Source of the DNA: Butyrivibrio proteoclasticus
GTDB lineage: Bacteria; Bacillota; Clostridia; Lachnospirales; Lachnospiraceae
Assembly: GCF_900115735.1 (NCBI RefSeq)
Contig: NZ_FOXO01000020.1
Span: 1-64,000 of the forward strand
Direction of reading: 5' to 3'
DNA length: 64,000 nucleotides
A program made the position numbers and the translations under genes. Each line of letters starts with the position of its first letter. Positions within the stretch are counted from its first letter, which is position 1. Of the stretch, positions 1 to 64,000 are shown piece after piece. The notes beneath the pieces were generated by a model that did no database searches, was not told the DNA's origin, and worked only from the letters and a program-made list of their open reading frames with translations.

Positions 1-21
1 TATATATACAGTATCTTATAA

Positions 22-94
22 TCCTCCTTAGCTCAGTCGGTAGAGCATTCGGCTGTTAACCGAAGTGTCGTTGGTTCGAGTCCGACAGGGGGAG
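22..94 (+). tRNA. tRNA-Asn (GTT)
   Basis: A complete cloverleaf is visible: acceptor TCCTCCT pairs with AGGGGGA, the anticodon loop contains GTT, and the T-loop has GGTTCGAGTCC. The discriminator is G and no CCA is encoded. It is the first tRNA of a five-gene cluster. It is followed directly by the 31-nt hairpin repeats. Confidence 0.96.
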
Positions 95-99
95 CGATA

Positions 100-130
100 G
101 TACTTAGCGAGGTCTTATCGAGCTTAGTAC
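100..130 (+). repeat. Covarying hairpin repeat, copy 1
   Basis: The stem GTACT-T-AGC pairs with GCT-T-AGTAC around the 13-nt loop GAGGTCTTATCGA. The same architecture recurs at 145, 7092 and 7136 with different stem bases that remain complementary. It lies in the spacer between tRNA-Asn and tRNA-Glu, so it would be part of a tRNA precursor transcript if the cluster is co-transcribed. Its function is unknown. Confidence 0.75.
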
Positions 131-144
131 GTAACCTGGATGAT

Positions 145-173
145 CACTTGGTGAGGTATTTCCGAACCTAGTG
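145..173 (+). repeat. Covarying hairpin repeat, copy 2
   Basis: The stem CACT-T-GGT pairs with ACC-T-AGTG around the 13-nt loop GAGGTATTTCCGA. The fixed T.T mismatch and loop length match copy 1, while all three inner base pairs differ. The spacer from here to tRNA-Glu (174-259) contains a further imperfect CTAC...GTAG hairpin but no gene. Confidence 0.75.
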
Positions 174-259
174 AGGCAGCCGGAGTTAGAGTCTGCACCG
201 CTACCGAGTTAGTAGAGTGGGCAGAGCACAAAGCACCGTAGCACGGTTGCAAAGCATAA

Positions 260-331
260 GGCTCCGTGGTCAAGCGGTCAAGACATCGCCCTTTCACGGC
301 GGTAACACGAGTTCGATTCTCGTCGGAGTCA
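260..331 (+). tRNA. tRNA-Glu (TTC)
   Basis: Acceptor GGCTCCG pairs with CGGAGTC (one G.T). The anticodon loop reads CTTTCAC, giving TTC, and the T-arm GAGTTCGATTCTC is normal. The cluster is closely packed: the next tRNA begins 4 nt downstream, so processing from one precursor is likely. Confidence 0.96.
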
Positions 332-335
332 TTTA

Positions 336-409
336 GGAGATTTAGCTCAGTTGGTTAGAGCAACCGGCTCATAACCGGTCGGTCCCGGGTTCAAGTCCCT
401 GAATCTCCA
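336..409 (+). tRNA. tRNA-Met (CAT)
   Basis: Acceptor GGAGATT pairs with AATCTCC, with discriminator A. The anticodon loop CTCATAA gives CAT. A G1-C72 pair argues for an elongator tRNA (or an Ile-CAT decoder after lysidine modification) rather than the initiator. Elongator Met is the simplest call. Confidence 0.9.
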
Positions 410-438
410 TTAGTTCTTTTGAACTTAGCCCAGTATAT

Positions 439-511
439 GGGGTCTTAGCTCAGCTGGGAGAGCATCTGCCTTACAAGCAGAGGGTCACAGGTTCGAGCCC
501 TGTAGGCCCCA
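439..511 (+). tRNA. tRNA-Val (TAC)
   Basis: Acceptor GGGGTCT pairs with AGGCCCC, the anticodon loop CTTACAA gives TAC, and the T-arm is CAGGTTCGAGCCCTG. Between it and tRNA-Leu is a short CGCGATATG...CATATCGCG hairpin near 514-543, probably a processing or pausing structure. Confidence 0.96.
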
Positions 512-571
512 TTCGCGATATGTTGTATATAGCATATCGCGTATTTTTTACCAGAAGTTAATATGGTAAAT

Positions 572-657
572 GCCGGCGTGGCGGAATAGGCAGACGCCCG
601 GGACTTAAAATCCCGTGGGTAGTGATACCCGTACCGGTTCGACCCCGGTCGCCGGCA
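572..657 (+). tRNA. tRNA-Leu (TAA), island anchor
   Basis: This class II tRNA has acceptor GCCGGCG pairing with CGCCGGC, the anticodon TAA, and a long variable arm (GGGTAGTGATACCC). It ends the cluster and is followed at once by a terminator. Its T-arm, acceptor 3' half and terminator are repeated at about 7203, 9179, 17809 and (degenerate) 19666. That pattern identifies it as the likely integration anchor of the accessory island. Confidence 0.96.
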
Positions 658-660
658 GTA

Positions 661-692
661 AGAGAGAAGCGTAAGATGCTTCTCTTTTTTTT
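661..692 (+). terminator. Rho-independent terminator of the tRNA cluster
   Basis: The hairpin GAGAAGC...GCTTCTC has a loop of about 6 nt and is followed by eight T residues. The island copies carry the same stem but the loop AGTGAT in place of GTAAGAT. Confidence 0.9.
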
Positions 693-757
693 ACGATGTT
701 TGTAAGGTATAATAAGGCTATAAATCATAGTTATTGATGGATAGGTGGTGATCATTT

Positions 758-1150
758 ATGTGCAAACTTATCAAAGTTAATACAAATTATGATTCATCCG
801 TAATGGTTGCGGATTATAAAGCTGAGATTATCAGGCACATCATTAGTACAGCAAAAAAGTGCCCGGATATTGATGCTATTATGCTGTTTGGATCCGTGTT
901 GGAAGAGAGATGTAAAGAAAAATCTGACATAGATATTGTTATCATCAGTAAGAAAACAGTCAATGCGCTTAGTGATAGAAAATCCTTTAATGAATTTATG
1001 AAGGACTTGTATCTTTTGGATTTTACCCAGGAATATGATTTCCTATATTTTAAATCTATTGATGAAATTTATCAGAAAAAAGAAAAAGCTCCTATCTGCA
1101 AGGAATTAGCGGAAAAGGGACAGATTATTTATAAAAGGCAGGCTGCGTAA
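758..1150 (+). CDS. MNT-type nucleotidyltransferase (antitoxin)
   Basis: This 130-aa minimal nucleotidyltransferase has a GS-x10-DxD motif (GSVLEERCKEKSDID, about residues 45-60), the metal- and NTP-binding signature of the MNT family. In known MNT-HEPN (type VII) modules the MNT protein transfers AMP to the HEPN toxin and silences it. The stop codon overlaps the ATG of the HEPN gene by one base, so the two are translationally coupled. The start is preceded by AGGTGGTGA. It is the first gene of the first island module. The family assignment is firm; the antitoxin role is inferred from pairing. Confidence 0.85.
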   Translation: MCKLIKVNTNYDSSVMVADYKAEIIRHIISTAKKCPDIDAIMLFGSVLEERCKEKSDIDIVIISKKTVNALSDRKSFNEFMKDLYLLDFTQEYDFLYFKSIDEIYQKKEKAPICKELAEKGQIIYKRQAA

Positions 1151-1512
1151 TGGGGAATACTTTGTTATCAATTGCAAAAGCTGATATAAAAACTGCTAAG
1201 AACCTTGTTAACAGTGATGATAAGTATCAAAAGCATCAGGCTGCCTATTTGACTCAGCATGGTGTAGAGAAAACTTTAAAGTATACTATTTCTCTAAAAA
1301 CGGGAGGACAGCCTTGGGGACATGATATTACAAAACTTGTAATTTTAGCCCAACAAAATGGCGTTGATGTACCTGATTTTATTTGTAAAAAGGCTAAGAT
1401 GATTACATCCTGGGAAGTGGTGTCCAGATATTATCCAACAAGCGTTATCAGGAGAGATACTATAGCACATGTCATTAGGGTCGCTGATGAATGGCAAAAG
1501 AAATTAAAATGA
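1150..1512 (+). CDS. HEPN-domain toxin partner
   Basis: This small all-helical HEPN protein (120 aa) carries the R-x4-H signature (RDTIAH, near residues 102-107) that forms the RNase site in active HEPN toxins. It overlaps the MNT gene by one base, giving the classical two-gene order. The product probably cleaves RNA unless AMPylated by its partner. The gene could alternatively act as a non-catalytic HEPN; the intact RxxxxH argues against that. The helicase gene follows about 70 nt downstream. Confidence 0.82.
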   Translation: MGNTLLSIAKADIKTAKNLVNSDDKYQKHQAAYLTQHGVEKTLKYTISLKTGGQPWGHDITKLVILAQQNGVDVPDFICKKAKMITSWEVVSRYYPTSVIRRDTIAHVIRVADEWQKKLK

Positions 1513-1582
1513 TATTTTGTGGGTATGGCTTATGCCGTACCCATTTTTGACAAATGGAAGGATATTTGAAGAGATAACGTAT

Positions 1583-4570
1583 ATGAACGAAGATCAATAT
1601 ATTTCACGAATCAATCAACTTGAAAAAGAGATAGGTTATTTGCATAGTTTGCTCGATGAGGCTGGTATTACTTATAGAAAAGAAGCAAAGAATATTGAAG
1701 ATCTATCTCCTGACAAGAACATTCTATTTGACGATAATCAAGGTGCAAGAGTCAGACCTTTGGAAATAACCAAGCATCGAATAAAATTCTTCCGCAACTT
1801 GTTTAACGGACGAAACGATGTTTATAGTCTGCGTTATGGAAAGGTTAATAAGAAAACCGGAAAGCACAGCTACTATACTCAATGTTGGTATTTTTGGAAA
1901 GATGGATTGTGTCCAAAGAGAAATAATCCCAAGTTTTCTTGTGGTGAATGTAGAAATCCGAATTATAAGGAATTGACGGATGAAGTGGTTTATGAGCATC
2001 TGAGAGGAAAGAAGGAAGATGCTTCGGATGTATTAGGGGTATACCCACTTCTTCTTGATGAAACTATAAACTTTCTTGTATTTGATTTTGATTGCCATAA
2101 TGACAATATTTGCGGCGATGACTGGGCAAATCCTGATTCTGAATGGATGACTGAAGTAAATACATTTAGAAAGATATGTGAAGACAATGATGTGCCTGTT
2201 TTGGTTGAGCGCTCAAGGTCGGGGAAGGGAGCCCATTTTTGGATATTCTTTGAAAAGCCGATATTGGCATCTACAGCAAGAAGATTTGGAACAGCTTTGC
2301 TAACCAAAGGTGCCGAATCTGTTAATATGAAAAAATTCACATATTACGACAGAATGCTCCCAGCTCAGGACTATATTCCGATTAATACAAAGACTGGGAG
2401 ATCTGGATTAGGAAATCTGATAGCGCTGCCATTACAGGGACTGGCTTTACAGGCAGGGAATAGTGCTTTCATAGATGAAAACTGGAATGCATATCCTGAT
2501 CAATGGGAGTGCCTCAAGAATGTTAAAAGAATCTCTAAAGAGATTGTTGAAGAAAAGATAAAGGCCTGGGGAGCAGATGGCTTATTAGGGGGCCTATGTA
2601 ATGATTTTGATGAAGATGCAGATGATACCATGGCTAGAAAACAGAAGCCTTGGGAAAAAGTGAAACTTTCATTTTGTAAGGAAGATGCACCTTCCGTAGT
2701 AGAAATCATCATTTCTGATAAGATATACATTAATTCAAAAGGAATGCAATATAAAATGCAGAATGCTATAAGGAGAATGGCTGCATTTAGCAATTCGGAG
2801 TTCTATAAGACTGCAGGTATGGGCTTTTCAACGCAAGGTATGTCTAGAATCATTTCTTGTGGTTATGATGATGGAGATTATATTTGTATTCCGAGAGCTC
2901 TTTTGGATTCACTAATTGAAAAATTAAATGCATCTGGAATTCCATTTTCTCTTACTGATAACAGATGTAAGGGAACTCCTTTAGATGTTTCTTTCAATGG
3001 TGCTTTATATGAGGAACAGATGAGAGGTGCACAAACAATTTTGGAGCACGACAACGGTGTACTAGCAGCCACGACATCTTTTGGGAAAACGGTTGTAGGT
3101 GCATATTTAATTGCCCAAAGAAAGGTGAATACGCTAATTCTTGTTCATAACACAGAAATTCAGAAGAACTGGATTGAAGATTTAAGCAGATTCTTAGATA
3201 TTAAAGCTGAATTACCTGAATATAAAACAAAAACAGGAAGAATTAAAAAGAGAAAAAACTTGATTGGAAAACTGTATGCCGGGCATGATTCGATGACTGG
3301 AATAGTTGATGTTGCTATTTTTTCATCTCTTGGAAAGGGTGATGAAATCAATCCAATTATCGAAAACTACGGAATGGTAATTATGGATGAGTGCCATCAT
3401 GGAGCAGCGCAGACGGTTGAAGATGTAATTGGGGCAGCAAAAGCAAAGTATGTATATGGATTAACAGCTACTCCTAAACGGGAAGATGGACTTGAAAAGA
3501 AAGTGTTTATGCAGTTTGGACCTATTCGGTTCAGATATACTGCTAAAGAGAGAGCGCAGAAACAAGGCATAGCGCATTTTGTATATCCTCGATTTACGAG
3601 GCTTGTAAGTTCTACAGATCTGAAGATAACAGACGCAAACCGGGCTGTAATTGAGTGTGATTCTAGGAATGATCAGATAATATCTGATGTGGAAGACTGT
3701 ATTAAGGATGGTAGAACTCCGCTGGTATTAACCAAATACAAAGAACATGCGGAGCTGATTTATCAGAGATTGCAGGGAAAAGCAGATCATGTATACCTTC
3801 TGCAAGGCGGAGGAAGTAGAAAAGCTAAAGACGAAATGAGATTGCAGATGCGAGCTGCTTCTGATGATGAATCTGTAATACTCGTGGCAATTGATAAATA
3901 TGTTGGTGAAGGGTTTAATTTTCCAAGACTTGATACATTGATGCTGGCAATGCCTGCAGCAGCTGAAGGCAATATTGAGCAATTTGCCGGGAGGTTGCAT
4001 AGAGATTATAAGACAAAGACGGAAGTAATAATATATGATTACGTAGATTCGCATATCCGAGTTCTTGAAAAAATGTACCACAAGCGCCTTAGAGCTTATA
4101 AGAAGATAGGGTATGAAATTTGGAATAATGCGATTATAGACAAGCAGGATGCAAATTCTATCTTTGACATGGATTCATATGAAAGTGTTTATGAGAAGGA
4201 TCTTTTGGAAGCGAATAAGGAGATTGTCATTTCAAGTCCGGGATTAAATCATTCTAAAGTTGATTCTTTTATTAGGCTTGTAAAGAAAAAACAGGAAGAT
4301 GGGATCAGAATAACTGTTGTCACCCTTAACCCAGAAGGATATCCGGAGGAAAGGATTAAAGATACCAAAGGCATTGTGCAGTTATTAAAGGACAACGGAG
4401 TAAACGTCAGAATACAGGATCACATGCATGAACACTATGCAATTATTGACAATGAGATTGTGTGGTATGGAAGTATGAATCTACTATCCAGAGCTAAGTC
4501 TGATGACAATCTGATTCGAGTTAAGAGTAAAGAAGCAGCGCTTGAACTATTGGAGCTTACTTTTGGATAA
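1583..4570 (+). CDS. AEP primase-like / SF2 helicase / PLD-like protein (TOTE-type)
   Basis: This is a 995-aa fusion. An N-terminal coiled coil (1-25) and a Cys cluster (about 101-124; CxxC at its end) precede an archaeo-eukaryotic primase-like domain with DFDCH (about 168) and SGKGAHFW (about 212). A superfamily 2 helicase follows: Walker A TTSFGKT (about 500), DECH (about 602), a GLTATP motif, and QFAGRLHR (about 802). The C-terminus is phospholipase-D-like, with HYAIID (about 950) in place of a full HKD motif. AEP-helicase fusions of this kind are known from TOTE conflict systems. The chosen ATG has a GAAGAG site upstream; a 22-aa longer start overlaps unlikely sequence. Location beside MNT-HEPN supports a defence role (inference). 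Confidence 0.8.
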   Translation: MNEDQYISRINQLEKEIGYLHSLLDEAGITYRKEAKNIEDLSPDKNILFDDNQGARVRPLEITKHRIKFFRNLFNGRNDVYSLRYGKVNKKTGKHSYYTQCWYFWKDGLCPKRNNPKFSCGECRNPNYKELTDEVVYEHLRGKKEDASDVLGVYPLLLDETINFLVFDFDCHNDNICGDDWANPDSEWMTEVNTFRKICEDNDVPVLVERSRSGKGAHFWIFFEKPILASTARRFGTALLTKGAESVNMKKFTYYDRMLPAQDYIPINTKTGRSGLGNLIALPLQGLALQAGNSAFIDENWNAYPDQWECLKNVKRISKEIVEEKIKAWGADGLLGGLCNDFDEDADDTMARKQKPWEKVKLSFCKEDAPSVVEIIISDKIYINSKGMQYKMQNAIRRMAAFSNSEFYKTAGMGFSTQGMSRIISCGYDDGDYICIPRALLDSLIEKLNASGIPFSLTDNRCKGTPLDVSFNGALYEEQMRGAQTILEHDNGVLAATTSFGKTVVGAYLIAQRKVNTLILVHNTEIQKNWIEDLSRFLDIKAELPEYKTKTGRIKKRKNLIGKLYAGHDSMTGIVDVAIFSSLGKGDEINPIIENYGMVIMDECHHGAAQTVEDVIGAAKAKYVYGLTATPKREDGLEKKVFMQFGPIRFRYTAKERAQKQGIAHFVYPRFTRLVSSTDLKITDANRAVIECDSRNDQIISDVEDCIKDGRTPLVLTKYKEHAELIYQRLQGKADHVYLLQGGGSRKAKDEMRLQMRAASDDESVILVAIDKYVGEGFNFPRLDTLMLAMPAAAEGNIEQFAGRLHRDYKTKTEVIIYDYVDSHIRVLEKMYHKRLRAYKKIGYEIWNNAIIDKQDANSIFDMDSYESVYEKDLLEANKEIVISSPGLNHSKVDSFIRLVKKKQEDGIRITVVTLNPEGYPEERIKDTKGIVQLLKDNGVNVRIQDHMHEHYAIIDNEIVWYGSMNLLSRAKSDDNLIRVKSKEAALELLELTFG

Positions 4571-4990
4571 TCAAAGGTACAGATTTCTGATGGTAGGACA
4601 CCTTTAGTGCTTACTAAGCTCAAAAAGCATGTGGATGTATTAAGGGAGAAATTGCAAAATAAAGCAGATCATGTATTCGTCATCTATGGAGATAAGCCAA
4701 GGCAGGAATCAAGTGTTAATATTGTGGTAATAACAATGAATCCAGAGACAGTGGGATATGAGGATACTATTGAGCTTGAACTTCTTATTGATGAACTCCA
4801 AAAAGTGGGTATTTTGGTGAGAACCACCGATGATTACTCTGAATGCTATGCTGTCATAGACAAGACTATTGTCTGGCATGGCGGGATGAACCTTTTGGGA
4901 AAAACAGATGCTTGGTATAATCTTATCAGGATAGAAGATATCCACGCAGCAGAAGAATTGCTGGAAATTACAGAGCAGATGTTGAAATAA
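4571..4990 (+). pseudogene. Partial duplicate of the helicase/PLD C-terminus
   Basis: The reading frame begins inside the spacer with SDGRTPLVLTK, closely matching KDGRTPLVLTK in the helicase just upstream. It continues through a KADHV segment and then jumps to a copy of the PLD-like tail (VITMNPE, YAVIDKTIVWHGGMNLL). The helicase motor between these pieces is missing, so this is a tandem duplicate with an internal deletion. No ATG exists at the fusion start; a GTG at 4607 could initiate a 127-aa product. It may still make a stand-alone PLD-like domain, but remnant status is more likely. Confidence 0.7.
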
Positions 4991-5036
4991 GTAAAAGTAA
5001 AAAATTAGAATCTATTAGTTTGGGGAAGGATACAAC

Positions 5037-6791
5037 ATGAACCTGCCAAAATTTATGAGAGCAGTAGATACAGAACTTGAAAGTATGTCAGAACAGGAGC
5101 TGAAGTCATGTCTTCGTGAATTGGCAAGAACTCTTCCTGAAAATGATAGAACTCATTTTCTTAGTATTATTGATAATAGAAGTGGAATAGTAAAACGGGA
5201 CAGTGATGAAGAAAAATTATTAAAGAAAAAAGTTGAGGATATCATATCTGTACTTGAAGAAATTGGTGAAGGTGAGCGCTGTCTTGCCAGTGAGTATAAT
5301 GAAGAGTGGGATGATTGGTACAATAGTGATGATGATGAAGTTTTTTTCTCGGATCCAGAGAAAATAGTACCTGATTTTATAACAGCTATCAGACTAATCC
5401 ATGAATGTGTTGACACCGAGTCGTATACAGAGGGGTATAAACTGGCAAAGGTATTATCTTCAATCAGTATTTTCGCTGATGGAGATTGGGATGATTATTG
5501 CGGAGATCCTTTAGGAATAAAGGATTTATATGAACATGAACTTATAGTAGGTCCTTTTGACAAATTGGTTGCAGAATCATTATATCTGACATATATGGCT
5601 AAGGAATCAAGGGCACGTGCAAGTGAAATATATACAATGATGGGAAATTTTGACTGTAATGATCTTAGGCTTGAAGATGTAATGCAGATAGGAAATCATT
5701 CTCTTCCTGAGTTCAATACCTTTTTGTCAGATTGGATAACACTCATTGGTGCTCATAATGACTGGAGAACTAAAAGGCTTTTAAAAGAAGCTGTTTCTAT
5801 GATTCAAGATGAGTATCAGGCTTTAAATGTGGCTAGAACGCATGCTGTAACGCATCCGGAATTATTTAAGCAGATTCTGGAAATCGGGGAGTCTGACGCA
5901 GATCCAATCAAGTTGTTTAGGATAGGAACGGAAGCTTTGGATAAGATACCGGATAATCTAACTATTCGCGGAGAAATAGCGCTTTTAACTGCAAACTATG
6001 CTGGCAGGATAAATACACTACCAGGAGTAGAGCTATGTTGGTTAGAAGCTTTTAGATCAGATAGTTCTGTAGTTAATTATCTGCGTATACGTTTTCTTAC
6101 CAGGGTTTGGAAGGATTATGCCAAGCAAGTTGAAGATATTATTGAGAGTGAATATGCCAAGACATTATCCCGCAGCAAAAGTGTAGATACGTATAATAGG
6201 GAATACATACTGAACGAAAATGCGTTATATAAAAATGATTATTGTACATTGCTTTTCTGGGAAAAGAAATTTGACGAAGTTTTTAACCTTGGGCTTTGTG
6301 AAAAACAGAGGTTAGGATGGTCTGGTACCTTTATGAAGCAGGGGCTGGCTATGTTTATGCTGATTCTTTACGAAAGTGAAAAATACCAAAGCGGACTTCA
6401 GAGTATGGCTAGGTTAGCAGTGTCAGGATGTAAGCTTAATGCTGATGATTACTACAAAGGAACATGTGATTTGGAACACAAGGACAGTTATTCTTTGTTT
6501 ATGGAGCTCTTTACTAACTTGAAGATGGAATTAGATGTCTCTGAAGATGATAAAATAAAGTGGCTTGATAAGATAGGAAAAATTATTGAAAAGCGAGTTG
6601 TTGCGATAATGGAGGCTGAAAGACGTAACTACTATGGGGAATGTGCATCATTTATTGCAGCTTTTGGTGAAGTAATTGAGTCAAGAGGGCAAAAAGAAGC
6701 AAAGCAGTCGCTTATGATGAGTTATAAAGCAAAGTATCCGAGAAGAAGGTCATTTATTCAGGCTTTGAAGAACTATGGGTTTAGAGCATAA
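5037..6791 (+). CDS. Hypothetical protein, 584 aa, helical
   Basis: I do not recognise this family. The protein is acidic and predicted mostly helical, with aromatic-rich amphipathic segments reminiscent of TPR/HEAT-type scaffolds. There is no signal peptide, membrane segment or catalytic motif that I can see. An ATG follows GGGGAAGGA, so the start is sound. It is the last gene of the first island module, downstream of the AEP-helicase and its duplicate. It may be an accessory protein of that system; this is inference from position only. Confidence 0.65.
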   Translation: MNLPKFMRAVDTELESMSEQELKSCLRELARTLPENDRTHFLSIIDNRSGIVKRDSDEEKLLKKKVEDIISVLEEIGEGERCLASEYNEEWDDWYNSDDDEVFFSDPEKIVPDFITAIRLIHECVDTESYTEGYKLAKVLSSISIFADGDWDDYCGDPLGIKDLYEHELIVGPFDKLVAESLYLTYMAKESRARASEIYTMMGNFDCNDLRLEDVMQIGNHSLPEFNTFLSDWITLIGAHNDWRTKRLLKEAVSMIQDEYQALNVARTHAVTHPELFKQILEIGESDADPIKLFRIGTEALDKIPDNLTIRGEIALLTANYAGRINTLPGVELCWLEAFRSDSSVVNYLRIRFLTRVWKDYAKQVEDIIESEYAKTLSRSKSVDTYNREYILNENALYKNDYCTLLFWEKKFDEVFNLGLCEKQRLGWSGTFMKQGLAMFMLILYESEKYQSGLQSMARLAVSGCKLNADDYYKGTCDLEHKDSYSLFMELFTNLKMELDVSEDDKIKWLDKIGKIIEKRVVAIMEAERRNYYGECASFIAAFGEVIESRGQKEAKQSLMMSYKAKYPRRRSFIQALKNYGFRA

Positions 6792-7091
6792 ATATGGTTT
6801 TTCAGCAGGAATAGCGTTGTTGGTTAGAAATAATCTGTTTTATAATACGAGGGGAAAATCCACTGATGATTATTGTTGAAGAAGAAATAAAAATTGAACA
6901 GATGCTTCACAAGTATTACGATGCCTTTATTTAAAAAGCATGGGGTCTAGTGGTAAGAGGTATGCGAAATGGTTTATATTAGTAAATATGCGCATCCTTT
7001 ATCATACGAAAGTGGGTCAGAAATTGGACCAGCAAAGAAGGTGAGTCCGCCCTAAAGGACTAGCTGCACGTCGCAAGGCTCCTTGAGTAGA

Positions 7092-7122
7092 GCACTTGCT
7101 GAGGTATTATCGAAGCTAGTGC
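7092..7122 (+). repeat. Covarying hairpin repeat, copy 3
   Basis: GCACT-T-GCT pairs with AGC-T-AGTGC around the loop GAGGTATTATCGA. Loop length (13) and the T.T mismatch match the copies beside tRNA-Asn. It sits in a gene-free stretch (6792-7320). Apart from copies 3 and 4 and the tRNA-Leu 3' repeat, that stretch has only a 22-codon scrap and a tRNA-like fragment. Confidence 0.75.
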
Positions 7123-7135
7123 GAACCATACACGT

Positions 7136-7166
7136 GCACTTAACGAGGTCCCTTCGAGTTTAGTGC
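7136..7166 (+). repeat. Covarying hairpin repeat, copy 4
   Basis: GCACT-T-AAC pairs with GTT-T-AGTGC around the loop GAGGTCCCTTCGA. Copies 3 and 4 are spaced like copies 1 and 2. This suggests that the pair moves or is copied as a unit. Confidence 0.75.
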
Positions 7167-7202
7167 AGCGTGTAATCCATGCGGGTTCCAAGACGCCTCA
7201 AA

Positions 7203-7254
7203 AGTTCGATCCCGGTCGCCGGCAGTAAGAGAGAAGCAGTGATGCTTCTCTTTT
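7203..7254 (+). repeat. tRNA-Leu 3'-end repeat 1 with terminator (att-like)
   Basis: GTTCGATCCCGGTCGCCGGC reproduces the T-loop and acceptor 3' half of tRNA-Leu. It is followed by the hairpin GAGAAGC-AGTGAT-GCTTCTC and a T run. No 5' tRNA half is present. Such 3'-only copies are what repeated site-specific integration at a tRNA leaves behind. It separates module 1 from the clean-up trio. Confidence 0.8.
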
Positions 7255-7320
7255 TTGTTGCCATCTTGTACTATAAAAGAGTGTGCATATATGTTGGATG
7301 GGGGAAGGGGAGACTTAATT

Positions 7321-7800
7321 ATGGTTATACATCCAATTGAACCAATATATGATAAGAGTTCAAAAATACTTATTCTGGGAAGTTTTCCGTCTGTAAAATC
7401 CAGAGAAGAAGGGTTCTTCTACGGACATAAGCAGAATAGATTCTGGAAGGTGGTTTCGGGAATATTTGAAGAGGAAGAGCCGGAGTCAATAGAGGAAAAG
7501 AAATCTCTTTTGATAAGAAATAAGATAGCGTTGTGGGATGTGATACAATCCTGCGATATTGTTGGATCATCGGACTCCAGCATCACTAATGTAGTACCGA
7601 ACGATCTAAGCGTTATTTTAAATACAGCGGATATCAAGGCAATATATGTCAATGGTAAAACAGCGCTTAAGTATTATGTAAAGTATACAGAGCCTGTGAT
7701 CAAAAGGCCTGCAATATGTCTTCCTTCGACGAGCCCTGCCAATGCCGCATGGAATATGGAAAAGCTTCTGAGTGCTTGGAAGATTATAAAAAAGTATTGA
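7321..7800 (+). CDS. DNA-deoxyinosine glycosylase (uracil-DNA glycosylase superfamily)
   Basis: This 159-aa protein matches the hypoxanthine-DNA glycosylase branch of the UDG superfamily. It has LILGSFPS (residues 17-24), a YGHKQNRFW segment (34-42) that is typical of the Mug/HDG active site, and LPSTSPANA (134-142) as the minor-groove motif. The enzyme should remove deaminated adenine (hypoxanthine) from DNA to start base excision repair. The ATG follows a GGGGAAGGGGAG ribosome site; a longer TTG start would run into the terminator repeat. It is first of three genes with nucleotide-maintenance roles. Confidence 0.83.
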   Translation: MVIHPIEPIYDKSSKILILGSFPSVKSREEGFFYGHKQNRFWKVVSGIFEEEEPESIEEKKSLLIRNKIALWDVIQSCDIVGSSDSSITNVVPNDLSVILNTADIKAIYVNGKTALKYYVKYTEPVIKRPAICLPSTSPANAAWNMEKLLSAWKIIKKY

Positions 7801-7859
7801 CCTTGCCCTAAGGGCATGCTTTATCCTTATAGGTGAAAAAAATATGCAAAGGGGAAGCT

Positions 7860-8354
7860 ATGAACAGAAAAGATATATTAGGGAATGAAATTAAGTCTGA
7901 GTGCGTAGGATGCGCAATTGTGCGTGGCGAGGTGAAACTTCCTGGGGGAATAATTTATGATGGGAAGTCGATTATTCTTGCCGCAGATCCTGAGATTCCA
8001 ATTCCCGGTTTTCTAATAATTACAAGTAAAAGACACATTCAGTCTTTTGCGGAATTAACTGTAGACGAGAGAGCTGAGATAGGAAATACAATAGCAATTG
8101 CAGAAAGAGCTATAAAGGATCTGAAAATTGCCGAAACTGTTACATTGGTTCAGGAAGAACGCTCCAAGCACTTTCATATATGGATTTTTCCTAATCAGGA
8201 GTGGATGCTGGAAAAATTTGGATATGGTTTGCAGTATCTGCGTGATATCAATGCTTTTGCCAAAGATAATGCTTCTGATGCGGATATTGAGAACGTGATA
8301 AGGACTGCCGAAGAAATCAAGAAATACATAGAAAGCGAAGACAAATATGACTAA
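7860..8354 (+). CDS. HIT-family nucleotide hydrolase-like protein
   Basis: This 164-aa protein has a C-terminal HFHIWIF, a variant of the HxHxHxx signature in which the last His is Trp. The first two His positions, which include the nucleophile-type residue, are kept. The N-terminal CVGCAI segment could bind zinc. Family members hydrolyse or transfer nucleotide-phosphate bonds. The ATG has an AAAGGGG site; an upstream GTG is less likely. The gene overlaps the Nudix gene downstream by 8 nt, so the two are co-translated. Confidence 0.72.
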   Translation: MNRKDILGNEIKSECVGCAIVRGEVKLPGGIIYDGKSIILAADPEIPIPGFLIITSKRHIQSFAELTVDERAEIGNTIAIAERAIKDLKIAETVTLVQEERSKHFHIWIFPNQEWMLEKFGYGLQYLRDINAFAKDNASDADIENVIRTAEEIKKYIESEDKYD

Positions 8355-9099
8355 TATCATTCCAATAAAAGAGCTAAAAATAAAAGAAACTGCAGCAAGA
8401 GAGCTTCCTAAGGATATTGAAGAAAGAGTACAAGTTTACTGGAATGAACTTACAGCAAAGTATCCGGGGATGTTTAATGGGGCGTTATATTCTGTAATCA
8501 ATATGGAAAATGATGACGGCATAGTCACGATAACCTGTGAGCCTTCTGATTATGCTCATTACAAATACAGTGAGATCAAGGATCTTGGAGAGTATGCATG
8601 TAGAAGTATGTATGCCGGTTGCATATTAGTCTCATATGACAAAAAGCTATTTGTTTCGTTAAATGGCGTAGGTTCAGAGTTTGTAGGAAAGATTCAGGGA
8701 ATAGGTGGAGTTATGGACCCTTCTGACAGGTTTATTGGTGGCGCCATACGTGAGGATGGCAGTACAGATAATAACAAGTTATCACCTTTAGTGACAGCAT
8801 TTCGAGAGCTTGAAGAAGAGGTTGGAAAGGAAATCAGGGATAGCGTTACTGATATAGGCAAATCGTATCTTGTTACTAATGACAATAAGTATGGCTTTCC
8901 ATTTGTTTTTTATTCAAACCTTGATTCAAAAACAATTCAACATGCCTTTGATTCCTTTAAGAAGGAGACAGGCAGTAATGAGGTTGATAGACTGATTTCT
9001 TTTGGAAAAGATGATATGGCGGCTGAACTTGAGAAATATGAATCCGGACAAGATATTGGTGTAGTGGATCTTTTGAAAATCATTATGAGTGAATTGTAA
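8347..9099 (+). CDS. Nudix hydrolase-like protein
   Basis: The central part (about 115-160) carries a Nudix-box-like sequence: a GG at the front and RELEEEVG at the end, matching the RExxEExG core that binds magnesium. The spacer is longer than in the canonical 23-residue box. The N-terminal 100 residues are a separate alpha/beta segment. A housekeeping role on modified nucleotides or nucleotide-sugars is likely; the substrate is unknown. It overlaps the HIT gene by 8 nt and ends about 80 nt before the second tRNA-Leu repeat. Confidence 0.7.
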   Translation: MTNIIPIKELKIKETAARELPKDIEERVQVYWNELTAKYPGMFNGALYSVINMENDDGIVTITCEPSDYAHYKYSEIKDLGEYACRSMYAGCILVSYDKKLFVSLNGVGSEFVGKIQGIGGVMDPSDRFIGGAIREDGSTDNNKLSPLVTAFRELEEEVGKEIRDSVTDIGKSYLVTNDNKYGFPFVFYSNLDSKTIQHAFDSFKKETGSNEVDRLISFGKDDMAAELEKYESGQDIGVVDLLKIIMSEL

Positions 9100-9178
9100 A
9101 AGATGAAATGGATTATTACTTGTCTTTATCTTTACCGGCAAAGTTCCCTTTCTCTGCGGCTTTGCGAAACCACTAAAA

Positions 9179-9233
9179 GTTCGACCCCGGTCGCCGGCAG
9201 TCTGAGAGAAGCAGTGATGCTTCTCTCAGACTG
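9179..9233 (+). repeat. tRNA-Leu 3'-end repeat 2 with extended palindrome
   Basis: GTTCGACCCCGGTCGCCGGC is followed by a perfect 15-bp hairpin (CAGTCTGAGAGAAGC with its complement) and the same AGTGAT loop as repeat 1. The stem is longer than in the other copies. This could be a more complete folded recombination site or a bidirectional terminator. Confidence 0.78.
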
Positions 9234-9237
9234 TAGA

Positions 9238-9292
9238 CAAATACAAGGTCTTTATTTTTTTGGAGATACAATGGGAGTATTAGAATCTTTAA
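9238..9292 (+). repeat. Duplicated fragment of the PBECR4-like gene front
   Basis: This stretch matches 18909-18962 with a single T insertion. It contains half of that locus's terminator, its ribosome site (TTTGGAGATACA) and the first seven codons of the gene (MGVLESL), then diverges to a stop. It lies directly after tRNA-Leu repeat 2. It is therefore a recombination scar linking two ends of the island. Confidence 0.85.
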
Positions 9293-9375
9293 CACGCCGT
9301 GAGTAGATAGCGGTTCTCTTTTTTGATATAGTATTTGATAAGGGAGCATGCAGTCAGAATAATGAAATCCACTAT

Positions 9376-9798
9376 ATGGTTGATAAGTGGATGAATAAAT
9401 TATGGGATAGGAAGGATAAAATTTTGGTTGGAAAGTACGATATAAAAATCTATGACAACAAAGTACATTACCACCTTATCGTGAAAAGAAATATAACGAT
9501 AATACAGGGGAACAGTGCAACTGGTAAGACAACTTTGATAGATATGCTGCTTGACTATAGTCAATTGGGGAAGAATTCAGGAATAGTTGAGGTGGACGAG
9601 AATGTTCTTGAGAATACATATGATTATGCTGACAGTAGATATTATCCAAGTTGGGAGAGGTTTTATACAGCCTACCTGATTGAAAGAACAAAGGATACTG
9701 TTCTTCATTATAACAAAGCAAGGATTAATGAAGCATATTTGACTGAGGGTAACTTGGAAAAGATTAGGGCGCAGTTGCCGGAACAAATTGAGGTGTAA
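9376..9798 (+). CDS. P-loop NTPase fragment
   Basis: A Walker A motif (GNSATGKTT, about 45-53) sits in a 140-aa protein with no Walker B or sensor motifs that I can identify. It is short for a functional ATPase and may be an N-terminal domain of a larger split protein. The downstream DUF4869 gene starts 4 nt after its stop, so both belong to one transcript. No clear ribosome site precedes the first ATG, and an internal ATG 15 nt later is possible. Confidence 0.6.
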   Translation: MVDKWMNKLWDRKDKILVGKYDIKIYDNKVHYHLIVKRNITIIQGNSATGKTTLIDMLLDYSQLGKNSGIVEVDENVLENTYDYADSRYYPSWERFYTAYLIERTKDTVLHYNKARINEAYLTEGNLEKIRAQLPEQIEV

Positions 9799-9802
9799 GA
9801 GA

Positions 9803-10267
9803 ATGCTAAATATCATTTACGGAGAAGTAGAAAAAGATAATTATATTTTTGATCCTGATACTTTTTTTAATCATCAAAGTGAAGATGCATGGCTTGAGGA
9901 TGAGTTTACAAAGGAAATGGTAAAAGATGTTGATCAATCAGAAATAATTGGGCCGCATCTTGTTCAAAGCCCTTTTTTAGGAGCTATTCCGCCAGAAAAA
10001 CTTTCTGGTGGTGTGAAGACACTTATCCTTATCGCAAATGATAATGAGCATATATATAATGCTTCTGCTTGTGGGGATAATTGTGCCAAATGGCTTTTAA
10101 AAATAGGCGAGAACAAGGATGTAACAATTAGACTGGGGTACCTTATGAATTTTGGAAAAGGTCCTTTTCAAATTCATGTTGTTAACACAAATAAAATAGT
10201 CAATAATCTTGAAGAGCTTGATGATGAGGTCATAGATAATGGACTTCTTCAGCAAGTGACAAAGTGA
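9803..10267 (+). CDS. DUF4869 protein
   Basis: This 154-aa protein shows the DUF4869 pattern: an N-terminal YIFDPDTFFNHQSEDAW, then DEFTKEMVKDVD and SPFLGAIPPEKLSGGVKTL in the middle. The function of the family is not established. The ATG is preceded by GAGGTG at 7 nt. The tight coupling to the P-loop fragment suggests a two-gene unit. A terminator-like hairpin follows. Confidence 0.72.
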   Translation: MLNIIYGEVEKDNYIFDPDTFFNHQSEDAWLEDEFTKEMVKDVDQSEIIGPHLVQSPFLGAIPPEKLSGGVKTLILIANDNEHIYNASACGDNCAKWLLKIGENKDVTIRLGYLMNFGKGPFQIHVVNTNKIVNNLEELDDEVIDNGLLQQVTK

Positions 10268-10283
10268 GTCGAGTAATTCAAGT

Positions 10284-10327
10284 AGCTTTAAACTTAGAAT
10301 TTATCTGGGTTTGAAGCTTTTTGTTTT
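10284..10327 (+). terminator. Terminator hairpin with conserved 15-nt loop, copy 1
   Basis: AGCTTTAAAC pairs with GTTTGAAGCT around TTAGAATTTATCTGG and is followed by TTTTTG. An equivalent hairpin with the same loop and altered stem pairs occurs at 19699. Confidence 0.7.
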
Positions 10328-10468
10328 ACTAACGATTTACGACGATATTAAATTATTGCGGAGATGTTCTCAAATATAGCTATTTTATGGGAGAAACCCA
10401 ATGGTTATGCTAAGATATATAGGTATTTTCTAATATTCAAAGCATAGCTATATATGGGAGGACTGTCA

Positions 10469-11227
10469 ATGCGGGATTACAGTGAGCAGCATAAGAAAGC
10501 ATGGGAGTATAATACCTACGACTTTTGGGTTAGGACAAGCGGAACACCACAAGAAAGAGCACAGAAGGATATGGCGGATCCTATAGGAATGCTCAAAAAA
10601 TATGCCGTATATTTTGATTCCTTTGAAGGTATAAAGATTGCAAATATCTGCGGATCTTGCGGAAAGAAAGCAATTCCGCTGGCACTTCTTGGGGCAGATG
10701 TCACTATTTTTGACATTTCTGAAGATAACAAAAAGTATGCGATGGAAGTAGCTGCTGCTGCAAATACTGAGATTACTTTTGAAGTTGGGGATGTGCTTGA
10801 CATAGACCTTGGTAGGTATGCTGAATACTTTGATGTAGTTTTTATGGAGGGAGGAATACTTCACTATTTTCACGATATAGATGAGTTTATGAAAGTTATG
10901 AACGCTATTCTTAAAACAGGCGGAAAGATAATCTGCAGTGATTTTCATCCTTTTACAAAAATCTATGATAGTTTAAAGCTGGAACAGCCCACGGGGAGCT
11001 ATTTCTCTACTGATATATTTGAGGGTGAAATGGCACATGCCAGATTTTACGATGAAGAAATAAGAAAAAGCATCCCTAAATGCAGTTATAGAAAATACAC
11101 GATAAGCGAAATCATAAACTCTATGCTAAGAAATGGTTTTTCTTTAAAACAGTTTGATGAGCACCCTTCATGGGAAGATGAAAGGCTGCCAGGTGAGTTT
11201 ACGGCGATTGGAATTAAGTGTTGCTAA
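10469..11227 (+). CDS. Class I SAM-dependent methyltransferase
   Basis: This 252-aa protein has a Rossmann-type SAM site (NICGSCGKKAIPLALLG, about 58-74), an acidic strand end (VTIFDIS), and a GDVLDID motif before the conserved FDVVFMEGGILHY motif. It resembles UbiE-like small-molecule methyltransferases. The substrate is unknown. The ATG is preceded by GGGAGGA at 7 nt, which is better than an upstream in-frame ATG. It stands alone in the island. Confidence 0.8.
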   Translation: MRDYSEQHKKAWEYNTYDFWVRTSGTPQERAQKDMADPIGMLKKYAVYFDSFEGIKIANICGSCGKKAIPLALLGADVTIFDISEDNKKYAMEVAAAANTEITFEVGDVLDIDLGRYAEYFDVVFMEGGILHYFHDIDEFMKVMNAILKTGGKIICSDFHPFTKIYDSLKLEQPTGSYFSTDIFEGEMAHARFYDEEIRKSIPKCSYRKYTISEIINSMLRNGFSLKQFDEHPSWEDERLPGEFTAIGIKCC

Positions 11228-11299
11228 GTCTAAATGAGCTGATATTGGGGCAAAAGTAGTACAGAATTACAGTTTTATAAAATAAGGGAGATTTTATAT

Positions 11300-11770
11300 A
11301 TGTCTAAGGTAATCATGACCTGTGGATTAATTTGTTGTGGGAAAAGCACATATGCCAAAAGGATTAAGAGCGAGAGCGGTGCAGTCATTCTCTCTATTGA
11401 TGATCTAACGCTCTCTATGTTCCCAGAGGGAGCTGGAGATATGCATGATACTTATGTAATGCGTGCAGAAAGGTACCTACTGGAATTATCTCTTCAGATT
11501 TTGAATTCTGGAATAAATGTAATTCTTGACTGGGGACTTTGGAACAGAGCTACAAGGGATAGAATCAAAGAATTCTATGCTTCCCACGGAGATATAAAAG
11601 CAGAGCTGCATTATCTTAAGGTTTCACCTGAAGTATGGGAGGAAAGAATCAATAAAAGAAATGCATCGGGTGAAGCTGCGTATTATGTTGATGAAGGTTT
11701 GCTTAATAAGGTCAAATCATTATTCGAAGAGCCATCCGAAGATGAAGTAGATGTGCTAGTCGAGAGTTAA
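11300..11770 (+). CDS. AAA/zeta-toxin-like P-loop kinase
   Basis: This 156-aa protein has Walker A CGLICCGKST (8-17) directly at the N-terminus, an SIDDL acidic motif near 40, and an Arg-rich lid (ERINKRN). The layout is that of small P-loop phosphotransferases (chloramphenicol phosphotransferase/zeta-toxin/gluconate-kinase superfamily). The target is unknown; antibiotic or nucleotide phosphorylation are both possible. A strong AAGGGAG ribosome site precedes the ATG. Confidence 0.72.
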   Translation: MSKVIMTCGLICCGKSTYAKRIKSESGAVILSIDDLTLSMFPEGAGDMHDTYVMRAERYLLELSLQILNSGINVILDWGLWNRATRDRIKEFYASHGDIKAELHYLKVSPEVWEERINKRNASGEAAYYVDEGLLNKVKSLFEEPSEDEVDVLVES

Positions 11771-11882
11771 CTACGAAGATGAGAAAGTCTAAGGTATATC
11801 TTTGGGATCTTAAGGAAGATATCGGCTATGTGTATGAAGTTATAGTAAAAATCTTGGGATAATGTGCTATTGGGGAGTTGAT

Positions 11883-12482
11883 ATGAATAAGATTAGTGTA
11901 CACAGATTGACACCTGATATGGCAGAGCAATATGTAGCATATTTTGATAATAGAGCGTTTTCAGATGGTAATGAGCAAAAAGGTTGTTATTGTGTTTGGC
12001 ATCATTGGACCGAGCAGAAGGAAGCAGAAAGAAATGCACTTCCGGAAAATGAACGACCTTTCAGCAAAAGAAATTATGCATATGAATTGGTGAAGAATGG
12101 AAAGCTTAATGGATTTGTTGCAATTTCTGATGGAGAGATTGTTGGATTCTGCAATGCGGATTTGAAAGAAAACTACTTTAGACACAGCAAAGATAATGAT
12201 CCTGAAAGTTGGGATGGGATAGATTCTGATTCCAAGGTGTTAGCTATGGTATGCTATATAGTTGCCCCTGATATGAGAGGAATGGGAATAGCAGACTCAT
12301 TATTGGAATACGCCTGTAGTTATGCAGAAGAAAATGGCTTTGATTACATTGAAGGCTATCCTTCTGATGGAGCATTTGACGCAAGGAATTGTGGTGGAAC
12401 AGATTCAATGTACATTAAAAGGGATTTTCAAATTCAATACATCGGAAATCGAATCATTGCAAGGAAGAAATTAGGGAACTAG
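11883..12482 (+). CDS. GNAT-family N-acetyltransferase
   Basis: This 199-aa protein contains the GNAT acetyl-CoA core: strand MVCYIVAPDMRGMGIADSLL (about 120-139) matches the V-x-x-x-x-RGxGxA pattern, and SYAEENGFDYIEGYP follows. An N-terminal CYCVWHHW motif is typical of a GNAT subfamily seen in Firmicutes. The substrate is not known. GGGGAG precedes the ATG. A 20-codon ORF-like scrap upstream is not considered real. Confidence 0.8.
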   Translation: MNKISVHRLTPDMAEQYVAYFDNRAFSDGNEQKGCYCVWHHWTEQKEAERNALPENERPFSKRNYAYELVKNGKLNGFVAISDGEIVGFCNADLKENYFRHSKDNDPESWDGIDSDSKVLAMVCYIVAPDMRGMGIADSLLEYACSYAEENGFDYIEGYPSDGAFDARNCGGTDSMYIKRDFQIQYIGNRIIARKKLGN

Positions 12483-12553
12483 GCAGAAGCTAATATGCAA
12501 GATAAATCGAAAAAGACTTGATAATATTGATTATGAAAGGGCAAAGAACTACA

Positions 12554-13020
12554 ATGTGTGGCGTTTGTGAAAGAATTAATGAGACAAAAGCGGGGAAGAA
12601 TCCTTTTCTTGTAAAAGAGCTTGAGACTGGATATGTGGTAATGGGGGATTATCAGCATTTTAAGGGGTATACTCTTTTTCTGTATAAAGACCATGTTGTT
12701 GAGCTATTTGATTTGGATGAGAAGACAAGAGCAAAGCATTTATATGAAATGACACTTGTTGCTGAAGCTGTAAAAAAGCTTTTGGAGCAGGAAAAATGAA
12801 CTACGAATGCCTTGGGAATGGTGAAGGAGGGGCACATATTCACTGGCATCTGTTTCCGAGAAGAACCGGTGATATAGAGAATTATGGCAATAATGGCAAG
12901 GGTCCCGTTTGGTGGTATCCGCGCGAGAAGATGTATTCAGACGAAAATAGGCCAAGTAACGATGCACTTGAGGATATGAAGGCAAAGCTTCTTTGTGAAC
13001 TGGATAAGCTGTTGATATGA
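12554..13020 (+). pseudogene. HIT-family hydrolase split by a frameshift
   Basis: The N-terminal half (CxxC zinc motif CGVC, then PFLVKELETGYVVMGDYQ) stops at an AAAAATGA run. The C-terminal half begins in the -1 frame with MNYECLGNGEGG and the full HIHWHLFPR catalytic motif. Reading the run with a -1 shift gives a continuous EKMNYECLGN, as expected for Ap4A-hydrolase-like HIT proteins. The break may be a mutation, a programmed shift at the A5 run, or a sequencing error. Intact, it would be about 155 aa. Confidence 0.75.
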
Positions 13021-13118
13021 TTAAAGATTATCTAAACTATTCCGATCTTGCGGGGAATGAGATGATTGATGACGCTATACTGCATGTGAACAAAGTCTAT
13101 CATAGGGGGCATATATGA
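13017..13118 (+). CDS. Possible 33-aa peptide or gene remnant
   Basis: A short frame starts in the stop codon overlap of the HIT gene (ATGA) and ends overlapping the ATG of the next gene (ATGA). The perfect stop-start overlaps suggest it is or was translated as part of the operon. The sequence (MIKDYLNYSDLAGNEMIDD...) has no match that I recognise. It could be the leftover N-terminus of a deleted gene. Confidence 0.35.
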   Translation: MIKDYLNYSDLAGNEMIDDAILHVNKVYHRGHI

Positions 13119-13831
13119 CAAGAAGAGAAGCGTATATAGGCTTTAAAGGTCGGAATAATTCATCATCTATGTTGGTTAAAGCATTATCGCATTATAATAT
13201 TTTACTGACTAATTCTTTTACCGGGCTTAAGAAAGATATTGATCTGCTTCCGGCAGATTATGATGTGGTATATTTCTTTGGAGTGGATAAGAACTTGACT
13301 GAATCATTTCGTATAGAGCAATGTGCAGAAAAAGACAGGAGCAGGCTTTTAAGCGTTATTGATCTAAAGACTATTTCGGAACGTCTGGCAGCAACTGGTA
13401 TAAGAAGTACCATATCGAAAACTCCAACTCAGTACCTTTGTAATGAGGCATATTGGTACTTACTTGAAAAGTATCAGGGAAGAGCGGTGCTAATCCATAT
13501 TCCTACGATGAAGAATTTTAACAATATGTTTGAAAAAATGACATTTCCTGAGCACGAGTATGAATCAGTGCAGAACTATTTAAGCAAATTGGGATACTGC
13601 TATACAACGAGAGTATACAAAGAAGTCGGAAAATATCAGCTTGGTAAACTATATATTGCCCCATGGGGCGATATGCTGAAAATCGATGAAGTCAGCACAT
13701 ATCACAAAGTCAAGGACCGGCCTTTCTATGATGAAATGTGTGACGATGAAAAGGCAGAAATACGCAAGTATTCAGAAAATATGGGGTTGGAATATGAATT
13801 TATCAAGTTTTCAAGATTTGCGATAAACTAA
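13115..13831 (+). CDS. Pyroglutamyl-peptidase-like protein with extra C-terminal domain
   Basis: The first 135 residues resemble peptidase family C15: QYLCNEAYWYLL provides the candidate Cys109 and VLIHIP the candidate His128. The usual N-terminal TGFxPF motif is replaced by IGFKGR. The C-terminal 90 residues (GKLYIAPWGDMLKIDEV, then HKVKDRPFYDEM) form a separate domain that I cannot name. It may cleave N-terminal pyroglutamate or be a diverged hydrolase. The start overlaps the preceding small frame. Confidence 0.6.
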   Translation: MTRREAYIGFKGRNNSSSMLVKALSHYNILLTNSFTGLKKDIDLLPADYDVVYFFGVDKNLTESFRIEQCAEKDRSRLLSVIDLKTISERLAATGIRSTISKTPTQYLCNEAYWYLLEKYQGRAVLIHIPTMKNFNNMFEKMTFPEHEYESVQNYLSKLGYCYTTRVYKEVGKYQLGKLYIAPWGDMLKIDEVSTYHKVKDRPFYDEMCDDEKAEIRKYSENMGLEYEFIKFSRFAIN

Positions 13832-14012
13832 GAAGATGTATTGACCTCGACTTCTGGGCAGCCCTTAGCATTGGGGCAGACAATATTTTTATAAGGTCGG
13901 TATGGAAGAAAGAATGACATTGGGAGAGATTGCAAAGCCGGCTGGGTATTGAAAACCGGTACAGATTTCATATGAAATTTATAGATATAAGTTTGAGAAC
14001 ACGGAGATAAGT

Positions 14013-15395
14013 ATGAGTCTTAATAAAATGTTAGAGCAGAAGGAAATGAAAGAACTAATTAGACTTCTTAGACAGTATGATCTGGAGGACTGCCTGGGGC
14101 TCTCTCCGGTCGATATAGATAAAGCATATAGGGCTTATTCAGATGAGAGATCACTTTCGCCGGAATTTTACATTGACTGTTTGGAAGAAGATGAACCGGA
14201 TTGGTCTGAATATGCTGAGGAAGGAGAAGACTTTATTGAAGAAAGCAAAAGAGTCTGGGCTGAAGAAAAAGAACTTGGCAGAACTATAAAGAAGATTGAG
14301 AACTCAAAAGTAATTATTTGCAAGGCACTAGAGGAGCATCTTACAAAGCAATCAACCCTTGAAGAAATGTATCTTAGATTTTCTGATAATACACTTTTCT
14401 TTATCAGGAAGTTGATAGAAGAAGGCGAAGAAACGCGAACTGGTGATGTTGTGATGGAGATTGACTTAAAGAGTGACGATAGAACACGCGTGATTTTTCT
14501 GGAAACTTATTGTGGTATCTGCGAATTTAAAAGAGTGCCGGCATATAAATCAGAGGATGGGTATGAACACCTTGTTTTTGTATCTTTTGACAAAGAAGTG
14601 CTTGGGATTCTTGAAAAACTTGATACAGTGGACAACGATACAGAGCGCAGAATAAGGAGCGTAATAGAGGATGTCAACTATGTGGCTATAAAATATAATG
14701 ATGCACTGCCGATAGAAACAGCCTATGAATTTTTCAGGACTTATGCAGAGCAGACGAAGGAGTGTCAGTTGCTTTCCTTTGAAAATTATATTGATAAGTC
14801 CCTGGAATGCTCCCATAGAGGAATGCATTGTATATGTGAATATAAAGGCAAAAAATATATGACAGAGCCGGGAAATCTAGAGACTGCCATAACTGATGGA
14901 GAGATTATTGAGGTTAAGGAAAGTGAAGATGATTATCCATCATTCTTTGAAGCGACGATTGAAGAAATGGAGAAATCTCATCTGAAACATTACATTCCGT
15001 CAGCAGAAGAGATGAAGGAGTATCTGGATAATGGCTATTGGCCGACAAGAGAATGCTACGCCAGGCTCAAAGACCTTATTACGGAGATTTATCTTGATGA
15101 GCAAACCATTGAAAATGCTACAGGTGCAATGTTTAGAATATTTGATAAAGGGAATTTGGAGCGTAGATATTATTCAATGGATGACGTCGAGGATAATGTT
15201 AGAGATTTGATTGGTTACATAACAATGTCAATTATGGGTAATAATGATATAGATGATATACTCGATGACAATGAGCTTAAAGCTGTTACATGGATTCTTA
15301 AGGACGAAACAAAAGATAAACTCAAACAGATTATTACGGATTGTTCCCTAAAAACTAATAAACCATCGCTTATGGGACATACAGAGAAAGCGTAG
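14013..15395 (+). CDS. Hypothetical acidic protein, 460 aa
   Basis: I do not recognise the family. The protein is strongly acidic (many EED and DE stretches) and helical, without a signal peptide or membrane helix. A CGICEF patch near 170 and CSHRGMHCICEY near 270 could bind metal. It is followed 11 nt later by the SEC-C protein. The pair may form a unit. GGAGATAAGT precedes the ATG. Confidence 0.62.
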   Translation: MSLNKMLEQKEMKELIRLLRQYDLEDCLGLSPVDIDKAYRAYSDERSLSPEFYIDCLEEDEPDWSEYAEEGEDFIEESKRVWAEEKELGRTIKKIENSKVIICKALEEHLTKQSTLEEMYLRFSDNTLFFIRKLIEEGEETRTGDVVMEIDLKSDDRTRVIFLETYCGICEFKRVPAYKSEDGYEHLVFVSFDKEVLGILEKLDTVDNDTERRIRSVIEDVNYVAIKYNDALPIETAYEFFRTYAEQTKECQLLSFENYIDKSLECSHRGMHCICEYKGKKYMTEPGNLETAITDGEIIEVKESEDDYPSFFEATIEEMEKSHLKHYIPSAEEMKEYLDNGYWPTRECYARLKDLITEIYLDEQTIENATGAMFRIFDKGNLERRYYSMDDVEDNVRDLIGYITMSIMGNNDIDDILDDNELKAVTWILKDETKDKLKQIITDCSLKTNKPSLMGHTEKA

Positions 15396-15406
15396 GAGAA
15401 ATAGAT

Positions 15407-16708
15407 ATGAATCAAGATTTGAAAAAAGCAATAAGAGAGCTTAATGTTGATAATAAATTAATAAGGAAAAAAACGCTCGAAACAATAAGAGCTAACAGAG
15501 AAGAGGCTACAGAGTATTTTTTGCAAAGCCTTGACGCAATGATAGATGACCCGATGACAGAAAATATCAGGATTATTGATGAGAGCTTTTTTGGAGTATT
15601 CTTTTTGGCGGAATGGAAAGAAACTTCAGCATTTAAGAAAGTCCAAAAGCTGTTCCATCTTTTGGGAGATAATATACATCGTTGGACCGGTGATGCTCTC
15701 ACAGAAAATTTTCCGGCAGTTTTGTGGCAGCTATATGATGGGGATTTTGAGAATCTAAAGATCGGTATGCTAGATGGCGAAATGGAATCGTTTGCCAGAA
15801 CTCCATTCATGGATATTATTTTTCAGATGTATACAGATGGTGAGATAAGCAAGAGTATGTTGCTTGAAATAATGGAATCATTGGAGAAGATTCCCGAGGA
15901 AGAAAACGATTATCTTGTTGTGACCGAGCTGTGCCTGAATATGGTTAAAGCACATATATATGAATATCTACCTAAAATACGCCAGTGGTTTGAAAAAGAT
16001 TTCATCGATCCAATGATAGCAGGGTATTATTCTGATTACGTGGACATATTATTTGAAAAGCGCTTTGATGAAGGTGAATTTGTAAATAAGGATTTTGTTC
16101 TGGAGAGAGAACTTCATAAGTGGTATGAGATTGAAGGCTGGGAGAACCAAAAGGGTAACATACAACGGGATTTTTCGAAGATTGATTTTAATTCTGCTGT
16201 TGAAAGAGCTTATGATATGCTTGAAAATCCTTTTAAGAATGTTGGACGCAATGATCCGTGTCCATGTGGCAGTGGGAAAAAATACAAAAAGTGTCATTAT
16301 CTAATAGCTAGTACATTTGAAAATAAAGATAACGGCATTGAGAAAAATAAAGACAGAGATAAGCATCTAAAGTATTACCCCAGGCTTTCCTTTAATCCTG
16401 AAACCATGGAGGATAGAGCGGATTTTGTACGTGATGAAGGCAGGCTCTATCTTGAAGACCTTTATGATAGGGAAAGCATATCTATAGATTATTATGTCTA
16501 TCTTGCATTTAAACAGGATAACAAAGCGACTTTTGATATGAGAAGTGCTGAAGAGAAGAAACAGCACGAAGTGATAAAGAAAGCGTATCTTAAACGTGCA
16601 AGGGAACTCTATGATAAAAAGGTCATAAAAGATAACATCGCTGATACAGAAGAGTTTGATAAAAAGTATTCTATTCACTATATGGTAGATGAATGGATAA
16701 ATAATTAA
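15407..16708 (+). CDS. SEC-C motif protein, 433 aa
   Basis: The middle (about 279-297) has [18 protein letters not shown], the zinc-binding SEC-C motif also found at the end of SecA (here on the same contig). The N-terminal half is helical, HEAT-like, with an initial coiled coil. The C-terminal region is charged and helical. SEC-C modules serve as small protein or nucleic-acid adaptors. A GGAGAAAT site lies before the ATG, and co-transcription with the acidic 460-aa gene is likely. Confidence 0.75.
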   Translation: MNQDLKKAIRELNVDNKLIRKKTLETIRANREEATEYFLQSLDAMIDDPMTENIRIIDESFFGVFFLAEWKETSAFKKVQKLFHLLGDNIHRWTGDALTENFPAVLWQLYDGDFENLKIGMLDGEMESFARTPFMDIIFQMYTDGEISKSMLLEIMESLEKIPEEENDYLVVTELCLNMVKAHIYEYLPKIRQWFEKDFIDPMIAGYYSDYVDILFEKRFDEGEFVNKDFVLERELHKWYEIEGWENQKGNIQRDFSKIDFNSAVERAYDMLENPFKNVGRNDPCPCGSGKKYKKCHYLIASTFENKDNGIEKNKDRDKHLKYYPRLSFNPETMEDRADFVRDEGRLYLEDLYDRESISIDYYVYLAFKQDNKATFDMRSAEEKKQHEVIKKAYLKRARELYDKKVIKDNIADTEEFDKKYSIHYMVDEWINN

Positions 16709-16776
16709 GACAAACGATATTAAGTAGAGATTATTTGAAAGGAAGGAACAAACATATAATGTATCCCTTTATCGCT

Positions 16777-16798
16777 ATTATCCCGAATTCGGGATAAT
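16777..16798. promoter_or_regulatory. Perfect 22-bp palindrome (candidate operator)
   Basis: The palindrome is centred on CCCGAATTCGGG and extends ATTAT on both sides. It ends 7 nt before the permease ATG. The size and symmetry fit a dimeric repressor site. No regulator gene of the matching type is adjacent; the nearest is the XRE gene 1.1 kb away, whose own sites differ. Confidence 0.5.
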
Positions 16799-16805
16799 TC
16801 AGATA

Positions 16806-17783
16806 ATGGATGAGAATTTCTTTACAGAGATGAGAGAGTCTGCTGATCAGGAAGAATCAGGGTTATGGTATTCTGCGACACTATATGCAAGGAGAGTATT
16901 TAGATATAATGAGTCACAGTCTCTTCTTCATAGCTCAGAGGAACAAGAAAAATGGACAGAAGATATATTTTATGAGACTAGAAAACGAGTTATAGATGAG
17001 TTTGCAGATGCATTCTATCTGACGAGAAAAGAGCGGGAATATTGGGATGAAATGGAAGAAATCAATCCGAAACCGTTTATCTACCGCAGCACAACTGATG
17101 TTCAGAACCTCCGAGACACCTATCAGTTTACCATGACTATAACCTGTTTGCTGATAGCTGTGTTTTTATCCGGAAGCTTTGCGGGGGAAAGTGAAGATAA
17201 AACAGATGCACTTATCTATTCCAGTAAATATGGACATAAATATGCAGTGGCTACAAAACTGATGGCCGGATGTACATTTTCACTTGTAATAGGATTTATG
17301 ATGTTCCTCATGACTCATATCCCGGTTGCAATATTCAGTGGACTCCATGGTCTTGATGCGCCATGGTATATGGTCATGCCTTTCTCGGTGATGTCTGTTA
17401 AGGCATGGCAGATGCTACTTTTGCATACAGTGGTGTATATGCTAGGTTGTATACTCACCGGACTCCTGGTAATGATGTTGTCACTGTTGCTTGACAAATC
17501 TATGGCAGCTGCGGGAATGGTTTTTACCGTTATAGTATGTGATCTTTTGGGAAGTGTACCAACACATATGCGTGTGTTGAGCCAGATATGTTATCTGACT
17601 CCAATTTCTGTATTGCTAAATTCTAATGTTCCGGATATGCGCTTAACTAAGCTGTTTGGGACATATTTGATATCATTTCAGACAGGATCGTTATTATATT
17701 TGCTATGTGGATTGCTTTTGGTTATCGTAACTGTTAGGATCTTTCGAAGAAGATACTGTTGGAAGAATGATTCAGGCAGCTGA
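16806..17783 (+). pseudogene. ABC-2 type permease, N-terminally truncated
   Basis: About five or six hydrophobic helices follow a soluble N-terminal region. The order is extracytoplasmic-like segment, TM (ITCLLIAVFLSGSFAG), ESEDKTDALIYSSKYG (coupling-helix-like), then further helices. ABC-2 permeases normally open with a first TM before the external loop; here it is missing. No ATPase gene is near and no convincing ribosome site precedes the ATG. The gene is therefore probably a 5'-truncated remnant, though the remaining frame is intact. Confidence 0.62.
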
Positions 17784-17808
17784 ATGGGGAATTCTGAGGC
17801 ATCATAAA

Positions 17809-17864
17809 AGTTCAATCACGGTCGCCGGCAGTAAGAGAGAAGCAGTGATGCTTCTCTTTTTTGC
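17809..17864 (+). repeat. tRNA-Leu 3'-end repeat 3 with terminator (att-like)
   Basis: GTTCAATCACGGTCGCCGGC keeps the acceptor 3' half but has changes in the T-loop. The terminator hairpin with the AGTGAT loop is identical to repeat 1. It ends module 3 and terminates toward the convergent XRE gene. Confidence 0.75.
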
Positions 17865-17866
17865 GT

Positions 17867-18208
17867 TCATTTATTTTGCTGAGTCAGTTTATTAAAGCAT
17901 TCTAATAACCTTTTTTCTAAGGATTTATCCTTCTGGAGAGAGTTTACAAATGAAAAGAGTTCTGGGTCTTCAGATGAAGAAATTGTTATTACATTGGGAG
18001 ATGGATCATCTGTTAAGCCATAAAGATAGTCAGAAGTAGTGTTAAACGTTGATGCTATGAAACACACAGTTTGGAATGATGGCTCCCTTTGCCCATTTTC
18101 ATAACGCCCGTAACCCATTGCGGACATGTTGAGTTTTCTTGCTGCTTCAGCTTTGTTCATACCTAATTGTTCACGAATTTTGATCATTCTTTCAGCTTTG
18201 AATTTCAT
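17867..18208 (-). CDS. XRE-family HTH regulator
   Basis: This 113-aa protein has a cro/C1-type HTH near residues 8-62 (KIREQLGMNKAEAARKLNMS as helices 1-2, then MGYGRYENGQREPSF). The C-terminal tail is about 50 aa. It is divergent from the 18314 gene, and two palindromes TAACC(A/G)ATGGTTA lie between them, so it probably represses both itself and its neighbour. The predicted partner is a small uncharacterised protein; a toxin-antitoxin role is possible but not shown. Confidence 0.82.
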   Translation of the reverse strand: MKFKAERMIKIREQLGMNKAEAARKLNMSAMGYGRYENGQREPSFQTVCFIASTFNTTSDYLYGLTDDPSPNVITISSSEDPELFSFVNSLQKDKSLEKRLLECFNKLTQQNK

Positions 18209-18234
18209 ATGTACCTCATTACACTATTGGCAAG

Positions 18235-18272
18235 TAACCAATGGTTATGTATTATACAATAACCGATGGTTA
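18235..18272. promoter_or_regulatory. Two operator palindromes TAACCRATGGTTA
   Basis: Copies at 18235-18247 (TAACCAATGGTTA) and 18260-18272 (TAACCGATGGTTA) are each inverted repeats, 25 bp centre to centre. They lie between the divergent XRE gene and the 123-aa gene, the normal place for autorepressor sites. Confidence 0.7.
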
Positions 18273-18313
18273 TATTATAGCCTAAATTTTTCATTTATCA
18301 AGGAGAAATAAAA

Positions 18314-18685
18314 ATGGGATGTTGGACGATTGTGGCAGGTGAACTAGAGATAATTCCTGCGCCAGATGAGACATTGATCAAGGAGTACATAAAGTTTTCA
18401 AATAGGGTCAATCCGTATGAAAAAATGGATGAAAACTTTCCAAATCCGTGGTTTTTTAATGAGGATAATCGATTAGAGTCGATAGCTGGTAAATTTGCCG
18501 AACCTTCTGTCTGGTATGACTACATAAAGAACTTTTTTGAGGCGCTAGGTTATAAACTGGTTGGTGAAAAGCAAATAGTGGGTGAATGTGACCCTGGAGT
18601 AAATTTCTGGGAATTGGATGATATTCAGTACAAGAAGTATAAAAAGTGGAAAGAGAGGATTCAGGATTATGAATTGGGAGCGTAA
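18314..18685 (+). CDS. Hypothetical protein, 123 aa
   Basis: I do not recognise this protein. It is Trp- and Pro-rich (PNPWFFNEDNR, SVWYDYIKNFF) and soluble, without signal peptide. It begins 14 nt after a strong AAGGAG site. It lies divergently from the XRE regulator and probably is under its control. It may be a toxin or immunity protein; this is inference from layout alone. Confidence 0.6.
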   Translation: MGCWTIVAGELEIIPAPDETLIKEYIKFSNRVNPYEKMDENFPNPWFFNEDNRLESIAGKFAEPSVWYDYIKNFFEALGYKLVGEKQIVGECDPGVNFWELDDIQYKKYKKWKERIQDYELGA

Positions 18686-18727
18686 AAATGTGCAATGAAT
18701 TTTCTATGAATTATCTTTTTATATTCT

Positions 18728-18755
18728 TGACTTAAGGTTTTGATTACAATACTAT
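18728..18755 (+). promoter_or_regulatory. Promoter of the PBECR4-like leader
   Basis: TTGACT is followed after 17 nt by TACTAT (with TATAAT overlapping 3 nt later). The consensus-like spacing, the leader and terminator downstream, and the lack of any upstream read-through gene support a dedicated promoter. Confidence 0.6.
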
Positions 18756-18763
18756 AATCTTAA

Positions 18764-18897
18764 CAGCGGACACTTGAGGTTCGTTTGAACGTTGAAATCA
18801 AAGAGGGTTCTGGAACGCTTTCTTTGATGGAGTTCTAGGTGGGTTCGATAAATAACCACAAACCAGATAGGATTATCCGAAAGAAAATTATCTAAAA
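18764..18897 (+). ncRNA. Structured leader RNA upstream of the PBECR4-like gene
   Basis: A transcript from the promoter would contain several local hairpins. One is GTTC-GTTT-GAAC. A larger one is ATCAAAGA...TCTTTGAT, with GTTC-TG-GAAC nested inside. Related GGTTC/GAAC pieces recur through the leader. No reading frame fills it. The RNA ends in a terminator before the gene. Confidence 0.5.
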
Positions 18898-18932
18898 GAC
18901 CTTGTAGCCAAATACAAGGTCTTTATTTTTTG
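18898..18932 (+). terminator. Terminator between leader RNA and PBECR4-like gene
   Basis: AGACCTTGTA pairs with TACAAGGTCT around GCCAAA and is followed by TTATTTTTT. The ribosome site TTTTGGAGATA and ATG come directly after, so only read-through or antitermination would express the gene. Confidence 0.8.
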
Positions 18933-18940
18933 GAGATACA

Positions 18941-19555
18941 ATGGGAGTATTAGAATCTTTAAGTTCATATGACAAATTGCTAAATACGGAATATCTTATA
19001 AAAATAGGCCGTAAAGGAAAGGCTGGCGTTCTTTGTCTGGTTTTTGATAAGGTTGATTGGTTCCACACGATGGGATTGCATTATCTGAAGGATCTTGAAT
19101 TCTTAAACGTACATGGAGCTCAAACAGAATCTTTATATGATGAAATCATCGCAGGAACCTATGAAAATGCTGACTTTAAAAAATCAAGGCATTATACAGA
19201 TGAAATGGAATCAAGGGTAGAACTTTTCGGACAGCTTGCGGACATAATAGAAAAGCTGGACAACCAAGAGTACAGCTTTTTTGGCTTTAGTAAAAAGAAG
19301 TGCCCTTGGACAAGTATCAATGCAGATTATCTGATAAACAATCATGAGAGATTTGAAAATCTTATGTTATATAAGAAAAGTGATAATTTGGCAGGAATAA
19401 TATTTATCAGTGAAATGTCTATCTTTTCTTCAGAGGCAAGCAAGAATGACTACACAGTTGGACAGACACAGTATACAGTTCTTAAGGTTGAAAAACGCGA
19501 CAAGGTTACAGGTACTGTGACACCTGTATTTACACATAGAAACTATAAAGAATAA
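18941..19555 (+). CDS. PBECR4-like nuclease-fold protein
   Basis: This 204-aa protein matches the pattern of PBECR4 domains (phage/plasmid nucleases of the barnase-EndoU-ColicinE5/D-RelE fold): an N-terminal LLNTEYLIKIGRKGK, then FDKVDWFHTMGLHYLKDLEF with a conserved HxxGLHYL. The predicted biochemical role is RNA cleavage. It sits behind its own promoter, leader RNA and terminator, and the front of the gene is duplicated at 9238. The start ATG is at 8 nt from GGAGATA. Assignment is from remembered family pattern and should be confirmed by profile search. Confidence 0.6.
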   Translation: MGVLESLSSYDKLLNTEYLIKIGRKGKAGVLCLVFDKVDWFHTMGLHYLKDLEFLNVHGAQTESLYDEIIAGTYENADFKKSRHYTDEMESRVELFGQLADIIEKLDNQEYSFFGFSKKKCPWTSINADYLINNHERFENLMLYKKSDNLAGIIFISEMSIFSSEASKNDYTVGQTQYTVLKVEKRDKVTGTVTPVFTHRNYKE

Positions 19556-19665
19556 AGTAGTTTAAGTACATTTGATGTATATCCATAACTAGGTTCAAAA
19601 GTGGATTCAGAAAATAAAGTGAAACCGCCAGCCTCCTTTCCATCAATGTTTGCAAGACGCAGGAA

Positions 19666-19690
19666 AGTTCGATCCCGGTTGCCGACAGTA
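19666..19690 (+). repeat. tRNA-Leu 3'-end repeat 4 (degenerate)
   Basis: GTTCGATCCCGGTTGCCGAC matches the tRNA-Leu 3' half with two or three changes. The 20 nt before it (GCAAGACGCAGGAAA) resemble the flank of repeat 1 (CAAGACGCCTCAAAA). The usual GAGAAGC terminator is replaced by the hairpin at 19699. It marks the distal end of the island. Confidence 0.65.
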
Positions 19691-19698
19691 ATGAGATT

Positions 19699-19747
19699 GG
19701 CTGTAATCTTAGAGTTTATCTGAGTTTGCAGCCTCTTCCTTTTTTTG
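19699..19747 (+). terminator. Terminator hairpin with conserved 15-nt loop, copy 2
   Basis: GGCTGTAATC pairs with GTTTGCAGCC around TTAGAGTTTATCTGA. Compared with copy 1 at 10284, the first and fifth pairs change on both arms (A-T to G-C, T-A to G-C), with the loop kept. A T run follows. Confidence 0.7.
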
Positions 19748-19790
19748 CTAATATATTGGAAGAAGTTTGAAATACATGAGAGAGTTTTAG

Positions 19791-20219
19791 ATGAAGCTTA
19801 GAGCATTTGCTAAAAACTCAATATTGCTTCTTATATTGTTTACCATTGTAGTAGGTGGTATCTTTTTTGATGCCCATGAAAGCCTGAAATTATCAGATTG
19901 GTTTGGCTATGGCGCAGCTGTTGAAGAGTCTCAGACATCCAGACCATTGAAAGCAAACTCTTATGTAAACTATAACATCACGCATATACTGTCAGCAGCA
20001 GAGATAAAGGATGTCAGTATTCTTGGTGAAGTAATTAAAAAACTTGAAAGAAGCTCATCAAATAAGAGAATTGTCATTCTGACACTGATTTTATGCTTCT
20101 TTCTGTCTATAGGCACTTTTTTTAAGTGCAATCTACCTTCAATCTTTCCTTGGACAAGTGTCATTTGTTCAAGGAACAACATCATGCTCTATATTCATGA
20201 GCAGGATGGTCTAAAATAA
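19791..20219 (+). CDS. Hypothetical membrane protein, 142 aa
   Basis: Two hydrophobic helices (about 9-26 and 94-112) bracket an external loop, so both ends are predicted cytoplasmic or the N-terminus is a signal anchor. I do not recognise the family. No strong ribosome site is visible before the ATG. It stands between the island end and the small membrane peptides. Confidence 0.5.
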   Translation: MKLRAFAKNSILLLILFTIVVGGIFFDAHESLKLSDWFGYGAAVEESQTSRPLKANSYVNYNITHILSAAEIKDVSILGEVIKKLERSSSNKRIVILTLILCFFLSIGTFFKCNLPSIFPWTSVICSRNNIMLYIHEQDGLK

Positions 20220-20285
20220 TTAATTCCCAAAACAACTGAATAAAAAAGTATTTGCCATATTTAATTTGAAAAAGGAGATTTAGAA

Positions 20286-20435
20286 ATGGTTGCAGATGCG
20301 ATTGTTGTGATATGCACGGTCCTGGTGGTCGGTGCTGTTATTTGGGTGGTTATAGCCGAGCATAATGCGCCGGATTATGATGAAGGCGAAACAAAGGAAA
20401 AAAATGATAAGAAAGATTCGGAGGTTAGAAAATGA
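20286..20435 (+). CDS. Small membrane protein, 49 aa
   Basis: A single hydrophobic helix (AIVVICTVLVVGAVIWVVIA) is followed by a charged tail ending in KKDSEVRK. A strong AAAAAGGAG site lies 7 nt before the ATG. Its stop overlaps the ATG of the next small gene (ATGA), which supports real translation. Confidence 0.6.
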   Translation: MVADAIVVICTVLVVGAVIWVVIAEHNAPDYDEGETKEKNDKKDSEVRK

Positions 20436-20575
20436 ACAACTTTATAACATACATATTCATTATTTTTATGGTCATCTTTGGCGGTTTTTCTACATTATAT
20501 GTTGTAGTATCACTTCCGGTAACAATCATATATAAGATTTATAGAAAGATTAAATTCGGGGAGAAGATTCTATAA
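20432..20575 (+). CDS. Small membrane protein, 47 aa
   Basis: The frame starts in the ATGA overlap and encodes one long hydrophobic helix (about 5-35) followed by a basic tail (YKIYRKIKFGEKIL). Together with the 49-aa protein it forms a coupled pair of unknown function upstream of an exchanger remnant. Confidence 0.58.
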   Translation: MNNFITYIFIIFMVIFGGFSTLYVVVSLPVTIIYKIYRKIKFGEKIL

Positions 20576-20599
20576 TATTATGAATGATGGAGAAAAAAG

Positions 20600-20863
20600 A
20601 TGATAAAGGATGTATTTATACTGCTGATTGGCTTTATTGCACTTATAAAAGGTGCTGATATATTTGTTAAAGGAAGTTCAGATGCAGCAAAGAACCTTAA
20701 AGTTCCTTCAGTAATAATTGGACTTACTATTGTTGCTCTTGGCACAAGTGCACCGGAACTGGCAGTAAGTGTCTCAGCTGCACTACAGGGATCCAATGAA
20801 ATTTCAGTGAGCAATGTTGTTGGTTCCAACATTTTTAGCGCTTATGTATTCGAGAACATCTAA
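20600..20863 (+). pseudogene. CaCA (sodium/calcium) exchanger, truncated
   Basis: Only the first alpha repeat is present: GLTIVALGTSAPELAVSVS (about 41-59) and SNVVGSNIFS, which are hallmarks of YrbG-type exchangers. The frame ends after 87 aa, whereas the family needs about 320 aa and two alpha repeats. The rest is absent downstream. The fragment cannot form a transport pore alone. Confidence 0.85.
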
Positions 20864-21024
20864 TAGGATAAACAGAATTGAAGGATGCTCATTGGTTCTG
20901 ATATACTTGGTTTATATTGGATATGCCATTTGTAGATGACAAGTGTAAGAGAAGAGTCAATATAGGGGCAGCATATTACTGCCCCTACATATGAAGGCTA
21001 CATAATAGAGGAAGGTAGTGCTAA

Positions 21025-21858
21025 ATGAAGAAGAGGAAAGATTTGGTGTCTTACATATTTATCATTGTTGGTGCTTTAATGGCAAGTTTCTCGGTTGCTC
21101 TTATACTTCTTCCCAATGATGCTATTGATTATGGAACTGCCGGTGTGGCAATCATAATAAGCAAACTGACAGGTGCGCAATTATCAATCTGTGTTCTTTC
21201 TGTATTTATCCCTTTTATTATTGCGGGCTATGCATTTCTGGGCAAGGAGTTCACAATTAAGGCTGCTATTGGATCTGTTGTATATACTGTGGGGCTTGAA
21301 TTTTTTGAGAATGTACCATTTGAGCTAAACACAGAGCATTTTTTAGCTGTAGCATTTGGAGGAGCTATTTTAGGTGCGGGATTGTCACTTATTCTTCGCA
21401 GTGGAGGCTGCATAGACGGATCGGAAATCCTTGCAAATATTGTAGTAAAGAAGTTATCTGATGTTACAGGCAGAAACTACAGTATGACGCCGGTATTACT
21501 TGTTTTTAATGCATTGGTATACCTTACAGTTTTTGTGGAGATAGATATGACGGCAGCTCTTTTAAGCCTTTTGGTTTATGTTGTGGCAACTGTTGTAATA
21601 GACCATTATACAGATCACTTTGAAGCCATCAAGCAGGTTACGATCATCACGCAGGATCCAGACGGGATTATTAAAGACATAAAGGACAGACTTAATAAGA
21701 CCTGTACGATCATGGATACCAGAGGTGCTATTGCAGGAAATAATAATACACTGATCTGTTACATCAGTTATTTTGAGCTTCCTATAATGAAGGAGATTAT
21801 TTCAAGCCATTCAGGGAGTTTTAGCACTGTATCTACCATAGATGAAATATTGAGATAA
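21025..21858 (+). CDS. YitT-family membrane protein
   Basis: This 277-aa protein has the YitT layout: five or six TM helices (about 10-200) with LLPNDAIDYGTAGVAIIIS and a GGCIDGSEILA loop, then a C-terminal DUF2179 domain (QVTIITQDPDGIIKDI onward). The function in the family is poorly known; it is a cytoplasmic membrane protein. It is a single gene with an AGAGGAAGG site before the ATG. It lies directly upstream of the composite transposon. Confidence 0.88.
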   Translation: MKKRKDLVSYIFIIVGALMASFSVALILLPNDAIDYGTAGVAIIISKLTGAQLSICVLSVFIPFIIAGYAFLGKEFTIKAAIGSVVYTVGLEFFENVPFELNTEHFLAVAFGGAILGAGLSLILRSGGCIDGSEILANIVVKKLSDVTGRNYSMTPVLLVFNALVYLTVFVEIDMTAALLSLLVYVVATVVIDHYTDHFEAIKQVTIITQDPDGIIKDIKDRLNKTCTIMDTRGAIAGNNNTLICYISYFELPIMKEIISSHSGSFSTVSTIDEILR

Positions 21859-21890
21859 ATGGACCACAAACTCCCCGTCCCCTAGGACCA

Positions 21891-23510
21891 CCAATGTCAT
21901 TAAGATAAGAAAAACTGAATAAATTTAGCAGATATGTGATGCGTGTGGCATATCTGCTATTTTTTTTGAAAAAAACACTTGACAAATTAATCAAAAAATG
22001 TGGCGAAGCCCTTGAAATATATACTTTTTAAGGAGGCGCCCCATATGCAATTTTCGGAAGAAGTTAAGGCTACTTTGTGGAGTTTAATTGATGAAATGAC
22101 TTTGGATTTAGGTAGGTTTACAGTAAATCCAGATACTGATTTTAAGAGGAAAAGAAAATGGGATTTTCAAACATTAATTAAATTTATCATTTCCATGGAA
22201 AGCCAATCACTAAAAAATGAGCTTCATAAGTATTTTGGTTATACAACAGACTGTCCAACGAATGCTTCATTCAATCAAAGACGAGCTCAGATTAAATCAG
22301 AAGCATTTCAATATCTCTTTCAAAAATTTACTGCAACCTATAATACAAAATCGAACCTTTATAAAGGATACCGATTACTGGCTTGCGATGGTTCTGATAT
22401 AAACATTGCTCATAATCCCAATGATGAGGAAACTTATTTTAAAGTTGGTACTGCAAAAGGTTTTAATCAGTTACACCTCAATGCAATGTTTGATTTATTA
22501 GACCGAATATACACCGATGCTATAATTCAACCAGCGCGAAACGAAAATGAACATAAAGCTTTTTGCGATATGGTAGATAGATATGCTTCAAACGATAAGA
22601 CCATCTTTATAATCGACAGAGGTTATGAATCCTATAATAACCTTGCTCATGTGTTTGAAAAAGACGCATTTGTCTTGGTTAGAGCTAAAGATATCAATAG
22701 CAGTGGGATTCTATCTGGATTAAAACATTTGTTGCCAAACAGGAATGAATTTGATGAGGAAATAGAGATAATCCTCACTCGAAAAGGCACAAATGAGGTG
22801 ATTAATCATCCTGAAATATATAAATGTTTTCATAAAAAAAATAGCTTTGATTATATAGACATTGAAGATAATCCATTCTACAAAATGAAACTAAGAATTT
22901 TAAGATTTCCAATTTCGGAAACAGAGTATGAGTGCATTATAACAAACATTTCTACAAAAGACTTTTCAACCAAGGAAATCAAGGGATTATATGCTATGAG
23001 ATGGGGAATTGAAACTTCATTCAGGGAACTTAAATATGCAGTAGGGTTAACTAGTTTTCATTCTAAAAAAAGAGAATACATTATTCAGGAAATATGGGCG
23101 CGCTTGCTTTTATATAATTTTTGCGAAGTAATTACAGCCCATGTGAGCATCCAAAAATGCACTGAGAAACATACATATCAAATAAACTACACATTTGCAA
23201 TTCATGTATGCAGATATTTTATAAGTAAAATGGCGGAGAAATCTCCGCCAAATGTTGAAGCTCTAATAAGTAAAGAATTCTTACCTGTACGTCCTGGACG
23301 TCACGACCCTCGCAAAGTCGATCACAAGAAAGTAGTAAGTTTTCTCTACCGCGTAGCTTAACAACAATGATACTATACTACCAAATTTGGCAGATGAAAA
23401 CATCTGTCTATTTGTGCTGCACTAAAATCAAAATAAAATGTTATACTAATATACTTCTTGATAATTATTCGTTCAACACAGCCTTTTATCTATTATCTTA
23501 ATGACATTGG
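21891..23510 (+). mobile_element. IS4-family insertion sequence
   Basis: This 1.6-kb unit has 18-bp perfect terminal inverted repeats (CCAATGTCATTAAGATAA). It contains one transposase gene and a promoter-like TTGACA upstream of it. A small CAGATG-AAAA-CATCTG hairpin follows the gene. Confidence 0.85.
22045..23361 (+). CDS. IS4-family DDE transposase
   Basis: This 438-aa transposase has the three acidic residues of the DDE site: LLACDGSDIN (first D), IFIIDRGYES (second D) and RWGIETSFRELKYAVG (E in the YREK-type region). It starts at the ATG after AAGGAGGCGCCCC. The frame is full length, so the element may be active and could also mobilise the related MITE ends nearby. Confidence 0.9.
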   Translation: MQFSEEVKATLWSLIDEMTLDLGRFTVNPDTDFKRKRKWDFQTLIKFIISMESQSLKNELHKYFGYTTDCPTNASFNQRRAQIKSEAFQYLFQKFTATYNTKSNLYKGYRLLACDGSDINIAHNPNDEETYFKVGTAKGFNQLHLNAMFDLLDRIYTDAIIQPARNENEHKAFCDMVDRYASNDKTIFIIDRGYESYNNLAHVFEKDAFVLVRAKDINSSGILSGLKHLLPNRNEFDEEIEIILTRKGTNEVINHPEIYKCFHKKNSFDYIDIEDNPFYKMKLRILRFPISETEYECIITNISTKDFSTKEIKGLYAMRWGIETSFRELKYAVGLTSFHSKKREYIIQEIWARLLLYNFCEVITAHVSIQKCTEKHTYQINYTFAIHVCRYFISKMAEKSPPNVEALISKEFLPVRPGRHDPRKVDHKKVVSFLYRVA

Positions 23511-23518
23511 GTGCCAGT

Positions 23519-23562
23519 CCGACCGGGACGTAAATTCATAAGAATTATACGTCACCAGTCGG
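23519..23562. repeat. Nested imperfect hairpin downstream of the IS
   Basis: CCGAC pairs with GTCGG outside, GACGTA with TACGTC inside, and ATTC with GAAT innermost. It lies in the 418-nt stretch between the transposase and the cargo, which otherwise holds the IS right end and a solo IS-type end at 23743-23759 (TATCTAAATGACATTGG) and no gene. Confidence 0.45.
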
Positions 23563-23778
23563 CTGAACCATTAACCTACCGATAAATCAACAAAACAGAA
23601 TACACTGAATAGTAGGCGGCCCCTGATGACCGTCTGTTTGCCTTTTTCAAAAATAGAATTTTTGACCGTAAACCCGAGAACTGGATATATTTTGTTTGGA
23701 TTTATCATGGTTATAATAATATACTGTTATCAAGATTTATGCTATCTAAATGACATTGGGACGGGGTTGTTGGTCCAT

Positions 23779-24468
23779 TTACTGCATATTAACTGTTATT
23801 TTCCCCAGTGTGATCTTGTCAAGAATATCCTCATTTGTCCATGTCACATGCCTGGGCAGGACTTCTTCAAGATAATACTCACCGTCCCAGTTCACAAGCT
23901 TATAGGGATCTCCCGGGTATGCGCTCACTCCTTCGCTGACGGCAAGTGACATTGCATATTTAGATGCCAGGGACTGTTTCCTGCATATTTCTGTTATCAT
24001 CGCTTCGCTTAGCCCTGTAGCGCTCATCTGCAGCGCGTCCATGCTGCCGATCGTCTCCTGCGCCTTAGACGCCGCGCTCTTTTCTTCAGCGCTGCTTAGC
24101 ATTAACCCTTTGCCCATGGCTTCCCGGTAATATAACTCATCAGCTATACAGGAGTTTATTGCTACCTTTTTGGCATAGTCACACACAAACTGAGAATCCA
24201 TCCCCGCGGAGAAATGGGTATTCCACCAGTGTTTGGGATTCTCGGGATCATATAAGAGAGCCTGTTTCTGGACAAAGGCCTCCACTTCATATATGTAATA
24301 CCCAAATTCCCTGAGTGTGATGTTTACTCCATCAACCGCGATGACCGGATCGTCAAGGTGCTCAGTATAATCAAATCTGCCGAGGATCCTTCCGCAGATT
24401 GCGCCGGCAATCAATATGCTGTTTGCAATGATGATCGCTATAACTGCTTTTTTGAGAGACACTTTCAT
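23779..24468 (-). CDS. Parvulin/SurA-like anchored protein
   Basis: This 229-aa protein begins MKVSLKKAVIAIIIANSILIAG, an N-terminal membrane anchor, followed by an external domain of the kind seen in Lachnospiraceae SurA/peptidylprolyl-isomerase-like proteins (VIAVDGVNITLREFGYYIYEVE). The catalytic parvulin fold is not complete to my eye, so isomerase activity is uncertain. An AAGGAACG site precedes the chosen ATG. The C-terminus ends 20 nt before the solo IS end. Confidence 0.6.
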   Translation of the reverse strand: MKVSLKKAVIAIIIANSILIAGAICGRILGRFDYTEHLDDPVIAVDGVNITLREFGYYIYEVEAFVQKQALLYDPENPKHWWNTHFSAGMDSQFVCDYAKKVAINSCIADELYYREAMGKGLMLSSAEEKSAASKAQETIGSMDALQMSATGLSEAMITEICRKQSLASKYAMSLAVSEGVSAYPGDPYKLVNWDGEYYLEEVLPRHVTWTNEDILDKITLGKITVNMQ

Positions 24469-24733
24469 TTTCGTTCCTTCCGGGCAGGCATGCTGCCTTA
24501 TCTGTCGGGCGAAAAAGTTCTTTAAATTCTTTTCTTCTAGGGACCCAGGCCTTCTCATATATACTGGTGAAGTGATTCCTGACTGTCTGCTCCGAGATTC
24601 CAAGCATATATGCTATTCTTCGGTTTGAAAAACCGGACACCTTTAAATATCCCAGTTCAAGCTCTCTTTTTGTAAGTCCGAATTGCCTTGCCACCTGAAG
24701 ATACTTATCCTTTGTTATTCCGGCATAACTCAT
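24371..24733 (-). CDS. LuxR-type HTH protein
   Basis: The DNA-binding domain is clear: LTKRELELGYLKVSGFSNRR (helix 1 and 2), then IAYMLGISEQTVRNHFTSIY (recognition helix). No receiver or sensor domain is attached. After ELF the frame runs a further 30 residues over the start of the SurA-like gene, suggesting an original stop was lost by a small indel. The N-terminus overlaps the MotA-like gene by 29 nt. Confidence 0.65.
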   Translation of the reverse strand: MSYAGITKDKYLQVARQFGLTKRELELGYLKVSGFSNRRIAYMLGISEQTVRNHFTSIYEKAWVPRRKEFKELFRPTDKAACLPGRNENESVSQKSSYSDHHCKQHIDCRRNLRKDPRQI

Positions 24734-25205
24734 CTTCCATATCCATTTCTTCATTCATCCTGCGCTCAGCATTGAGCCTTAGCGGCAGAAGGAAGAACTC
24801 AATAATAACAGCGTACAGTCCGGACAAAAAGCAGACTGCCAGGTTGGGACCCAGAGTCGACATGTCATCAAGATGGCCCATGATGAGCACTCCTGATATT
24901 ATGATTGCAAAAAGAGCTGCAAAGACCGTGAGCTTCTGAGCCGCCGCAACGGCTTCTATTATGTTTTTCAGCTCAAGAAGCCTGTAATCTTTGATCCCCA
25001 CAGAAAACGACTTTACAAAGTCTTTCCATTCTCCCATGATAAGAAGCCCCGGGATCAGGATAAGCAGAATAATGATCAGTGATGGAAGATCTATAAACTA
25101 CGCCACAGCTGATAATCCGTAGCTTCCCCCCAGGAGCAGAAAAGTAAATACTGCCACAAAGAGCAAAAGTTCCCCAAGTAAAACCATGCGAATATTCTTT
25201 TTCAT
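24705..25205 (-). pseudogene. MotA/TolQ/ExbB-like proton-channel protein with amber stop
   Basis: The frame from an ATG at 25205 (GGAGAC site upstream) reads 35 codons, meets TAG at 25098-25100, and then continues in frame as IDLPSLIIILLILIPG and MGEWKDFVKSF... to the end. It keeps the TLGPNLAVCFLSGLYAVIIE motif of MotA/TolQ channels. A single nonsense mutation has broken a protein of about 166 aa. A downstream ATG at 25037 could give a shorter product, but that would lack the first TM helices. Confidence 0.8.
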
Positions 25206-25326
25206 AATATAAGTCTCCTTTTGTAAATGGGTAATTGACCATATTAAATGTCCCTATAATCAAGATATACCACATATACCTGGGGAATTATATAGTACCT
25301 TTTGAGTTCGGGCGGAATACGTCGCT

Positions 25327-25608
25327 TTACCAGATCAGTGGTATAACCTTGTACCTTACCCGCTTTTTGTAATCAGAGTATCCCTCAAACCCTTCTTCAA
25401 GTACCTGTTCTTCATTGCGGATACGTTTAGCGATTATTGGAATATTTAAGAGCATGATGGCAAAAGAAATAACCGATCCAAGCACAAGAGGCATTGATAA
25501 GAACAAAAGAAAACCTACAAGCAGCACTCCCGATATCACTTTTGTTATTGCCTGTGCAAACAATTTACCACTCATACAAAGTCTCTCCCAAAATGCAGAA
25601 TTCTGCAT
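25327..25608 (-). pseudogene. ICMT/PEMT-type methyltransferase, 5' truncated
   Basis: The C-terminal half of an isoprenylcysteine/phospholipid methyltransferase remains: two TM helices, then RIRNEEQVLEEGFEGYSDYK, which is the SAM-side motif of that family. The N-terminal TM helices are missing. The break lies about 60 nt from the MITE end, so insertion or deletion there is the likely cause. Confidence 0.75.
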
Positions 25609-25669
25609 TTTCAGCGATTACGATAATATTATAAAACAGCCCGGGACAAATGTCCCCCTGACTCCGTCC

Positions 25670-25977
25670 CAATGCCATTTAGATAAGAAAAAGTTGTGAC
25701 AGAGCAACAAGCATGATATTTATAGCGTCTACGTGAGATGCTGCTCTTTATTAGTAGTAGAACACGTAAAAATAAACAGATATTTGGAAAAAATACGTGA
25801 GGAGAGGCTTGTTAACGTGGGTGTATCACGTAGAATGCCAGAAAATCATTGCGAAACTACGTGATAACAGTCTAAAGATAAAGCGGTGTCACGTAGATGT
25901 CCACGCTACTATATAATCTGAAGAACGTAGCATGCCTATTTCGCATTTACTGCATTTTCTTATCTAAATGACATTGC
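25670..25977. mobile_element. MITE-like 308-bp unit with IS4-type ends
   Basis: Ends are 22-bp inverted repeats with one mismatch (CAATGYCATTTAGATAAGAA...) and match the ends of the nearby IS. There is no ORF. The interior has at least six TACGTGA/TCACGTA motifs in both directions. It could be an internally deleted relative mobilised in trans, or a spacer that evolved separately. Confidence 0.72.
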
Positions 25978-25996
25978 TAGGACCACCCGAAGGGTG

Positions 25997-27484
25997 TTAT
26001 AGTTCTTTTTCATGCAATGCCTGAATATCATCAATTGCGGAGAGCATAGGTTTTACGTTCTGATGGAGAATGACTCTCTGAACGTAGTTATGAGTGATCT
26101 GCATAACTGTGCCGCTTAGTGAAAGGACACCGATAAGGTTAGGTATTGCCATCATTCCGTTGAATGTATCTGAAAGATCCCAGGCAAGTGTAAGATCCAT
26201 AGTTGCGCCAAATACGATGAATACTACGAAAATGATGTGGTAGAACTTTATATTTTTTCTTCCGAAAAGATATTCAAATGCTTTGCTTCCGTACTGGCTC
26301 CAGCCAAGAGTAGTAGAGAAGGCAAAGAGCAAAATAGCGATTGCGATAAAGGCATATCCGAACTTACCAAATACAGTTGAAAAAGCTTCAGCGACAAGAG
26401 CGGTTGATACCTGACTTGAAGTTACAACGCCGGTCTCAAGGTCCACAAGACCACTTGAAAGAACTGCAAAAGCTGTGATGGAGCATACGATTATAGTATC
26501 TGCAAATACCTCGAAAATTCCCCACATTCCCTGAACTACAGGCTCACGAACGTTTGAGCTTGAGTGAACGATTACTGATGAGCCAAGTCCGGCTTCGTTA
26601 GAGAATACTCCTCTTTTCATTCCCCACTGAACAGCCATTGCTACGCCGCTACCTACAATACCGCCGCCTACAGCGCGAAGGCCAAAGGCACTTTTGATGA
26701 TTGATGTAAATACTGCGCCAAGCTGGTCAATGTGCATGATGCAGACTATGATGGCGCCGACCATATATATGATAGCCATGAAAGGAACAAGTTTTTCTGT
26801 GACAGAGGCGATTCTCTTAAGACCGCCAACGATAACAAGGCTTGCAATGATCATAAGTAAGATTCCGGTAACAATGCTTGGGATACCAAAGGCAGTGTTC
26901 ATATTGACTGCGATTGAATTGATCTGGCCCATGTTGCCGATACCAAATGAAGCTAGGATACAGAAGATACTAAAAAGAACTGCCAGGACAGAGCCTGCAA
27001 CCTTGCAGCCGGGCTTGGAACCCAGGCCGTCACGAAGATAATACATAGCACCGCCGCACCACTCATTTCTTTCGTTTCTTCTGCGGTAGTAAATACCAAG
27101 TACATTTTCTGAGAAGTTAGTCATCATTCCGAAAAATGCCACAATCCACATCCAAAAAATAGCACCTGGGCCACCTGATGCGATGGCAGCAGCAACACCG
27201 GCGATATTACCTGTTCCAATTGTAGCTGCCAGTGCTGTACACAGGCTCTGGAACTGAGATATCTGAGTGTCATTCTTTTTCGTATGTGCAGTGACATGCG
27301 AGTCTTTAAATATTCCACCGATCGTGTTCGAAACCCAATGTTTAAAGTGGGATATTTGGAAAAATTTAGTGAGACATGTCATAAGAATTCCTGTTCCTAC
27401 TAAAAGAACAAGCATTGGAAGTCCCCAAACAAATCCGTTTACGGCATTATTGACGTTTTCAACAGTTGATAAAAATTTCTCCAT
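25997..27484 (-). CDS. Sodium:alanine (AGCS) symporter
   Basis: This 495-aa protein has the AGCS hallmarks: about 10-11 TM helices, TALAATIGTGNIAGVAAAI (about 90-108; sodium/substrate site) and GPGAIFWMW. KRGVFSNEAGLGSSVIVHS in the middle matches the second conserved motif. It imports alanine or glycine with sodium. An alternate ATG 4 codons upstream lacks a good ribosome site; the chosen one has GGAGA. It is monocistronic and ends against the transposon. Confidence 0.92.
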   Translation of the reverse strand: MEKFLSTVENVNNAVNGFVWGLPMLVLLVGTGILMTCLTKFFQISHFKHWVSNTIGGIFKDSHVTAHTKKNDTQISQFQSLCTALAATIGTGNIAGVAAAIASGGPGAIFWMWIVAFFGMMTNFSENVLGIYYRRRNERNEWCGGAMYYLRDGLGSKPGCKVAGSVLAVLFSIFCILASFGIGNMGQINSIAVNMNTAFGIPSIVTGILLMIIASLVIVGGLKRIASVTEKLVPFMAIIYMVGAIIVCIMHIDQLGAVFTSIIKSAFGLRAVGGGIVGSGVAMAVQWGMKRGVFSNEAGLGSSVIVHSSSNVREPVVQGMWGIFEVFADTIIVCSITAFAVLSSGLVDLETGVVTSSQVSTALVAEAFSTVFGKFGYAFIAIAILLFAFSTTLGWSQYGSKAFEYLFGRKNIKFYHIIFVVFIVFGATMDLTLAWDLSDTFNGMMAIPNLIGVLSLSGTVMQITHNYVQRVILHQNVKPMLSAIDDIQALHEKEL

Positions 27485-27635
27485 ATGACTCTCCATCCTA
27501 TTAAAAAAGTTTTTTTTACTTTATCACATTAAAATCAGAAAAGGAAGTAAAATGTATAATTGTATACAAAAATATTGCAACAATACATGCTACCGATAAA
27601 AAGAAAACGTGTTTATAATAAATGTAGCAAAAAGC

Positions 27636-27782
27636 ATGACATCTTGAACTAAATTCCAGAAATCCGCATATACTGCGGATTTCGTGAGAATATGAGTGAA
27701 GAGTCAACCAAGCCTCATCGACGAAGTCGATTTAAATTAGCTTGGTTGATGCATTCTTGAATTGTTGATTCAAGAATGCATA
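27636..27782 (+). repeat. Structured repeat family, copy A
   Basis: This 147-nt unit is 98% identical to the unit at 51437. Stem 1 (27660-27682) pairs AAATCCGCA with TGCGGATTT. Stem 2 (27704-27749) pairs TCAACCAAGC with GCTTGGTTGA and encloses ATCGAC-GAA-GTCGAT. Stem 3 (27749-27781) pairs ATGCATTCTTGAAT with its complement. The 5' arm TCTTGAA (27642-27648) can pair with the same 3' arm as stem 3. The rest of the gap 27485-27808 has only promoter-like AT-rich sequence. Confidence 0.85.
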
Positions 27783-27808
27783 TTACTATGAGTGGGGGAT
27801 TATGGACA

Positions 27809-29623
27809 ATGGAGGAAGGCATCTTTAGGGGAAGAAAGATACAGTTTTCGCAGGACTATCTAAATCTGAAGCAGAGTAAGCAGATCCAGGCGCTTGCGTG
27901 CATCGGAATCATGATACATCACGTCACACAGCAGATAACGTCATATGGAAATAATCCTAAAGGACCCATCACTGTATTTAGTTACATAGGATTTATGTTC
28001 ACAGCACTGTTCTTTTTCTTTTCTGGATATGGGCTTATCTATAGCTATCTAAGTAAAGAGGACTATCTTGGAGGTTTTCTTAAAAAACGCCTTCCGGCGG
28101 TGCTTATCCCTTTTTGGATTACCAATCTTTTGATTGTTTTGGCCCAGTTGTTCTATAAAAAAGAATCCCTTGGTTTAGTTAAGGGGTTAAAAGAGATACT
28201 TGGTCTTATATTGGTAAACAGTAATGGCTGGTTTGTGATAGAGATTGTTATTTTGTATCTTTTGTTTTATGGCGTTTTTTCAGTTGTGAAGAACAAGGAC
28301 ATGGCGCTGTTTTTGCTGTGTCTTTTAACAGTTGCACTGATTGGATTTAGCTTTTTCCAGGGCCATGATCCATATGAAGGAAAGGTCCACTGGTTTAGAG
28401 GCGAGTGGTGGTACAATTCTACGATCTGCTTTTGCTATGGGCTTATATATGCAAGGTTCAAGGAACAGATAGAGAGTAAATTAAAAAGAGCTTACTATCC
28501 ATTTGTTGTTGTGATGGGAATTCTTACGCTGCTCATGACAGCAGGCAATATCTATTGCCTTGATCACTATGGCTATTATCGTGAATGGGTGCATGATGGG
28601 GCGAGTTTTGCAGCGATAACTCTATTTGTACAGATGGTTACATGTATTATTTTTACGACTTTTGTGCTTCTTCTCAATATGAGATTCCCGCTAAAAAGCA
28701 GAATACTTGAGTATCTTGGGAGCATTTTGCTTCCGCTGTTTTTGGTACATGGCTATGTGGTGAATACTCTTTTGCATGATATAAGGGTGAGTGACTTGTT
28801 AAGATATGTGATCATAATTGGCGTAAGTATAGGCCTTGCGGCTGTCATCGCGCCGGTTACAAATTTTGCTGTCAAGGCTGTAAAAGAACTTTTGAATAAT
28901 TCTTTTGAAACAACGAAGAGCAAAAAAACAAATTTAAAAAAGGTAGCGATCATTTTAGCTCTTATGTGCGGCTTGGCAGTAATAGCAATCCCTGTAATCC
29001 ATTCAGTTGTTATTTCAAAAGAATTCAGTGAAGAATGCGCTGTTTTTAAGGATGCGCAGGTGGGCGATGTAGTAAAGTTTGGGCATTATAATACCAAGAT
29101 TAACAATCCCGGGAAAGAGAGGCTGACCTGGGAAGTTGTAAAGAGGCAGGACGACAGGCTGTGCCTTATGTGCGAGTATGGAATCGCAGGAAGCTATTAC
29201 AATCAGCATCATCAGGAGATAACCTGGGAAGATTCAGATATTAGAAAGCTTATAAATTCAAAAGAGTTCACGGGGAGCTTTAGTGGTAAGGAAGCGGATA
29301 TCATCCTTCAAAATGATGGGGATATGCTGACTTTGTTAACCCCTGAGGAAGCAGAAGAGTTTTTTGAAAATGATGAGGCAAGGCAAATTGCAATAACAGA
29401 TGTTGCGACCAGAAACGGAGTGAACATCAACACTCCCAGCAAGGTCAACAATTGGGATATGAAAGGCTACAGATCCTCATGGTGGTGGCTTAGAGGTGAA
29501 AATACAACTCCATGTATAACTGCACCAATTGTAACGGTTGACGGAACAATCGTTATGGATGAAAAAGTAGTAAATAAGCCAGGTGGGGCAATAAGACCTG
29601 TTGTTTGGATTTTATTGCGTTAA
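27809..29623 (+). CDS. Acyltransferase 3-family protein with DUF6273-like tail
   Basis: This 604-aa protein has about 10 TM helices with the acyltransferase-3 hallmark (QALACIGIMIHHV, catalytic His near 40, and FFFFSGYGLIYSY). After a last TM helix near residue 400 comes an outside domain (VGDVVKFGHYNTKI...WEVVKRQDDRLCLMCEYGIAG...WWWLRG) of the DUF6273 type. It probably O-acetylates surface glycans. The start chosen has GGGGGA 10 nt upstream; longer starts fall inside repeat A. If they were used, the repeat would fold over the coding start. Confidence 0.82.
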   Translation: MEEGIFRGRKIQFSQDYLNLKQSKQIQALACIGIMIHHVTQQITSYGNNPKGPITVFSYIGFMFTALFFFFSGYGLIYSYLSKEDYLGGFLKKRLPAVLIPFWITNLLIVLAQLFYKKESLGLVKGLKEILGLILVNSNGWFVIEIVILYLLFYGVFSVVKNKDMALFLLCLLTVALIGFSFFQGHDPYEGKVHWFRGEWWYNSTICFCYGLIYARFKEQIESKLKRAYYPFVVVMGILTLLMTAGNIYCLDHYGYYREWVHDGASFAAITLFVQMVTCIIFTTFVLLLNMRFPLKSRILEYLGSILLPLFLVHGYVVNTLLHDIRVSDLLRYVIIIGVSIGLAAVIAPVTNFAVKAVKELLNNSFETTKSKKTNLKKVAIILALMCGLAVIAIPVIHSVVISKEFSEECAVFKDAQVGDVVKFGHYNTKINNPGKERLTWEVVKRQDDRLCLMCEYGIAGSYYNQHHQEITWEDSDIRKLINSKEFTGSFSGKEADIILQNDGDMLTLLTPEEAEEFFENDEARQIAITDVATRNGVNINTPSKVNNWDMKGYRSSWWWLRGENTTPCITAPIVTVDGTIVMDEKVVNKPGGAIRPVVWILLR

Positions 29624-29707
29624 ACCGGTAGCGTATTTTGAGGCGTTAGTGTATAATTTTTTTTATGCTTTTTTGAAAGAAGTTATTATAGATTGGAGAG
29701 TAGTATT

Positions 29708-31075
29708 TTGAAACAGGAACACAGAGGATCTTTTTCAGGAAAAATTGGTTTTGTATTGTCTGCGGCAGGCGCGTCAGTAGGCTTGGGAAATATTTGGAGA
29801 TTCCCTTATCTTTGCGCTAAATATGGCGGAGGAATCTTCCTTATCGTGTATATTCTTTTGGCGCTTACATTTGGATATACCATGATAATTGCTGAGACTG
29901 CTATTGGAAGATATACCAAGAAAAGTCCGGTTGGAGCATTTAACAGTATCAGCAACAATAAATGGATGGGACTTGGCGGATGGATCAATGCTATTATCCC
30001 GATTTTGATCGTCCCCTATTATTCAGTAATTGGCGGTTGGGTATGCAAATATCTTTATGAATACATCACAAATGATGTGAATGTGATAGCGGGTGATACC
30101 TTTTTTACCGATTTTATAACTGATGGTATTGCGTCAGAGATTTGGTTTGTAGTCTTTGCTGCTCTTGTCATGATAGTAATATTCATGGGAGTTGAGGGCG
30201 GAATAGAGCGTGTATCAAAAATGGTTATGCCTGTTCTTGTGGTAATTGCAGTTATTATCTGTGTATACTCAGTAACAAGACCGGGTGCTTTGGAGGGGGT
30301 AAAATACCTCTTTGTCCCTAATTTCCAGCACTTTTCCATTATGACTATAGTTACAGCTATGGGCCAGATGTTTTATTCCTTATCAATAGCGATGGGAATC
30401 CTTATCACTTTCGGCTCATATGTAAAAAAGGAAGTCAGCATTGAAGGTTCAACCAAGCAGGTTGAGTTCTTTGACACCATAATAGCTATTCTTGCCAGCC
30501 TTATGATCATTCCTGCAGTATTCTCTTTTTATCACGGAGATGAGAGCATGCTCAAGGCAGGACCATCACTTATGTTCATAACTATGCCACAGATATTTGC
30601 AAGCATGGGATTTGGTAAGATTATAGGAATCCTTTTCTTTGCACTTGTTTTGTTTGCGGCAGTTACGAGTGCCATTGCACTTACAGAGAGCGCAGTTTCA
30701 ACATTTTCTGATGAGTTTAAATGGAGCAGAAAAAAGGGAAGCATAATAATGATTGTCATCATGCTTGTACTTGGAAGCCTTTCATCCCTTGGAAATGGGC
30801 CTCTTAGCTCTGTGACAATAATAGGAATGCAGTTCCTTGATTTCTTTGATTTCCTTACAAACTCAGTTATGATGCCTATAGCAGCTGTCGCTACATGTGT
30901 ACTTATAACCAGGTTTATGGGAATTGATAAGCTTGAAGCGGAAGTTGAGCAGGATGGACATCCATTCAAAAGAAAAAGAGTCTTCTCTTTTATGATCAGA
31001 TTCCTTTGTCCTTTATTTGTTCTTATTATTTTAGTAAGTGCGATACTTAATGTATTTGGCATCATAAATATGTAA
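29708..31075 (+). CDS. Sodium-dependent (NSS/SNF) transporter
   Basis: This 455-aa transporter begins with KIGFVLSAAGASVGLGNIWR, the TM1 sodium-site motif of the neurotransmitter:sodium symporter family. FPYLCAKYGGG follows, and about 11-12 TM helices are present, as in bacterial LeuT-like proteins. It imports amino acids or amines. TTG is the likely start, 7 nt after GGAGAG; a second in-frame TTG upstream lacks such a site. A terminator follows. Confidence 0.9.
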   Translation: MKQEHRGSFSGKIGFVLSAAGASVGLGNIWRFPYLCAKYGGGIFLIVYILLALTFGYTMIIAETAIGRYTKKSPVGAFNSISNNKWMGLGGWINAIIPILIVPYYSVIGGWVCKYLYEYITNDVNVIAGDTFFTDFITDGIASEIWFVVFAALVMIVIFMGVEGGIERVSKMVMPVLVVIAVIICVYSVTRPGALEGVKYLFVPNFQHFSIMTIVTAMGQMFYSLSIAMGILITFGSYVKKEVSIEGSTKQVEFFDTIIAILASLMIIPAVFSFYHGDESMLKAGPSLMFITMPQIFASMGFGKIIGILFFALVLFAAVTSAIALTESAVSTFSDEFKWSRKKGSIIMIVIMLVLGSLSSLGNGPLSSVTIIGMQFLDFFDFLTNSVMMPIAAVATCVLITRFMGIDKLEAEVEQDGHPFKRKRVFSFMIRFLCPLFVLIILVSAILNVFGIINM

Positions 31076-31079
31076 TAGA

Positions 31080-31118
31080 AAATGCGGCATAAACAGTTGA
31101 TTTATGCCGCATTTATTG
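31080..31118. terminator. Bidirectional terminator
   Basis: AATGCGGCATAAA pairs with TTTATGCCGCATT around CAGTTGA, between convergent transporter and GT2 genes, with A and T runs on both sides. Confidence 0.85.
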
Positions 31119-31121
31119 ATA

Positions 31122-32144
31122 TCAATTGGTTTTTTTGTCATATATACTAATGATTAACTTGCATAAACTTACGGTAAATGCATTGGGATGTCTTATACAG
31201 GTATAGAGTAATCGGTTTGATCTGGAAGTGATGTTTACCTTGGTTGACATCACTTTTTTTCTTATATCAGGGCTCAGGAATATTTCCCTGACACCTTTGA
31301 TGGTGCCCATGTCAGTGCTTCTAAGTACATTTTTTAGCACAATGAGCAGCATAATGACATATTCCCTGTCCATTTGTCTGTCATAATCAGGTATATTTTT
31401 GTCGGCGAAAATACTTCTAAAGGTTTTATCGGTAAGTTCAAGATTGGTAAGCAGTTTGGGACTGTAGGAATGGGCGATGGATGAACCTACAAGTCTGTAG
31501 TGATAAAAATATCCTTCCTTTACTATTACAAGTCTTTTACAGTCCAGAAGGCACGGAAGAATAATGTTCACGTCTTCACTCATAGAGATGTCAGTATTGC
31601 AGTATTTCAGATTCTCCATAAGGAGCTTTCTTGAAATAAGCTTCATACATCTGGACATGGTGATCGGTCGTACTTCATCGCCGAGAATGTGCGAATGTAG
31701 CTCTTCGAGGTCTTTTCCCATATAAATTCCAGGTGCAAGAGACTGAGTTTCCTTGCGGCGTTCGCCTGCTTTTTCAACAATGTAGTTGCTGGAAATAATT
31801 TCTGAATCTGTAAAAGATGGGTCAGTGAATGCCATCAGTTCTTTTGCCAAATCAAGGTCAATCCAGTCATCGCTGTCTACATAAGATAAGTAATCAGATG
31901 TGGCGGCTTTCGAACCCTCAATCCATGCGGACATGAGACCTCCGTTTGCCTTGTGTATTACTTTGACACGTGTATCTTTGTCTGCGTACTTATCACAAAG
32001 TACAGGACTAATACCATCGGTTGAACCATCATCTACAATGATTATCTCTATATCTGAAAATGTCTGTCCTAAAACAGAATCCATACACTTGGCAATGTAT
32101 TTGGCTGTGTTATATACGGGAATGATAAAGCTGATTTTTGCCAT
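31122..32144 (-). CDS. Family 2 glycosyltransferase
   Basis: This 340-aa GT-A enzyme begins ISFIIPVYNTAKYIAKCMDS and has IIIVDDGSTDG (nucleotide binding) and YLSYVDSDDWIDLD (DxD metal site). The C-terminal 120 residues are helical with no membrane segment. It probably adds sugars to a surface polymer or teichoic acid-like chain. An AGGAG site precedes the ATG. It is single-gene between two convergent units. Confidence 0.9.
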   Translation of the reverse strand: MAKISFIIPVYNTAKYIAKCMDSVLGQTFSDIEIIIVDDGSTDGISPVLCDKYADKDTRVKVIHKANGGLMSAWIEGSKAATSDYLSYVDSDDWIDLDLAKELMAFTDPSFTDSEIISSNYIVEKAGERRKETQSLAPGIYMGKDLEELHSHILGDEVRPITMSRCMKLISRKLLMENLKYCNTDISMSEDVNIILPCLLDCKRLVIVKEGYFYHYRLVGSSIAHSYSPKLLTNLELTDKTFRSIFADKNIPDYDRQMDREYVIMLLIVLKNVLRSTDMGTIKGVREIFLSPDIRKKVMSTKVNITSRSNRLLYTCIRHPNAFTVSLCKLIISIYDKKTN

Positions 32145-32286
32145 TAAAATGCTCCTAAAAATATTCTTAGATTATAATAGCATACAGCATTTTTTTAAAC
32201 AAAGAGTAATGATGATTGAGATGGCGTTTATATGAATTTTAGGTTAGAATTATAGGTATAAAAATCTCTTTTTGGAGGTATCGAGT

Positions 32287-32793
32287 ATGGGCAAGGTTTT
32301 TCATGTTGACAAGCAGATAGCAAACAAAAATGTTGAGGATTCCATCACAGAATGGACTAAGGTGGTTAAGTATGATGATATCAACGCCGAGGACAGACTT
32401 TTCGGCGGAAAACTTATGAGCTGGATCGATGAGGTTGCAGGAACAGTAGCTGTAAGGCATTCAGGAAATCCTATAGCTACGGCAGCAATCGACAATATGC
32501 AGTTCAAACAGGGGGCAGTTCTCGGAGATGTTCTTGTAATGATAGGCAAGATCACATATGTTGGCAAAACTTCAATGGAAGTAAGGGTAGATACCTATGT
32601 TGAGGATGTTAAGACGGGAATGCGCCATGTGCTCAACAGAGCATATCTTACTGAGGTGTGCATCGATGACGACGGGACACCATGCCTTGTTCCTTACGGA
32701 CTTAATATAAAGACTGAAAATGAAAAGGCTGAGTGGGAGGGTGCCATCAAGAGGCGTGAATTCCGCAAACAGCGCAGAATGGAAGGATTCTAA
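32287..32793 (+). CDS. Acyl-CoA thioesterase (hotdog fold)
   Basis: This 168-aa hotdog protein has NAEDRLFGGKLMSWIDEVAG (about 39-58), the catalytic Asp-helix of the YciA/BFIT-type thioesterases, and a CoA-binding basic C-terminus. It hydrolyses acyl-CoA esters. It precedes ptb-buk but is separated from them by a terminator-like hairpin, so it is probably a separate transcript. TTGGAGG gives the ATG used here. Confidence 0.85.
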   Translation: MGKVFHVDKQIANKNVEDSITEWTKVVKYDDINAEDRLFGGKLMSWIDEVAGTVAVRHSGNPIATAAIDNMQFKQGAVLGDVLVMIGKITYVGKTSMEVRVDTYVEDVKTGMRHVLNRAYLTEVCIDDDGTPCLVPYGLNIKTENEKAEWEGAIKRREFRKQRRMEGF

Positions 32794-32837
32794 ATTCTAA
32801 TAAAAAATTTATAAAGACGTTGAAATTAACAATAGGG

Positions 32838-32880
32838 AGTGTTAAACTTTTGTCATATGGCGAAGTTTAACACTTTCTTT
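32838..32880 (+). terminator. Terminator after thioesterase gene
   Basis: AGTGTTAAACTT pairs with AAGTTTAACACT around a 13-nt loop, followed by TTCTTT. The ptb start is 30 nt further on. Confidence 0.72.
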
Positions 32881-32909
32881 AGTTTATAGACAAATGGAGG
32901 TTTATTAAA

Positions 32910-33818
32910 ATGAGTAAGAGTTTTGACGACATTCTTGCTAAACTTAAGACAGCAAGCACCAAGAAAATGTCTGTTGCAGTTGCACAGGACACACACGTAC
33001 TTGAGGCTGTCAAGATTGCAAAAGAGAGAGGAATCGTAGATTCTATCCTTGTTGGTGATAAGGACCTGATCGAGGAGAAGGCAAAAGAGGTTGAAATGGA
33101 CCTTTCTGACTTTGAGATCATTGATGTTAAGGATACTATTGAGGCAGCTCGTACTGCAGTTTCACTTGTGTCATCAGGCAAGGCTGATATTTACATGAAG
33201 GGTGCTCTTGAGTCAAAAGACTTCCTTAAGAGCGTTCTTGATAAAGAAGTTGGTCTTCGTACAGGCCGTCCGCTTTCTCATGTTTGCGTATTTGAAATTC
33301 CAGGCATTGATCGTCTCTTATTCCTTACAGACGTTGCTTTCATGCCATATCCAACACTTGAAGATAAGAAAGTTATTATTGAATATACAGTAGATGTTGC
33401 AAGAGCTTGCGGTGTTGACTGCCCTAAGGTTGCTCCACTTGCAGCAGTAGAAGTTGTTAACCCTAAGATGCCTGTTACTGTTGAGGCAGCAGAGCTCACA
33501 AGACTTAACGAAGAGGGCGAGATCAAGAACTGTATCGTTGACGGACCTCTTTCAATGGACCTTGCAATTGATCCTGAGGCAGCTCAGCACAAAGCAGGAG
33601 CACTTGACAGAAAGATCGTCGGCGATGCTGATATCCTTCTTTTCCCTGATATCCACGCAGGAAACCTTACATACAAGACTATCGTAAGACTTGCGAAGGT
33701 TAAGAACGGTAACATTCTTACAGGAACAAAGGCACCGGTAATCCTTACATCAAGATCAGATTCTGTTGAAGTTAAGGTTAACTCAATCGCACTTGCTGCA
33801 GTAGTAGCAAATAAGTAA
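32910..33818 (+). CDS. ptb: Phosphate butyryltransferase
   Basis: This 302-aa enzyme of the phosphate acetyl/butyryltransferase family converts butyryl-CoA and phosphate to butyryl-phosphate. The Ptb pattern is clear: [16 protein letters not shown] (about 117-132), [11 protein letters not shown], and a C-terminal [20 protein letters not shown]. It is full length. With buk 61 nt downstream it forms the butyrate kinase route to butyrate and ATP. A GGAGG site is 8 nt before the ATG. Confidence 0.95.
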
Positions 33819-33827
33819 GCTGAGAGA

Positions 33828-33858
33828 ACTTGACGAGGTTTTGTCGAGGCGTAACTAC
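33828..33858 (+). repeat. Degenerate hairpin-repeat-like sequence between ptb and buk
   Basis: ACT-T-GAC is followed by the 13-nt loop-like GAGGTTTTGTCGA, matching the family at 100 and 7092. The 3' arm (GGCGTAACT) no longer pairs with the 5' arm. It may be a decayed copy or chance. Confidence 0.35.
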
Positions 33859-33879
33859 ATTAAAAATAGGAGAATAATC

Positions 33880-34944
33880 ATGATAAAAAGTTTGATCATA
33901 AATCCCGGTTCTACTTCTACAAAAGTTGGTATTTTTGAAGATGAGACTCTTGTAAAAGAGGAAACATTAAGACACAGCACTGAGGAGATCAATCAGTTCG
34001 CAAGCATAATCGATCAGAAGGATTTCCGTAAGAACATCATTCTTGATTTCCTAAAAAAAGAGAGTATTGATATTAAGTCTTTTAACGTAATAGTTGGAAG
34101 GGGCGGTCTCTTAAGACCTATCCCGGGCGGCACATATGAGTGCACAGATGCTCTTTTAGAGGATCTTAGAAAGGGTGTTCAGGGCCAGCATGCTTCTAAC
34201 CTTGGCGGCATCCTTGCAAGAGAGATCGGTGATGAGATCGGTGTTCCTTCTTACATTGTTGACCCTGTTGTAGTTGACGAGATGGAACCTGTAGCACGTA
34301 TTTCAGGTGTTCCTGAGATTGAACGTGTATCTATCGACCATCCTCTTAATCAGAAAGCTGTTGCAAGAAGATACGCTAAAGAAATTGGCAAAAAATATGA
34401 CGAGATCAGTGTAATTGTTGTACACATGGGTGGTGGTACATCAACAGGTGTTCACAAAAACGGCAAGATGATAGATGTTTACGCAGCACTTAACGGTGAC
34501 GGTGCATTTTCACCTGAGAGAGCCAATGGTATTCCTGCAAAGGCTCTTGTAGATATGTGCTTCTCAGGCAAGTACACATATGATGAGATGAAGAAGAAAA
34601 TCGTCGGAGGCGGCGGACTTAATGCATATCTTGGAACTAACGATATGAGAGAAGTTAACAAGATGTGCGAAGAGGGTAATGAGAAGGCTATTCTTGTCCG
34701 TGATGCTTTTGTTTACCAGATTTGTAAAAACATTGGTGCTTGCGCAACAGTACTAAAGGGTAAAGTTGACCAGATCATTCTTACAGGTGGTATTGCTTAC
34801 GGCCAGGTGATCACTGATGCCATCAAAGAGAGAGTTGACTGGATCTGCCCTGTAACTGTATATCCGGGCGAGGATGAGCTTCTTGCTCTTGCACAGGGTG
34901 CTATTCGAGTACTTAATGGTGAGGAACAGGCAAAAGAATATTGA
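33880..34944 (+). CDS. buk: Butyrate kinase
   Basis: This 354-aa ASKHA-family kinase transfers phosphate from butyryl-phosphate to ADP. The phosphate-1 motif [19 protein letters not shown] is at the N-terminus, [20 protein letters not shown] is the phosphate-2 region, and ILTGGIAYG marks the adenosine site. The ATG has AGGAG at 8 nt; a longer frame starts inside the ptb-buk spacer and has no such site. It ends in a strong terminator. Confidence 0.95.
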
Positions 34945-34956
34945 TAATTTATCAGT

Positions 34957-34987
34957 GGTGTCGGTCATTTTGACCGGCACCTTTTTG
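34957..34987 (+). terminator. Terminator of the ptb-buk operon
   Basis: GGTGTCGGTCA pairs with TGACCGGCACC (one T.G) around TTT and is followed by TTTTT. Confidence 0.88.
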
Positions 34988-35122
34988 CGCATGAGGGGCA
35001 TGTCATTAGATATTTGCTATGACGACAAGCGTATTGAAAAGCTATTATTAATCTGCTACAATGTACAACGGACTTTTGCTAAAATATTGGGTTATTATGC
35101 CCTTTTTTATGAGGAATAAAAC

Positions 35123-37687
35123 ATGAGTATTATTGATAAGATTATTGGTACACATAGCGAGAGAGAACTTAAGAGAATTCGCAGTACTGTTGATTCAATT
35201 GAGGCTATGAGACCAAAGATGCAGGCTCTTTCCGATGAAGAACTCAGAGGCAAAACAGATGAGTTCAAGAAGAGACTGGCAAATGGGGAGACACTTGATG
35301 ATATTATGCCAGAGGCATATGCGACAGTTCGTGAGGCAGGTAAGCGTGTTCTTGGAATGGAACACTTCAGAGTACAGCTTATTGGTGGCGTTATCCTTCA
35401 TCAGGGGAGAATCGCTGAGATGAGAACCGGTGAAGGTAAGACACTTGTAGCTACTCTTCCTTCTTACCTCGATGCCCTTGAGGGTAAAGGCGTTCATGTA
35501 GTAACAGTAAACGATTATCTTGCAAAGCGTGACGCTGAGTGGATGGGTAAGATCCATGAATTCCTTGGTCTTACTGTCGGTGTTGTTTTAAACAGTATGA
35601 CTTCTGAAGAGAGAAGAGCTGCTTATAACTGTGATATCACTTATGTAACAAACAACGAACTTGGATTTGATTACCTTCGTGATAACATGGCGATCTATAA
35701 AGAGCAGTGTGTTCTTCGTGGACTTAACTATGCCATCATCGATGAGATAGACTCTATCCTTATTGATGAAGCAAGAACACCTCTTATTATTTCAGGTCAG
35801 TCTGATAAATCAACCAAGCTTTATGAGGCATGTGACATCCTTGCAAAGCAGATGACACGTGGTGAGGATATGGAAGATCTCACTAAGATGGATGCCATCA
35901 TGGGTGTTGAGAGAGAAGAGACCGGTGACTTTATCGTCAACGAGAAGGATAAGATTGTAAACCTTACAGCACAGGGGGTTGCCAAGGTTGAGAGATTCTT
36001 TAGAATCGAGAACCTTGCTGATCCTGAAAACCTTGAGATTCAGCATAATATCATCCTTGCTCTTCGTGCAAACAACCTTATGCAGAGAGATCATGATTAC
36101 ATCGTTAAGGATGATGAAGTTCTTATTGTTGATGAGTTCACAGGCCGTGTAATGCCGGGACGACGTTATTCAGACGGCCTTCACCAGGCAATCGAGGCAA
36201 AAGAGCATGTTAAGGTTAAAAGAGAGTCCAAGACTCTTGCTACTATCACTTTCCAGAATTTCTTTAACAAGTTCGAGAAAAAATGTGGTATGACAGGTAC
36301 TGCTCTTACAGAGGAGAGAGAATTCCGTGATATCTACGGAATGGACGTTATCGAGATTCCTACAAACGAGCCTGTTATCCGTAAGGATCTTCAGGATGCA
36401 GTTTATAAGACTAAAAAAGAGAAGTTGAACGCTATCTGCGATGCAGTAGAGGAAGCTCATGCAAAGGGACAGCCTGTACTGGTTGGTACTATCACTATTG
36501 AGTCTTCTGAGGAAATAAGTAAGCTCCTTAGAAAACGTGGTATTCAGCATCAGGTACTTAATGCCAAGTTCCATGAAATGGAAGCTGAGATAGTAGCAGA
36601 GGCTGGTAAGCACGGCGCTGTTACAATCGCTACTAACATGGCAGGCCGTGGTACAGATATTAAGCTTGACGAAGAGGCAAGGGCAGCAGGCGGACTTAAG
36701 ATCATCGGTACAGAGAGACACGAGAGCAGACGTATCGACAATCAGCTCCGTGGTCGTGCCGGACGTCAGGGTGATCCCGGTGAATCCAAGTTCTACCTTT
36801 CACTTGAGGATAACCTCATGAGACTCTTTGGTTCAGAGAGACTTATAGCAATGTTCAATGCTCTTAAGATTCCTGATGGACAGGAAATTGAGCACTCATC
36901 TCTTTCAAAGGCTATTGAATCAGCTCAGAAGAAGATTGAGTCCAACAACTATGCGATAAGAAAGAACCTTCTCGAGTATGACCAGGTTAACAATGAGCAG
37001 AGAGAAATCATCTATGCAGAACGTAAGAAAGTTCTCGATGGTGACTCTATGAGGGATTCTATCTACAAGATGATAACGGATATTGTAGAGAATGCAGTAG
37101 AAACAGTTGTTGGAGAGGAAAATGATCCTGATAACTGGAATCTTGGCGAACTCAATGAGCTACTTCTTCCAACTGTACCACTTAAGAAGATTACAAGAGG
37201 CCGCATTGAAACTCTTACAAAGGCTGGTCTTCTTCAGCAGTTAAAAGAGGAAGCTGTTAAGCTTTACGAGACAAAAGAAGCAGAGTTCCCTGAGCCAGAA
37301 ACAATCCGTGAGATTGAGCGTGTAATCCTTCTGAAAGTAATTGACAGAAAGTGGATGGATCATATCGATGATATGGATCAGCTCCGTCAGGGAATCGGTC
37401 TTCAGGCATATGGCCAGAGAGATCCTAAGCTTGAGTACAAGCTTGCAGGCTACGAGATGTTTGATGATATGACCAGAAACATCAAGGAAGATACAGTAAG
37501 ACTTCTTTTCCATGTTCACATCGAGGAGAAGGTTGAGCGTGAGCAGGTAGCCAAGGTTACAGGAACAAATAAGGATGATTCAGTTGCAAAGACTCCTGTT
37601 AAGAGAGTTGAAGCTAAGGTTTATCCAAATGATCCATGTCCATGCGGAAGTGGTAAAAAGTTTAAGAATTGTCATGGAAGAGTTTAA
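35123..37687 (+). CDS. secA: Protein translocase ATPase SecA
   Basis: This is full-length SecA (854 aa), the motor of the Sec pathway. Visible motifs are [14 protein letters not shown] (Walker A, about 98-111), [13 protein letters not shown] (DEAD motif, about 206), [20 protein letters not shown] (motif VI), and the C-terminal zinc SEC-C motif [14 protein letters not shown]. It hydrolyses ATP to push preproteins through SecYEG at the membrane. It is followed by prfB after 20 nt, the usual neighbour in Firmicutes. Confidence 0.97.
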
Positions 37688-37707
37688 GTAATTAGAAAGG
37701 TAAGTAT

Positions 37708-38850
37708 ATGGTAGTTTTAGATCAGATGAAGGTTGAGATTCAGAACTTGCAGGATACTTTAAAAGAAGTAACTGCTTCCCTTGACCTTGAGTCTAAGAAA
37801 AAAATAATTGAAGAGCTTAGCCGTGAGATGGAAGAGCCTGGTTTCTGGGATGATGCAGAAAAGGCCAACAAAAAGACAAAAGATCTTAAGAATATGCAGG
37901 ATCTTGTTGAAAACATCGAAAGACTTAACAATCAGTACGGTGATATTATTGACCTTATTGATATGCAGAATGCAGAAGGCGTAGATGATGATGATATGGC
38001 TGCTGAAATCAGATCAGAGCTTGATGAGTTTGAAGAGACTTTAGAGAATATCCGTATCAGCAATCTTCTCAATCAGCCTTATGATAAATATGACGTAATC
38101 CTTCGTCTCAATGCAGGAGCAGGCGGAACAGAAGCTTGTGACTGGGCAAGCATGCTTTATCGTATGTACACAAGATGGGCAGAGAGAAAGGGCTTTACAA
38201 CAGAAGTTCTCGATCTTCTCGACGGAGATGAAGCAGGAATCAAATCAGTTACATTCCAGATTTCAGGAACAAATGCTTATGGACTGTTAAAGTCAGAGCA
38301 TGGTGTTCACAGACTTGTTCGTATCAGCCCGTTCAATGCGCAGGCTAAGCGTCAGACATCATTCGTATCATGCGATGTTATGCCTGATATTGAAGAGGAC
38401 GTAGATGTAGAGATCAATCCTGATGATCTTAGAATTGATACATATCGTTCAAGTGGTGCCGGTGGACAGCACATCAACAAGACATCATCAGCTGTACGTA
38501 TCACACATATTCCTACAGGTGTTGTAGTTGCTTGCCAGAATGAGCGTTCACAGTTCCAGAACAAAGATAAGGCTATGCAGATGTTGAAGGCTAAACTGTT
38601 CATCATGAAACAGGAAGAACAGGCAGCAAAGCTTGATGGAATTCGTGGTGAAGTGAAGGATAATGCATGGGGAAGCCAGATCAGATCCTATGTACTTCAG
38701 CCATACACAATGGTTAATGATACAAGAACAGGATTTAAGGCATCTAACGCAGATGGCGTTCTTGATGGTGATCTTGATCCATTTATCAATGCATATCTTA
38801 AGTGGCTTGCAACAGGTGGAAAGCCGGTTGGAGATACTTCAGAAGAATAA
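37708..38850 (+). CDS. prfB: Peptide chain release factor 2, no frameshift site
   Basis: This 380-aa release factor recognises UGA and UAA. GAGGQHINKTSSAVRITH carries the GGQ motif. Most bacterial prfB genes need a +1 shift at CTT-TGA-C about codon 25. Here the equivalent position reads CTT-GAC-CTT in frame, so the autoregulatory stop is absent and the gene is continuous. It is directly downstream of secA, with an AGAAAGG site. Confidence 0.95.
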   Translation: MVVLDQMKVEIQNLQDTLKEVTASLDLESKKKIIEELSREMEEPGFWDDAEKANKKTKDLKNMQDLVENIERLNNQYGDIIDLIDMQNAEGVDDDDMAAEIRSELDEFEETLENIRISNLLNQPYDKYDVILRLNAGAGGTEACDWASMLYRMYTRWAERKGFTTEVLDLLDGDEAGIKSVTFQISGTNAYGLLKSEHGVHRLVRISPFNAQAKRQTSFVSCDVMPDIEEDVDVEINPDDLRIDTYRSSGAGGQHINKTSSAVRITHIPTGVVVACQNERSQFQNKDKAMQMLKAKLFIMKQEEQAAKLDGIRGEVKDNAWGSQIRSYVLQPYTMVNDTRTGFKASNADGVLDGDLDPFINAYLKWLATGGKPVGDTSEE

Positions 38851-38857
38851 TCACAGG

Positions 38858-38887
38858 GGATGCGGCTTTTGTGTCGCATCCTTTTTT
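38858..38887 (+). terminator. Terminator after prfB
   Basis: GGATGCG pairs with CGCATCC around a 10-nt loop and is followed by TTTTTT. Confidence 0.85.
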
Positions 38888-38963
38888 GATGTTTTTTATT
38901 CAAAAAATAGCTTTCGAAATTTATGTATTCCTAGTACAATATTGTATTAGGGGAGTTGTGTTT

Positions 38964-40046
38964 ATGAAAATTATTGAGAATGCTAAAGCTTTATGGAACC
39001 TATTTAAAGATTACCGTTCTATGAATGATGATGATTTGGCTGATTTTTACCAGTCAAAGTGCGATTATTATCAGAATTATGTGGCTATCAGCTTAGTGGT
39101 TGGCGCATTTGTTTCTATTACATATATTTTCTCGGATTATTTGCTCAATGGCACTTATCTTCCGACACTTATTCCCAGATTTTCAATACTTGTGGCGCTG
39201 GCGCTTTTTTTGGTGCTCATTAATTTTGTGCGTGACAGCAAGCTCATTACCTTTTTGGATTTTGCTCTTGCCCATTGCATAGTGTTGGCAACTATGTGGG
39301 CCATCTATCATCTTGAGATCAAGGTTCATGCCAGTGAAGGCTTTATTATCATGAACGTGGTATTTTTGACCGTTGGATTCGTTTCAAGGCCAAGATATAC
39401 CTTCCTTTCCAGTGTGATCTTTATTCTTGAGATCCTTATCACCAACACTTTTAATCATTATCCAAACCTTGATATTATCCTTGCACTGCAGATTCCGGTT
39501 GGTCTTGCGGTTGTATGTTCACACATTCTTTTGACATTGTACTACCTTGATCATTACAGGGTTCGTCAGAAGCTTGAACTTGCGATGGTTACAGATCCAC
39601 TCACTCAGGTTTATAACAGACACCTTTTGGAAAAAATTGTAACAAAGAATGCTCTTATTGATGCTCAGGAGCCTATTGCAATAGCAATGCTTGATATCGA
39701 TTACTTTAAGCAGGTTAATGATGAGCATGGTCACTATACAGGGGACCTTACACTTTTGTATATAGGTAAAAAGCTTTCAACTGAAACTCACGGTGATGAT
39801 TATGTTATCAGATTTGGCGGTGAGGAATTTATTATTATCTTCAAGAACTGCGATGTGAATAATGCCTGCGCAAGAATGGAACAGTTCAGGCGCGATATAG
39901 AGGCTGCTACAGATACACCTGTTCCATTTACAGTATCTGTGGGTGTTTCCAAGTACACGGGTGATTTCGCGAAGACTATACAGAATGTTGATTCAGCTTT
40001 GTACAAGGCCAAAAATACAGGAAGAAACAAGGTAGTGGTTGTTTGA
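38964..40046 (+). CDS. Diguanylate cyclase (GGDEF) membrane protein
   Basis: Six TM helices (about 35-200) form an unclassified N-terminal sensor. A GGDEF domain follows with DPLTQVYNR at its front and RFGGEEF as the active site, so c-di-GMP synthesis is predicted. The inhibitory RxxD site is absent (HGDD in its place), which removes product feedback. The ATG at GGGGAG is chosen over a longer frame that overlaps prfB. The gene runs directly into the MoxR gene. Confidence 0.88.
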   Translation: MKIIENAKALWNLFKDYRSMNDDDLADFYQSKCDYYQNYVAISLVVGAFVSITYIFSDYLLNGTYLPTLIPRFSILVALALFLVLINFVRDSKLITFLDFALAHCIVLATMWAIYHLEIKVHASEGFIIMNVVFLTVGFVSRPRYTFLSSVIFILEILITNTFNHYPNLDIILALQIPVGLAVVCSHILLTLYYLDHYRVRQKLELAMVTDPLTQVYNRHLLEKIVTKNALIDAQEPIAIAMLDIDYFKQVNDEHGHYTGDLTLLYIGKKLSTETHGDDYVIRFGGEEFIIIFKNCDVNNACARMEQFRRDIEAATDTPVPFTVSVGVSKYTGDFAKTIQNVDSALYKAKNTGRNKVVVV

Positions 40047-40047
40047 T

Positions 40048-40986
40048 ATGGGGAGCATAAAGGATATCCGAGACAATATTGGCAGGGTGTTAGTTGGTAA
40101 GGACGAGACAGTTCTTTTGACGGTGGTTGCTATGGTGGCCGGTGGACATGTTCTATTAGAAGATGTCCCTGGAACCGGCAAGACCATGCTTGCTAAGGCA
40201 CTGGCCAGATCAGTAGATGGAAGTTTTAAGAGAATTCAGTTTACACCGGACCTTCTCCCGTCTGATATCACAGGACTTAATGTTTATCAGATGTCTAAGG
40301 GAGAGTTTGTTTTTAACAAGGGTCCGGTTTTTTGTAACATTCTATTGGCGGATGAGATAAACAGGGCAACTCCAAGAACACAGGCAGGACTTCTTGAATG
40401 TATGGAGGAGAGGCAGGTTACAATTGACGGGCAGACAAGAACTCTTGAGAGGCCGTTTTTTGTTATTGCGACACAGAATCCAGTTGAGACTAGTGGAACT
40501 TTCCCTCTCCCTGAAGCGCAGCTGGACAGATTCCTTATGAAGCTGTCTGTCGGATTTCCTGACAGAGATGAAGAAATAAAAATTCTAGAGCGCTTTGATG
40601 GTAGTGGAAGCGGAGAAGCTTTAGAAAAGATCAGCTCTGTGACAGGTCCAAAAGAAATAGAAGAAATGCATGGTGAGGCTATGAAGGTAAAAGTTCACCC
40701 TCAGATAAAGGAGTACATAGCAGATATTATAGTTGCTACCAGAAAAAGAAGAGATGTTTCTTCCGGCGTTAGCACAAGGGGAAGTCTTGCACTTCTTAAC
40801 TGTGCCAAAGTTTTGGCCTTTGCTGAAGGAAGGGACTATGTTGTTCCTGAGGATATCAAGAGACTTGCAGTGCCTGTTTTGGCTCATAGACTTATTCTGG
40901 CTTCCGGCTATGGAGTGAATACGGATGCAAGTGGAATAATTCATAGCATTCTTGATGAAATTTCTGTACCGACTGAGGATTTCTGA
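40048..40986 (+). CDS. MoxR-family AAA+ ATPase
   Basis: This 312-aa MoxR chaperone has LLEDVPGTGKTMLAKALARS (Walker A), NILLADEINRATPRTQAGLL (Walker B) and VIATQNP (sensor 1). MoxR proteins act on partner complexes, often with DUF58 proteins. The DUF58 gene overlaps its stop by one base, so the two are coupled. It begins one base after the GGDEF stop. Confidence 0.93.
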   Translation: MGSIKDIRDNIGRVLVGKDETVLLTVVAMVAGGHVLLEDVPGTGKTMLAKALARSVDGSFKRIQFTPDLLPSDITGLNVYQMSKGEFVFNKGPVFCNILLADEINRATPRTQAGLLECMEERQVTIDGQTRTLERPFFVIATQNPVETSGTFPLPEAQLDRFLMKLSVGFPDRDEEIKILERFDGSGSGEALEKISSVTGPKEIEEMHGEAMKVKVHPQIKEYIADIIVATRKRRDVSSGVSTRGSLALLNCAKVLAFAEGRDYVVPEDIKRLAVPVLAHRLILASGYGVNTDASGIIHSILDEISVPTEDF

Positions 40987-42110
40987 TGCCTATTATACTT
41001 ATACCAATAGTTATTTTCGCTTTATATCATTTGGAAAAATGGCTCTTTGGTAATTTTTGGGACAAAGGGCTTATGGCGAGGCTTGATTTTGTTGAAGAAG
41101 CAGTAAATGAGGGCGAGAAGGCTCATTTACAGGAAGTTATCACTAACAGGAATTTTTTGCCCCTGCACATCTTGCAGGTCAGCTTTCAGACTGATAGGGG
41201 ACTTACATTTTCAGAAGAGACCAATTCCTCTGTCTCTGACAGGGTCAATGTGACGGACGTATTTAGCCTGGGATTATATGAAAAAATAACAAGAAAGTTG
41301 GAACTTGATTGTCAAAAGAGAGGATATTTTAGCATTTTGAAGACTTCTCTCAAGGCATCAGATCTTTTTAGCCCTGATATCAGATATAACACCTTTGAAC
41401 AGCACACGAATCTCTATGTCTATCCGGCGCCGCTTTCTGTCAGTAAGACAGAAGTGCCATTTAGACAGCTTATGGGAGATGTGCTTTCAAAGCGTTTTTT
41501 GTATGAGGATAATTTTACTTTTCGTGGGATCAGGGATTATTCCAAGACCGATCCGCAGAACATGGTGAACTGGAAGGCAACTGCCAAGACAGGAAATCTG
41601 AAGGTGAACCTGCATGATCATACATCTTCTCAGGAAGTGATGTTTATTTTAAATGTGGATGAACCGGGAATATTGTTCGAAAGGGAACTTTTGGAGGATT
41701 GCATAAGACTAACTATGTCTTTAGCGGGGAGATTTATCGAGGAAAATGTGCCGGTATCTCTTTTGACCAATGGTAGAGACAAGGTTACAGGGGAAAGCAT
41801 CTTTATTATGGCGGGAGCATCATCACTTCATATGGTTAGCATAAAAAGAGCTCTTGCAAGGATTGACCTTGAGAAGACGTTACCCAATTCTATGGCGGAG
41901 TTGGTGGAAAGAGAAGTGGCAAACGTTGATATAGAAAATACAACATTTTGCTATATTTCTACCACCAGAGGTGATGATTCTTTAAAGGCAGCAGGTTTCT
42001 TGGCTCAAAAGTCCGGGAAACTGTTATGGCTGTGCCCTTTAACCAAGGATATGAAGCAGGAACGTCCGGAAAATTTAAAAATCGATTTCAAAGTGGTTAT
42101 ACATGAATAA
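40986..42110 (+). CDS. DUF58 protein
   Basis: This 374-aa protein has a short N-terminal hydrophobic stretch and the DUF58 core FRGIRDYSKTDPQNMVNWKA followed by NLKVN. It has a von Willebrand-A-like fold in known cases and partners MoxR. It is coupled at its start to moxR and overlaps the next gene by 8 nt. The exact role (envelope assembly, stress) is not known. Confidence 0.88.
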   Translation: MPIILIPIVIFALYHLEKWLFGNFWDKGLMARLDFVEEAVNEGEKAHLQEVITNRNFLPLHILQVSFQTDRGLTFSEETNSSVSDRVNVTDVFSLGLYEKITRKLELDCQKRGYFSILKTSLKASDLFSPDIRYNTFEQHTNLYVYPAPLSVSKTEVPFRQLMGDVLSKRFLYEDNFTFRGIRDYSKTDPQNMVNWKATAKTGNLKVNLHDHTSSQEVMFILNVDEPGILFERELLEDCIRLTMSLAGRFIEENVPVSLLTNGRDKVTGESIFIMAGASSLHMVSIKRALARIDLEKTLPNSMAELVEREVANVDIENTTFCYISTTRGDDSLKAAGFLAQKSGKLLWLCPLTKDMKQERPENLKIDFKVVIHE

Positions 42111-43197
42111 GAGAATAGAAATATTAAGGATAATAAACAACATAGTGATAGCGTTATGCCTGAATTTTTTAAGTGTAATGTCTCTGAGGCTTGGCTTTAA
42201 GAAGGAAGTGGTCATTGTCTTTTTGTGCATCAATTTGCTTTTGGTGCTAATAATCACTGCTCTTGAGAGGATAAGAGAAACTCTTGTTTTTTATCCTGAG
42301 ATTTCGGAGGCTTTTTTCTTTATTGGTCTCTACATTTTTTGCAGGATCGTTAAAATACAGGAAGGCGTGATCGTGGTTCTTGTGGGCGAAGCAGTGTGGG
42401 GAATTCTGGCGGTTTTATATTACAATGCCAGACAGATACTGGATGCAATGGTTCCCTTTAAAGATGGTTCAAGTGTTCCAATAGAGATGGTAAAAAAGAA
42501 TAATGGCAGAATGGTGCGTTTGTCAGTGATGACTGTGGCTGTTTCAATGTTTATCTGTACCTTGTTCGACTACGGAAAAGAAATTGCTGCTGCGGTAAAA
42601 TATCTTGTCATTAGTTTCTTGAGGTGGCTTTTTGGATTTTTAAGTTTTAAAGAACCGGAAGAATATGTGCCGCTCCAGGAGAAACAGGAATTTGGTAATC
42701 TCCAGAGTCTTCTGCCGCAAGATTATGAAGATGATTCCATTTGGCACAGCATATGGGAATTTCTTTACTGGGTTTTGGCAGCAGTTGTTCTTATTGCTGC
42801 GATAGTTCTTTTGATAAGGGGGATAGGCAGACTTTACAAGACGTTGAAGAACTCAAGGAATGTTCTTAAGGATAAGCTTGGGCGTGATAAAGTTGAGTAT
42901 TTAAGTCCGTTTGATAAAAAAGAAAGTGAAAAATCAGGAAAAAGAAATGGATCTTTTTTGCAGATGAGGCTCAGTAATGAGGGGAGAGTCAGACTCTTAT
43001 TCAGGAAGTATATTAAAAATGGAAGCGGTTATACTGATGTTAAGAAAAGTCAGACACCAAGTGAACTTGAAAAGGCATCAAATGGAAGAGTGTCTGTGGC
43101 CTTTAGTATTTATGAAAAGGCCAGATACAGTGAACATCAGATAACCGCTGAAGATTTGAGAAGTATTAAAAAAATTGTAAGGGGACAGGAACTTTAA
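42103..43197 (+). CDS. Membrane protein with DUF4129-like tail
   Basis: Four or five TM helices (about 15-190) are followed by a loop and one last TM (about 225-250). The cytoplasmic C-terminus has the charged SNEGRVRLLFRKYIKNGSGY stretch typical of DUF4129 tails. In many genomes the MoxR-DUF58 pair is followed by a transglutaminase-DUF4129 protein; no transglutaminase domain is present here. It is the last gene of the unit and converges on the lipoprotein gene with a 4-nt overlap. Confidence 0.65.
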   Translation: MNKRIEILRIINNIVIALCLNFLSVMSLRLGFKKEVVIVFLCINLLLVLIITALERIRETLVFYPEISEAFFFIGLYIFCRIVKIQEGVIVVLVGEAVWGILAVLYYNARQILDAMVPFKDGSSVPIEMVKKNNGRMVRLSVMTVAVSMFICTLFDYGKEIAAAVKYLVISFLRWLFGFLSFKEPEEYVPLQEKQEFGNLQSLLPQDYEDDSIWHSIWEFLYWVLAAVVLIAAIVLLIRGIGRLYKTLKNSRNVLKDKLGRDKVEYLSPFDKKESEKSGKRNGSFLQMRLSNEGRVRLLFRKYIKNGSGYTDVKKSQTPSELEKASNGRVSVAFSIYEKARYSEHQITAEDLRSIKKIVRGQEL

Positions 43198-44336
43198 AAT
43201 ATTGAGGTGACATCCGTTATGTTATTATCAGTAACTTTAAAAGACCAGATTGAGTGACCTTTAAGTCTGTGTTCTGTAAGAAAATAGGTGTCATCTACAT
43301 TTGAGATGTAGTAAGGGGTTCCTCCTCCAATAAAGTATTCTGAATAGATGTCTTCGTATTTTCCCTGACTTAAGTCGGACAGGGAGGCTGTCTTTATTAT
43401 GGTTGCGAAGTCCTGTGAGCCTGTTGTATCTGTTGAAACTGAAATATAATAATAATCCTGAATTTTAGTAATCTGCACCATTCCTGCAATTTCTGCGGGG
43501 ACGGTGTATTTTTCTTTTATCTCTAAAGTGTCAAGGTCGCACATTATGATGTTAGAAGCGGCGGCAGAATTTGTGTCGGAAACTCCTGAAACAAAGTAAA
43601 TGTATCCATCAATTATAGAAAAAGAGCGGACATAAATGCCATCAAGTTCGTCAATTTTGCGAATATCGGTCAAGTACATTCTGCTTGAATCCGATGTGTG
43701 TCTGAAACAGTAAAGCTCGCCGGTAGTAGAACTCCACACATAAAAGGTATCCGTAATCTCGTTGTAAACAGTGTAATGTGGTCTGTTTCCAATATCATAA
43801 AAGGTCTGGGTATGAACGAATTTATCATTAACTATTTCATATACCAGAACTCTGTTATTTTCTGTGTCGTCGATCATGTATACAGTGCCATCGCTTGCTA
43901 TGGTATGTGGCTGTGTGGCATCGCTTGACATGATGTACCATTCATCAAGAGGTGCATTAAGGTCCTGAGAGTAAATAACGCGATTGTGATAACAATCTAC
44001 TATGAACCAGTTATCACCCTGTTTGGTGATGAAAGTTGGAACGCTTAGTTCGGTATCATAGTTCTGCACAATTTCTATGCCTGCTATGGCATCTTCTATG
44101 TCAACGTCATCTTCAGCATCTGCAAGTTCCTGACCTACAGAAGTAAGACTGGACTCTTCGATATAAGATGCACCGTTAAAAGGTGCTGCAGGAGTCAGAG
44201 TAGTTGAGTAAACAACTGCTGAGTCGGCAGAAGAATCAGGAATTGAAGTGTTGCCGAAATCTTGTATGTTGCATCCGGAAAGCAGCGAAGCAACAATAAA
44301 TACGCTTAATGATTTATGTAAAAATGTCTTTTTCAT
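43194..44336 (-). CDS. Lipoprotein with beta-propeller-like domain
   Basis: The signal peptide MKKTFLHKSLSVFIVASLL is followed by a lipobox LSGC, so this is a lipid-anchored outside protein (380 aa). The rest has repeated blades of the form NRVLVYEIVNDKFVH and DGYIYFVSGVSD, typical of a six- or seven-bladed propeller. It may be a binding or scaffold domain. The chosen start is 7 codons inside a longer frame because AAAGGACAG precedes it. It is divergent from the glycan cluster. Confidence 0.78.
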   Translation of the reverse strand: MKKTFLHKSLSVFIVASLLSGCNIQDFGNTSIPDSSADSAVVYSTTLTPAAPFNGASYIEESSLTSVGQELADAEDDVDIEDAIAGIEIVQNYDTELSVPTFITKQGDNWFIVDCYHNRVIYSQDLNAPLDEWYIMSSDATQPHTIASDGTVYMIDDTENNRVLVYEIVNDKFVHTQTFYDIGNRPHYTVYNEITDTFYVWSSTTGELYCFRHTSDSSRMYLTDIRKIDELDGIYVRSFSIIDGYIYFVSGVSDTNSAAASNIIMCDLDTLEIKEKYTVPAEIAGMVQITKIQDYYYISVSTDTTGSQDFATIIKTASLSDLSQGKYEDIYSEYFIGGGTPYYISNVDDTYFLTEHRLKGHSIWSFKVTDNNITDVTSIF

Positions 44337-44465
44337 TAAAAAATCTGTCCTTTTCAAAACTCCTTTTAGTTTACATTATGTTTGTTTCGAGGTAAAGGAT
44401 ATTGAAAAATATACTATAAAACGTTACGATTATTATAATAATATCGCATATCCAGGGGGTATAGT

Positions 44466-45488
44466 ATGGTTACGATCAGTCTTTGCATGATAGTGAAAAA
44501 CGAAGAAAGCTGCCTTGAAAGGTGTTTGAACAGTTTAAAGGGCCTGGTAGATGAAATGATTGTTGTTGATACCGGATCAACTGACAGGACAAAAGAGGTG
44601 GCAAATGCATTCGGAGCTAAAGTATATGACTTTAAGTGGACCGGAGATTTTAGTGAGGCCAGAAATTATTCTTTTTCTAAGGCAAGCTGTGACTATATTT
44701 ATTCGGCAGATGCAGATGAGGAGCTTGATGAGGCCAATCGTGAACGTTTCCTACAGATGAAAAGAGATCTTGAAGAACTTGATATTGATATTGTACAGAT
44801 GTACTATTGTAACCAGTTGTCTTTTAGAACAGTATACAATTATGATCGGGAATTAAGACCCAAGCTCTTTAAGAGGGTCAGATATTTTGTATGGGAAGAC
44901 CCGATTCATGAGCAGGTGGTTTTAGATCCTGTTATTGTAAATTCTGAAATTGAAATCATACATAATCCAGCTGAGAATCATTCATCAAGAGATTTGTGTT
45001 CCTTTAGAAAGGCTATCGAAGATGGCAAGTTCTTATCAAGACGCCTTTATGGAATGTACGCTAGAGAACTTATGATGTCAGGAACGGATGATGACTTTTT
45101 TAAAGCAAAAAGATTTTTCGAAGAATCGCTACAGGATACCCACAGAAGTCTTGATGAGATAAAAGAGGGAAGCTGCATCCTGTCTCATATTGCGGTTATC
45201 GAAGGGGATGTTGCAGCTCTTTTGAAGTATGCTTTGAAAGACGCAATAACTGAAATGTCCAGTGAGGTTTGCTACGAACTTGGTGATTTTTACTATAGCC
45301 AAAACGACTATGATGAGGCTATAGTGTGGTATTATAATGCAGCATACGAATGTGAGAGTATACTGGACATTCAAAAATCCAAGGAGCTTCCAAGGCTTGC
45401 TATTGCCAAATGTTATAAAGCTTTAGGCAATAATGAGCTTGCTCAGGACTATGAAAAGGAAGCTTTAGAAGTACAAAAGGAAGAGTAA
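44466..45488 (+). CDS. Family 2 glycosyltransferase with TPR-like tail
   Basis: The N-terminal domain (ISLCMIVKNEESCLERCLNS, VVDTGSTDRTKEVA, YSADADEELDE) matches SunS/WcaA-like GT2 enzymes. The C-terminal 140 residues are helical repeats with TPR features. It is the first gene of the dideoxyhexose cluster. Its stop overlaps the next start by one base. A strong AGGGGG site precedes the ATG. Confidence 0.88.
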   Translation: MVTISLCMIVKNEESCLERCLNSLKGLVDEMIVVDTGSTDRTKEVANAFGAKVYDFKWTGDFSEARNYSFSKASCDYIYSADADEELDEANRERFLQMKRDLEELDIDIVQMYYCNQLSFRTVYNYDRELRPKLFKRVRYFVWEDPIHEQVVLDPVIVNSEIEIIHNPAENHSSRDLCSFRKAIEDGKFLSRRLYGMYARELMMSGTDDDFFKAKRFFEESLQDTHRSLDEIKEGSCILSHIAVIEGDVAALLKYALKDAITEMSSEVCYELGDFYYSQNDYDEAIVWYYNAAYECESILDIQKSKELPRLAIAKCYKALGNNELAQDYEKEALEVQKEE

Positions 45489-46525
45489 TGTTAGATTTTT
45501 ACAAAGGGAAAAGGGTGCTTGTCACCGGTCATACAGGCTTTAAGGGAAGCTGGCTGACCAAGATTCTAATCATGGCAGGAGCAAAAGTCTATGGCTATGC
45601 GTTATCTCCTGAGGGAGATGAAAACTTATTTGATATTTCCGGGGGGGGTGAGGATATCTGCTCATGCATTGGAGATATCAGAGATTTTGACAAACTTAAA
45701 GTTTTTTTTGACGAGGCAAAACCGGAGATAGTTTTTCATCTGGCTGCTCAGCCAATTGTCAGAGATTCTTATGAAAGACCGCGCTATACCTATGAAACAA
45801 ATGTTATGGGGACGGTAAACATCTGCGAGTGCGTAAAAGAGTCGGACACGGTCAGATCTTTTTTAAATGTTACTACCGATAAAGTTTATCAGAACAACGA
45901 GTGGGAATGGGGCTACAGAGAGGATGAGAAACTTGATGGTTATGACCCGTATTCCAACAGTAAGTCATGCTCTGAACTTGTGACTCATTCATACATTAAT
46001 TCATTTTTCAGGGAAATGGGGATAGCTACATCCACTGCTAGAGCCGGAAATGTAATTGGTGGTGGCGATTTTGCTAAAGACAGAATCATTCCCGATTGCG
46101 TTAGAGCGGCCAGAAGCGGGCAAAAGATAACTCTTAGAAACCCTGAATCTACTAGACCTTACCAGCACGTGCTGGAGGCTCTTTCAGCATATCTTTTGAT
46201 TGCTAAAATGCAATATGAAAATGGCGAGAGTGCCGGCTTTTACAATGTTGGCCCCAATGAGGCAGATGCTGTCACTACGCTTAAGATTGCCAAATTGTTC
46301 CGGGCAAAATACGGCGAGCCGGATATAGAGATTAAATCTGATAATGGTCCTCATGAGGCCAATTATCTTAAGCTCGACTGCTCAAAAATAAAGAGCAGGT
46401 TAGGCTGGGCACCAAAGTGGGATATTGAAATGGCTGTTGAGAAGACGGCAGAGTGGACTCGTGGGTACCTTGAGGGTCACGCAATAGAAGTTATGGAAAA
46501 AGAAATAAAGGAGTATTTTGATTAA
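45488..46525 (+). CDS. rfbG: CDP-glucose 4,6-dehydratase
   Basis: This 345-aa extended SDR has VTGHTGFKGSWL (nucleotide motif), TTDKVY in place of the catalytic loop, and YDPYSNSKSCSE (YxxxK). It converts CDP-glucose to CDP-4-keto-6-deoxyglucose, the first committed step to 3,6-dideoxyhexoses. A run of eight G residues interrupts the coding sequence at codons for SGGGE. Slippage there would switch the enzyme off. It overlaps both neighbours by one base. Confidence 0.92.
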   Translation: MLDFYKGKRVLVTGHTGFKGSWLTKILIMAGAKVYGYALSPEGDENLFDISGGGEDICSCIGDIRDFDKLKVFFDEAKPEIVFHLAAQPIVRDSYERPRYTYETNVMGTVNICECVKESDTVRSFLNVTTDKVYQNNEWEWGYREDEKLDGYDPYSNSKSCSELVTHSYINSFFREMGIATSTARAGNVIGGGDFAKDRIIPDCVRAARSGQKITLRNPESTRPYQHVLEALSAYLLIAKMQYENGESAGFYNVGPNEADAVTTLKIAKLFRAKYGEPDIEIKSDNGPHEANYLKLDCSKIKSRLGWAPKWDIEMAVEKTAEWTRGYLEGHAIEVMEKEIKEYFD

Positions 46526-47874
46526 TGTCAGGCAATGAAGCACAAAAAGCTGCCAGAAAACAAATTTTAGATCTTGTGGCAGATTACTATGATAAATTTT
46601 TAAAGGTGGATAATACAGGTTTTGAAAAAGGCGACAGAATTCCTTATTCAGGGAGAGTCTTTGATGAGAAGGAAGTGAAAAATCTCGTGGATTCTTCACT
46701 TGATTTCTGGCTCACTGCAGGCAGATATACAGATGAATTCGAGGAGAGATTTGGCAAGCTTCTTGGAGTAAAAGGCGTGAGTCTTGTAAACAGCGGATCT
46801 TCAGCTAATCTCATCGCATTTATGGCTCTTACTGCTCCTGAACTTGGTGAAAGAAGAGTAAAAAAAGGTGACGAGGTAATTACAGTTGCCTGCGGATTCC
46901 CTACAACTATCTCACCCATTATCCAGTATGGCGCTGTTCCTGTATTTGTTGATGTTACAATTCCTCAGTACAATATCGATGTGACAAGGCTCGAAGAGGC
47001 ATTAAGCGACAAGACAAAAGCGGTAATGATTGCTCATACTTTAGGTAATCCATTTGATTTAAAGGCTGTAAGGCAGTTCTGCGATAAGCACAATTTGTGG
47101 CTTATTGAGGATAACTGCGATGCTCTCGGTTCAGAATATGAGATCGATGGCGAAACAAGATTTACCGGAACCTGGGGAGATATTGGAACATCAAGCTTTT
47201 ACCCGCCACACCATATCACTATGGGAGAAGGAGGATGTGTTTATACCAATAACGGACTCCTGCATAGAATGGTAAGAAGCTTTAGAGACTGGGGAAGAGA
47301 TTGTGTATGTCCTCCGGGAAAAGACAATTTCTGTGGCCACAGATTTGATGGCAAGTTTGGAGACCTTCCTGTTGGATACGACCACAAATACGTATACAGT
47401 CATCTTGGATACAATCTCAAGGCAACAGATATGCAGGCAGCAGTTGGATGCGCTCAGCTTGATAAGCTTATTCCTTTTGCCAATGCCCGTAGAAATAATT
47501 GGGCGATGCTCAGGAAGGAACTTGAAAGTGTAAATGATCTTCTTATTCTTCCAGAGGCAGCAGAGAACTCCAATCCTTCATGGTTTGGTTTTATCATGTG
47601 CGTGAAAGAGAAAAGCGGGGTATCAAGGAATGATATAACAAAGGCCCTTGAAGCAAATAATATTCAGACAAGACTTCTTTTTTCTGGAAATATCTTAAGA
47701 CATCCTTGCTTTGCTGAGTACAAAGAGAGTGTTGATTATAGGGTGGTTGGATCTCTGGAAGTAACTGACAGAGTCATGAACAATGCTTTCTGGGTAGGTG
47801 TTTATCCGGGAATGAATGAGAAAAAGATAGAGTTTATGGCCAGCGTTATCAGAAAGGCCCTTGGAAGGGAATGA
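46525..47874 (+). CDS. rfbH: CDP-4-keto-6-deoxy-D-glucose-3-dehydrase (E1)
   Basis: This 449-aa PLP-fold protein has GTSSFYPPHHITMGEGG, in which His replaces the lysine of aminotransferases, the hallmark of RfbH. It uses PMP and an iron-sulfur cluster to remove the C3 hydroxyl. CVCPPGKDNFCGHRF carries the expected cysteines for the cluster. The partner reductase (RfbI) is not in this window, so it must be elsewhere or replaced. It is coupled to rfbG and to the SDR by short overlaps. Confidence 0.93.
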   Translation: MSGNEAQKAARKQILDLVADYYDKFLKVDNTGFEKGDRIPYSGRVFDEKEVKNLVDSSLDFWLTAGRYTDEFEERFGKLLGVKGVSLVNSGSSANLIAFMALTAPELGERRVKKGDEVITVACGFPTTISPIIQYGAVPVFVDVTIPQYNIDVTRLEEALSDKTKAVMIAHTLGNPFDLKAVRQFCDKHNLWLIEDNCDALGSEYEIDGETRFTGTWGDIGTSSFYPPHHITMGEGGCVYTNNGLLHRMVRSFRDWGRDCVCPPGKDNFCGHRFDGKFGDLPVGYDHKYVYSHLGYNLKATDMQAAVGCAQLDKLIPFANARRNNWAMLRKELESVNDLLILPEAAENSNPSWFGFIMCVKEKSGVSRNDITKALEANNIQTRLLFSGNILRHPCFAEYKESVDYRVVGSLEVTDRVMNNAFWVGVYPGMNEKKIEFMASVIRKALGRE

Positions 47875-48797
47875 TGAGGACTGCAATTGTAACCGGTGCA
47901 TTTGGATTTGCAGGTGCCAATCTTGTAGAACAGCTTTTGGAAAGTAACTATGTTGTTTATGCCATTGGCAGAGAAGGCTCTTTGCACAATGACAGATTTC
48001 AAAGTGCTCAGAATTTGAAAACCCGCTTTATTGATATGGAGGACTATGACAAAATTCCAAACCTTATTGATGAAGAGGATATTAAAGATAAAGAGGTTAT
48101 CTTTTTTCATCTATCATGGGGCGGTGGAAGGGATGATTTTGATTCTCAGGTTAAGAACATAGACGGAAGCCTTAAAGCCATGGACAGCGCTATTTCTTTT
48201 GCTGATAAAGGAAATAAAGTGGTGTTTGTTGGTATTGGGTCACAGGCGGAATATGGTGTAAAAGATGATTCAAAAGAGCTTGATGAGAATGCCCTTTTAG
48301 AGCCGTTTTCTGCTTATGGAGCTGCAAAGGCAGCGGCTTTCCACCTTATTAAGAATAAAGCTAAAAAAGCCGAAATACATTTTGTGTGGGGCAGAATATT
48401 CAGCCTGATTGGTAAGTACGAACCGGAAGGAAGGATGTTGCCTGATCTTGTAAGAAAGCTTAAACGGGGAGAGGAAGTTTATTTAAGTTCCTGCAGGCAG
48501 TATTGGGACTATCTCGATGCCAAAGATGCAGCTAAAGCCATAATGCTCCTTGGAGAGAAAGGCAGAGACGGAGAAGTCTACAATATAGCAAGCGGCAACT
48601 ATAAGGAGCTTAAAGTTTTTGTGAAAGAGGCTGCGAAGTATATTGGAGCAGATGAGAAGCTTTTACACTTCGGAAAGGATCCGGAGCCTTATGTTTCTTT
48701 TAAACCAATGGTTAAAAAGCTTATGGAAGATACCGGATGGAAGGTTGAGAGTTCTTTTTTTGATTCTATAGATTGTTATGACCAAAATGTAAGGTGA
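47871..48797 (+). CDS. SDR epimerase/reductase of the CDP-dideoxyhexose pathway
   Basis: This 308-aa SDR begins TAIVTGAFGFAGANLVEQ and has SAYGAAKAAAFHL (YxxxK). In this operon position the family acts as CDP-abequose or CDP-paratose synthase, reducing the C4 ketone. The exact sugar cannot be decided from sequence. The start overlaps rfbH by 4 nt (ATGA); a second ATG follows immediately. Confidence 0.8.
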   Translation: MMRTAIVTGAFGFAGANLVEQLLESNYVVYAIGREGSLHNDRFQSAQNLKTRFIDMEDYDKIPNLIDEEDIKDKEVIFFHLSWGGGRDDFDSQVKNIDGSLKAMDSAISFADKGNKVVFVGIGSQAEYGVKDDSKELDENALLEPFSAYGAAKAAAFHLIKNKAKKAEIHFVWGRIFSLIGKYEPEGRMLPDLVRKLKRGEEVYLSSCRQYWDYLDAKDAAKAIMLLGEKGRDGEVYNIASGNYKELKVFVKEAAKYIGADEKLLHFGKDPEPYVSFKPMVKKLMEDTGWKVESSFFDSIDCYDQNVR

Positions 48798-48800
48798 AGC

Positions 48801-50330
48801 ATGTACGAAAGACTGCAGGAGCTGATTTCGAGCGGAGATTACAAAGAGGCCCTCTACGAGTTGCAGGAGGAGTTCTTTCATATTGACCGGAAGACTGATA
48901 AAGATGCGGCCAGACTTTGCCTTCTTGAGGCTTCTTTATGGGAAATGCTTGAGGACACCACTGCGGAATTCGATGCTATAGCACGGGGATTGAAATATGA
49001 TCCTTGCAACTATGAGCTCTTTTACATGTTGGGACTGATTTATAAGGACATAAATTTAAATAAAGCATATCTTTGTGTGCAGCAGGCGCTTCTTTATTGC
49101 GAAGTGCCTGAAGATGCTGCAACTATCAAAGATATGCTTTTTGAATTGAAAAAAGATAGTTCTTTAAGGGTAAAAAAACTGAGCGTCATGGTGTTGTCAT
49201 ACAACGATTTGGAATTTTTAAGGAAGTGTATTGAGAGTATAGAAAATACCTGCTTTATGGAGGATATCGAAGTTGTTGTGGTGGACAATGATTCAACAGA
49301 TGTATTGGTCAAAGAGTTTTTGAAAGAAAAAAGGGCTACTGCGAAATACACTTTTAAGCTTATTGAGAGTGGTGAAAATTTAGGATTTCCTTTGGGATGT
49401 AATCTTGGAGCTCGAAACTGCGACAGGGATAGAGACATTTTCTTTTTGAATAATGATGCTGTACTTATGCCTAATTCAGTTTTCTTTTTGAGAATGGGGT
49501 TGTATGAAAATAAAAATGTGGGGGCAGTATCGGCGCTTTCAAACAGCGCATCACTTCAGGAAGTAGAACCTTTATGTTTTGAAAAATATGCAGGGAAAAA
49601 GCTTGAAAATTGTTGGCATAAAAAGCTGGCATTAGATGAGAGCCTTAAGATATTTGGAAACTATTCAAAGGATAACGCTGTTCCCAGGCACAATCCATAT
49701 ATACGACGATTCAGGCTGACAGGATTTGCTCTTATGGTTTCTAAAGAGGCTCTTGATGCGGTTGCTCCTGATAGAGAGGTTTTTGACGGACGCTTTTCAC
49801 CAGGGTATTTTGAGGATGATGATCTGGGGATAAGGATTGCAAGAGCAGGATTTATGCAGTATGTATGTGATAATAGCTTTATTTATCATCATGGTGGAGG
49901 TGGTTTTGAGGGCCATAATGAAGCTATGGAAAATAGCCGGAAGAAGTTTATTGATAAGTGGGGATTTGATATCTGGAGTTTTAGTCTTCAATGGGACGAA
50001 GCCTGTGCTGCGATTGTTGCGATATATGACGAGAGAAGAGAACCATTGCGAGTCATAGATTTTACCTGTGGTTTTGGTGCAACAGCTTCATTTTTAAAGC
50101 ATGAAATTCCCGATATATATGTGGCAGGTGTCTGCAGGACGTCTTTTGCTGCCGGTATAGCAAATAATATGGCAGATGAGGTGGCGTGGGGGGATTTAAA
50201 TCTCTGCAGATTGCCATGGAAAGATCATTCTTTTGACGTGGCACTTATAGACAGGAATGACGTTTGTAAGGTGAGGGCTTCACAGTATATAAAGCAAAAT
50301 GGTATCATTATAGATGAAGGCTTCGTTTAA
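48801..50330 (+). CDS. GT2 with N-terminal TPR and C-terminal methyltransferase-like domain
   Basis: Three parts are visible: TPR-like helices (1-115), a GT2 domain (LSVMVLSYNDLEFLRKCIES at 125, DRDIFFLNNDAVLMP as DxD region), and a C-terminal class I methyltransferase fold (RVIDFTCGFGATASFLKH near 425). The last part is short (about 90 aa), so it may bind SAM without a full catalytic site. It would attach the dideoxyhexose or methylate it. It is the last gene of the five-gene unit. Confidence 0.82.
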   Translation: MYERLQELISSGDYKEALYELQEEFFHIDRKTDKDAARLCLLEASLWEMLEDTTAEFDAIARGLKYDPCNYELFYMLGLIYKDINLNKAYLCVQQALLYCEVPEDAATIKDMLFELKKDSSLRVKKLSVMVLSYNDLEFLRKCIESIENTCFMEDIEVVVVDNDSTDVLVKEFLKEKRATAKYTFKLIESGENLGFPLGCNLGARNCDRDRDIFFLNNDAVLMPNSVFFLRMGLYENKNVGAVSALSNSASLQEVEPLCFEKYAGKKLENCWHKKLALDESLKIFGNYSKDNAVPRHNPYIRRFRLTGFALMVSKEALDAVAPDREVFDGRFSPGYFEDDDLGIRIARAGFMQYVCDNSFIYHHGGGGFEGHNEAMENSRKKFIDKWGFDIWSFSLQWDEACAAIVAIYDERREPLRVIDFTCGFGATASFLKHEIPDIYVAGVCRTSFAAGIANNMADEVAWGDLNLCRLPWKDHSFDVALIDRNDVCKVRASQYIKQNGIIIDEGFV

Positions 50331-50350
50331 AAGGAGACGAATAATAGTCA

Positions 50351-50633
50351 ATGCGCTGTGATAATTGTAAGCAAGTTTTAGATGATAAGATTAGTTCAAA
50401 ATTAAATTTTTGTCCCATTTGCGGGAACAGACTTTTTTATGAGGATAAGATTTTTTATATCACCGTTTACAGATGTTACTGATTTTATAAAAATCATTGC
50501 AGTTAGGCGTAAAATGGGCGCTATAGACATTCAATGTGAGGGAAATGTTCATAAAGTTTATAGTATTCCGAAAGATGCCTACAATGAGATTATGGTATAT
50601 TTAACCAATAGAATTCAGGAAATAAGGGATTAG
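50351..50633 (+). pseudogene. Zinc-ribbon protein split by a frameshift
   Basis: The first frame (50351-50482) starts MRCDNCKQVL and FCPICGNRL, two CxxC knuckles of a zinc ribbon, and stops after VYRCY. The second frame, +1 relative to the first, continues with RRKMGAIDIQCEGN...YNEIMVYL to 50633. Joining them gives a plausible 90-aa small zinc protein. A single indel near 50475 would restore it; a real programmed shift cannot be excluded. Confidence 0.6.
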
Positions 50634-50702
50634 TACGGGACTTGTATATGTGCATGGAATTCAAGTCTATGTGCGACACAAAATAACAAATATTTAATGA
50701 TG

Positions 50703-50735
50703 ATAAACAGCACTTTTGTGCTGTTTGTTTTTTCG
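50703..50735 (+). terminator. Terminator after the dideoxyhexose cluster
   Basis: AAACAGCAC pairs with GTGCTGTTT around TTTT, followed by GTTTTTTC. Between it and 51023 I see only AT-rich promoter-like sequence (a possible TTGTTA...TAGAAA) for the XRE gene. Confidence 0.85.
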
Positions 50736-51023
50736 TAAATTGTCATGTCGATTATAGCGGTTAACGGATGTGCGATAATATTCAGTTAACGCAAAAAAGT
50801 TGTTATTGTAACAATGAATTGTGAAAAAAGTGTGAACACTTTCGCAAATTCTTGTTATCACTTGCAATTTCGTTAAAATGCCAAAAAACCCTTGTTAATC
50901 TTGATGAAAATTTATTAGAAAATTCCCCTAAAAAGTGAATGACGAAAAAACGTTAATGTGGTAGACTTTACTTTGCCAAAAGAATGATTATTCACAAGAT
51001 AAAAAATAAATAGGAGGTATGAC

Positions 51024-51359
51024 ATGACAAAGGCAGAAATTTTAAAAAGAGAAATCTTACAGCAGTATAAGAGTGTCAGACAGTTCGCAATAGATATGTC
51101 TATTCCATATAGCACGCTTGTTACAGCACTTGATAGGGGGATCGAGGGTATGGCTTACGGTACAGTTATAAAAATGTGCGATCGTCTTAACTTGAATCCG
51201 GTAGATTTTTCAACACTGGAGCAGGGAACAGATCTTGGCAAGAAGATTGTTGAAAACCGCGTTATGCAGCAGTATGTTAAACTTAATAAGGCAGGACGTA
51301 AGAAAATCCTTGATATGATGGGAGATTTCTCACAGCTTGATAAGTACCAGGCAGACTGA
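51024..51359 (+). CDS. XRE-family HTH regulator, 111 aa
   Basis: The HTH region (SVRQFAIDMSIPYSTLVTAL, then GIEGMAYGTVIKMCDRLNLN) is at residues 16-55 of a small cytoplasmic regulator. The tail ends KKILDMMGDFSQLDKY, like Firmicutes HTH proteins of unknown control target. TAGGAGG is 5 nt before the ATG. The hairpin CCAGAGA...TCTCTGG at 51379-51412 follows as a weak terminator. Confidence 0.85.
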   Translation: MTKAEILKREILQQYKSVRQFAIDMSIPYSTLVTALDRGIEGMAYGTVIKMCDRLNLNPVDFSTLEQGTDLGKKIVENRVMQQYVKLNKAGRKKILDMMGDFSQLDKYQAD

Positions 51360-51436
51360 TATTTTGAGGGATGCATAACCAGAGAGTGGTAAGCTTTTTG
51401 TTTCTCTGGTATCGTTCACAATGATTTGATAAAAGT

Positions 51437-51583
51437 ATGACATCTTGAACTAAATTCCAGAAATCCGCATATACTGCGGATTTCGTGAGAACATGAGTGA
51501 AGAGTCAACCAAGCCTCATCGACGAAGTCGATTTAAATTGGCTTGGTTTATGCATTCTTGAATTGTTGATTCAAGAATGCATA
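51437..51583 (+). repeat. Structured repeat family, copy B
   Basis: This copy is 147 nt long and differs from copy A at only three positions (51492, 51540, 51549). Stem 1, the ATCGAC-GAA-GTCGAT hairpin and the ATGCATTCTTGAAT stem are kept. The change at 51549 removes only the closing C-G pair of stem 2. It lies in the 410-nt spacer between the XRE gene and glf. Confidence 0.88.
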
Positions 51584-51640
51584 AAATAGCTATGCGACTT
51601 ATTTCGTATTGGTAAAATAAGTCGCATAGCTATTTTTTTA
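51583..51640. terminator. Long perfect hairpin with T run
   Basis: A 21- or 22-bp perfect stem (AATAGCTATGCGACTTATTT and its complement) encloses a 10-nt loop and is followed by TTTTTTTA. It begins exactly at the end of repeat B. It may terminate in both directions or be a cruciform left by insertion. Confidence 0.82.
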
Positions 51641-51696
51641 TTTTATATTCATTTGTTCGAGATAAAACATTTATGAGATCACTGGAAACTGTGCAT

Positions 51697-51727
51697 TTGT
51701 TGTTATATGAGCAAAGTTTGTTATAAT
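51697..51727 (+). promoter_or_regulatory. Promoter of glf
   Basis: TTGTTG and TATAAT are separated by 19 nt (18 with TTATAA), followed by AATAGGAGAAAG and ATG. The only consensus-like -10 in this spacer is here. Confidence 0.55.
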
Positions 51728-51768
51728 GAAGTAGTTATTATTATAAGTTGAGAATAGGAGAAAGTATC

Positions 51769-52968
51769 ATGAAATACGATTACTTGGTGGTTGGAGCAGG
51801 ACTTTTTGGGGCTGTGTTTGCACATGAGATGGCTGTTAAGGGCAAGAACGTTCTTGTTATTGATAGAAGAGATCATATAGCCGGTAATATATATACTGAA
51901 AATAAAATGGGGATTAATGTGCATAAGTATGGTGCGCATATTTTTCATACTTCTGATAAAGAAGTGTGGGAGTATGTTAATAGGTTTGCTGAGTTCAATA
52001 ACTACATTAACTGTCCTGTAGCTTCATATAAGGATGAACTTTATAATCTGCCATTCAATATGAATACATTCAGCAAAATGTGGGGGATTAAGACTCCTGC
52101 TGAGGCTAAGGCTATTATTGATAAACAGGCAGGCGAAGAAATAGAGAGAATGAATCAGGAAAAGGGAACAACAGAGTTCGTTGCTGATAACCTTGAAGAA
52201 CAGGCTCTTTCTCTTGCAGGAAGAGATATCTATGAGAAGCTTGTAAAGGGTTATACGGAAAAGCAGTGGGGAAGAGATTGTAAGGAGCTTCCGGCCTTTA
52301 TCATAAAGAGGCTTCCTATGAGATATATTTATGATAACAATTATTTTAATGACAGATATCAGGGTATTCCTATAGGAGGTTATACAGCACTTGTTGAGAA
52401 GCTTCTTTTGATCAGAAAAGATGAGGAAGTACCATTTTTATCAGGATCTATAACTGTAAAGACAAATACTGATTATTATGATTTTGTCAAAATGGATGGG
52501 AATATTCCTGTTCAGCCTTTTGAATCAGTAAGTGGAGACAGCTTCGATAAAATTTTATTTACAGGTATGATTGATGAGTTCTTTGGATATAAGCTGGGGA
52601 CACTTGAATACAGATCACTTAGATTTGAAACAGAGGAGCTTCCGGAGGTTGATAACTATCAGGGTAACGCTGTTGTTAATTACACTGAAAGAGAGATTCC
52701 TTATACAAGAATCATTGAACACAAGCATTTCGAGTATGGCAACGGTAAAGGAACTATTATAACAAGAGAGTACCCTGCAAACTGGAAACATGGTGATGAA
52801 CCATATTATCCAATGAATGATGAAAAGAATAATAATCTTTTTTCACAGTACACATCACTTGCAGGCGAGTACAACAATATCCTCTTTGGTGGAAGACTGG
52901 GGCAGTACAAGTATTACAACATGGATCAGGTTATAAGAGCAGCACTTGACATGGTTGCAGAACAGTGA
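51769..52968 (+). CDS. glf: UDP-galactopyranose mutase
   Basis: This 399-aa flavoenzyme begins DYLVVGAGLFGAVFAHEMAV (FAD binding) and has GNIYTENKMGINVHKYGAHI and RYIYDNNYFNDRYQGIP, which contains the family's substrate residues. It interconverts UDP-galactopyranose and UDP-galactofuranose for surface glycan. The ATG has AGGAG at 8 nt, seven codons inside a longer frame. It is monocistronic, downstream of repeat B. Confidence 0.95.
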   Translation: MKYDYLVVGAGLFGAVFAHEMAVKGKNVLVIDRRDHIAGNIYTENKMGINVHKYGAHIFHTSDKEVWEYVNRFAEFNNYINCPVASYKDELYNLPFNMNTFSKMWGIKTPAEAKAIIDKQAGEEIERMNQEKGTTEFVADNLEEQALSLAGRDIYEKLVKGYTEKQWGRDCKELPAFIIKRLPMRYIYDNNYFNDRYQGIPIGGYTALVEKLLLIRKDEEVPFLSGSITVKTNTDYYDFVKMDGNIPVQPFESVSGDSFDKILFTGMIDEFFGYKLGTLEYRSLRFETEELPEVDNYQGNAVVNYTEREIPYTRIIEHKHFEYGNGKGTIITREYPANWKHGDEPYYPMNDEKNNNLFSQYTSLAGEYNNILFGGRLGQYKYYNMDQVIRAALDMVAEQ

Positions 52969-53070
52969 AACGTTTGCAATAATTTATACTTTTTTAATTT
53001 TTATTTTGAATATGTTTATTGACTTATTGGCAAGTTTAGGTAAATATATAAGTAACTAAATGTGGCTAGG

Positions 53071-53124
53071 TGTGCCCTCGCGCGGCAGATGCCAAAGGAT
53101 TGGCAGAGGAAAGGACTCGTGCGT
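53071..53124 (+). ncRNA. Candidate structured leader of the FliD-like gene
   Basis: CGCGCG (53079-53084) pairs with CGTGCG (53118-53123), enclosing TGCCAA-AGGA-TTGGCA. CCTC (53076-53079) could also pair with GAGG (53106-53109), making a pseudoknot. It is much richer in GC than its surroundings and ends 20 nt before the ribosome site. Confidence 0.4.
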
Positions 53125-53151
53125 TATCAAGGAAGAAAGGAGGGGCTACAT

Positions 53152-54456
53152 ATGGCAGGTGTTTCTTTAAATGGTGTTTATAACCATTTCATACAAGATT
53201 ATGTATCTAAAGATGTTACGCAGGCTGATGCACATCGTAAGGATGAGCTTCGAGATGTGTATAAATCTATTGCCAAAATCAATAAACAGTCCCCTCTGTA
53301 TTTGCTAACGGATGACGATATAACTCGCAACGATGCGATTGAGATAAAAGAAAAGGCCAGGCTTCTTCAAGGTAAAATTTTTGGGCTTAGTAATCAGGAA
53401 GATAAGACTTCGCTTAATCATACCTCTGCGTTTACGACAGATGATGCAAAGGTAGAGGCTTCTTATATCGGAAGAACACCCGATGATGATGTTGGAAATG
53501 CAGGATTTGATATTGAGATCTCACAGTTGGCAACTAGTCAGATTAATACGGGAAGATTTTTGGTCAAGGATTCTTCGACAGTTCTTTTGCCTGAAAATTA
53601 TGCATTTGACGTCAGGATTGACAAGCAGGAGTATGAGTTCCAGTTTAGTGTTTATCAATCAGACAAGAATATAGATGTTTTACAGAGGCTTGAAAAGCTT
53701 ATAAATAGAGCCGGTATAGGATTAAATGCTGAAGTTGTTGAAAGTAGCGATAATAGAGCTGCGCTTCAGATTGGAAGTGCGCGCACCGGTATAAGAAATG
53801 GCGAGACCAGCCAGTTTGAGATTTATGAGTCTGGAGGTGAACTATCAACAGGTTCAGTCGAGGCATTGGGGCTTGATCAGATATCTTCACCCGCTGCGAA
53901 TGCGCACTTTACATTGAATGGCGAAGATAGAATAGCGATATCTAATCACTTTACGGTAGGCGGTAAGTTCGATATTCAAATTAAAGATGTCACTACATCC
54001 CCGGTAAATGTCGGGTTGAAAAGAGATAATGAAGCACTGGTTAAGCATATCTCATCTCTTGTCGATAATTATAATAGATTTATACTTGAAGCGTCCGGCA
54101 AACAGGATGCGAAGTTTAAGAGTGACAAGCTTAAGGCTGAAGCTGTGAGCATAGCGAGGCAGCATATGTCGTCTATAGAGGATATGGGTATAAAGCTTGA
54201 GGGCGATGGAACTATTTCTATAGATGATGAAATGCTCAGGCAGGCGGTTGCAGGACTTCAAAATGATGAAATGCTAAAGCCGATCAAGAATTTTACAGAT
54301 GCACTTATAAACAAGGCAAAAGATATAGCGGTCGATCCTATGAAGTATGTTGAAAGACCGGTTGTTAATTATAAGAATCCGGACAGCAATGACAATACTT
54401 TATCTCCGTATATTACAAGCGAGTACTCAGGAATGATGTTCAATAATTATTGCTGA
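53152..54456 (+). CDS. FliD-like flagellar cap/hook-associated protein
   Basis: This 434-aa protein resembles flagellar hook-associated protein 2 in outline: helical N- and C-termini (FIQDYVSKDVTQ and SLVDNYNRFILEASGKQDAK) around a beta-rich centre. The usual N-terminal sequence is weak, so it may be a FliD relative with another role. AAAGGAGG precedes the ATG. No other flagellar genes are near. Assignment from general pattern only. Confidence 0.48.
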   Translation: MAGVSLNGVYNHFIQDYVSKDVTQADAHRKDELRDVYKSIAKINKQSPLYLLTDDDITRNDAIEIKEKARLLQGKIFGLSNQEDKTSLNHTSAFTTDDAKVEASYIGRTPDDDVGNAGFDIEISQLATSQINTGRFLVKDSSTVLLPENYAFDVRIDKQEYEFQFSVYQSDKNIDVLQRLEKLINRAGIGLNAEVVESSDNRAALQIGSARTGIRNGETSQFEIYESGGELSTGSVEALGLDQISSPAANAHFTLNGEDRIAISNHFTVGGKFDIQIKDVTTSPVNVGLKRDNEALVKHISSLVDNYNRFILEASGKQDAKFKSDKLKAEAVSIARQHMSSIEDMGIKLEGDGTISIDDEMLRQAVAGLQNDEMLKPIKNFTDALINKAKDIAVDPMKYVERPVVNYKNPDSNDNTLSPYITSEYSGMMFNNYC

Positions 54457-54507
54457 GATCGCGCTTAAGTTACCTTTTCTGCAGGAAGGTGACTTGAAAT
54501 TATATAT

Positions 54508-54545
54508 AGAAGCGGTATACATCATGTGTATGCCGCTTCTTTGCG
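54508..54545 (+). terminator. Terminator after FliD-like gene
   Basis: AGAAGCGGTATACA pairs with TGTATGCCGCTTCT (one T.G) around TCATG. A second hairpin AAGTTACCTT/AAGGTGACTT lies just upstream (54468-54495). Confidence 0.72.
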
Positions 54546-54638
54546 TTTGGCTTTACTTTGAAAAGCGTTGTTTTGCTCAGATGCGGTTTGTGGGGATGGC
54601 TTGTATCGTGTATAATGGCGTAAGTGAGGTAAATACTG

Positions 54639-56552
54639 ATGATATTTTGGACGACAGTTGCGGCTATGTTGGCTTTAAGTATTTGCATAGCTGATAGATA
54701 TAAGGTTAGTATTGGGGATGGAATAGCACTATCAGGCGCCACGACAATTTTGCTTCTTTATATTCTTGCTTTTTTCAGGGGAATGAAGCTTATAGGAGTT
54801 GTTGGACTTGTGTTTGTTGTGGTGATTCTGTTGGGGAGTTTTTTTTCTGCTAAGAAAAATAATGCGGAAAAGACCACAAAAAAAGAGCCTTTTTGTGGAT
54901 TTTCATTAAAAATATATGCGCTGGATCCCTTATTTATCATGTTTGTTGCAGTTGTAGCAATAGTTACAATACTTACAAGGCAGCAGGTGTTTTCATGGTG
55001 GGATGATATTAATTTTTGGTCATCTGATGCAAAACAGCTTTTTTATATGAATGGATTTCCGGGAAAATATGGAAATGTTTCTCCTGAATTTGGGGATTAT
55101 CCACCGGTCACATCTATATTTAAATGGCTTTTTTTACAGATCAGCTCTGGCAGTTATAATGAGAGTCTTCAATTTGCTGGCTATTTTTCACTGAACCTCA
55201 TTTTTCTTATGCCTCTTGCAGGCAAATTAAGAAAGTGGATAGGGGATGGATGGGGGGTCGGAGCCTTAAAAAAAACAACTCTTCAGGTGACCTCCTTTGC
55301 GGTGGTAGCGCTATTGCCTGGTGTATTTAATGGGATAATCTATTACGGAACACCGGCTGATATAACCATGGGAATAGTGTATGGAGCGCTTCTTCTTGCT
55401 ATTTATGATCAGGATATTGTTGATGAAAGTTTTTACTATGTCAGGATTGCTCTTTATTCTTCGGTTCTTTTTTTGACTAAATCCGTGGGCATTGAGTGGG
55501 CGATATTTGCATTCCTGTTTTACCTGTTTACCCGGAAAAAGAGCTGGAAAATACTGATATCCTGTGCTGTGTCTGGTGGCTTTTATATGAGCTGGCTTTT
55601 GTTCTGTTTTATAAATAGAAGAGTTGCAAAGCTGACAGGAGCAGGACTACGTATGGCGACTTCAGGTACTTATACTGCACCTCAGAACACTTTGGAAAAG
55701 GCCGGGTATTTTATAGAAGGCTTCTGGACAATGCCGATGCATGCGGATTCAAATCTTACATTTGATATTTCAACGGGGGCGGCAGTATTGATCCTTGCGG
55801 CATTTCTTTTTGCTTTAAAAAGAAGTGGAATCCTGAATGCGGTGGAGGCAAAGAAGATAGGAATTTTTCTTGGAATATCAGGACTTTTATGCTATGGAAT
55901 CATATTCCTTGCACATATTTCCATTTTTCAGACGGAAGATCAGTATCTCGACGCCTATGCAATGGCGGTTTCCATTTCCAGATATGCTTGTCCGTTTACT
56001 CTTGGTGGTTTTTATCTTATTATGGGAGTCTTTTGTAATGGATGTAGTAAAGTCTCTCTTAAAATCAGTAAGCGGATTGGTATTGCATTTCTTATGTTTG
56101 TTCTTTTGACAGCAGATTATACAGGCGTATACAAGCATTTGTGGGGATACAGAAAAAGTGTAGAGGAAAATATAAAATATTGTTATGATATGGTTGACGA
56201 TGAGGGAAGAATCCTGGTGGATAACCTTGTTCAAAACGAGAGCCTTTGGGGAAAACGAGTTCTTGTCATGAGAGACGGGCATACATATACGTGGGTTCAT
56301 GATACTTACATTAGTAAAGAGGCTTCGCCTGTGGCTTTGGTTTATGATGGCTATCTTGCAGAACAGGAAAGCTTTGGGGATATGGCAAACAAGATATTAA
56401 CAAGCCATGCTTCATATTTATATGTGGAAGATGTGGATGGAACGGCAGCAGAGCTTTTTGATCCACTGATGAAGAATGGAGAAAAATTTATTCCAAGTAC
56501 CGTTTATAAAATTGAAATAAGTGAAAAAGGAGTTGTTCTTACTTCAATATGA
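54639..56552 (+). CDS. GT-C-like polytopic membrane protein
   Basis: This 637-aa protein has about 11-13 TM helices. An acidic outside loop (WWDDINFWSSDAKQ, about 113) after the early helices resembles the metal/donor site of GT-C glycosyltransferases, which use lipid-linked sugars. The C-terminal 110 residues are outside. It is translationally coupled to a DPM1-like GT2, which makes lipid-linked sugars, so donor supply and transfer may be paired. Family cannot be named with certainty. Confidence 0.62.
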   Translation: MIFWTTVAAMLALSICIADRYKVSIGDGIALSGATTILLLYILAFFRGMKLIGVVGLVFVVVILLGSFFSAKKNNAEKTTKKEPFCGFSLKIYALDPLFIMFVAVVAIVTILTRQQVFSWWDDINFWSSDAKQLFYMNGFPGKYGNVSPEFGDYPPVTSIFKWLFLQISSGSYNESLQFAGYFSLNLIFLMPLAGKLRKWIGDGWGVGALKKTTLQVTSFAVVALLPGVFNGIIYYGTPADITMGIVYGALLLAIYDQDIVDESFYYVRIALYSSVLFLTKSVGIEWAIFAFLFYLFTRKKSWKILISCAVSGGFYMSWLLFCFINRRVAKLTGAGLRMATSGTYTAPQNTLEKAGYFIEGFWTMPMHADSNLTFDISTGAAVLILAAFLFALKRSGILNAVEAKKIGIFLGISGLLCYGIIFLAHISIFQTEDQYLDAYAMAVSISRYACPFTLGGFYLIMGVFCNGCSKVSLKISKRIGIAFLMFVLLTADYTGVYKHLWGYRKSVEENIKYCYDMVDDEGRILVDNLVQNESLWGKRVLVMRDGHTYTWVHDTYISKEASPVALVYDGYLAEQESFGDMANKILTSHASYLYVEDVDGTAAELFDPLMKNGEKFIPSTVYKIEISEKGVVLTSI

Positions 56553-57595
56553 TTACACCGATTATTATCCCGGCTTACGAACCGGATGAGAAACTGATAA
56601 AGCTTGTGGATGAATTGAATAGTGCTTTGGTAAGACCGATCATTGTTGTAAATGATGGCTCGGACAAAGAAAGATTCGGACACGTTTTTAAAAGCGTTAA
56701 AGAGAGAGGGGCTATTGTTCTTGAACATGCGGTCAATATGGGAAAGGGCAGGGCGCTTAAGACTGCTTTTAACTATTGCCTTAATGAATATGAGGATCTG
56801 GCAGGAGTGATAACTGCTGATTCTGATGGACAGCACACTGTTTCTGATATTAAAAAGTGTAAGGGAGCTCTTTTAGCTGATTCTGGAGCTCTTGTACTGG
56901 GCGTGAGAAACTTTGATGAAGGCGGAATACCTGCAAGGTCTGTATTTGGAAACAAGTTGACACGCATGATAATGAAACTGCTTGTGGGGCTATCGATAAG
57001 TGATACTCAGACAGGGCTCAGGGGAATTGGTACTTGCTTTATGAAATATCTTTTGACTGAAGATGGAGAGCGCTTTGAATTTGAGACCAACATGCTGATA
57101 GCAACAAAGGATCAGGGGATTAATATTATTGAGGTACCTATAAGTACAATATATTTAGAAGAAAATAAGTCGAGTCATTTTAATCCGATAGTAGATTCAA
57201 TAAGGATTTATGCAATATTCCTTAAGTTTTTATTTTCTTCTTTGTCATCAAGTGTTGTTGATATAGTGATGTTCAGTATATTCTGTGCTATCTTTAGGAA
57301 TGTTCCAACGGCGATAGGATATATCATGCTTTCAACGATTCTTGCCAGGATTATTTCTGCAATTTACAATTTTGCTATTAACTATGGAATTGTGTTCAAA
57401 GGAAAAGGAAGTAAAATAAATGCTGCAATAAAATATTTTGCGCTTGCAGTTTGCATTATGTTATTGAGTGGCTTCTTTGTAACGATAGGACATGGATTGT
57501 TTGGCGACGTGCCGGAAATAGTTGTGAAGGTACCTGTTGATTGTTTGCTTTTTTTACTCAGCTTTATCGTTCAGAGGGAAATTGTTTATAAATAA
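56549..57595 (+). CDS. Dolichyl-phosphate-mannose-synthase-like GT2 with GtrA domain
   Basis: The N-terminal GT2 domain (ITPIIIPAYEPDEKLIKLVD, VVNDGSDK, ITADSDGQH as DxD) is followed by a GtrA membrane domain with four TM helices (about 235-345). It probably loads a sugar on undecaprenyl phosphate and flips or anchors it. The start overlaps the GT-C-like gene by 4 nt, so the two are co-translated. Confidence 0.86.
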   Translation: MITPIIIPAYEPDEKLIKLVDELNSALVRPIIVVNDGSDKERFGHVFKSVKERGAIVLEHAVNMGKGRALKTAFNYCLNEYEDLAGVITADSDGQHTVSDIKKCKGALLADSGALVLGVRNFDEGGIPARSVFGNKLTRMIMKLLVGLSISDTQTGLRGIGTCFMKYLLTEDGERFEFETNMLIATKDQGINIIEVPISTIYLEENKSSHFNPIVDSIRIYAIFLKFLFSSLSSSVVDIVMFSIFCAIFRNVPTAIGYIMLSTILARIISAIYNFAINYGIVFKGKGSKINAAIKYFALAVCIMLLSGFFVTIGHGLFGDVPEIVVKVPVDCLLFLLSFIVQREIVYK

Positions 57596-57603
57596 AAAAG
57601 TCA

Positions 57604-57632
57604 TTGACTAAGATTAGTTACTATGATATATT
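57604..57632 (+). promoter_or_regulatory. Promoter of rpmG-secE-nusG
   Basis: TTGACT and TATATT are spaced by exactly 17 nt, with a weak GAC...GTC hairpin plus T run following (possible attenuator) before a GGAGGTGAG ribosome site. Confidence 0.72.
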
Positions 57633-57729
57633 AAACAAGCGACTAAAGATTTACGTCTTTTTTTTATGCAAAAAAATGATGATAAAAGGCGCAAAGTTAA
57701 GATAATTAGAACACACCGGAGGTGAGATT

Positions 57730-57879
57730 ATGCGTACAAGAATTACATTAGCATGTACAGACTGCAAGAATCGTAACTATGACACAACAAAGGATAAGAA
57801 GACACATCCTGATCGTGTTGAGATGAAGAAGTACTGCCCATTCTGCAAGAAGCATACATTACACAAGGAAACAAAGTAA
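57730..57879 (+). CDS. rpmG: 50S ribosomal protein L33
   Basis: This 49-aa protein is a typical L33: [17 protein letters not shown] with CxxC, then [17 protein letters not shown] with the second CxxC, so the zinc-binding form is encoded. The frame falls below the length of a normal gene scan. GGAGGTGAG precedes the ATG. It opens the rpmG-secE-nusG order. Confidence 0.95.
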
Positions 57880-57911
57880 TTTCATTCCTTATTAGGAGGG
57901 AGACTGCGGGT

Positions 57912-58208
57912 ATGGAAGAGACCAAGGTAGTAGATAATAAGTCTGAGCAGACTAAGAGCTCTTCTGCCAAGAAAAACAAGAAATCAAAGAACGGACTTCT
58001 TGGAAAGATCGGTGCAGTGATCACTAAGATAGGTGATTTCTTTACTGGGGTTAAGGCGGAGTTTGGCAAGATTATTTGGCCAACAAAGGATGATGTGATT
58101 AAGCAGACAACGGCTGTTGTTGTAGTGTCAATAATTTGTTGTGCTCTTATAGCTGTATTGGACTATGCGTTTGAATATGGTATGAATTTCATAACATCTA
58201 TATTCTAA
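57912..58208 (+). CDS. secE: Preprotein translocase subunit SecE
   Basis: This 98-aa SecE has a charged N-terminal region (about 1-40), FTGVKAEFGKIIWPTKDDV as the amphipathic helix, and a single TM helix (AVVVVSIICCALIAVLDYAF). It stabilises SecY in the channel. It lies between rpmG and nusG, which is the normal place. Confidence 0.94.
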   Translation: MEETKVVDNKSEQTKSSSAKKNKKSKNGLLGKIGAVITKIGDFFTGVKAEFGKIIWPTKDDVIKQTTAVVVVSIICCALIAVLDYAFEYGMNFITSIF

Positions 58209-58223
58209 TTTAAAGGAGATAAT

Positions 58224-58847
58224 ATGTCAGAAGAAATGGAAAAATCTTTTGAATCTGATGAGCAGTTTGAAAATGCAGAAGCTCCTGTTAATGAGGAGAT
58301 TGAAACTCCTGCTGCAGAGCCTGTAAATGAGAATGCTCATTGGTATGTTGTTCATACATATTCAGGATATGAGAACAAAGTAAAGGCCAATCTTGAGAGC
58401 GCTATTGTTAATAGACATCTTGAGAATCAGATTTTTGAGGTTAGAGTTCCTCTGCAGGATGTTGTTGAAGTTAAGAATGGTGTGCGCAAGAATGTGCAGA
58501 GAAAAATGTTTCCTGGTTATGTCCTTGTTAACATGGATATGAATGATGAAACTTGGTACGTAGTTCGTAATACACGTGGAGTTACAGGCTTCGTTGGACC
58601 GGGAAGTAAACCAGTTCCGCTTACAGATGCAGAGATTAAACCTCTCGGAATCAAGACTGACACAATTTCTGTTGATTTCTCGGTTGGAGATGAAATTGCT
58701 GTTGTTGCCGGTGTTTGGAAAGACACTGCCGGTGTTGTTCAAAGAATGGACTTTGGCAAACAGACAGCTACGATCAATGTTGATTTGTTTGGTCGTGAGA
58801 CTCCGGTTGAGATTAGTTTTGCGGAAGTTAGAAAGATTGATTCATAA
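58224..58847 (+). CDS. nusG: Transcription termination/antitermination protein NusG
   Basis: This 207-aa protein has the NGN domain (HWYVVHTYSGYENKVKANLE, about 33-52) and a C-terminal KOW motif (VGDEIAVVAGVWKDTAGVVQ). The first 30 residues are an acidic tail not found in shorter NusG. It binds RNA polymerase and adjusts elongation. It is 15 nt after secE and ends before the rplK leader. Confidence 0.95.
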   Translation: MSEEMEKSFESDEQFENAEAPVNEEIETPAAEPVNENAHWYVVHTYSGYENKVKANLESAIVNRHLENQIFEVRVPLQDVVEVKNGVRKNVQRKMFPGYVLVNMDMNDETWYVVRNTRGVTGFVGPGSKPVPLTDAEIKPLGIKTDTISVDFSVGDEIAVVAGVWKDTAGVVQRMDFGKQTATINVDLFGRETPVEISFAEVRKIDS

Positions 58848-58904
58848 TTGATATGATATTCGATGCGTGAGCATTTGAATATAAATTGCAATCATTAGAT
58901 TGCA

Positions 58905-59060
58905 CGTAACCGCTGAGTGGGAGCGACTCCCATCATGCGTCTTTCACATGATGGTGGAGTCGCCCCTGTGAAAAGTCCCAGACTCGTTTTTTTTGAGTCT
59001 GTTGGACTTGACCACGGGAGCAAAAACCGTATGGGAGTCGCGTCCGACCACATATTTTCA
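58905..59060 (+). promoter_or_regulatory. Structured leader of rplK-rplA with alternative pairings
   Basis: Hairpin 1 joins GCGACTCC-CATCATG with CATGATG-GT-GGAGTCGC. Hairpin 2 joins CCCAGACTC with GAGTCTG. The same GCGACTCCCAT (58923-58933) can instead pair perfectly with ATGGGAGTCGC (59031-59041), just before the ribosome site. L1 is known to control the L11 operon through its leader; this could be the regulated switch. Confidence 0.55.
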
Positions 59061-59072
59061 GGAGGTGCCATT

Positions 59073-59498
59073 ATGGCAAAGAAAGTCGAAGGATACATTA
59101 AGTTACAGATCCAGGCTGGTAAAGCAACACCAGCACCACCAGTTGGACCAGCACTTGGTCAGCATGGTGTAAACATCGTTGAATTTACAAAGCAGTTCAA
59201 CGCTCAGACAGCAGATAAGGGTGATGTTATCATCCCTGTTGTTATCACAGTTTATGCAGACAGAAGTTTCACATTCATCACAAAAACTCCACCTGCTGCA
59301 GTTCTTCTTAAGAAGGCAGCTAAGATTCAGAAGGGTTCAGGAGTTCCTAACAAGACTAAGGTTGCAAAGATTTCTAAGGAAGAAATTAGAAAGATTGCAG
59401 AAACAAAGATGCCTGACCTCAATGCTGTTGATATCGATGGTGCTATGAGCATGATCGCTGGTACAGCACGTAGTATGGGAATCGTAGTAGAAGACTGA
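59073..59498 (+). CDS. rplK: 50S ribosomal protein L11
   Basis: This 141-aa L11 has the Pro-rich N-terminal domain ([20 protein letters not shown], about 13-32) and the rRNA-binding C-terminal domain ([12 protein letters not shown]). The start is the ATG after GGAGGTG; a longer frame runs into the leader. It is followed by rplA after 13 nt, the usual pair. Confidence 0.96.
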
Positions 59499-59511
59499 TG
59501 GAGGATGAGAG

Positions 59512-60201
59512 ATGAAACACGGAAAGAAATACGTTGAAGCTGCTAAGCTTATTGATAAGACACAGCAGTATGAAGCCGCTGATGCAATAGCTCTTGTTAA
59601 GAAGTCAGCTACTGCAAAATTTGATGAGACTGTAGAGGTTCACATCAGAACAGGTTGTGACAGCCGTCACGCTGATCAGCAGATCAGAGGTGCAGTTGTT
59701 CTTCCTAATGGAACAGGTAAGACTGTTAAAGTTCTTGTATTCGCTAAGGGCACAAAGCTTGACGAAGCTCAGGCTGCAGGTGCAGATTTCGTTGGTGGTG
59801 AGGAACTTATTCCAAAGATCCAGAACGAAGGATGGCTTGACTTTGATGTTGTTGTTGCAACACCTGACATGATGGGCGTTGTAGGACGTCTTGGTAAAGT
59901 TCTCGGACCTAAGGGTCTTATGCCAAACCCTAAGGCTGGTACAGTTACTATGGATGTTACAAAAGCAGTTAATGATATCAAGGCTGGTAAGATTGAGTAC
60001 AGACTTGACAAGGCTAACATCATCCATGTTCCAGTTGGAAAAGCTTCTTTCTCAGAAGAGCAGCTTGAACAGAACTTTAACGCACTTATGGATGCTATCT
60101 CAAAGGCTAAGCCTTCATCTGTAAAGGGTCAGTACCTCAAGAGCATTACTCTTGCTACAACAATGGGACCTGGCGTAAAGGTTGTATCTAACAAATATTA
60201 A
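59512..60201 (+). CDS. rplA: 50S ribosomal protein L1
   Basis: This 229-aa protein shows the L1 pattern: [20 protein letters not shown] in domain I and [20 protein letters not shown] in domain II. It binds 23S rRNA and, in known species, its own mRNA leader. GATGAGAG precedes the ATG. A strong terminator follows, ending the rplK-rplA transcript. Confidence 0.96.
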
Positions 60202-60219
60202 TTTGCATAGGCGCAAGTT

Positions 60220-60254
60220 AGGAGCGAATCGTTTTACGATTCGCTCCTTTTTAT
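60220..60254 (+). terminator. Terminator after rplA
   Basis: AGGAGCGAATCG pairs perfectly with CGATTCGCTCCT around TTTTA and is followed by TTTTTATT. Confidence 0.9.
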
Positions 60255-60347
60255 TGTAACAGAAGGCTACAGATTGATGATTGTATATAAATTCATTTAC
60301 TTGTTGCAAAAATAGAAAGACACAATATATTGTGATATTATAAGATA

Positions 60348-61598
60348 ATGAAAAATAAATATAGCCATGAAAAAAATACAAACGGAACTTCTGCTGTAAG
60401 AATTTTTTTGATTACATTATCAATCATACTTATAGTTGGAATTCCTTCTTTGTTTGTTATAAAGAGTATTAATGAGTCACCCGAAATCGGAGAGGTGAAA
60501 CTTGCAAGTGGTTGGGAAAAGATTCCTGAAGCAGGTGTTGTTGAGAATGTTGTGGTACCTGAAGAGAAACAAGTGGAAAGTGAATTGGTTGTTCTTGAGG
60601 AAGATGAAGCGTACACTCATGTTATAGAAACAGCTTCTGATGAATCTGTTACCATAGGTTTTGCCGGAGATATTTTGTTTGATGACAATTATGCAGTCGG
60701 GAATGCTTTTAAAAATGCTGGGAATTCTGCTGAAGGAGTCGTGGGGCAAAGCCTTCTTGAAAAAATGAGAAATGCAGATATCATGATGGTCAACAACGAG
60801 TTCCCATACTCATATGGAGGAGTACCTACTGAAGGAAAAACTTATACATTTAGAGCAAAACCTGAGACGGCGTCGATTTTAAATGAAATGGGAGTCGATA
60901 TTGTTGGCCTTGCAAATAATCATGCCTATGACTATGGCGAACAGGCGCTTCTTGACACTTTTGATACGCTGGATAGTGTAGGAGTTGCCTACGCAGGAGC
61001 TGGTCACAGTATAGAGGAGGCTTCTCATCCTGTGTACTATATTACAAGTAACGGGATGAGAATCGCTATTATATGCGCAACTCAGATAGAAAGACTTGAT
61101 AATCCTGATACAAAAGGTGCAACAGACTCTACTCCCGGTGTTTTCAGATGCCTTGACGATACTCTTTTACTTGAAAAAGTCAGAGAAGCTCGGGAAAAAA
61201 ATGCTTATGTAATAGTATTTATACATTGGGGAACGGAGAGTACTTCTGAAATTGATTATCTTCAGGCAGATCAGGCGAAGGAAATAGTGGATGCTGGAGC
61301 TAATCTTATAATTGGAGCACATCCACATGTGCTTCAAAAAATTGATTATGTAAATGGCGTTCCTGTTATTTATAGTTTGGGAAATTATATTTTTAACTCA
61401 AAGACTCAGGATACAGGAATGATATTGACAACAATTCATAATGATGGTGTTGTTAATATTCAGTTTATACCAGCAATTCAAAGTGGCTGTTCAGTATATG
61501 AGCCATCTGACGAGGAGAGGCTTCGCATTCTTAATGAAATGGCAGGGATGTCTCCGGGAATTACACTGGATACAAATGGGTATATTACAAAAAGGTGA
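60348..61598 (+). CDS. CapA-family protein (poly-gamma-glutamate synthesis-like)
   Basis: This 416-aa protein has an N-terminal TM anchor (about 20-40), then the CapA metallophosphatase-like core: VTIGFAGDILFDD (metal ligands), NNEFPYS, GLANNHAYDYGEQALLDT, VIVFIHWGTE and IIGAHPHVLQK. It is an outside enzyme of cell-surface polymer metabolism. No capBC genes are here. It is inserted between rplA and rplJ, which are usually adjacent, and is followed by repeat C. Confidence 0.86.
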   Translation: MKNKYSHEKNTNGTSAVRIFLITLSIILIVGIPSLFVIKSINESPEIGEVKLASGWEKIPEAGVVENVVVPEEKQVESELVVLEEDEAYTHVIETASDESVTIGFAGDILFDDNYAVGNAFKNAGNSAEGVVGQSLLEKMRNADIMMVNNEFPYSYGGVPTEGKTYTFRAKPETASILNEMGVDIVGLANNHAYDYGEQALLDTFDTLDSVGVAYAGAGHSIEEASHPVYYITSNGMRIAIICATQIERLDNPDTKGATDSTPGVFRCLDDTLLLEKVREAREKNAYVIVFIHWGTESTSEIDYLQADQAKEIVDAGANLIIGAHPHVLQKIDYVNGVPVIYSLGNYIFNSKTQDTGMILTTIHNDGVVNIQFIPAIQSGCSVYEPSDEERLRILNEMAGMSPGITLDTNGYITKR

Positions 61599-61623
61599 AA
61601 GCTTTGCCTGAGTTATGGAAAAA

Positions 61624-61809
61624 TACGTAATATGAAGAAAGCAGATGTTACTGTTCAGACAGAAATGCGCACTAAGCTGCGCATTTCGTGAGAACTTGAT
61701 ACGGGAGTGAGCGCATTCCATCGACGAAGTCGATTTGGAATGCGCGAAGTGGTTACTGGAGCGAGCTGTATGCGAGTGAACAGTAACAAGCAGATGGAAA
61801 TATTACGTA
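61624..61809 (+). repeat. Structured repeat family, copy C, with flanking duplications
   Basis: Core 61647-61787 starts GTTACTGTTC and ends GAACAGTAAC. It is flanked by AAGCAGATG direct repeats (61639, 61788). Stem 1 (AAATGCGCA with TGCGCATTT), stem 2 (GCGCATTCC with GGAATGCGC) and the inner ATCGAC-GAA-GTCGAT hairpin match copies A and B. An outer palindrome TACGTAATAT/ATATTACGTA lies beyond. GTTACTG (61752) repeats the 5' arm, so it competes for the same 3' arm. Confidence 0.85.
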
Positions 61810-61825
61810 AAATAATAGAAAAGTG

Positions 61826-61854
61826 TTGACACGAGTATTTGTTTATGATATTTT
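61826..61854 (+). promoter_or_regulatory. Promoter of rplJ-rplL
   Basis: TTGACA is followed after 17 nt by TATTTT. The L10 leader starts about 20 nt downstream, so the transcription start probably lies near 61861. Confidence 0.7.
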
Positions 61855-61874
61855 ATTTTAGGTCGTTTAAAAGA

Positions 61875-61990
61875 CGATAATATATGCCGAAGACAGTAGG
61901 TGTTCTATTAGAACATAATGAGTAATCGCCTACCGAGGAAAAGTTATATTTTGACTTTTTACCTCTCGATGTCTTCGAGAGGTTTTTTTC
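61875..61990 (+). ncRNA. Ribosomal protein L10 leader with attenuator
   Basis: The sequence has the typical CCGAAGACAGTAGGTG...CGCCTACCGAGG kink-turn-bearing stem recognised by the L10-L12 complex in Firmicutes. A terminator hairpin (CCTCTCGA-TGTCT-TCGAGAGG plus T run) follows. CGAAGACA (61888-61895) can pair with TGTCTTCG (61970-61977) and break the terminator. Binding of L10-L12 to the stem is expected to favour termination. Confidence 0.88.
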
Positions 61991-62019
61991 GGCGGTTAAT
62001 TCTATAAGGAGGTAAAAAG

Positions 62020-62565
62020 ATGGCAAAGGTTGAATTAAAAAAGCCTGTAGTTGAAGAAATTTCAGAGAAGATTAAAGACGCTCAGGCTGTCGTACTTGTA
62101 GATCACCGCGGACTTACTGTTGCACAGGATACTGAGCTTCGTAAGAAACTTCGTGAAGAAGGCGTAACATATAAGGTTTACAAGAATACGATGATGAACT
62201 TCGCATTCCAGGGAACAGATTTTGAGCAGCTTAAGGATCTCCTTAATGGTCCTAGCGCAATGGCTGTATCTGCAACAGATCCAGCAGCTCCTGCTCGTGT
62301 TCTTTATGAGTTTGCTAAGACTGCTAAGGCTCTCGAGATTAAAGGTGGTGTTATAGAAGGTAAGTTCTACGACGCTGCTGCAATGAGTGACATTGCAACA
62401 ATTCCTTCAAGGGATGTTCTTCTTTCAAGATTGCTTGGTTCTATGCAGTCACCTATTACAAACTTCGCTCGTGTTATCAAGCAGATTGCTGAAAAAGATG
62501 GCGAAGGTACAACAGAAGAAGCTCCAGCTGAAGAGGCTGCAGCAGAAGCACCAGCAGCAGAATAA
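62020..62565 (+). CDS. rplJ: 50S ribosomal protein L10
   Basis: This 181-aa L10 has the RNA-binding domain (KKPVVEEISEKIKDAQAVVL, VDHRGLTVAQDTELRKKLRE) and a Glu/Ala-rich C-terminal helix for L7/L12 dimers. The tail (EEAPAEEAAAEAPAAE) is longer and richer in Ala and Glu than usual. The ribosome site is AAGGAGG. It is controlled by the leader upstream. Confidence 0.96.
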   Translation: MAKVELKKPVVEEISEKIKDAQAVVLVDHRGLTVAQDTELRKKLREEGVTYKVYKNTMMNFAFQGTDFEQLKDLLNGPSAMAVSATDPAAPARVLYEFAKTAKALEIKGGVIEGKFYDAAAMSDIATIPSRDVLLSRLLGSMQSPITNFARVIKQIAEKDGEGTTEEAPAEEAAAEAPAAE

Positions 62566-62636
62566 TTTGTTTGCGCGGTTCGCTTAACAAAAACTTAACA
62601 ATAAATTTTTAATTATACTATACGGAGGTATATAAA

Positions 62637-63011
62637 ATGGCAAAGTTATCTACAGCAGAAATTATTGATGCTATCAAAGAGTTAACAGTTCTTGAGTTAA
62701 ATGATCTCGTAAAGGCTTGCGAGGAAGAGTTCGGCGTATCTGCAGCAGCAGGCGTTGTAGTTGCAGCAGCTCCTGGAGCAGCAGCAGCTGGTGAAGAGAA
62801 GACAGAGTTCAATGTTGAACTTACAGAAGTTGGTCCTAACAAGGTTAAGGTTATCAAGGTTGTTCGTGAGCTTACAGGTCTTGGTCTTAAGGAAGCAAAG
62901 GAACTCGTTGATGGAGCTCCTAAGATGATCAAAGAGAACGCTTCTAAGGCAGAAGCTGATGACATCAAGGCTAAGGTTGAGGCTGAAGGCGCTAAGGTTA
63001 CTCTTAAGTAA
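62637..63011 (+). CDS. rplL: 50S ribosomal protein L7/L12
   Basis: This 124-aa L7/L12 has an N-terminal dimer helix ([20 protein letters not shown]), an Ala-rich hinge ([18 protein letters not shown]) and the conserved C-terminal domain ([20 protein letters not shown]). It recruits elongation factors. It is co-transcribed with rplJ and ends in a strong terminator. Confidence 0.97.
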
Positions 63012-63050
63012 TTTTTTGATCTTCGAATTTAATCAGAAAAACATAATGGG

Positions 63051-63090
63051 CGGTTTACACAAGGCAACTTGTGTAAGCCGTTTTTTTCTT
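63051..63090 (+). terminator. Terminator after rplL
   Basis: CGGTTTACACAAG pairs with CTTGTGTAAGCCG around GCAA, followed by TTTTTTT. Confidence 0.92.
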
Positions 63091-63251
63091 TCGTATGATT
63101 GGTTGGAAAAGATGAGTATTATTTACAACTTCTTGCCAAAAAAACGGAAATCGCCCGCAAGATTCTGGCTTTGCCAGATATGCTTTCATCTAAAGATGAA
63201 ACCTATGATTTTTTAGCATTTTAACTCAAATTTATGTTTTAAAGAAAATGC

Positions 63252-63280
63252 TTGACACAAATTTTTATTCGATGTATTAT
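63252..63280 (+). promoter_or_regulatory. Promoter of rpoB
   Basis: TTGACA and TATTAT are separated by exactly 17 nt. About 100 nt of leader with two T-rich runs lies between it and the rpoB ATG. In this genome rpoB therefore has its own promoter after the rplL terminator. Confidence 0.78.
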
Positions 63281-63385
63281 GGATAATGCACTATTGTGGT
63301 GTGGTGGGCTTTTTTGCGCGCTTTTTTAAAGTGCTCTAAAATGCCTCTTTTCCACTACTAAAAAATAAGAACGGGGTGAATGTCA

Positions 63386-64000
63386 ATGGAAAAAAACAGA
63401 TTACATCCTACCGGCTCTGGTAAAAATATTCGTATGAGTTTCCAGCGCCAGAAGGAAGTCCTGGAGATGCCAAACCTTATTGAAGTTCAGAAGAACTCCT
63501 ACCAATGGTTTCTTGACGAAGGCTTGAAAGAAGTCTTTGACGATATCTCTCCAATTGAAGATTACAGTGGTAAGCTTAGTCTTGAATTTGTTGATTTCAA
63601 ACTTTGCGAAGACGAAATTGATAAGAATAAGAATACTATTGAGAAATGTAAAGAGAGAGATGCTACTTTTGCAGCGCCATTAAAGGTTAAGGTACGTCTT
63701 CATAATAAGGAAAAAGATGAGATTACTGAACATGAGATCTTCATGGGCGATCTTCCTCTTATGACTGCAACTGGTACCTTTGTTATCAATGGAGCTGAGA
63801 GAGTTATTGTCAGCCAGTTGGTTCGTTCACCCGGTATCTATTACGATATTACATACGATAAGATTGGTAAAGAGCTTATCGCATGTACAGTCATCCCTAA
63901 TAGAGGAGCATGGCTTGAATATGAGACAGACTCTAATGATGTGTTCTATGCAAGAGTAGACAGAACAAGAAAAGTTCCGGTTACTGTACTTATCAGAGCA
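63386..64000 (+). CDS. rpoB: DNA-directed RNA polymerase subunit beta (5' part)
   Basis: The 205 visible codons start [20 protein letters not shown] and include [20 protein letters not shown] and FIGDLP-type [20 protein letters not shown], followed by [15 protein letters not shown], all diagnostic of RpoB. The start ATG follows GGGGTGA. The gene is cut by the window edge, so the rest (about 1,000 residues) is not seen. The rplL terminator and its own promoter lie upstream. Confidence 0.96.

What the first reader, a model, noticed from the sequence alone, without database searches (positions are those of the whole stretch)
27636..61809. Repeat family with covarying stems (copies at 27636, 51437, 61624)
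Copies A and B (147 nt, three differences) and copy C share almost no sequence outside short blocks, yet keep one secondary structure. Stem 1 changes one pair with compensation (AAATCCGCA/TGCGGATTT to AAATGCGCA/TGCGCATTT). Stem 2 is rewritten wholly (TCAACCAAGC/GCTTGGTTGA versus GCGCATTCC/GGAATGCGC) around the constant ATCGAC-GAA-GTCGAT hairpin. CGTGAGAA after stem 1 is also constant. All copies are in the + orientation in spacers. This looks like a selected RNA or single-stranded-DNA structure, not neutral repeat decay, and I cannot match it to a named family.
Basis: partly seen in the sequence, partly recalled or inferred. Interest (0 to 1): 0.82.

Follow-up and report, generated by a model that had tools for sequence, protein, structure and literature searches.

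The report
Mobile DNA repeats with one fold
The three repeats belong to a large family of short jumping DNA elements in gut and rumen bacteria (Lachnospiraceae) whose letters change freely while one hairpin fold is kept, so the folded single strand, probably as RNA, seems to matter to the element or to its host.

Summary
Copies A and B (three differences) and copy C share a covarying two-helix core and end in a third hairpin. They belong to a mobile family of about 140-nt elements: 59 core-pattern matches in this Butyrivibrio genome, model matches in 57 of 79 Butyrivibrio genomes and in 48 of 397 Lachnospiraceae genomes. On 51 representatives 95.4% of cells pair and 353 cells changed on both sides; slid partners give 31-39% paired, shuffles 102 cells. 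Rfam has no match. Two end types surround one core. Copy C's type has GT(T/A)AC inverted ends and 8-bp target duplications (39 of 50 within one mismatch; control 2.5%). The type of A and B makes no such duplication and inserts 3' of an A-rich GYAT; one filled/empty site fits this. None of 154 lies inside a long ORF; in tandem-gene spacers they lie sense 62, antisense 25 times. Best reading: MITE-like elements moved in trans whose single-stranded fold, probably RNA in host transcripts, is selected. No mobilising enzyme was found and no transcript data exist here. New variant of structured bacterial MITEs (ERIC, BOX).

The parts
27638..27781 (+). copy A, class 1 element (144 nt); left target AAAAAGCAT ends at 27637
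   Evidence: ends from the empty site of a sister element
27659..27683 (+). copy A stem 1 (GAAATCCGCA ... TGCGGATTTC) with the bulged C at 27673
27684..27703 (+). copy A conserved linker GTGAGAATATGAGTGAAGAG
27704..27749 (+). copy A stem 2 (TCAACCAAGCC ... AGCTTGGTTGA) with apical ATCGAC-GAA-GTCGAT at 27717-27731
27750..27781 (+). copy A stem 3, right end TGCATTCTTGAA ... TTCAAGAATGCAT
51439..51582 (+). copy B, class 1 element; left target AAAAGTAT ends at 51438; absent from the orthologous spacer of four relatives; lies between an ORF and a terminator-like inverted repeat
51460..51484 (+). copy B stem 1
51505..51550 (+). copy B stem 2
51551..51582 (+). copy B stem 3, right end
61639..61646 (.). 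left target duplication AAGCAGAT of copy C
61647..61787 (+). copy C, class 2 element (141 nt), ends GTTACTGTTCA / TGAACAGTAAC
61662..61687 (+). copy C stem 1 (GAAATGCGCA ... TGCGCATTTC)
61711..61745 (+). copy C stem 2 (GCGCATTC ... GAATGCGC) with apical ATCGAC-GAA-GTCGAT at 61720-61734
61752..61787 (+). copy C stem 3, right end GTTACTG ... CAGTAAC
61788..61795 (.). right target duplication AAGCAGAT of copy C

Best explanation
The repeats are copies of a family of non-autonomous, MITE-like mobile elements of Lachnospiraceae, about 140 nt long, built as left end - stem 1 - conserved linker - stem 2 - stem 3 (right end). SHOWN: many dispersed, near-identical copies; 8-bp target duplications for class 2; an empty site for class 1; a core whose base pairs are rewritten together across genera. 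INFERRED: (i) movement by enzymes supplied in trans, for class 2 a DDE-type transposase that cuts 8 bp apart, for class 1 a different enzyme that joins the element 3' of an A-rich GYAT without a target duplication. (ii) The selected form is the single strand: the element sits in spacers, mostly sense to the flanking genes, is transcribed with them and folds, so that it is tolerated or tunes the stability of the host mRNA, as reported for ERIC and BOX. (iii) The right-end arm can pair either inside stem 3 or with the left end, so the element has two alternative closings.
For: Covariation far above shuffled and slid controls, including the outer pairs of stem 2, which were not in the structure of the search model. 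8-bp duplications 39 of 50, control 2.5%. Filled and empty site in three strains; copy B absent from four relatives. None of 154 elements inside an ORF of 120 codons or more; sense 62, antisense 25 in tandem-gene spacers, p=9e-5. G.T 29 against A.C 10 in stems, p=0.003. In own class 1 copies 19 of 31 stem substitutions keep a pair, 17% expected, p=4e-8, not corrected for shared descent. Right-end arm can pair both ways in 40 of 50 class 2 elements. One copy nearly identical between two species in a diverged spacer.
Against: No transcript was seen. No mobilising enzyme with these ends was found. Folding energies of sense and antisense strands do not differ (p=0.14). Of the 7 stem substitutions in own class 2 copies 6 break the pair. 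The sense bias could come from selection against antisense insertion for other reasons, such as terminator-like action. The nearly identical copy could have been transferred between species.
Confidence: 0.6

Rival explanations
1. The fold works as single-stranded DNA: it is the substrate that a transposase recognises and moves, as the subterminal hairpins of IS200/IS605 elements are (recalled). Selection then acts on the few active master copies, and resident copies do nothing.
For: Terminal hairpins, no target duplication and a target motif almost wholly on the left side in class 1. Bulged C at the tip of stem 1 and C-GNA-G apical loops, which are also very stable in DNA (recalled; loops read). 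Own class 2 copies show no protection of pairs. Right-end-only and left-end-only pieces exist.
Against: Class 2 has 8-bp duplications, so the core is not tied to one way of moving. The sense bias relative to genes is not expected. The replication-strand bias in G061 (25 of 37 full copies, p=0.047) is weaker than the gene-direction bias of that chromosome. The Y1 transposons of this genome whose ends I could read have unrelated ends.
Confidence: 0.25
2. The core is a cis-regulatory or small RNA of the host that was caught by two unrelated kinds of mobile element and spread as cargo.
For: One core, two end types. A copy upstream of a FapA-like gene is 98-100% identical between G008 and G018 while most flanking 50-base windows are 58-84% identical.
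Against: At that locus only 3 of 20 placed genomes have the element and 17 do not; ten further loci could not be placed. No constant gene partner was noticed. The end types also share the layout left end / copy of the left end / its complement, which argues for common descent of whole elements.
Confidence: 0.1
3. The element is a protein-coding unit (a small conserved peptide).
For: In some other genera the core reads as one open frame (L378, L380, L381; read by eye).
Against: In L386 and L394 both arms of stem 2 are one base shorter than in L378, which keeps the stem and breaks the frame. No Pfam or NCBIfam hit for two peptides read from it.
Confidence: 0.02
4. Neutral palindromic repeat decay, structure without selection.
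For: Inverted repeats fold by themselves.
Against: 353 double-sided changes and 95.4% pairing over 51 diverse representatives, with conserved unpaired linker.
Confidence: 0.01

Closest known systems
ERIC / IRU / RU-1 of enterobacteria (passages of PMC2229807, PMC3049150, PMC10969869 seen)
   Same: Short non-coding spacer element in tens of copies, folded transcript, reported to change the stability of mRNAs it is transcribed with, in one orientation.
   Different: ERIC is described from enterobacteria with TA at its ends; here the ends are GT(T/A)AC with 8-bp duplications or a duplication-free type, the core has separate helices, and the hosts are Lachnospiraceae.
BOX and RUP elements of Streptococcus pneumoniae (passages of PMC3049150 seen)
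   Same: MITE-like repeats with strongly folded transcripts that include the inverted ends in duplexes; co-transcribed with genes.
   Different: BOX is modular (boxA, boxB, boxC) with its own ends and host range; no module of that kind is seen here.
IS200/IS605-derived elements, REP and REPIN (PMC3116915 and PMC3733652: search listing and start of abstract only)
   Same: Class 1: no target duplication, insertion 3' of a short motif, end hairpins, tandem copies.
   Different: No Y1 element with these ends was found here; REPs are 20-40 bp with GTAG or CGTC tags, these are about 144 bp with a long core.
IS66-type transposons (recalled: ends beginning GTAA, 8-bp repeats)
   Same: Class 2: GTAAC ends in other genera (GTTAC in this genome) and 8-bp duplications.
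   Different: IS66 transposase over cut-off in 2 of 5 genomes tested; no matching ends seen.
CIR repeats of Caulobacter (passage of PMC2229807 seen)
   Same: Two-arm RNA structure joined by a linker, conserved between species.
   Different: CIR carry a GANTC methylation motif in a loop and belong to other bacteria; here the linker and bulge are the conserved part.

Membership tests
Bacterial MITE | Short (under 200 bp), multi-copy, intergenic | tested here: met
   141-147 nt; 59 core matches in the own genome; 0 of 154 inside a long ORF
Bacterial MITE | Terminal inverted repeats and target-site duplication | tested here: met
   Class 2 only: 39 of 50 with 8-bp duplication within one mismatch, control 2.5%
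Bacterial MITE | Terminal inverted repeats and target-site duplication, for class 1 | tested here: not met
   Ends are only partly alike and no duplication beyond AT or YAT
Bacterial MITE | Autonomous partner with the same ends | tested here: inconclusive
IS66-derived element | 8-bp direct repeats and ends beginning GTAA (recalled) | tested here: inconclusive
   8 bp met; ends GTAAC in other genera but GTTAC in this genome
IS66-derived element | IS66 transposase with the same ends in high-copy genomes | tested here: inconclusive
   Over cut-off in 2 of 5 genomes; no close end match seen at L406; lines for L407 and L408 were in the cut part of the output
IS200/IS605-derived element (class 1) | No target duplication, insertion 3' of a short fixed motif | tested here: met
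   the AT just before the element was required by the pattern, the bases further left were not
IS200/IS605-derived element (class 1) | Y1 transposase element with the same ends | tested here: not met
   12 Y1 matches in the own genome; the three kinds of element whose ends I could read differ; contig-end copies could not be read fully
REP / REPIN | 20-40 bp palindrome with GTAG or CGTC tag | tested here: not met
   Element size and sequence; definition from the abstract of PMC3733652
ERIC | Enterobacterial repeat with 5'-TA-3' ends | tested here: not met
   Ends and hosts; definition from passages of PMC2229807
Any Rfam family | Match at or above the family's gathering score | tested here: not met
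   Window; eight relatives at permissive threshold, no match over the core
IS110-type bridge RNA | RNA loops complementary to target and donor | not tested
   Considered only; the 8-bp duplications of class 2 speak against it

The most novel reading that the evidence does not exclude
One structured nucleic-acid module, kept across a bacterial family, is what is really propagated, and it has changed its transposition machinery at least once (8-bp-duplication type against the duplication-free, A-rich GYAT type). Its fold is then a transposition or RNP determinant of a mobile RNA-like element, a bacterial counterpart of SINEs in design, rather than a by-product of inverted repeats.
Probability: 0.2. 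Interest if true: 0.88.

Novelty: new variant of a known kind. Interest (0 to 1): 0.68.

Why it matters
It is a strong case, by covariation, of a small bacterial mobile element whose single-stranded fold is under selection across genera, and it makes testable what the fold is for: mobility or host mRNA. It would also explain a recurrent class of repeats in Lachnospiraceae, important gut and rumen bacteria, and it offers a natural comparison in which one core is carried by two modes of insertion.

Tried and rejected
Mobilising enzyme of class 1: the Y1 transposons of the own genome whose ends I could read (three kinds, of 12 matches) have unrelated ends. A scan of 763,209 bases of genome G061, its plasmid included, found full elements, left-end-only and right-end-only pieces, and no longer element with these ends. 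Mobilising enzyme of class 2: IS66 tested in five genomes, no close end match seen (output partly cut). The orphan end at G000:C61:17575 proved to be a stem-3 fragment behind a chloride-channel-like gene.

Lagging-strand targeting: not separable from gene direction. Hairpin-loop targeting of class 1: marginal, 7 of 74 sites with 8 or more flanking pairs against a shuffled mean of 2.4 and maximum of 7 in 200. Viral contigs: 0 for two patterns. Phage collection: five unannotated gut records with partial matches, 48-79% of the query covered. Plasmids: one Butyrivibrio plasmid with five places, and one weak partial match in Ligilactobacillus; none with a query from another genus. Coding: rejected (see rivals). 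Literature: searches gave no paper, none on these repeats; one search listed PMC8040213 (candidate structured RNAs in human microbiomes), whose candidates I could not compare with these. The statement that I know no description in print rests on these searches of an open-access library only.

Rows dropped: A1 used 27 of 32 candidates (three lacking stem 2 and two near-duplicates left out); A2 used 24 of those 27 (three with a shorter stem 2 left out); A4 used 51 of 67 representatives: ten truncated or chimeric, three with other linkers, copy C itself (held as L295, shortened internal loop), and two others (L098, L125:1498) left out by choice. The detectors required most of stem 1 to pair, so stem-1 pairing is partly built in.
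Full report
WHAT WAS CHECKED. The three copies are as described. The constant 15-nt hairpin occurs 49 times in the 4.17-Mb genome with no match to the reversed control, and the stem-1 pattern 59 times, again with no control match. Reading the copies shows two clonal families plus smaller ones: class 1 (copies A and B; target AT | GAC.TCTTGAA ... TTCAAGAATGYAT) and class 2 (copy C; GTTACTGTTCAGACAG ... GAGTGAACAGTAAC). No Rfam family matches the core in the window or in eight relatives searched at permissive thresholds.

SPREAD. The genus is Butyrivibrio (record titles). A covariance model of 24 copies (R1) matches 57 of 79 genomes of the genus and 48 of 397 genomes of the family, in 42 of 334 genera. 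With the second model (R2) 25 of 392 genomes drawn from the order match, one of them outside the family. Copy numbers are lower bounds because the searches score a capped number of candidates. Copies also lie on the 242,710-bp plasmid pNP243 of B. fibrisolvens D1; contig 2 of genome G061 has the same length, so G061 is probably that strain (inference).

STRUCTURE. Over 51 representatives (of 67; the rest are named under Tried and rejected) a 27-pair structure has 95.4% of cells paired. 23 of 27 pairs change on both sides in some sequence, 353 cells in all (shuffled mean 102.4, sd 8.7, 0 of 500 as high), and sliding the partners by 1-3 columns drops pairing to 31-39%. The eleven outer pairs of stem 2 were not part of model R1's structure, yet all eleven change on both sides; the outermost three are paired less often, so this helix as a whole is at 90.2%. 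Examples of stem 2 are GCAAATAGGCC/GGCCTATTTGC, TCAACCAAGCC/GGCTTGGTTGA, GCGCATTC/GAATGCGC, GGAGCAAT/ATTGCTCC and GCAAACTGGTC/GACCAGTTTGC. The conserved part is unpaired: CGTRAGAA.ATGATTCA.GAG in the linker, a C bulged next to the tip of stem 1 beside a covarying tip pair (C-G 27, U-A 22, U-G 2 of 51), AAT or a near variant before the 3' arm of stem 2, and an apical loop that is mostly C-GNA-G. A third hairpin forms the right end. In class 2 its 3' arm can also pair with the left end: both pairings are possible in 40 of 50 elements, the local one alone in 8, neither in 2.

MOBILITY. Class 2: of 17 own-genome copies read, 15 have exact direct repeats of 8 bp (the printout gives 6, because the loose pattern took two flank bases into the element); L016 has one mismatch and L008 matches only with an offset of two. 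Over all held class 2 elements with both ends, 39 of 50 have 8-bp flanks with at most one mismatch, against 2.5% with flanks dealt out anew. Copies from other genera such as L381, L394, L397, L402 and L405 show the same. Class 1: no such repeat. At one site the element is present in this genome and, with a second element in tandem, in strain YAB3001, and absent from G011: AAAGCAT|GAGAATTT empty, AAAGCAT|[GAC...GCAT]|AAGAATTT filled; the one different base in the flank is either a substitution or an end-point ambiguity. Flanks of 74 class 1 copies in three sets show specificity almost wholly on the left: AAAAAGYAT | R in two sets (59 copies) and AAAGTATAT | R in the G061 set (15 copies), the AT at the junction being required by the patterns. 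Copy B is missing from the orthologous spacer in G098, G065, G088 and G099. Outside Butyrivibrio one class 1 type copy was seen (L379).

RNA OR DNA. None of 154 elements lies inside an ORF of at least 120 codons. Between two genes of one direction they are sense 62 times and antisense 25 times, p=9e-5. Within stems G.T exceeds A.C 29 to 10 (p=0.003), which points to the sense strand as the folded one. In own class 1 copies 19 of 31 stem substitutions keep a pair where 17% is expected (p=4e-8, not corrected for shared descent); class 2 shows the opposite on few data (6 of 7 break). Folding energies of the two strands do not differ (p=0.14). The replication-strand bias in G061 (25 of 37, p=0.047) is no more than gene direction would give. 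I therefore favour RNA over single-stranded DNA, about 0.6 to 0.25.

A POSSIBLE DOMESTICATED COPY. Upstream of a FapA-like gene (weak Pfam match PF03961, E=1.2e-4, below its cut-off) the element is 98-100% identical between G008 and G018, while the flanking 50-base windows are 58-84% identical except 90% just upstream and 92% at the far end of the stretch. G099 has it too, with a compensated change in the apical stem (TTTGC-GAA-GCAAA to TTTTC-GAA-GAAAA). The other 17 of 20 placed loci have none there, and ten of the 30 loci could not be placed. Transfer of the segment between species would also explain this.

RELATION TO KNOWN THINGS. It works like ERIC and BOX, small spacer elements with folded transcripts (passages of PMC2229807, PMC3049150 and PMC10969869 seen), but it is a member of neither. 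As a MITE it meets size, copy number and, for class 2, ends and duplication; the partner enzyme is unknown. Class 1 meets two features of IS200/IS605 derivatives and fails the enzyme test in this genome as far as ends could be read. The GTAA ends and 8-bp repeats of class 2 resemble IS66 (recalled), but no IS66 element with such ends was seen.

VERDICT. Most striking is that one covarying core sits between two kinds of ends with two target rules.

Noticed in passing
L218:6685-6933 (Butyrivibrio sp. LB2008): A class 1 element sits inside a cobalamin riboswitch (RF00174, still above the gathering score); the B. hungatei NK4A153 riboswitch (L224:475-608) has no element.
   Followed up: partly
G000:C61 about 17575-17614; L358 minus strand about 10969; L445 minus strand about 12403: Solo right-end hairpins (stem 3) without the core, behind or between genes; the two in G061 share about 56 bp.
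   Followed up: partly
L300-L318, spacer upstream of the FapA-like gene: Other species carry different small inserts, among them GGGGACG-type repeats, at the place where three genomes carry the element: a spacer that collects small repeats.
   Followed up: no
window 61620-61810: Copy C lies inside an older inverted repeat TACGTAATAT ... ATATTACGTA, about 80 nt upstream of an L10 leader (RF00557, 61869-61999).
   Followed up: no
window 18787-18896: A drum RNA (RF02958, 83.4 bits) lies in the window.
   Followed up: no
L378, L380, L381 (other Lachnospiraceae): The core can be read as an open frame (MIQECKNPIAEGDFKWIFA-like), which may be annotated as false small proteins; stem-keeping one-base changes break it in L386 and L394.
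   Followed up: partly
L261 / L265 (G000:C62:9531-9895 and downstream): A broken Y1 transposase gene and a TnpB-like ORF lie just downstream of a class 1 element; their left end is a different hairpin.
   Followed up: partly
L147, L180, L197, L209 and others; L006: Head-to-tail tandem copies are common in both classes, sharing the end or the target repeat between units.
   Followed up: no
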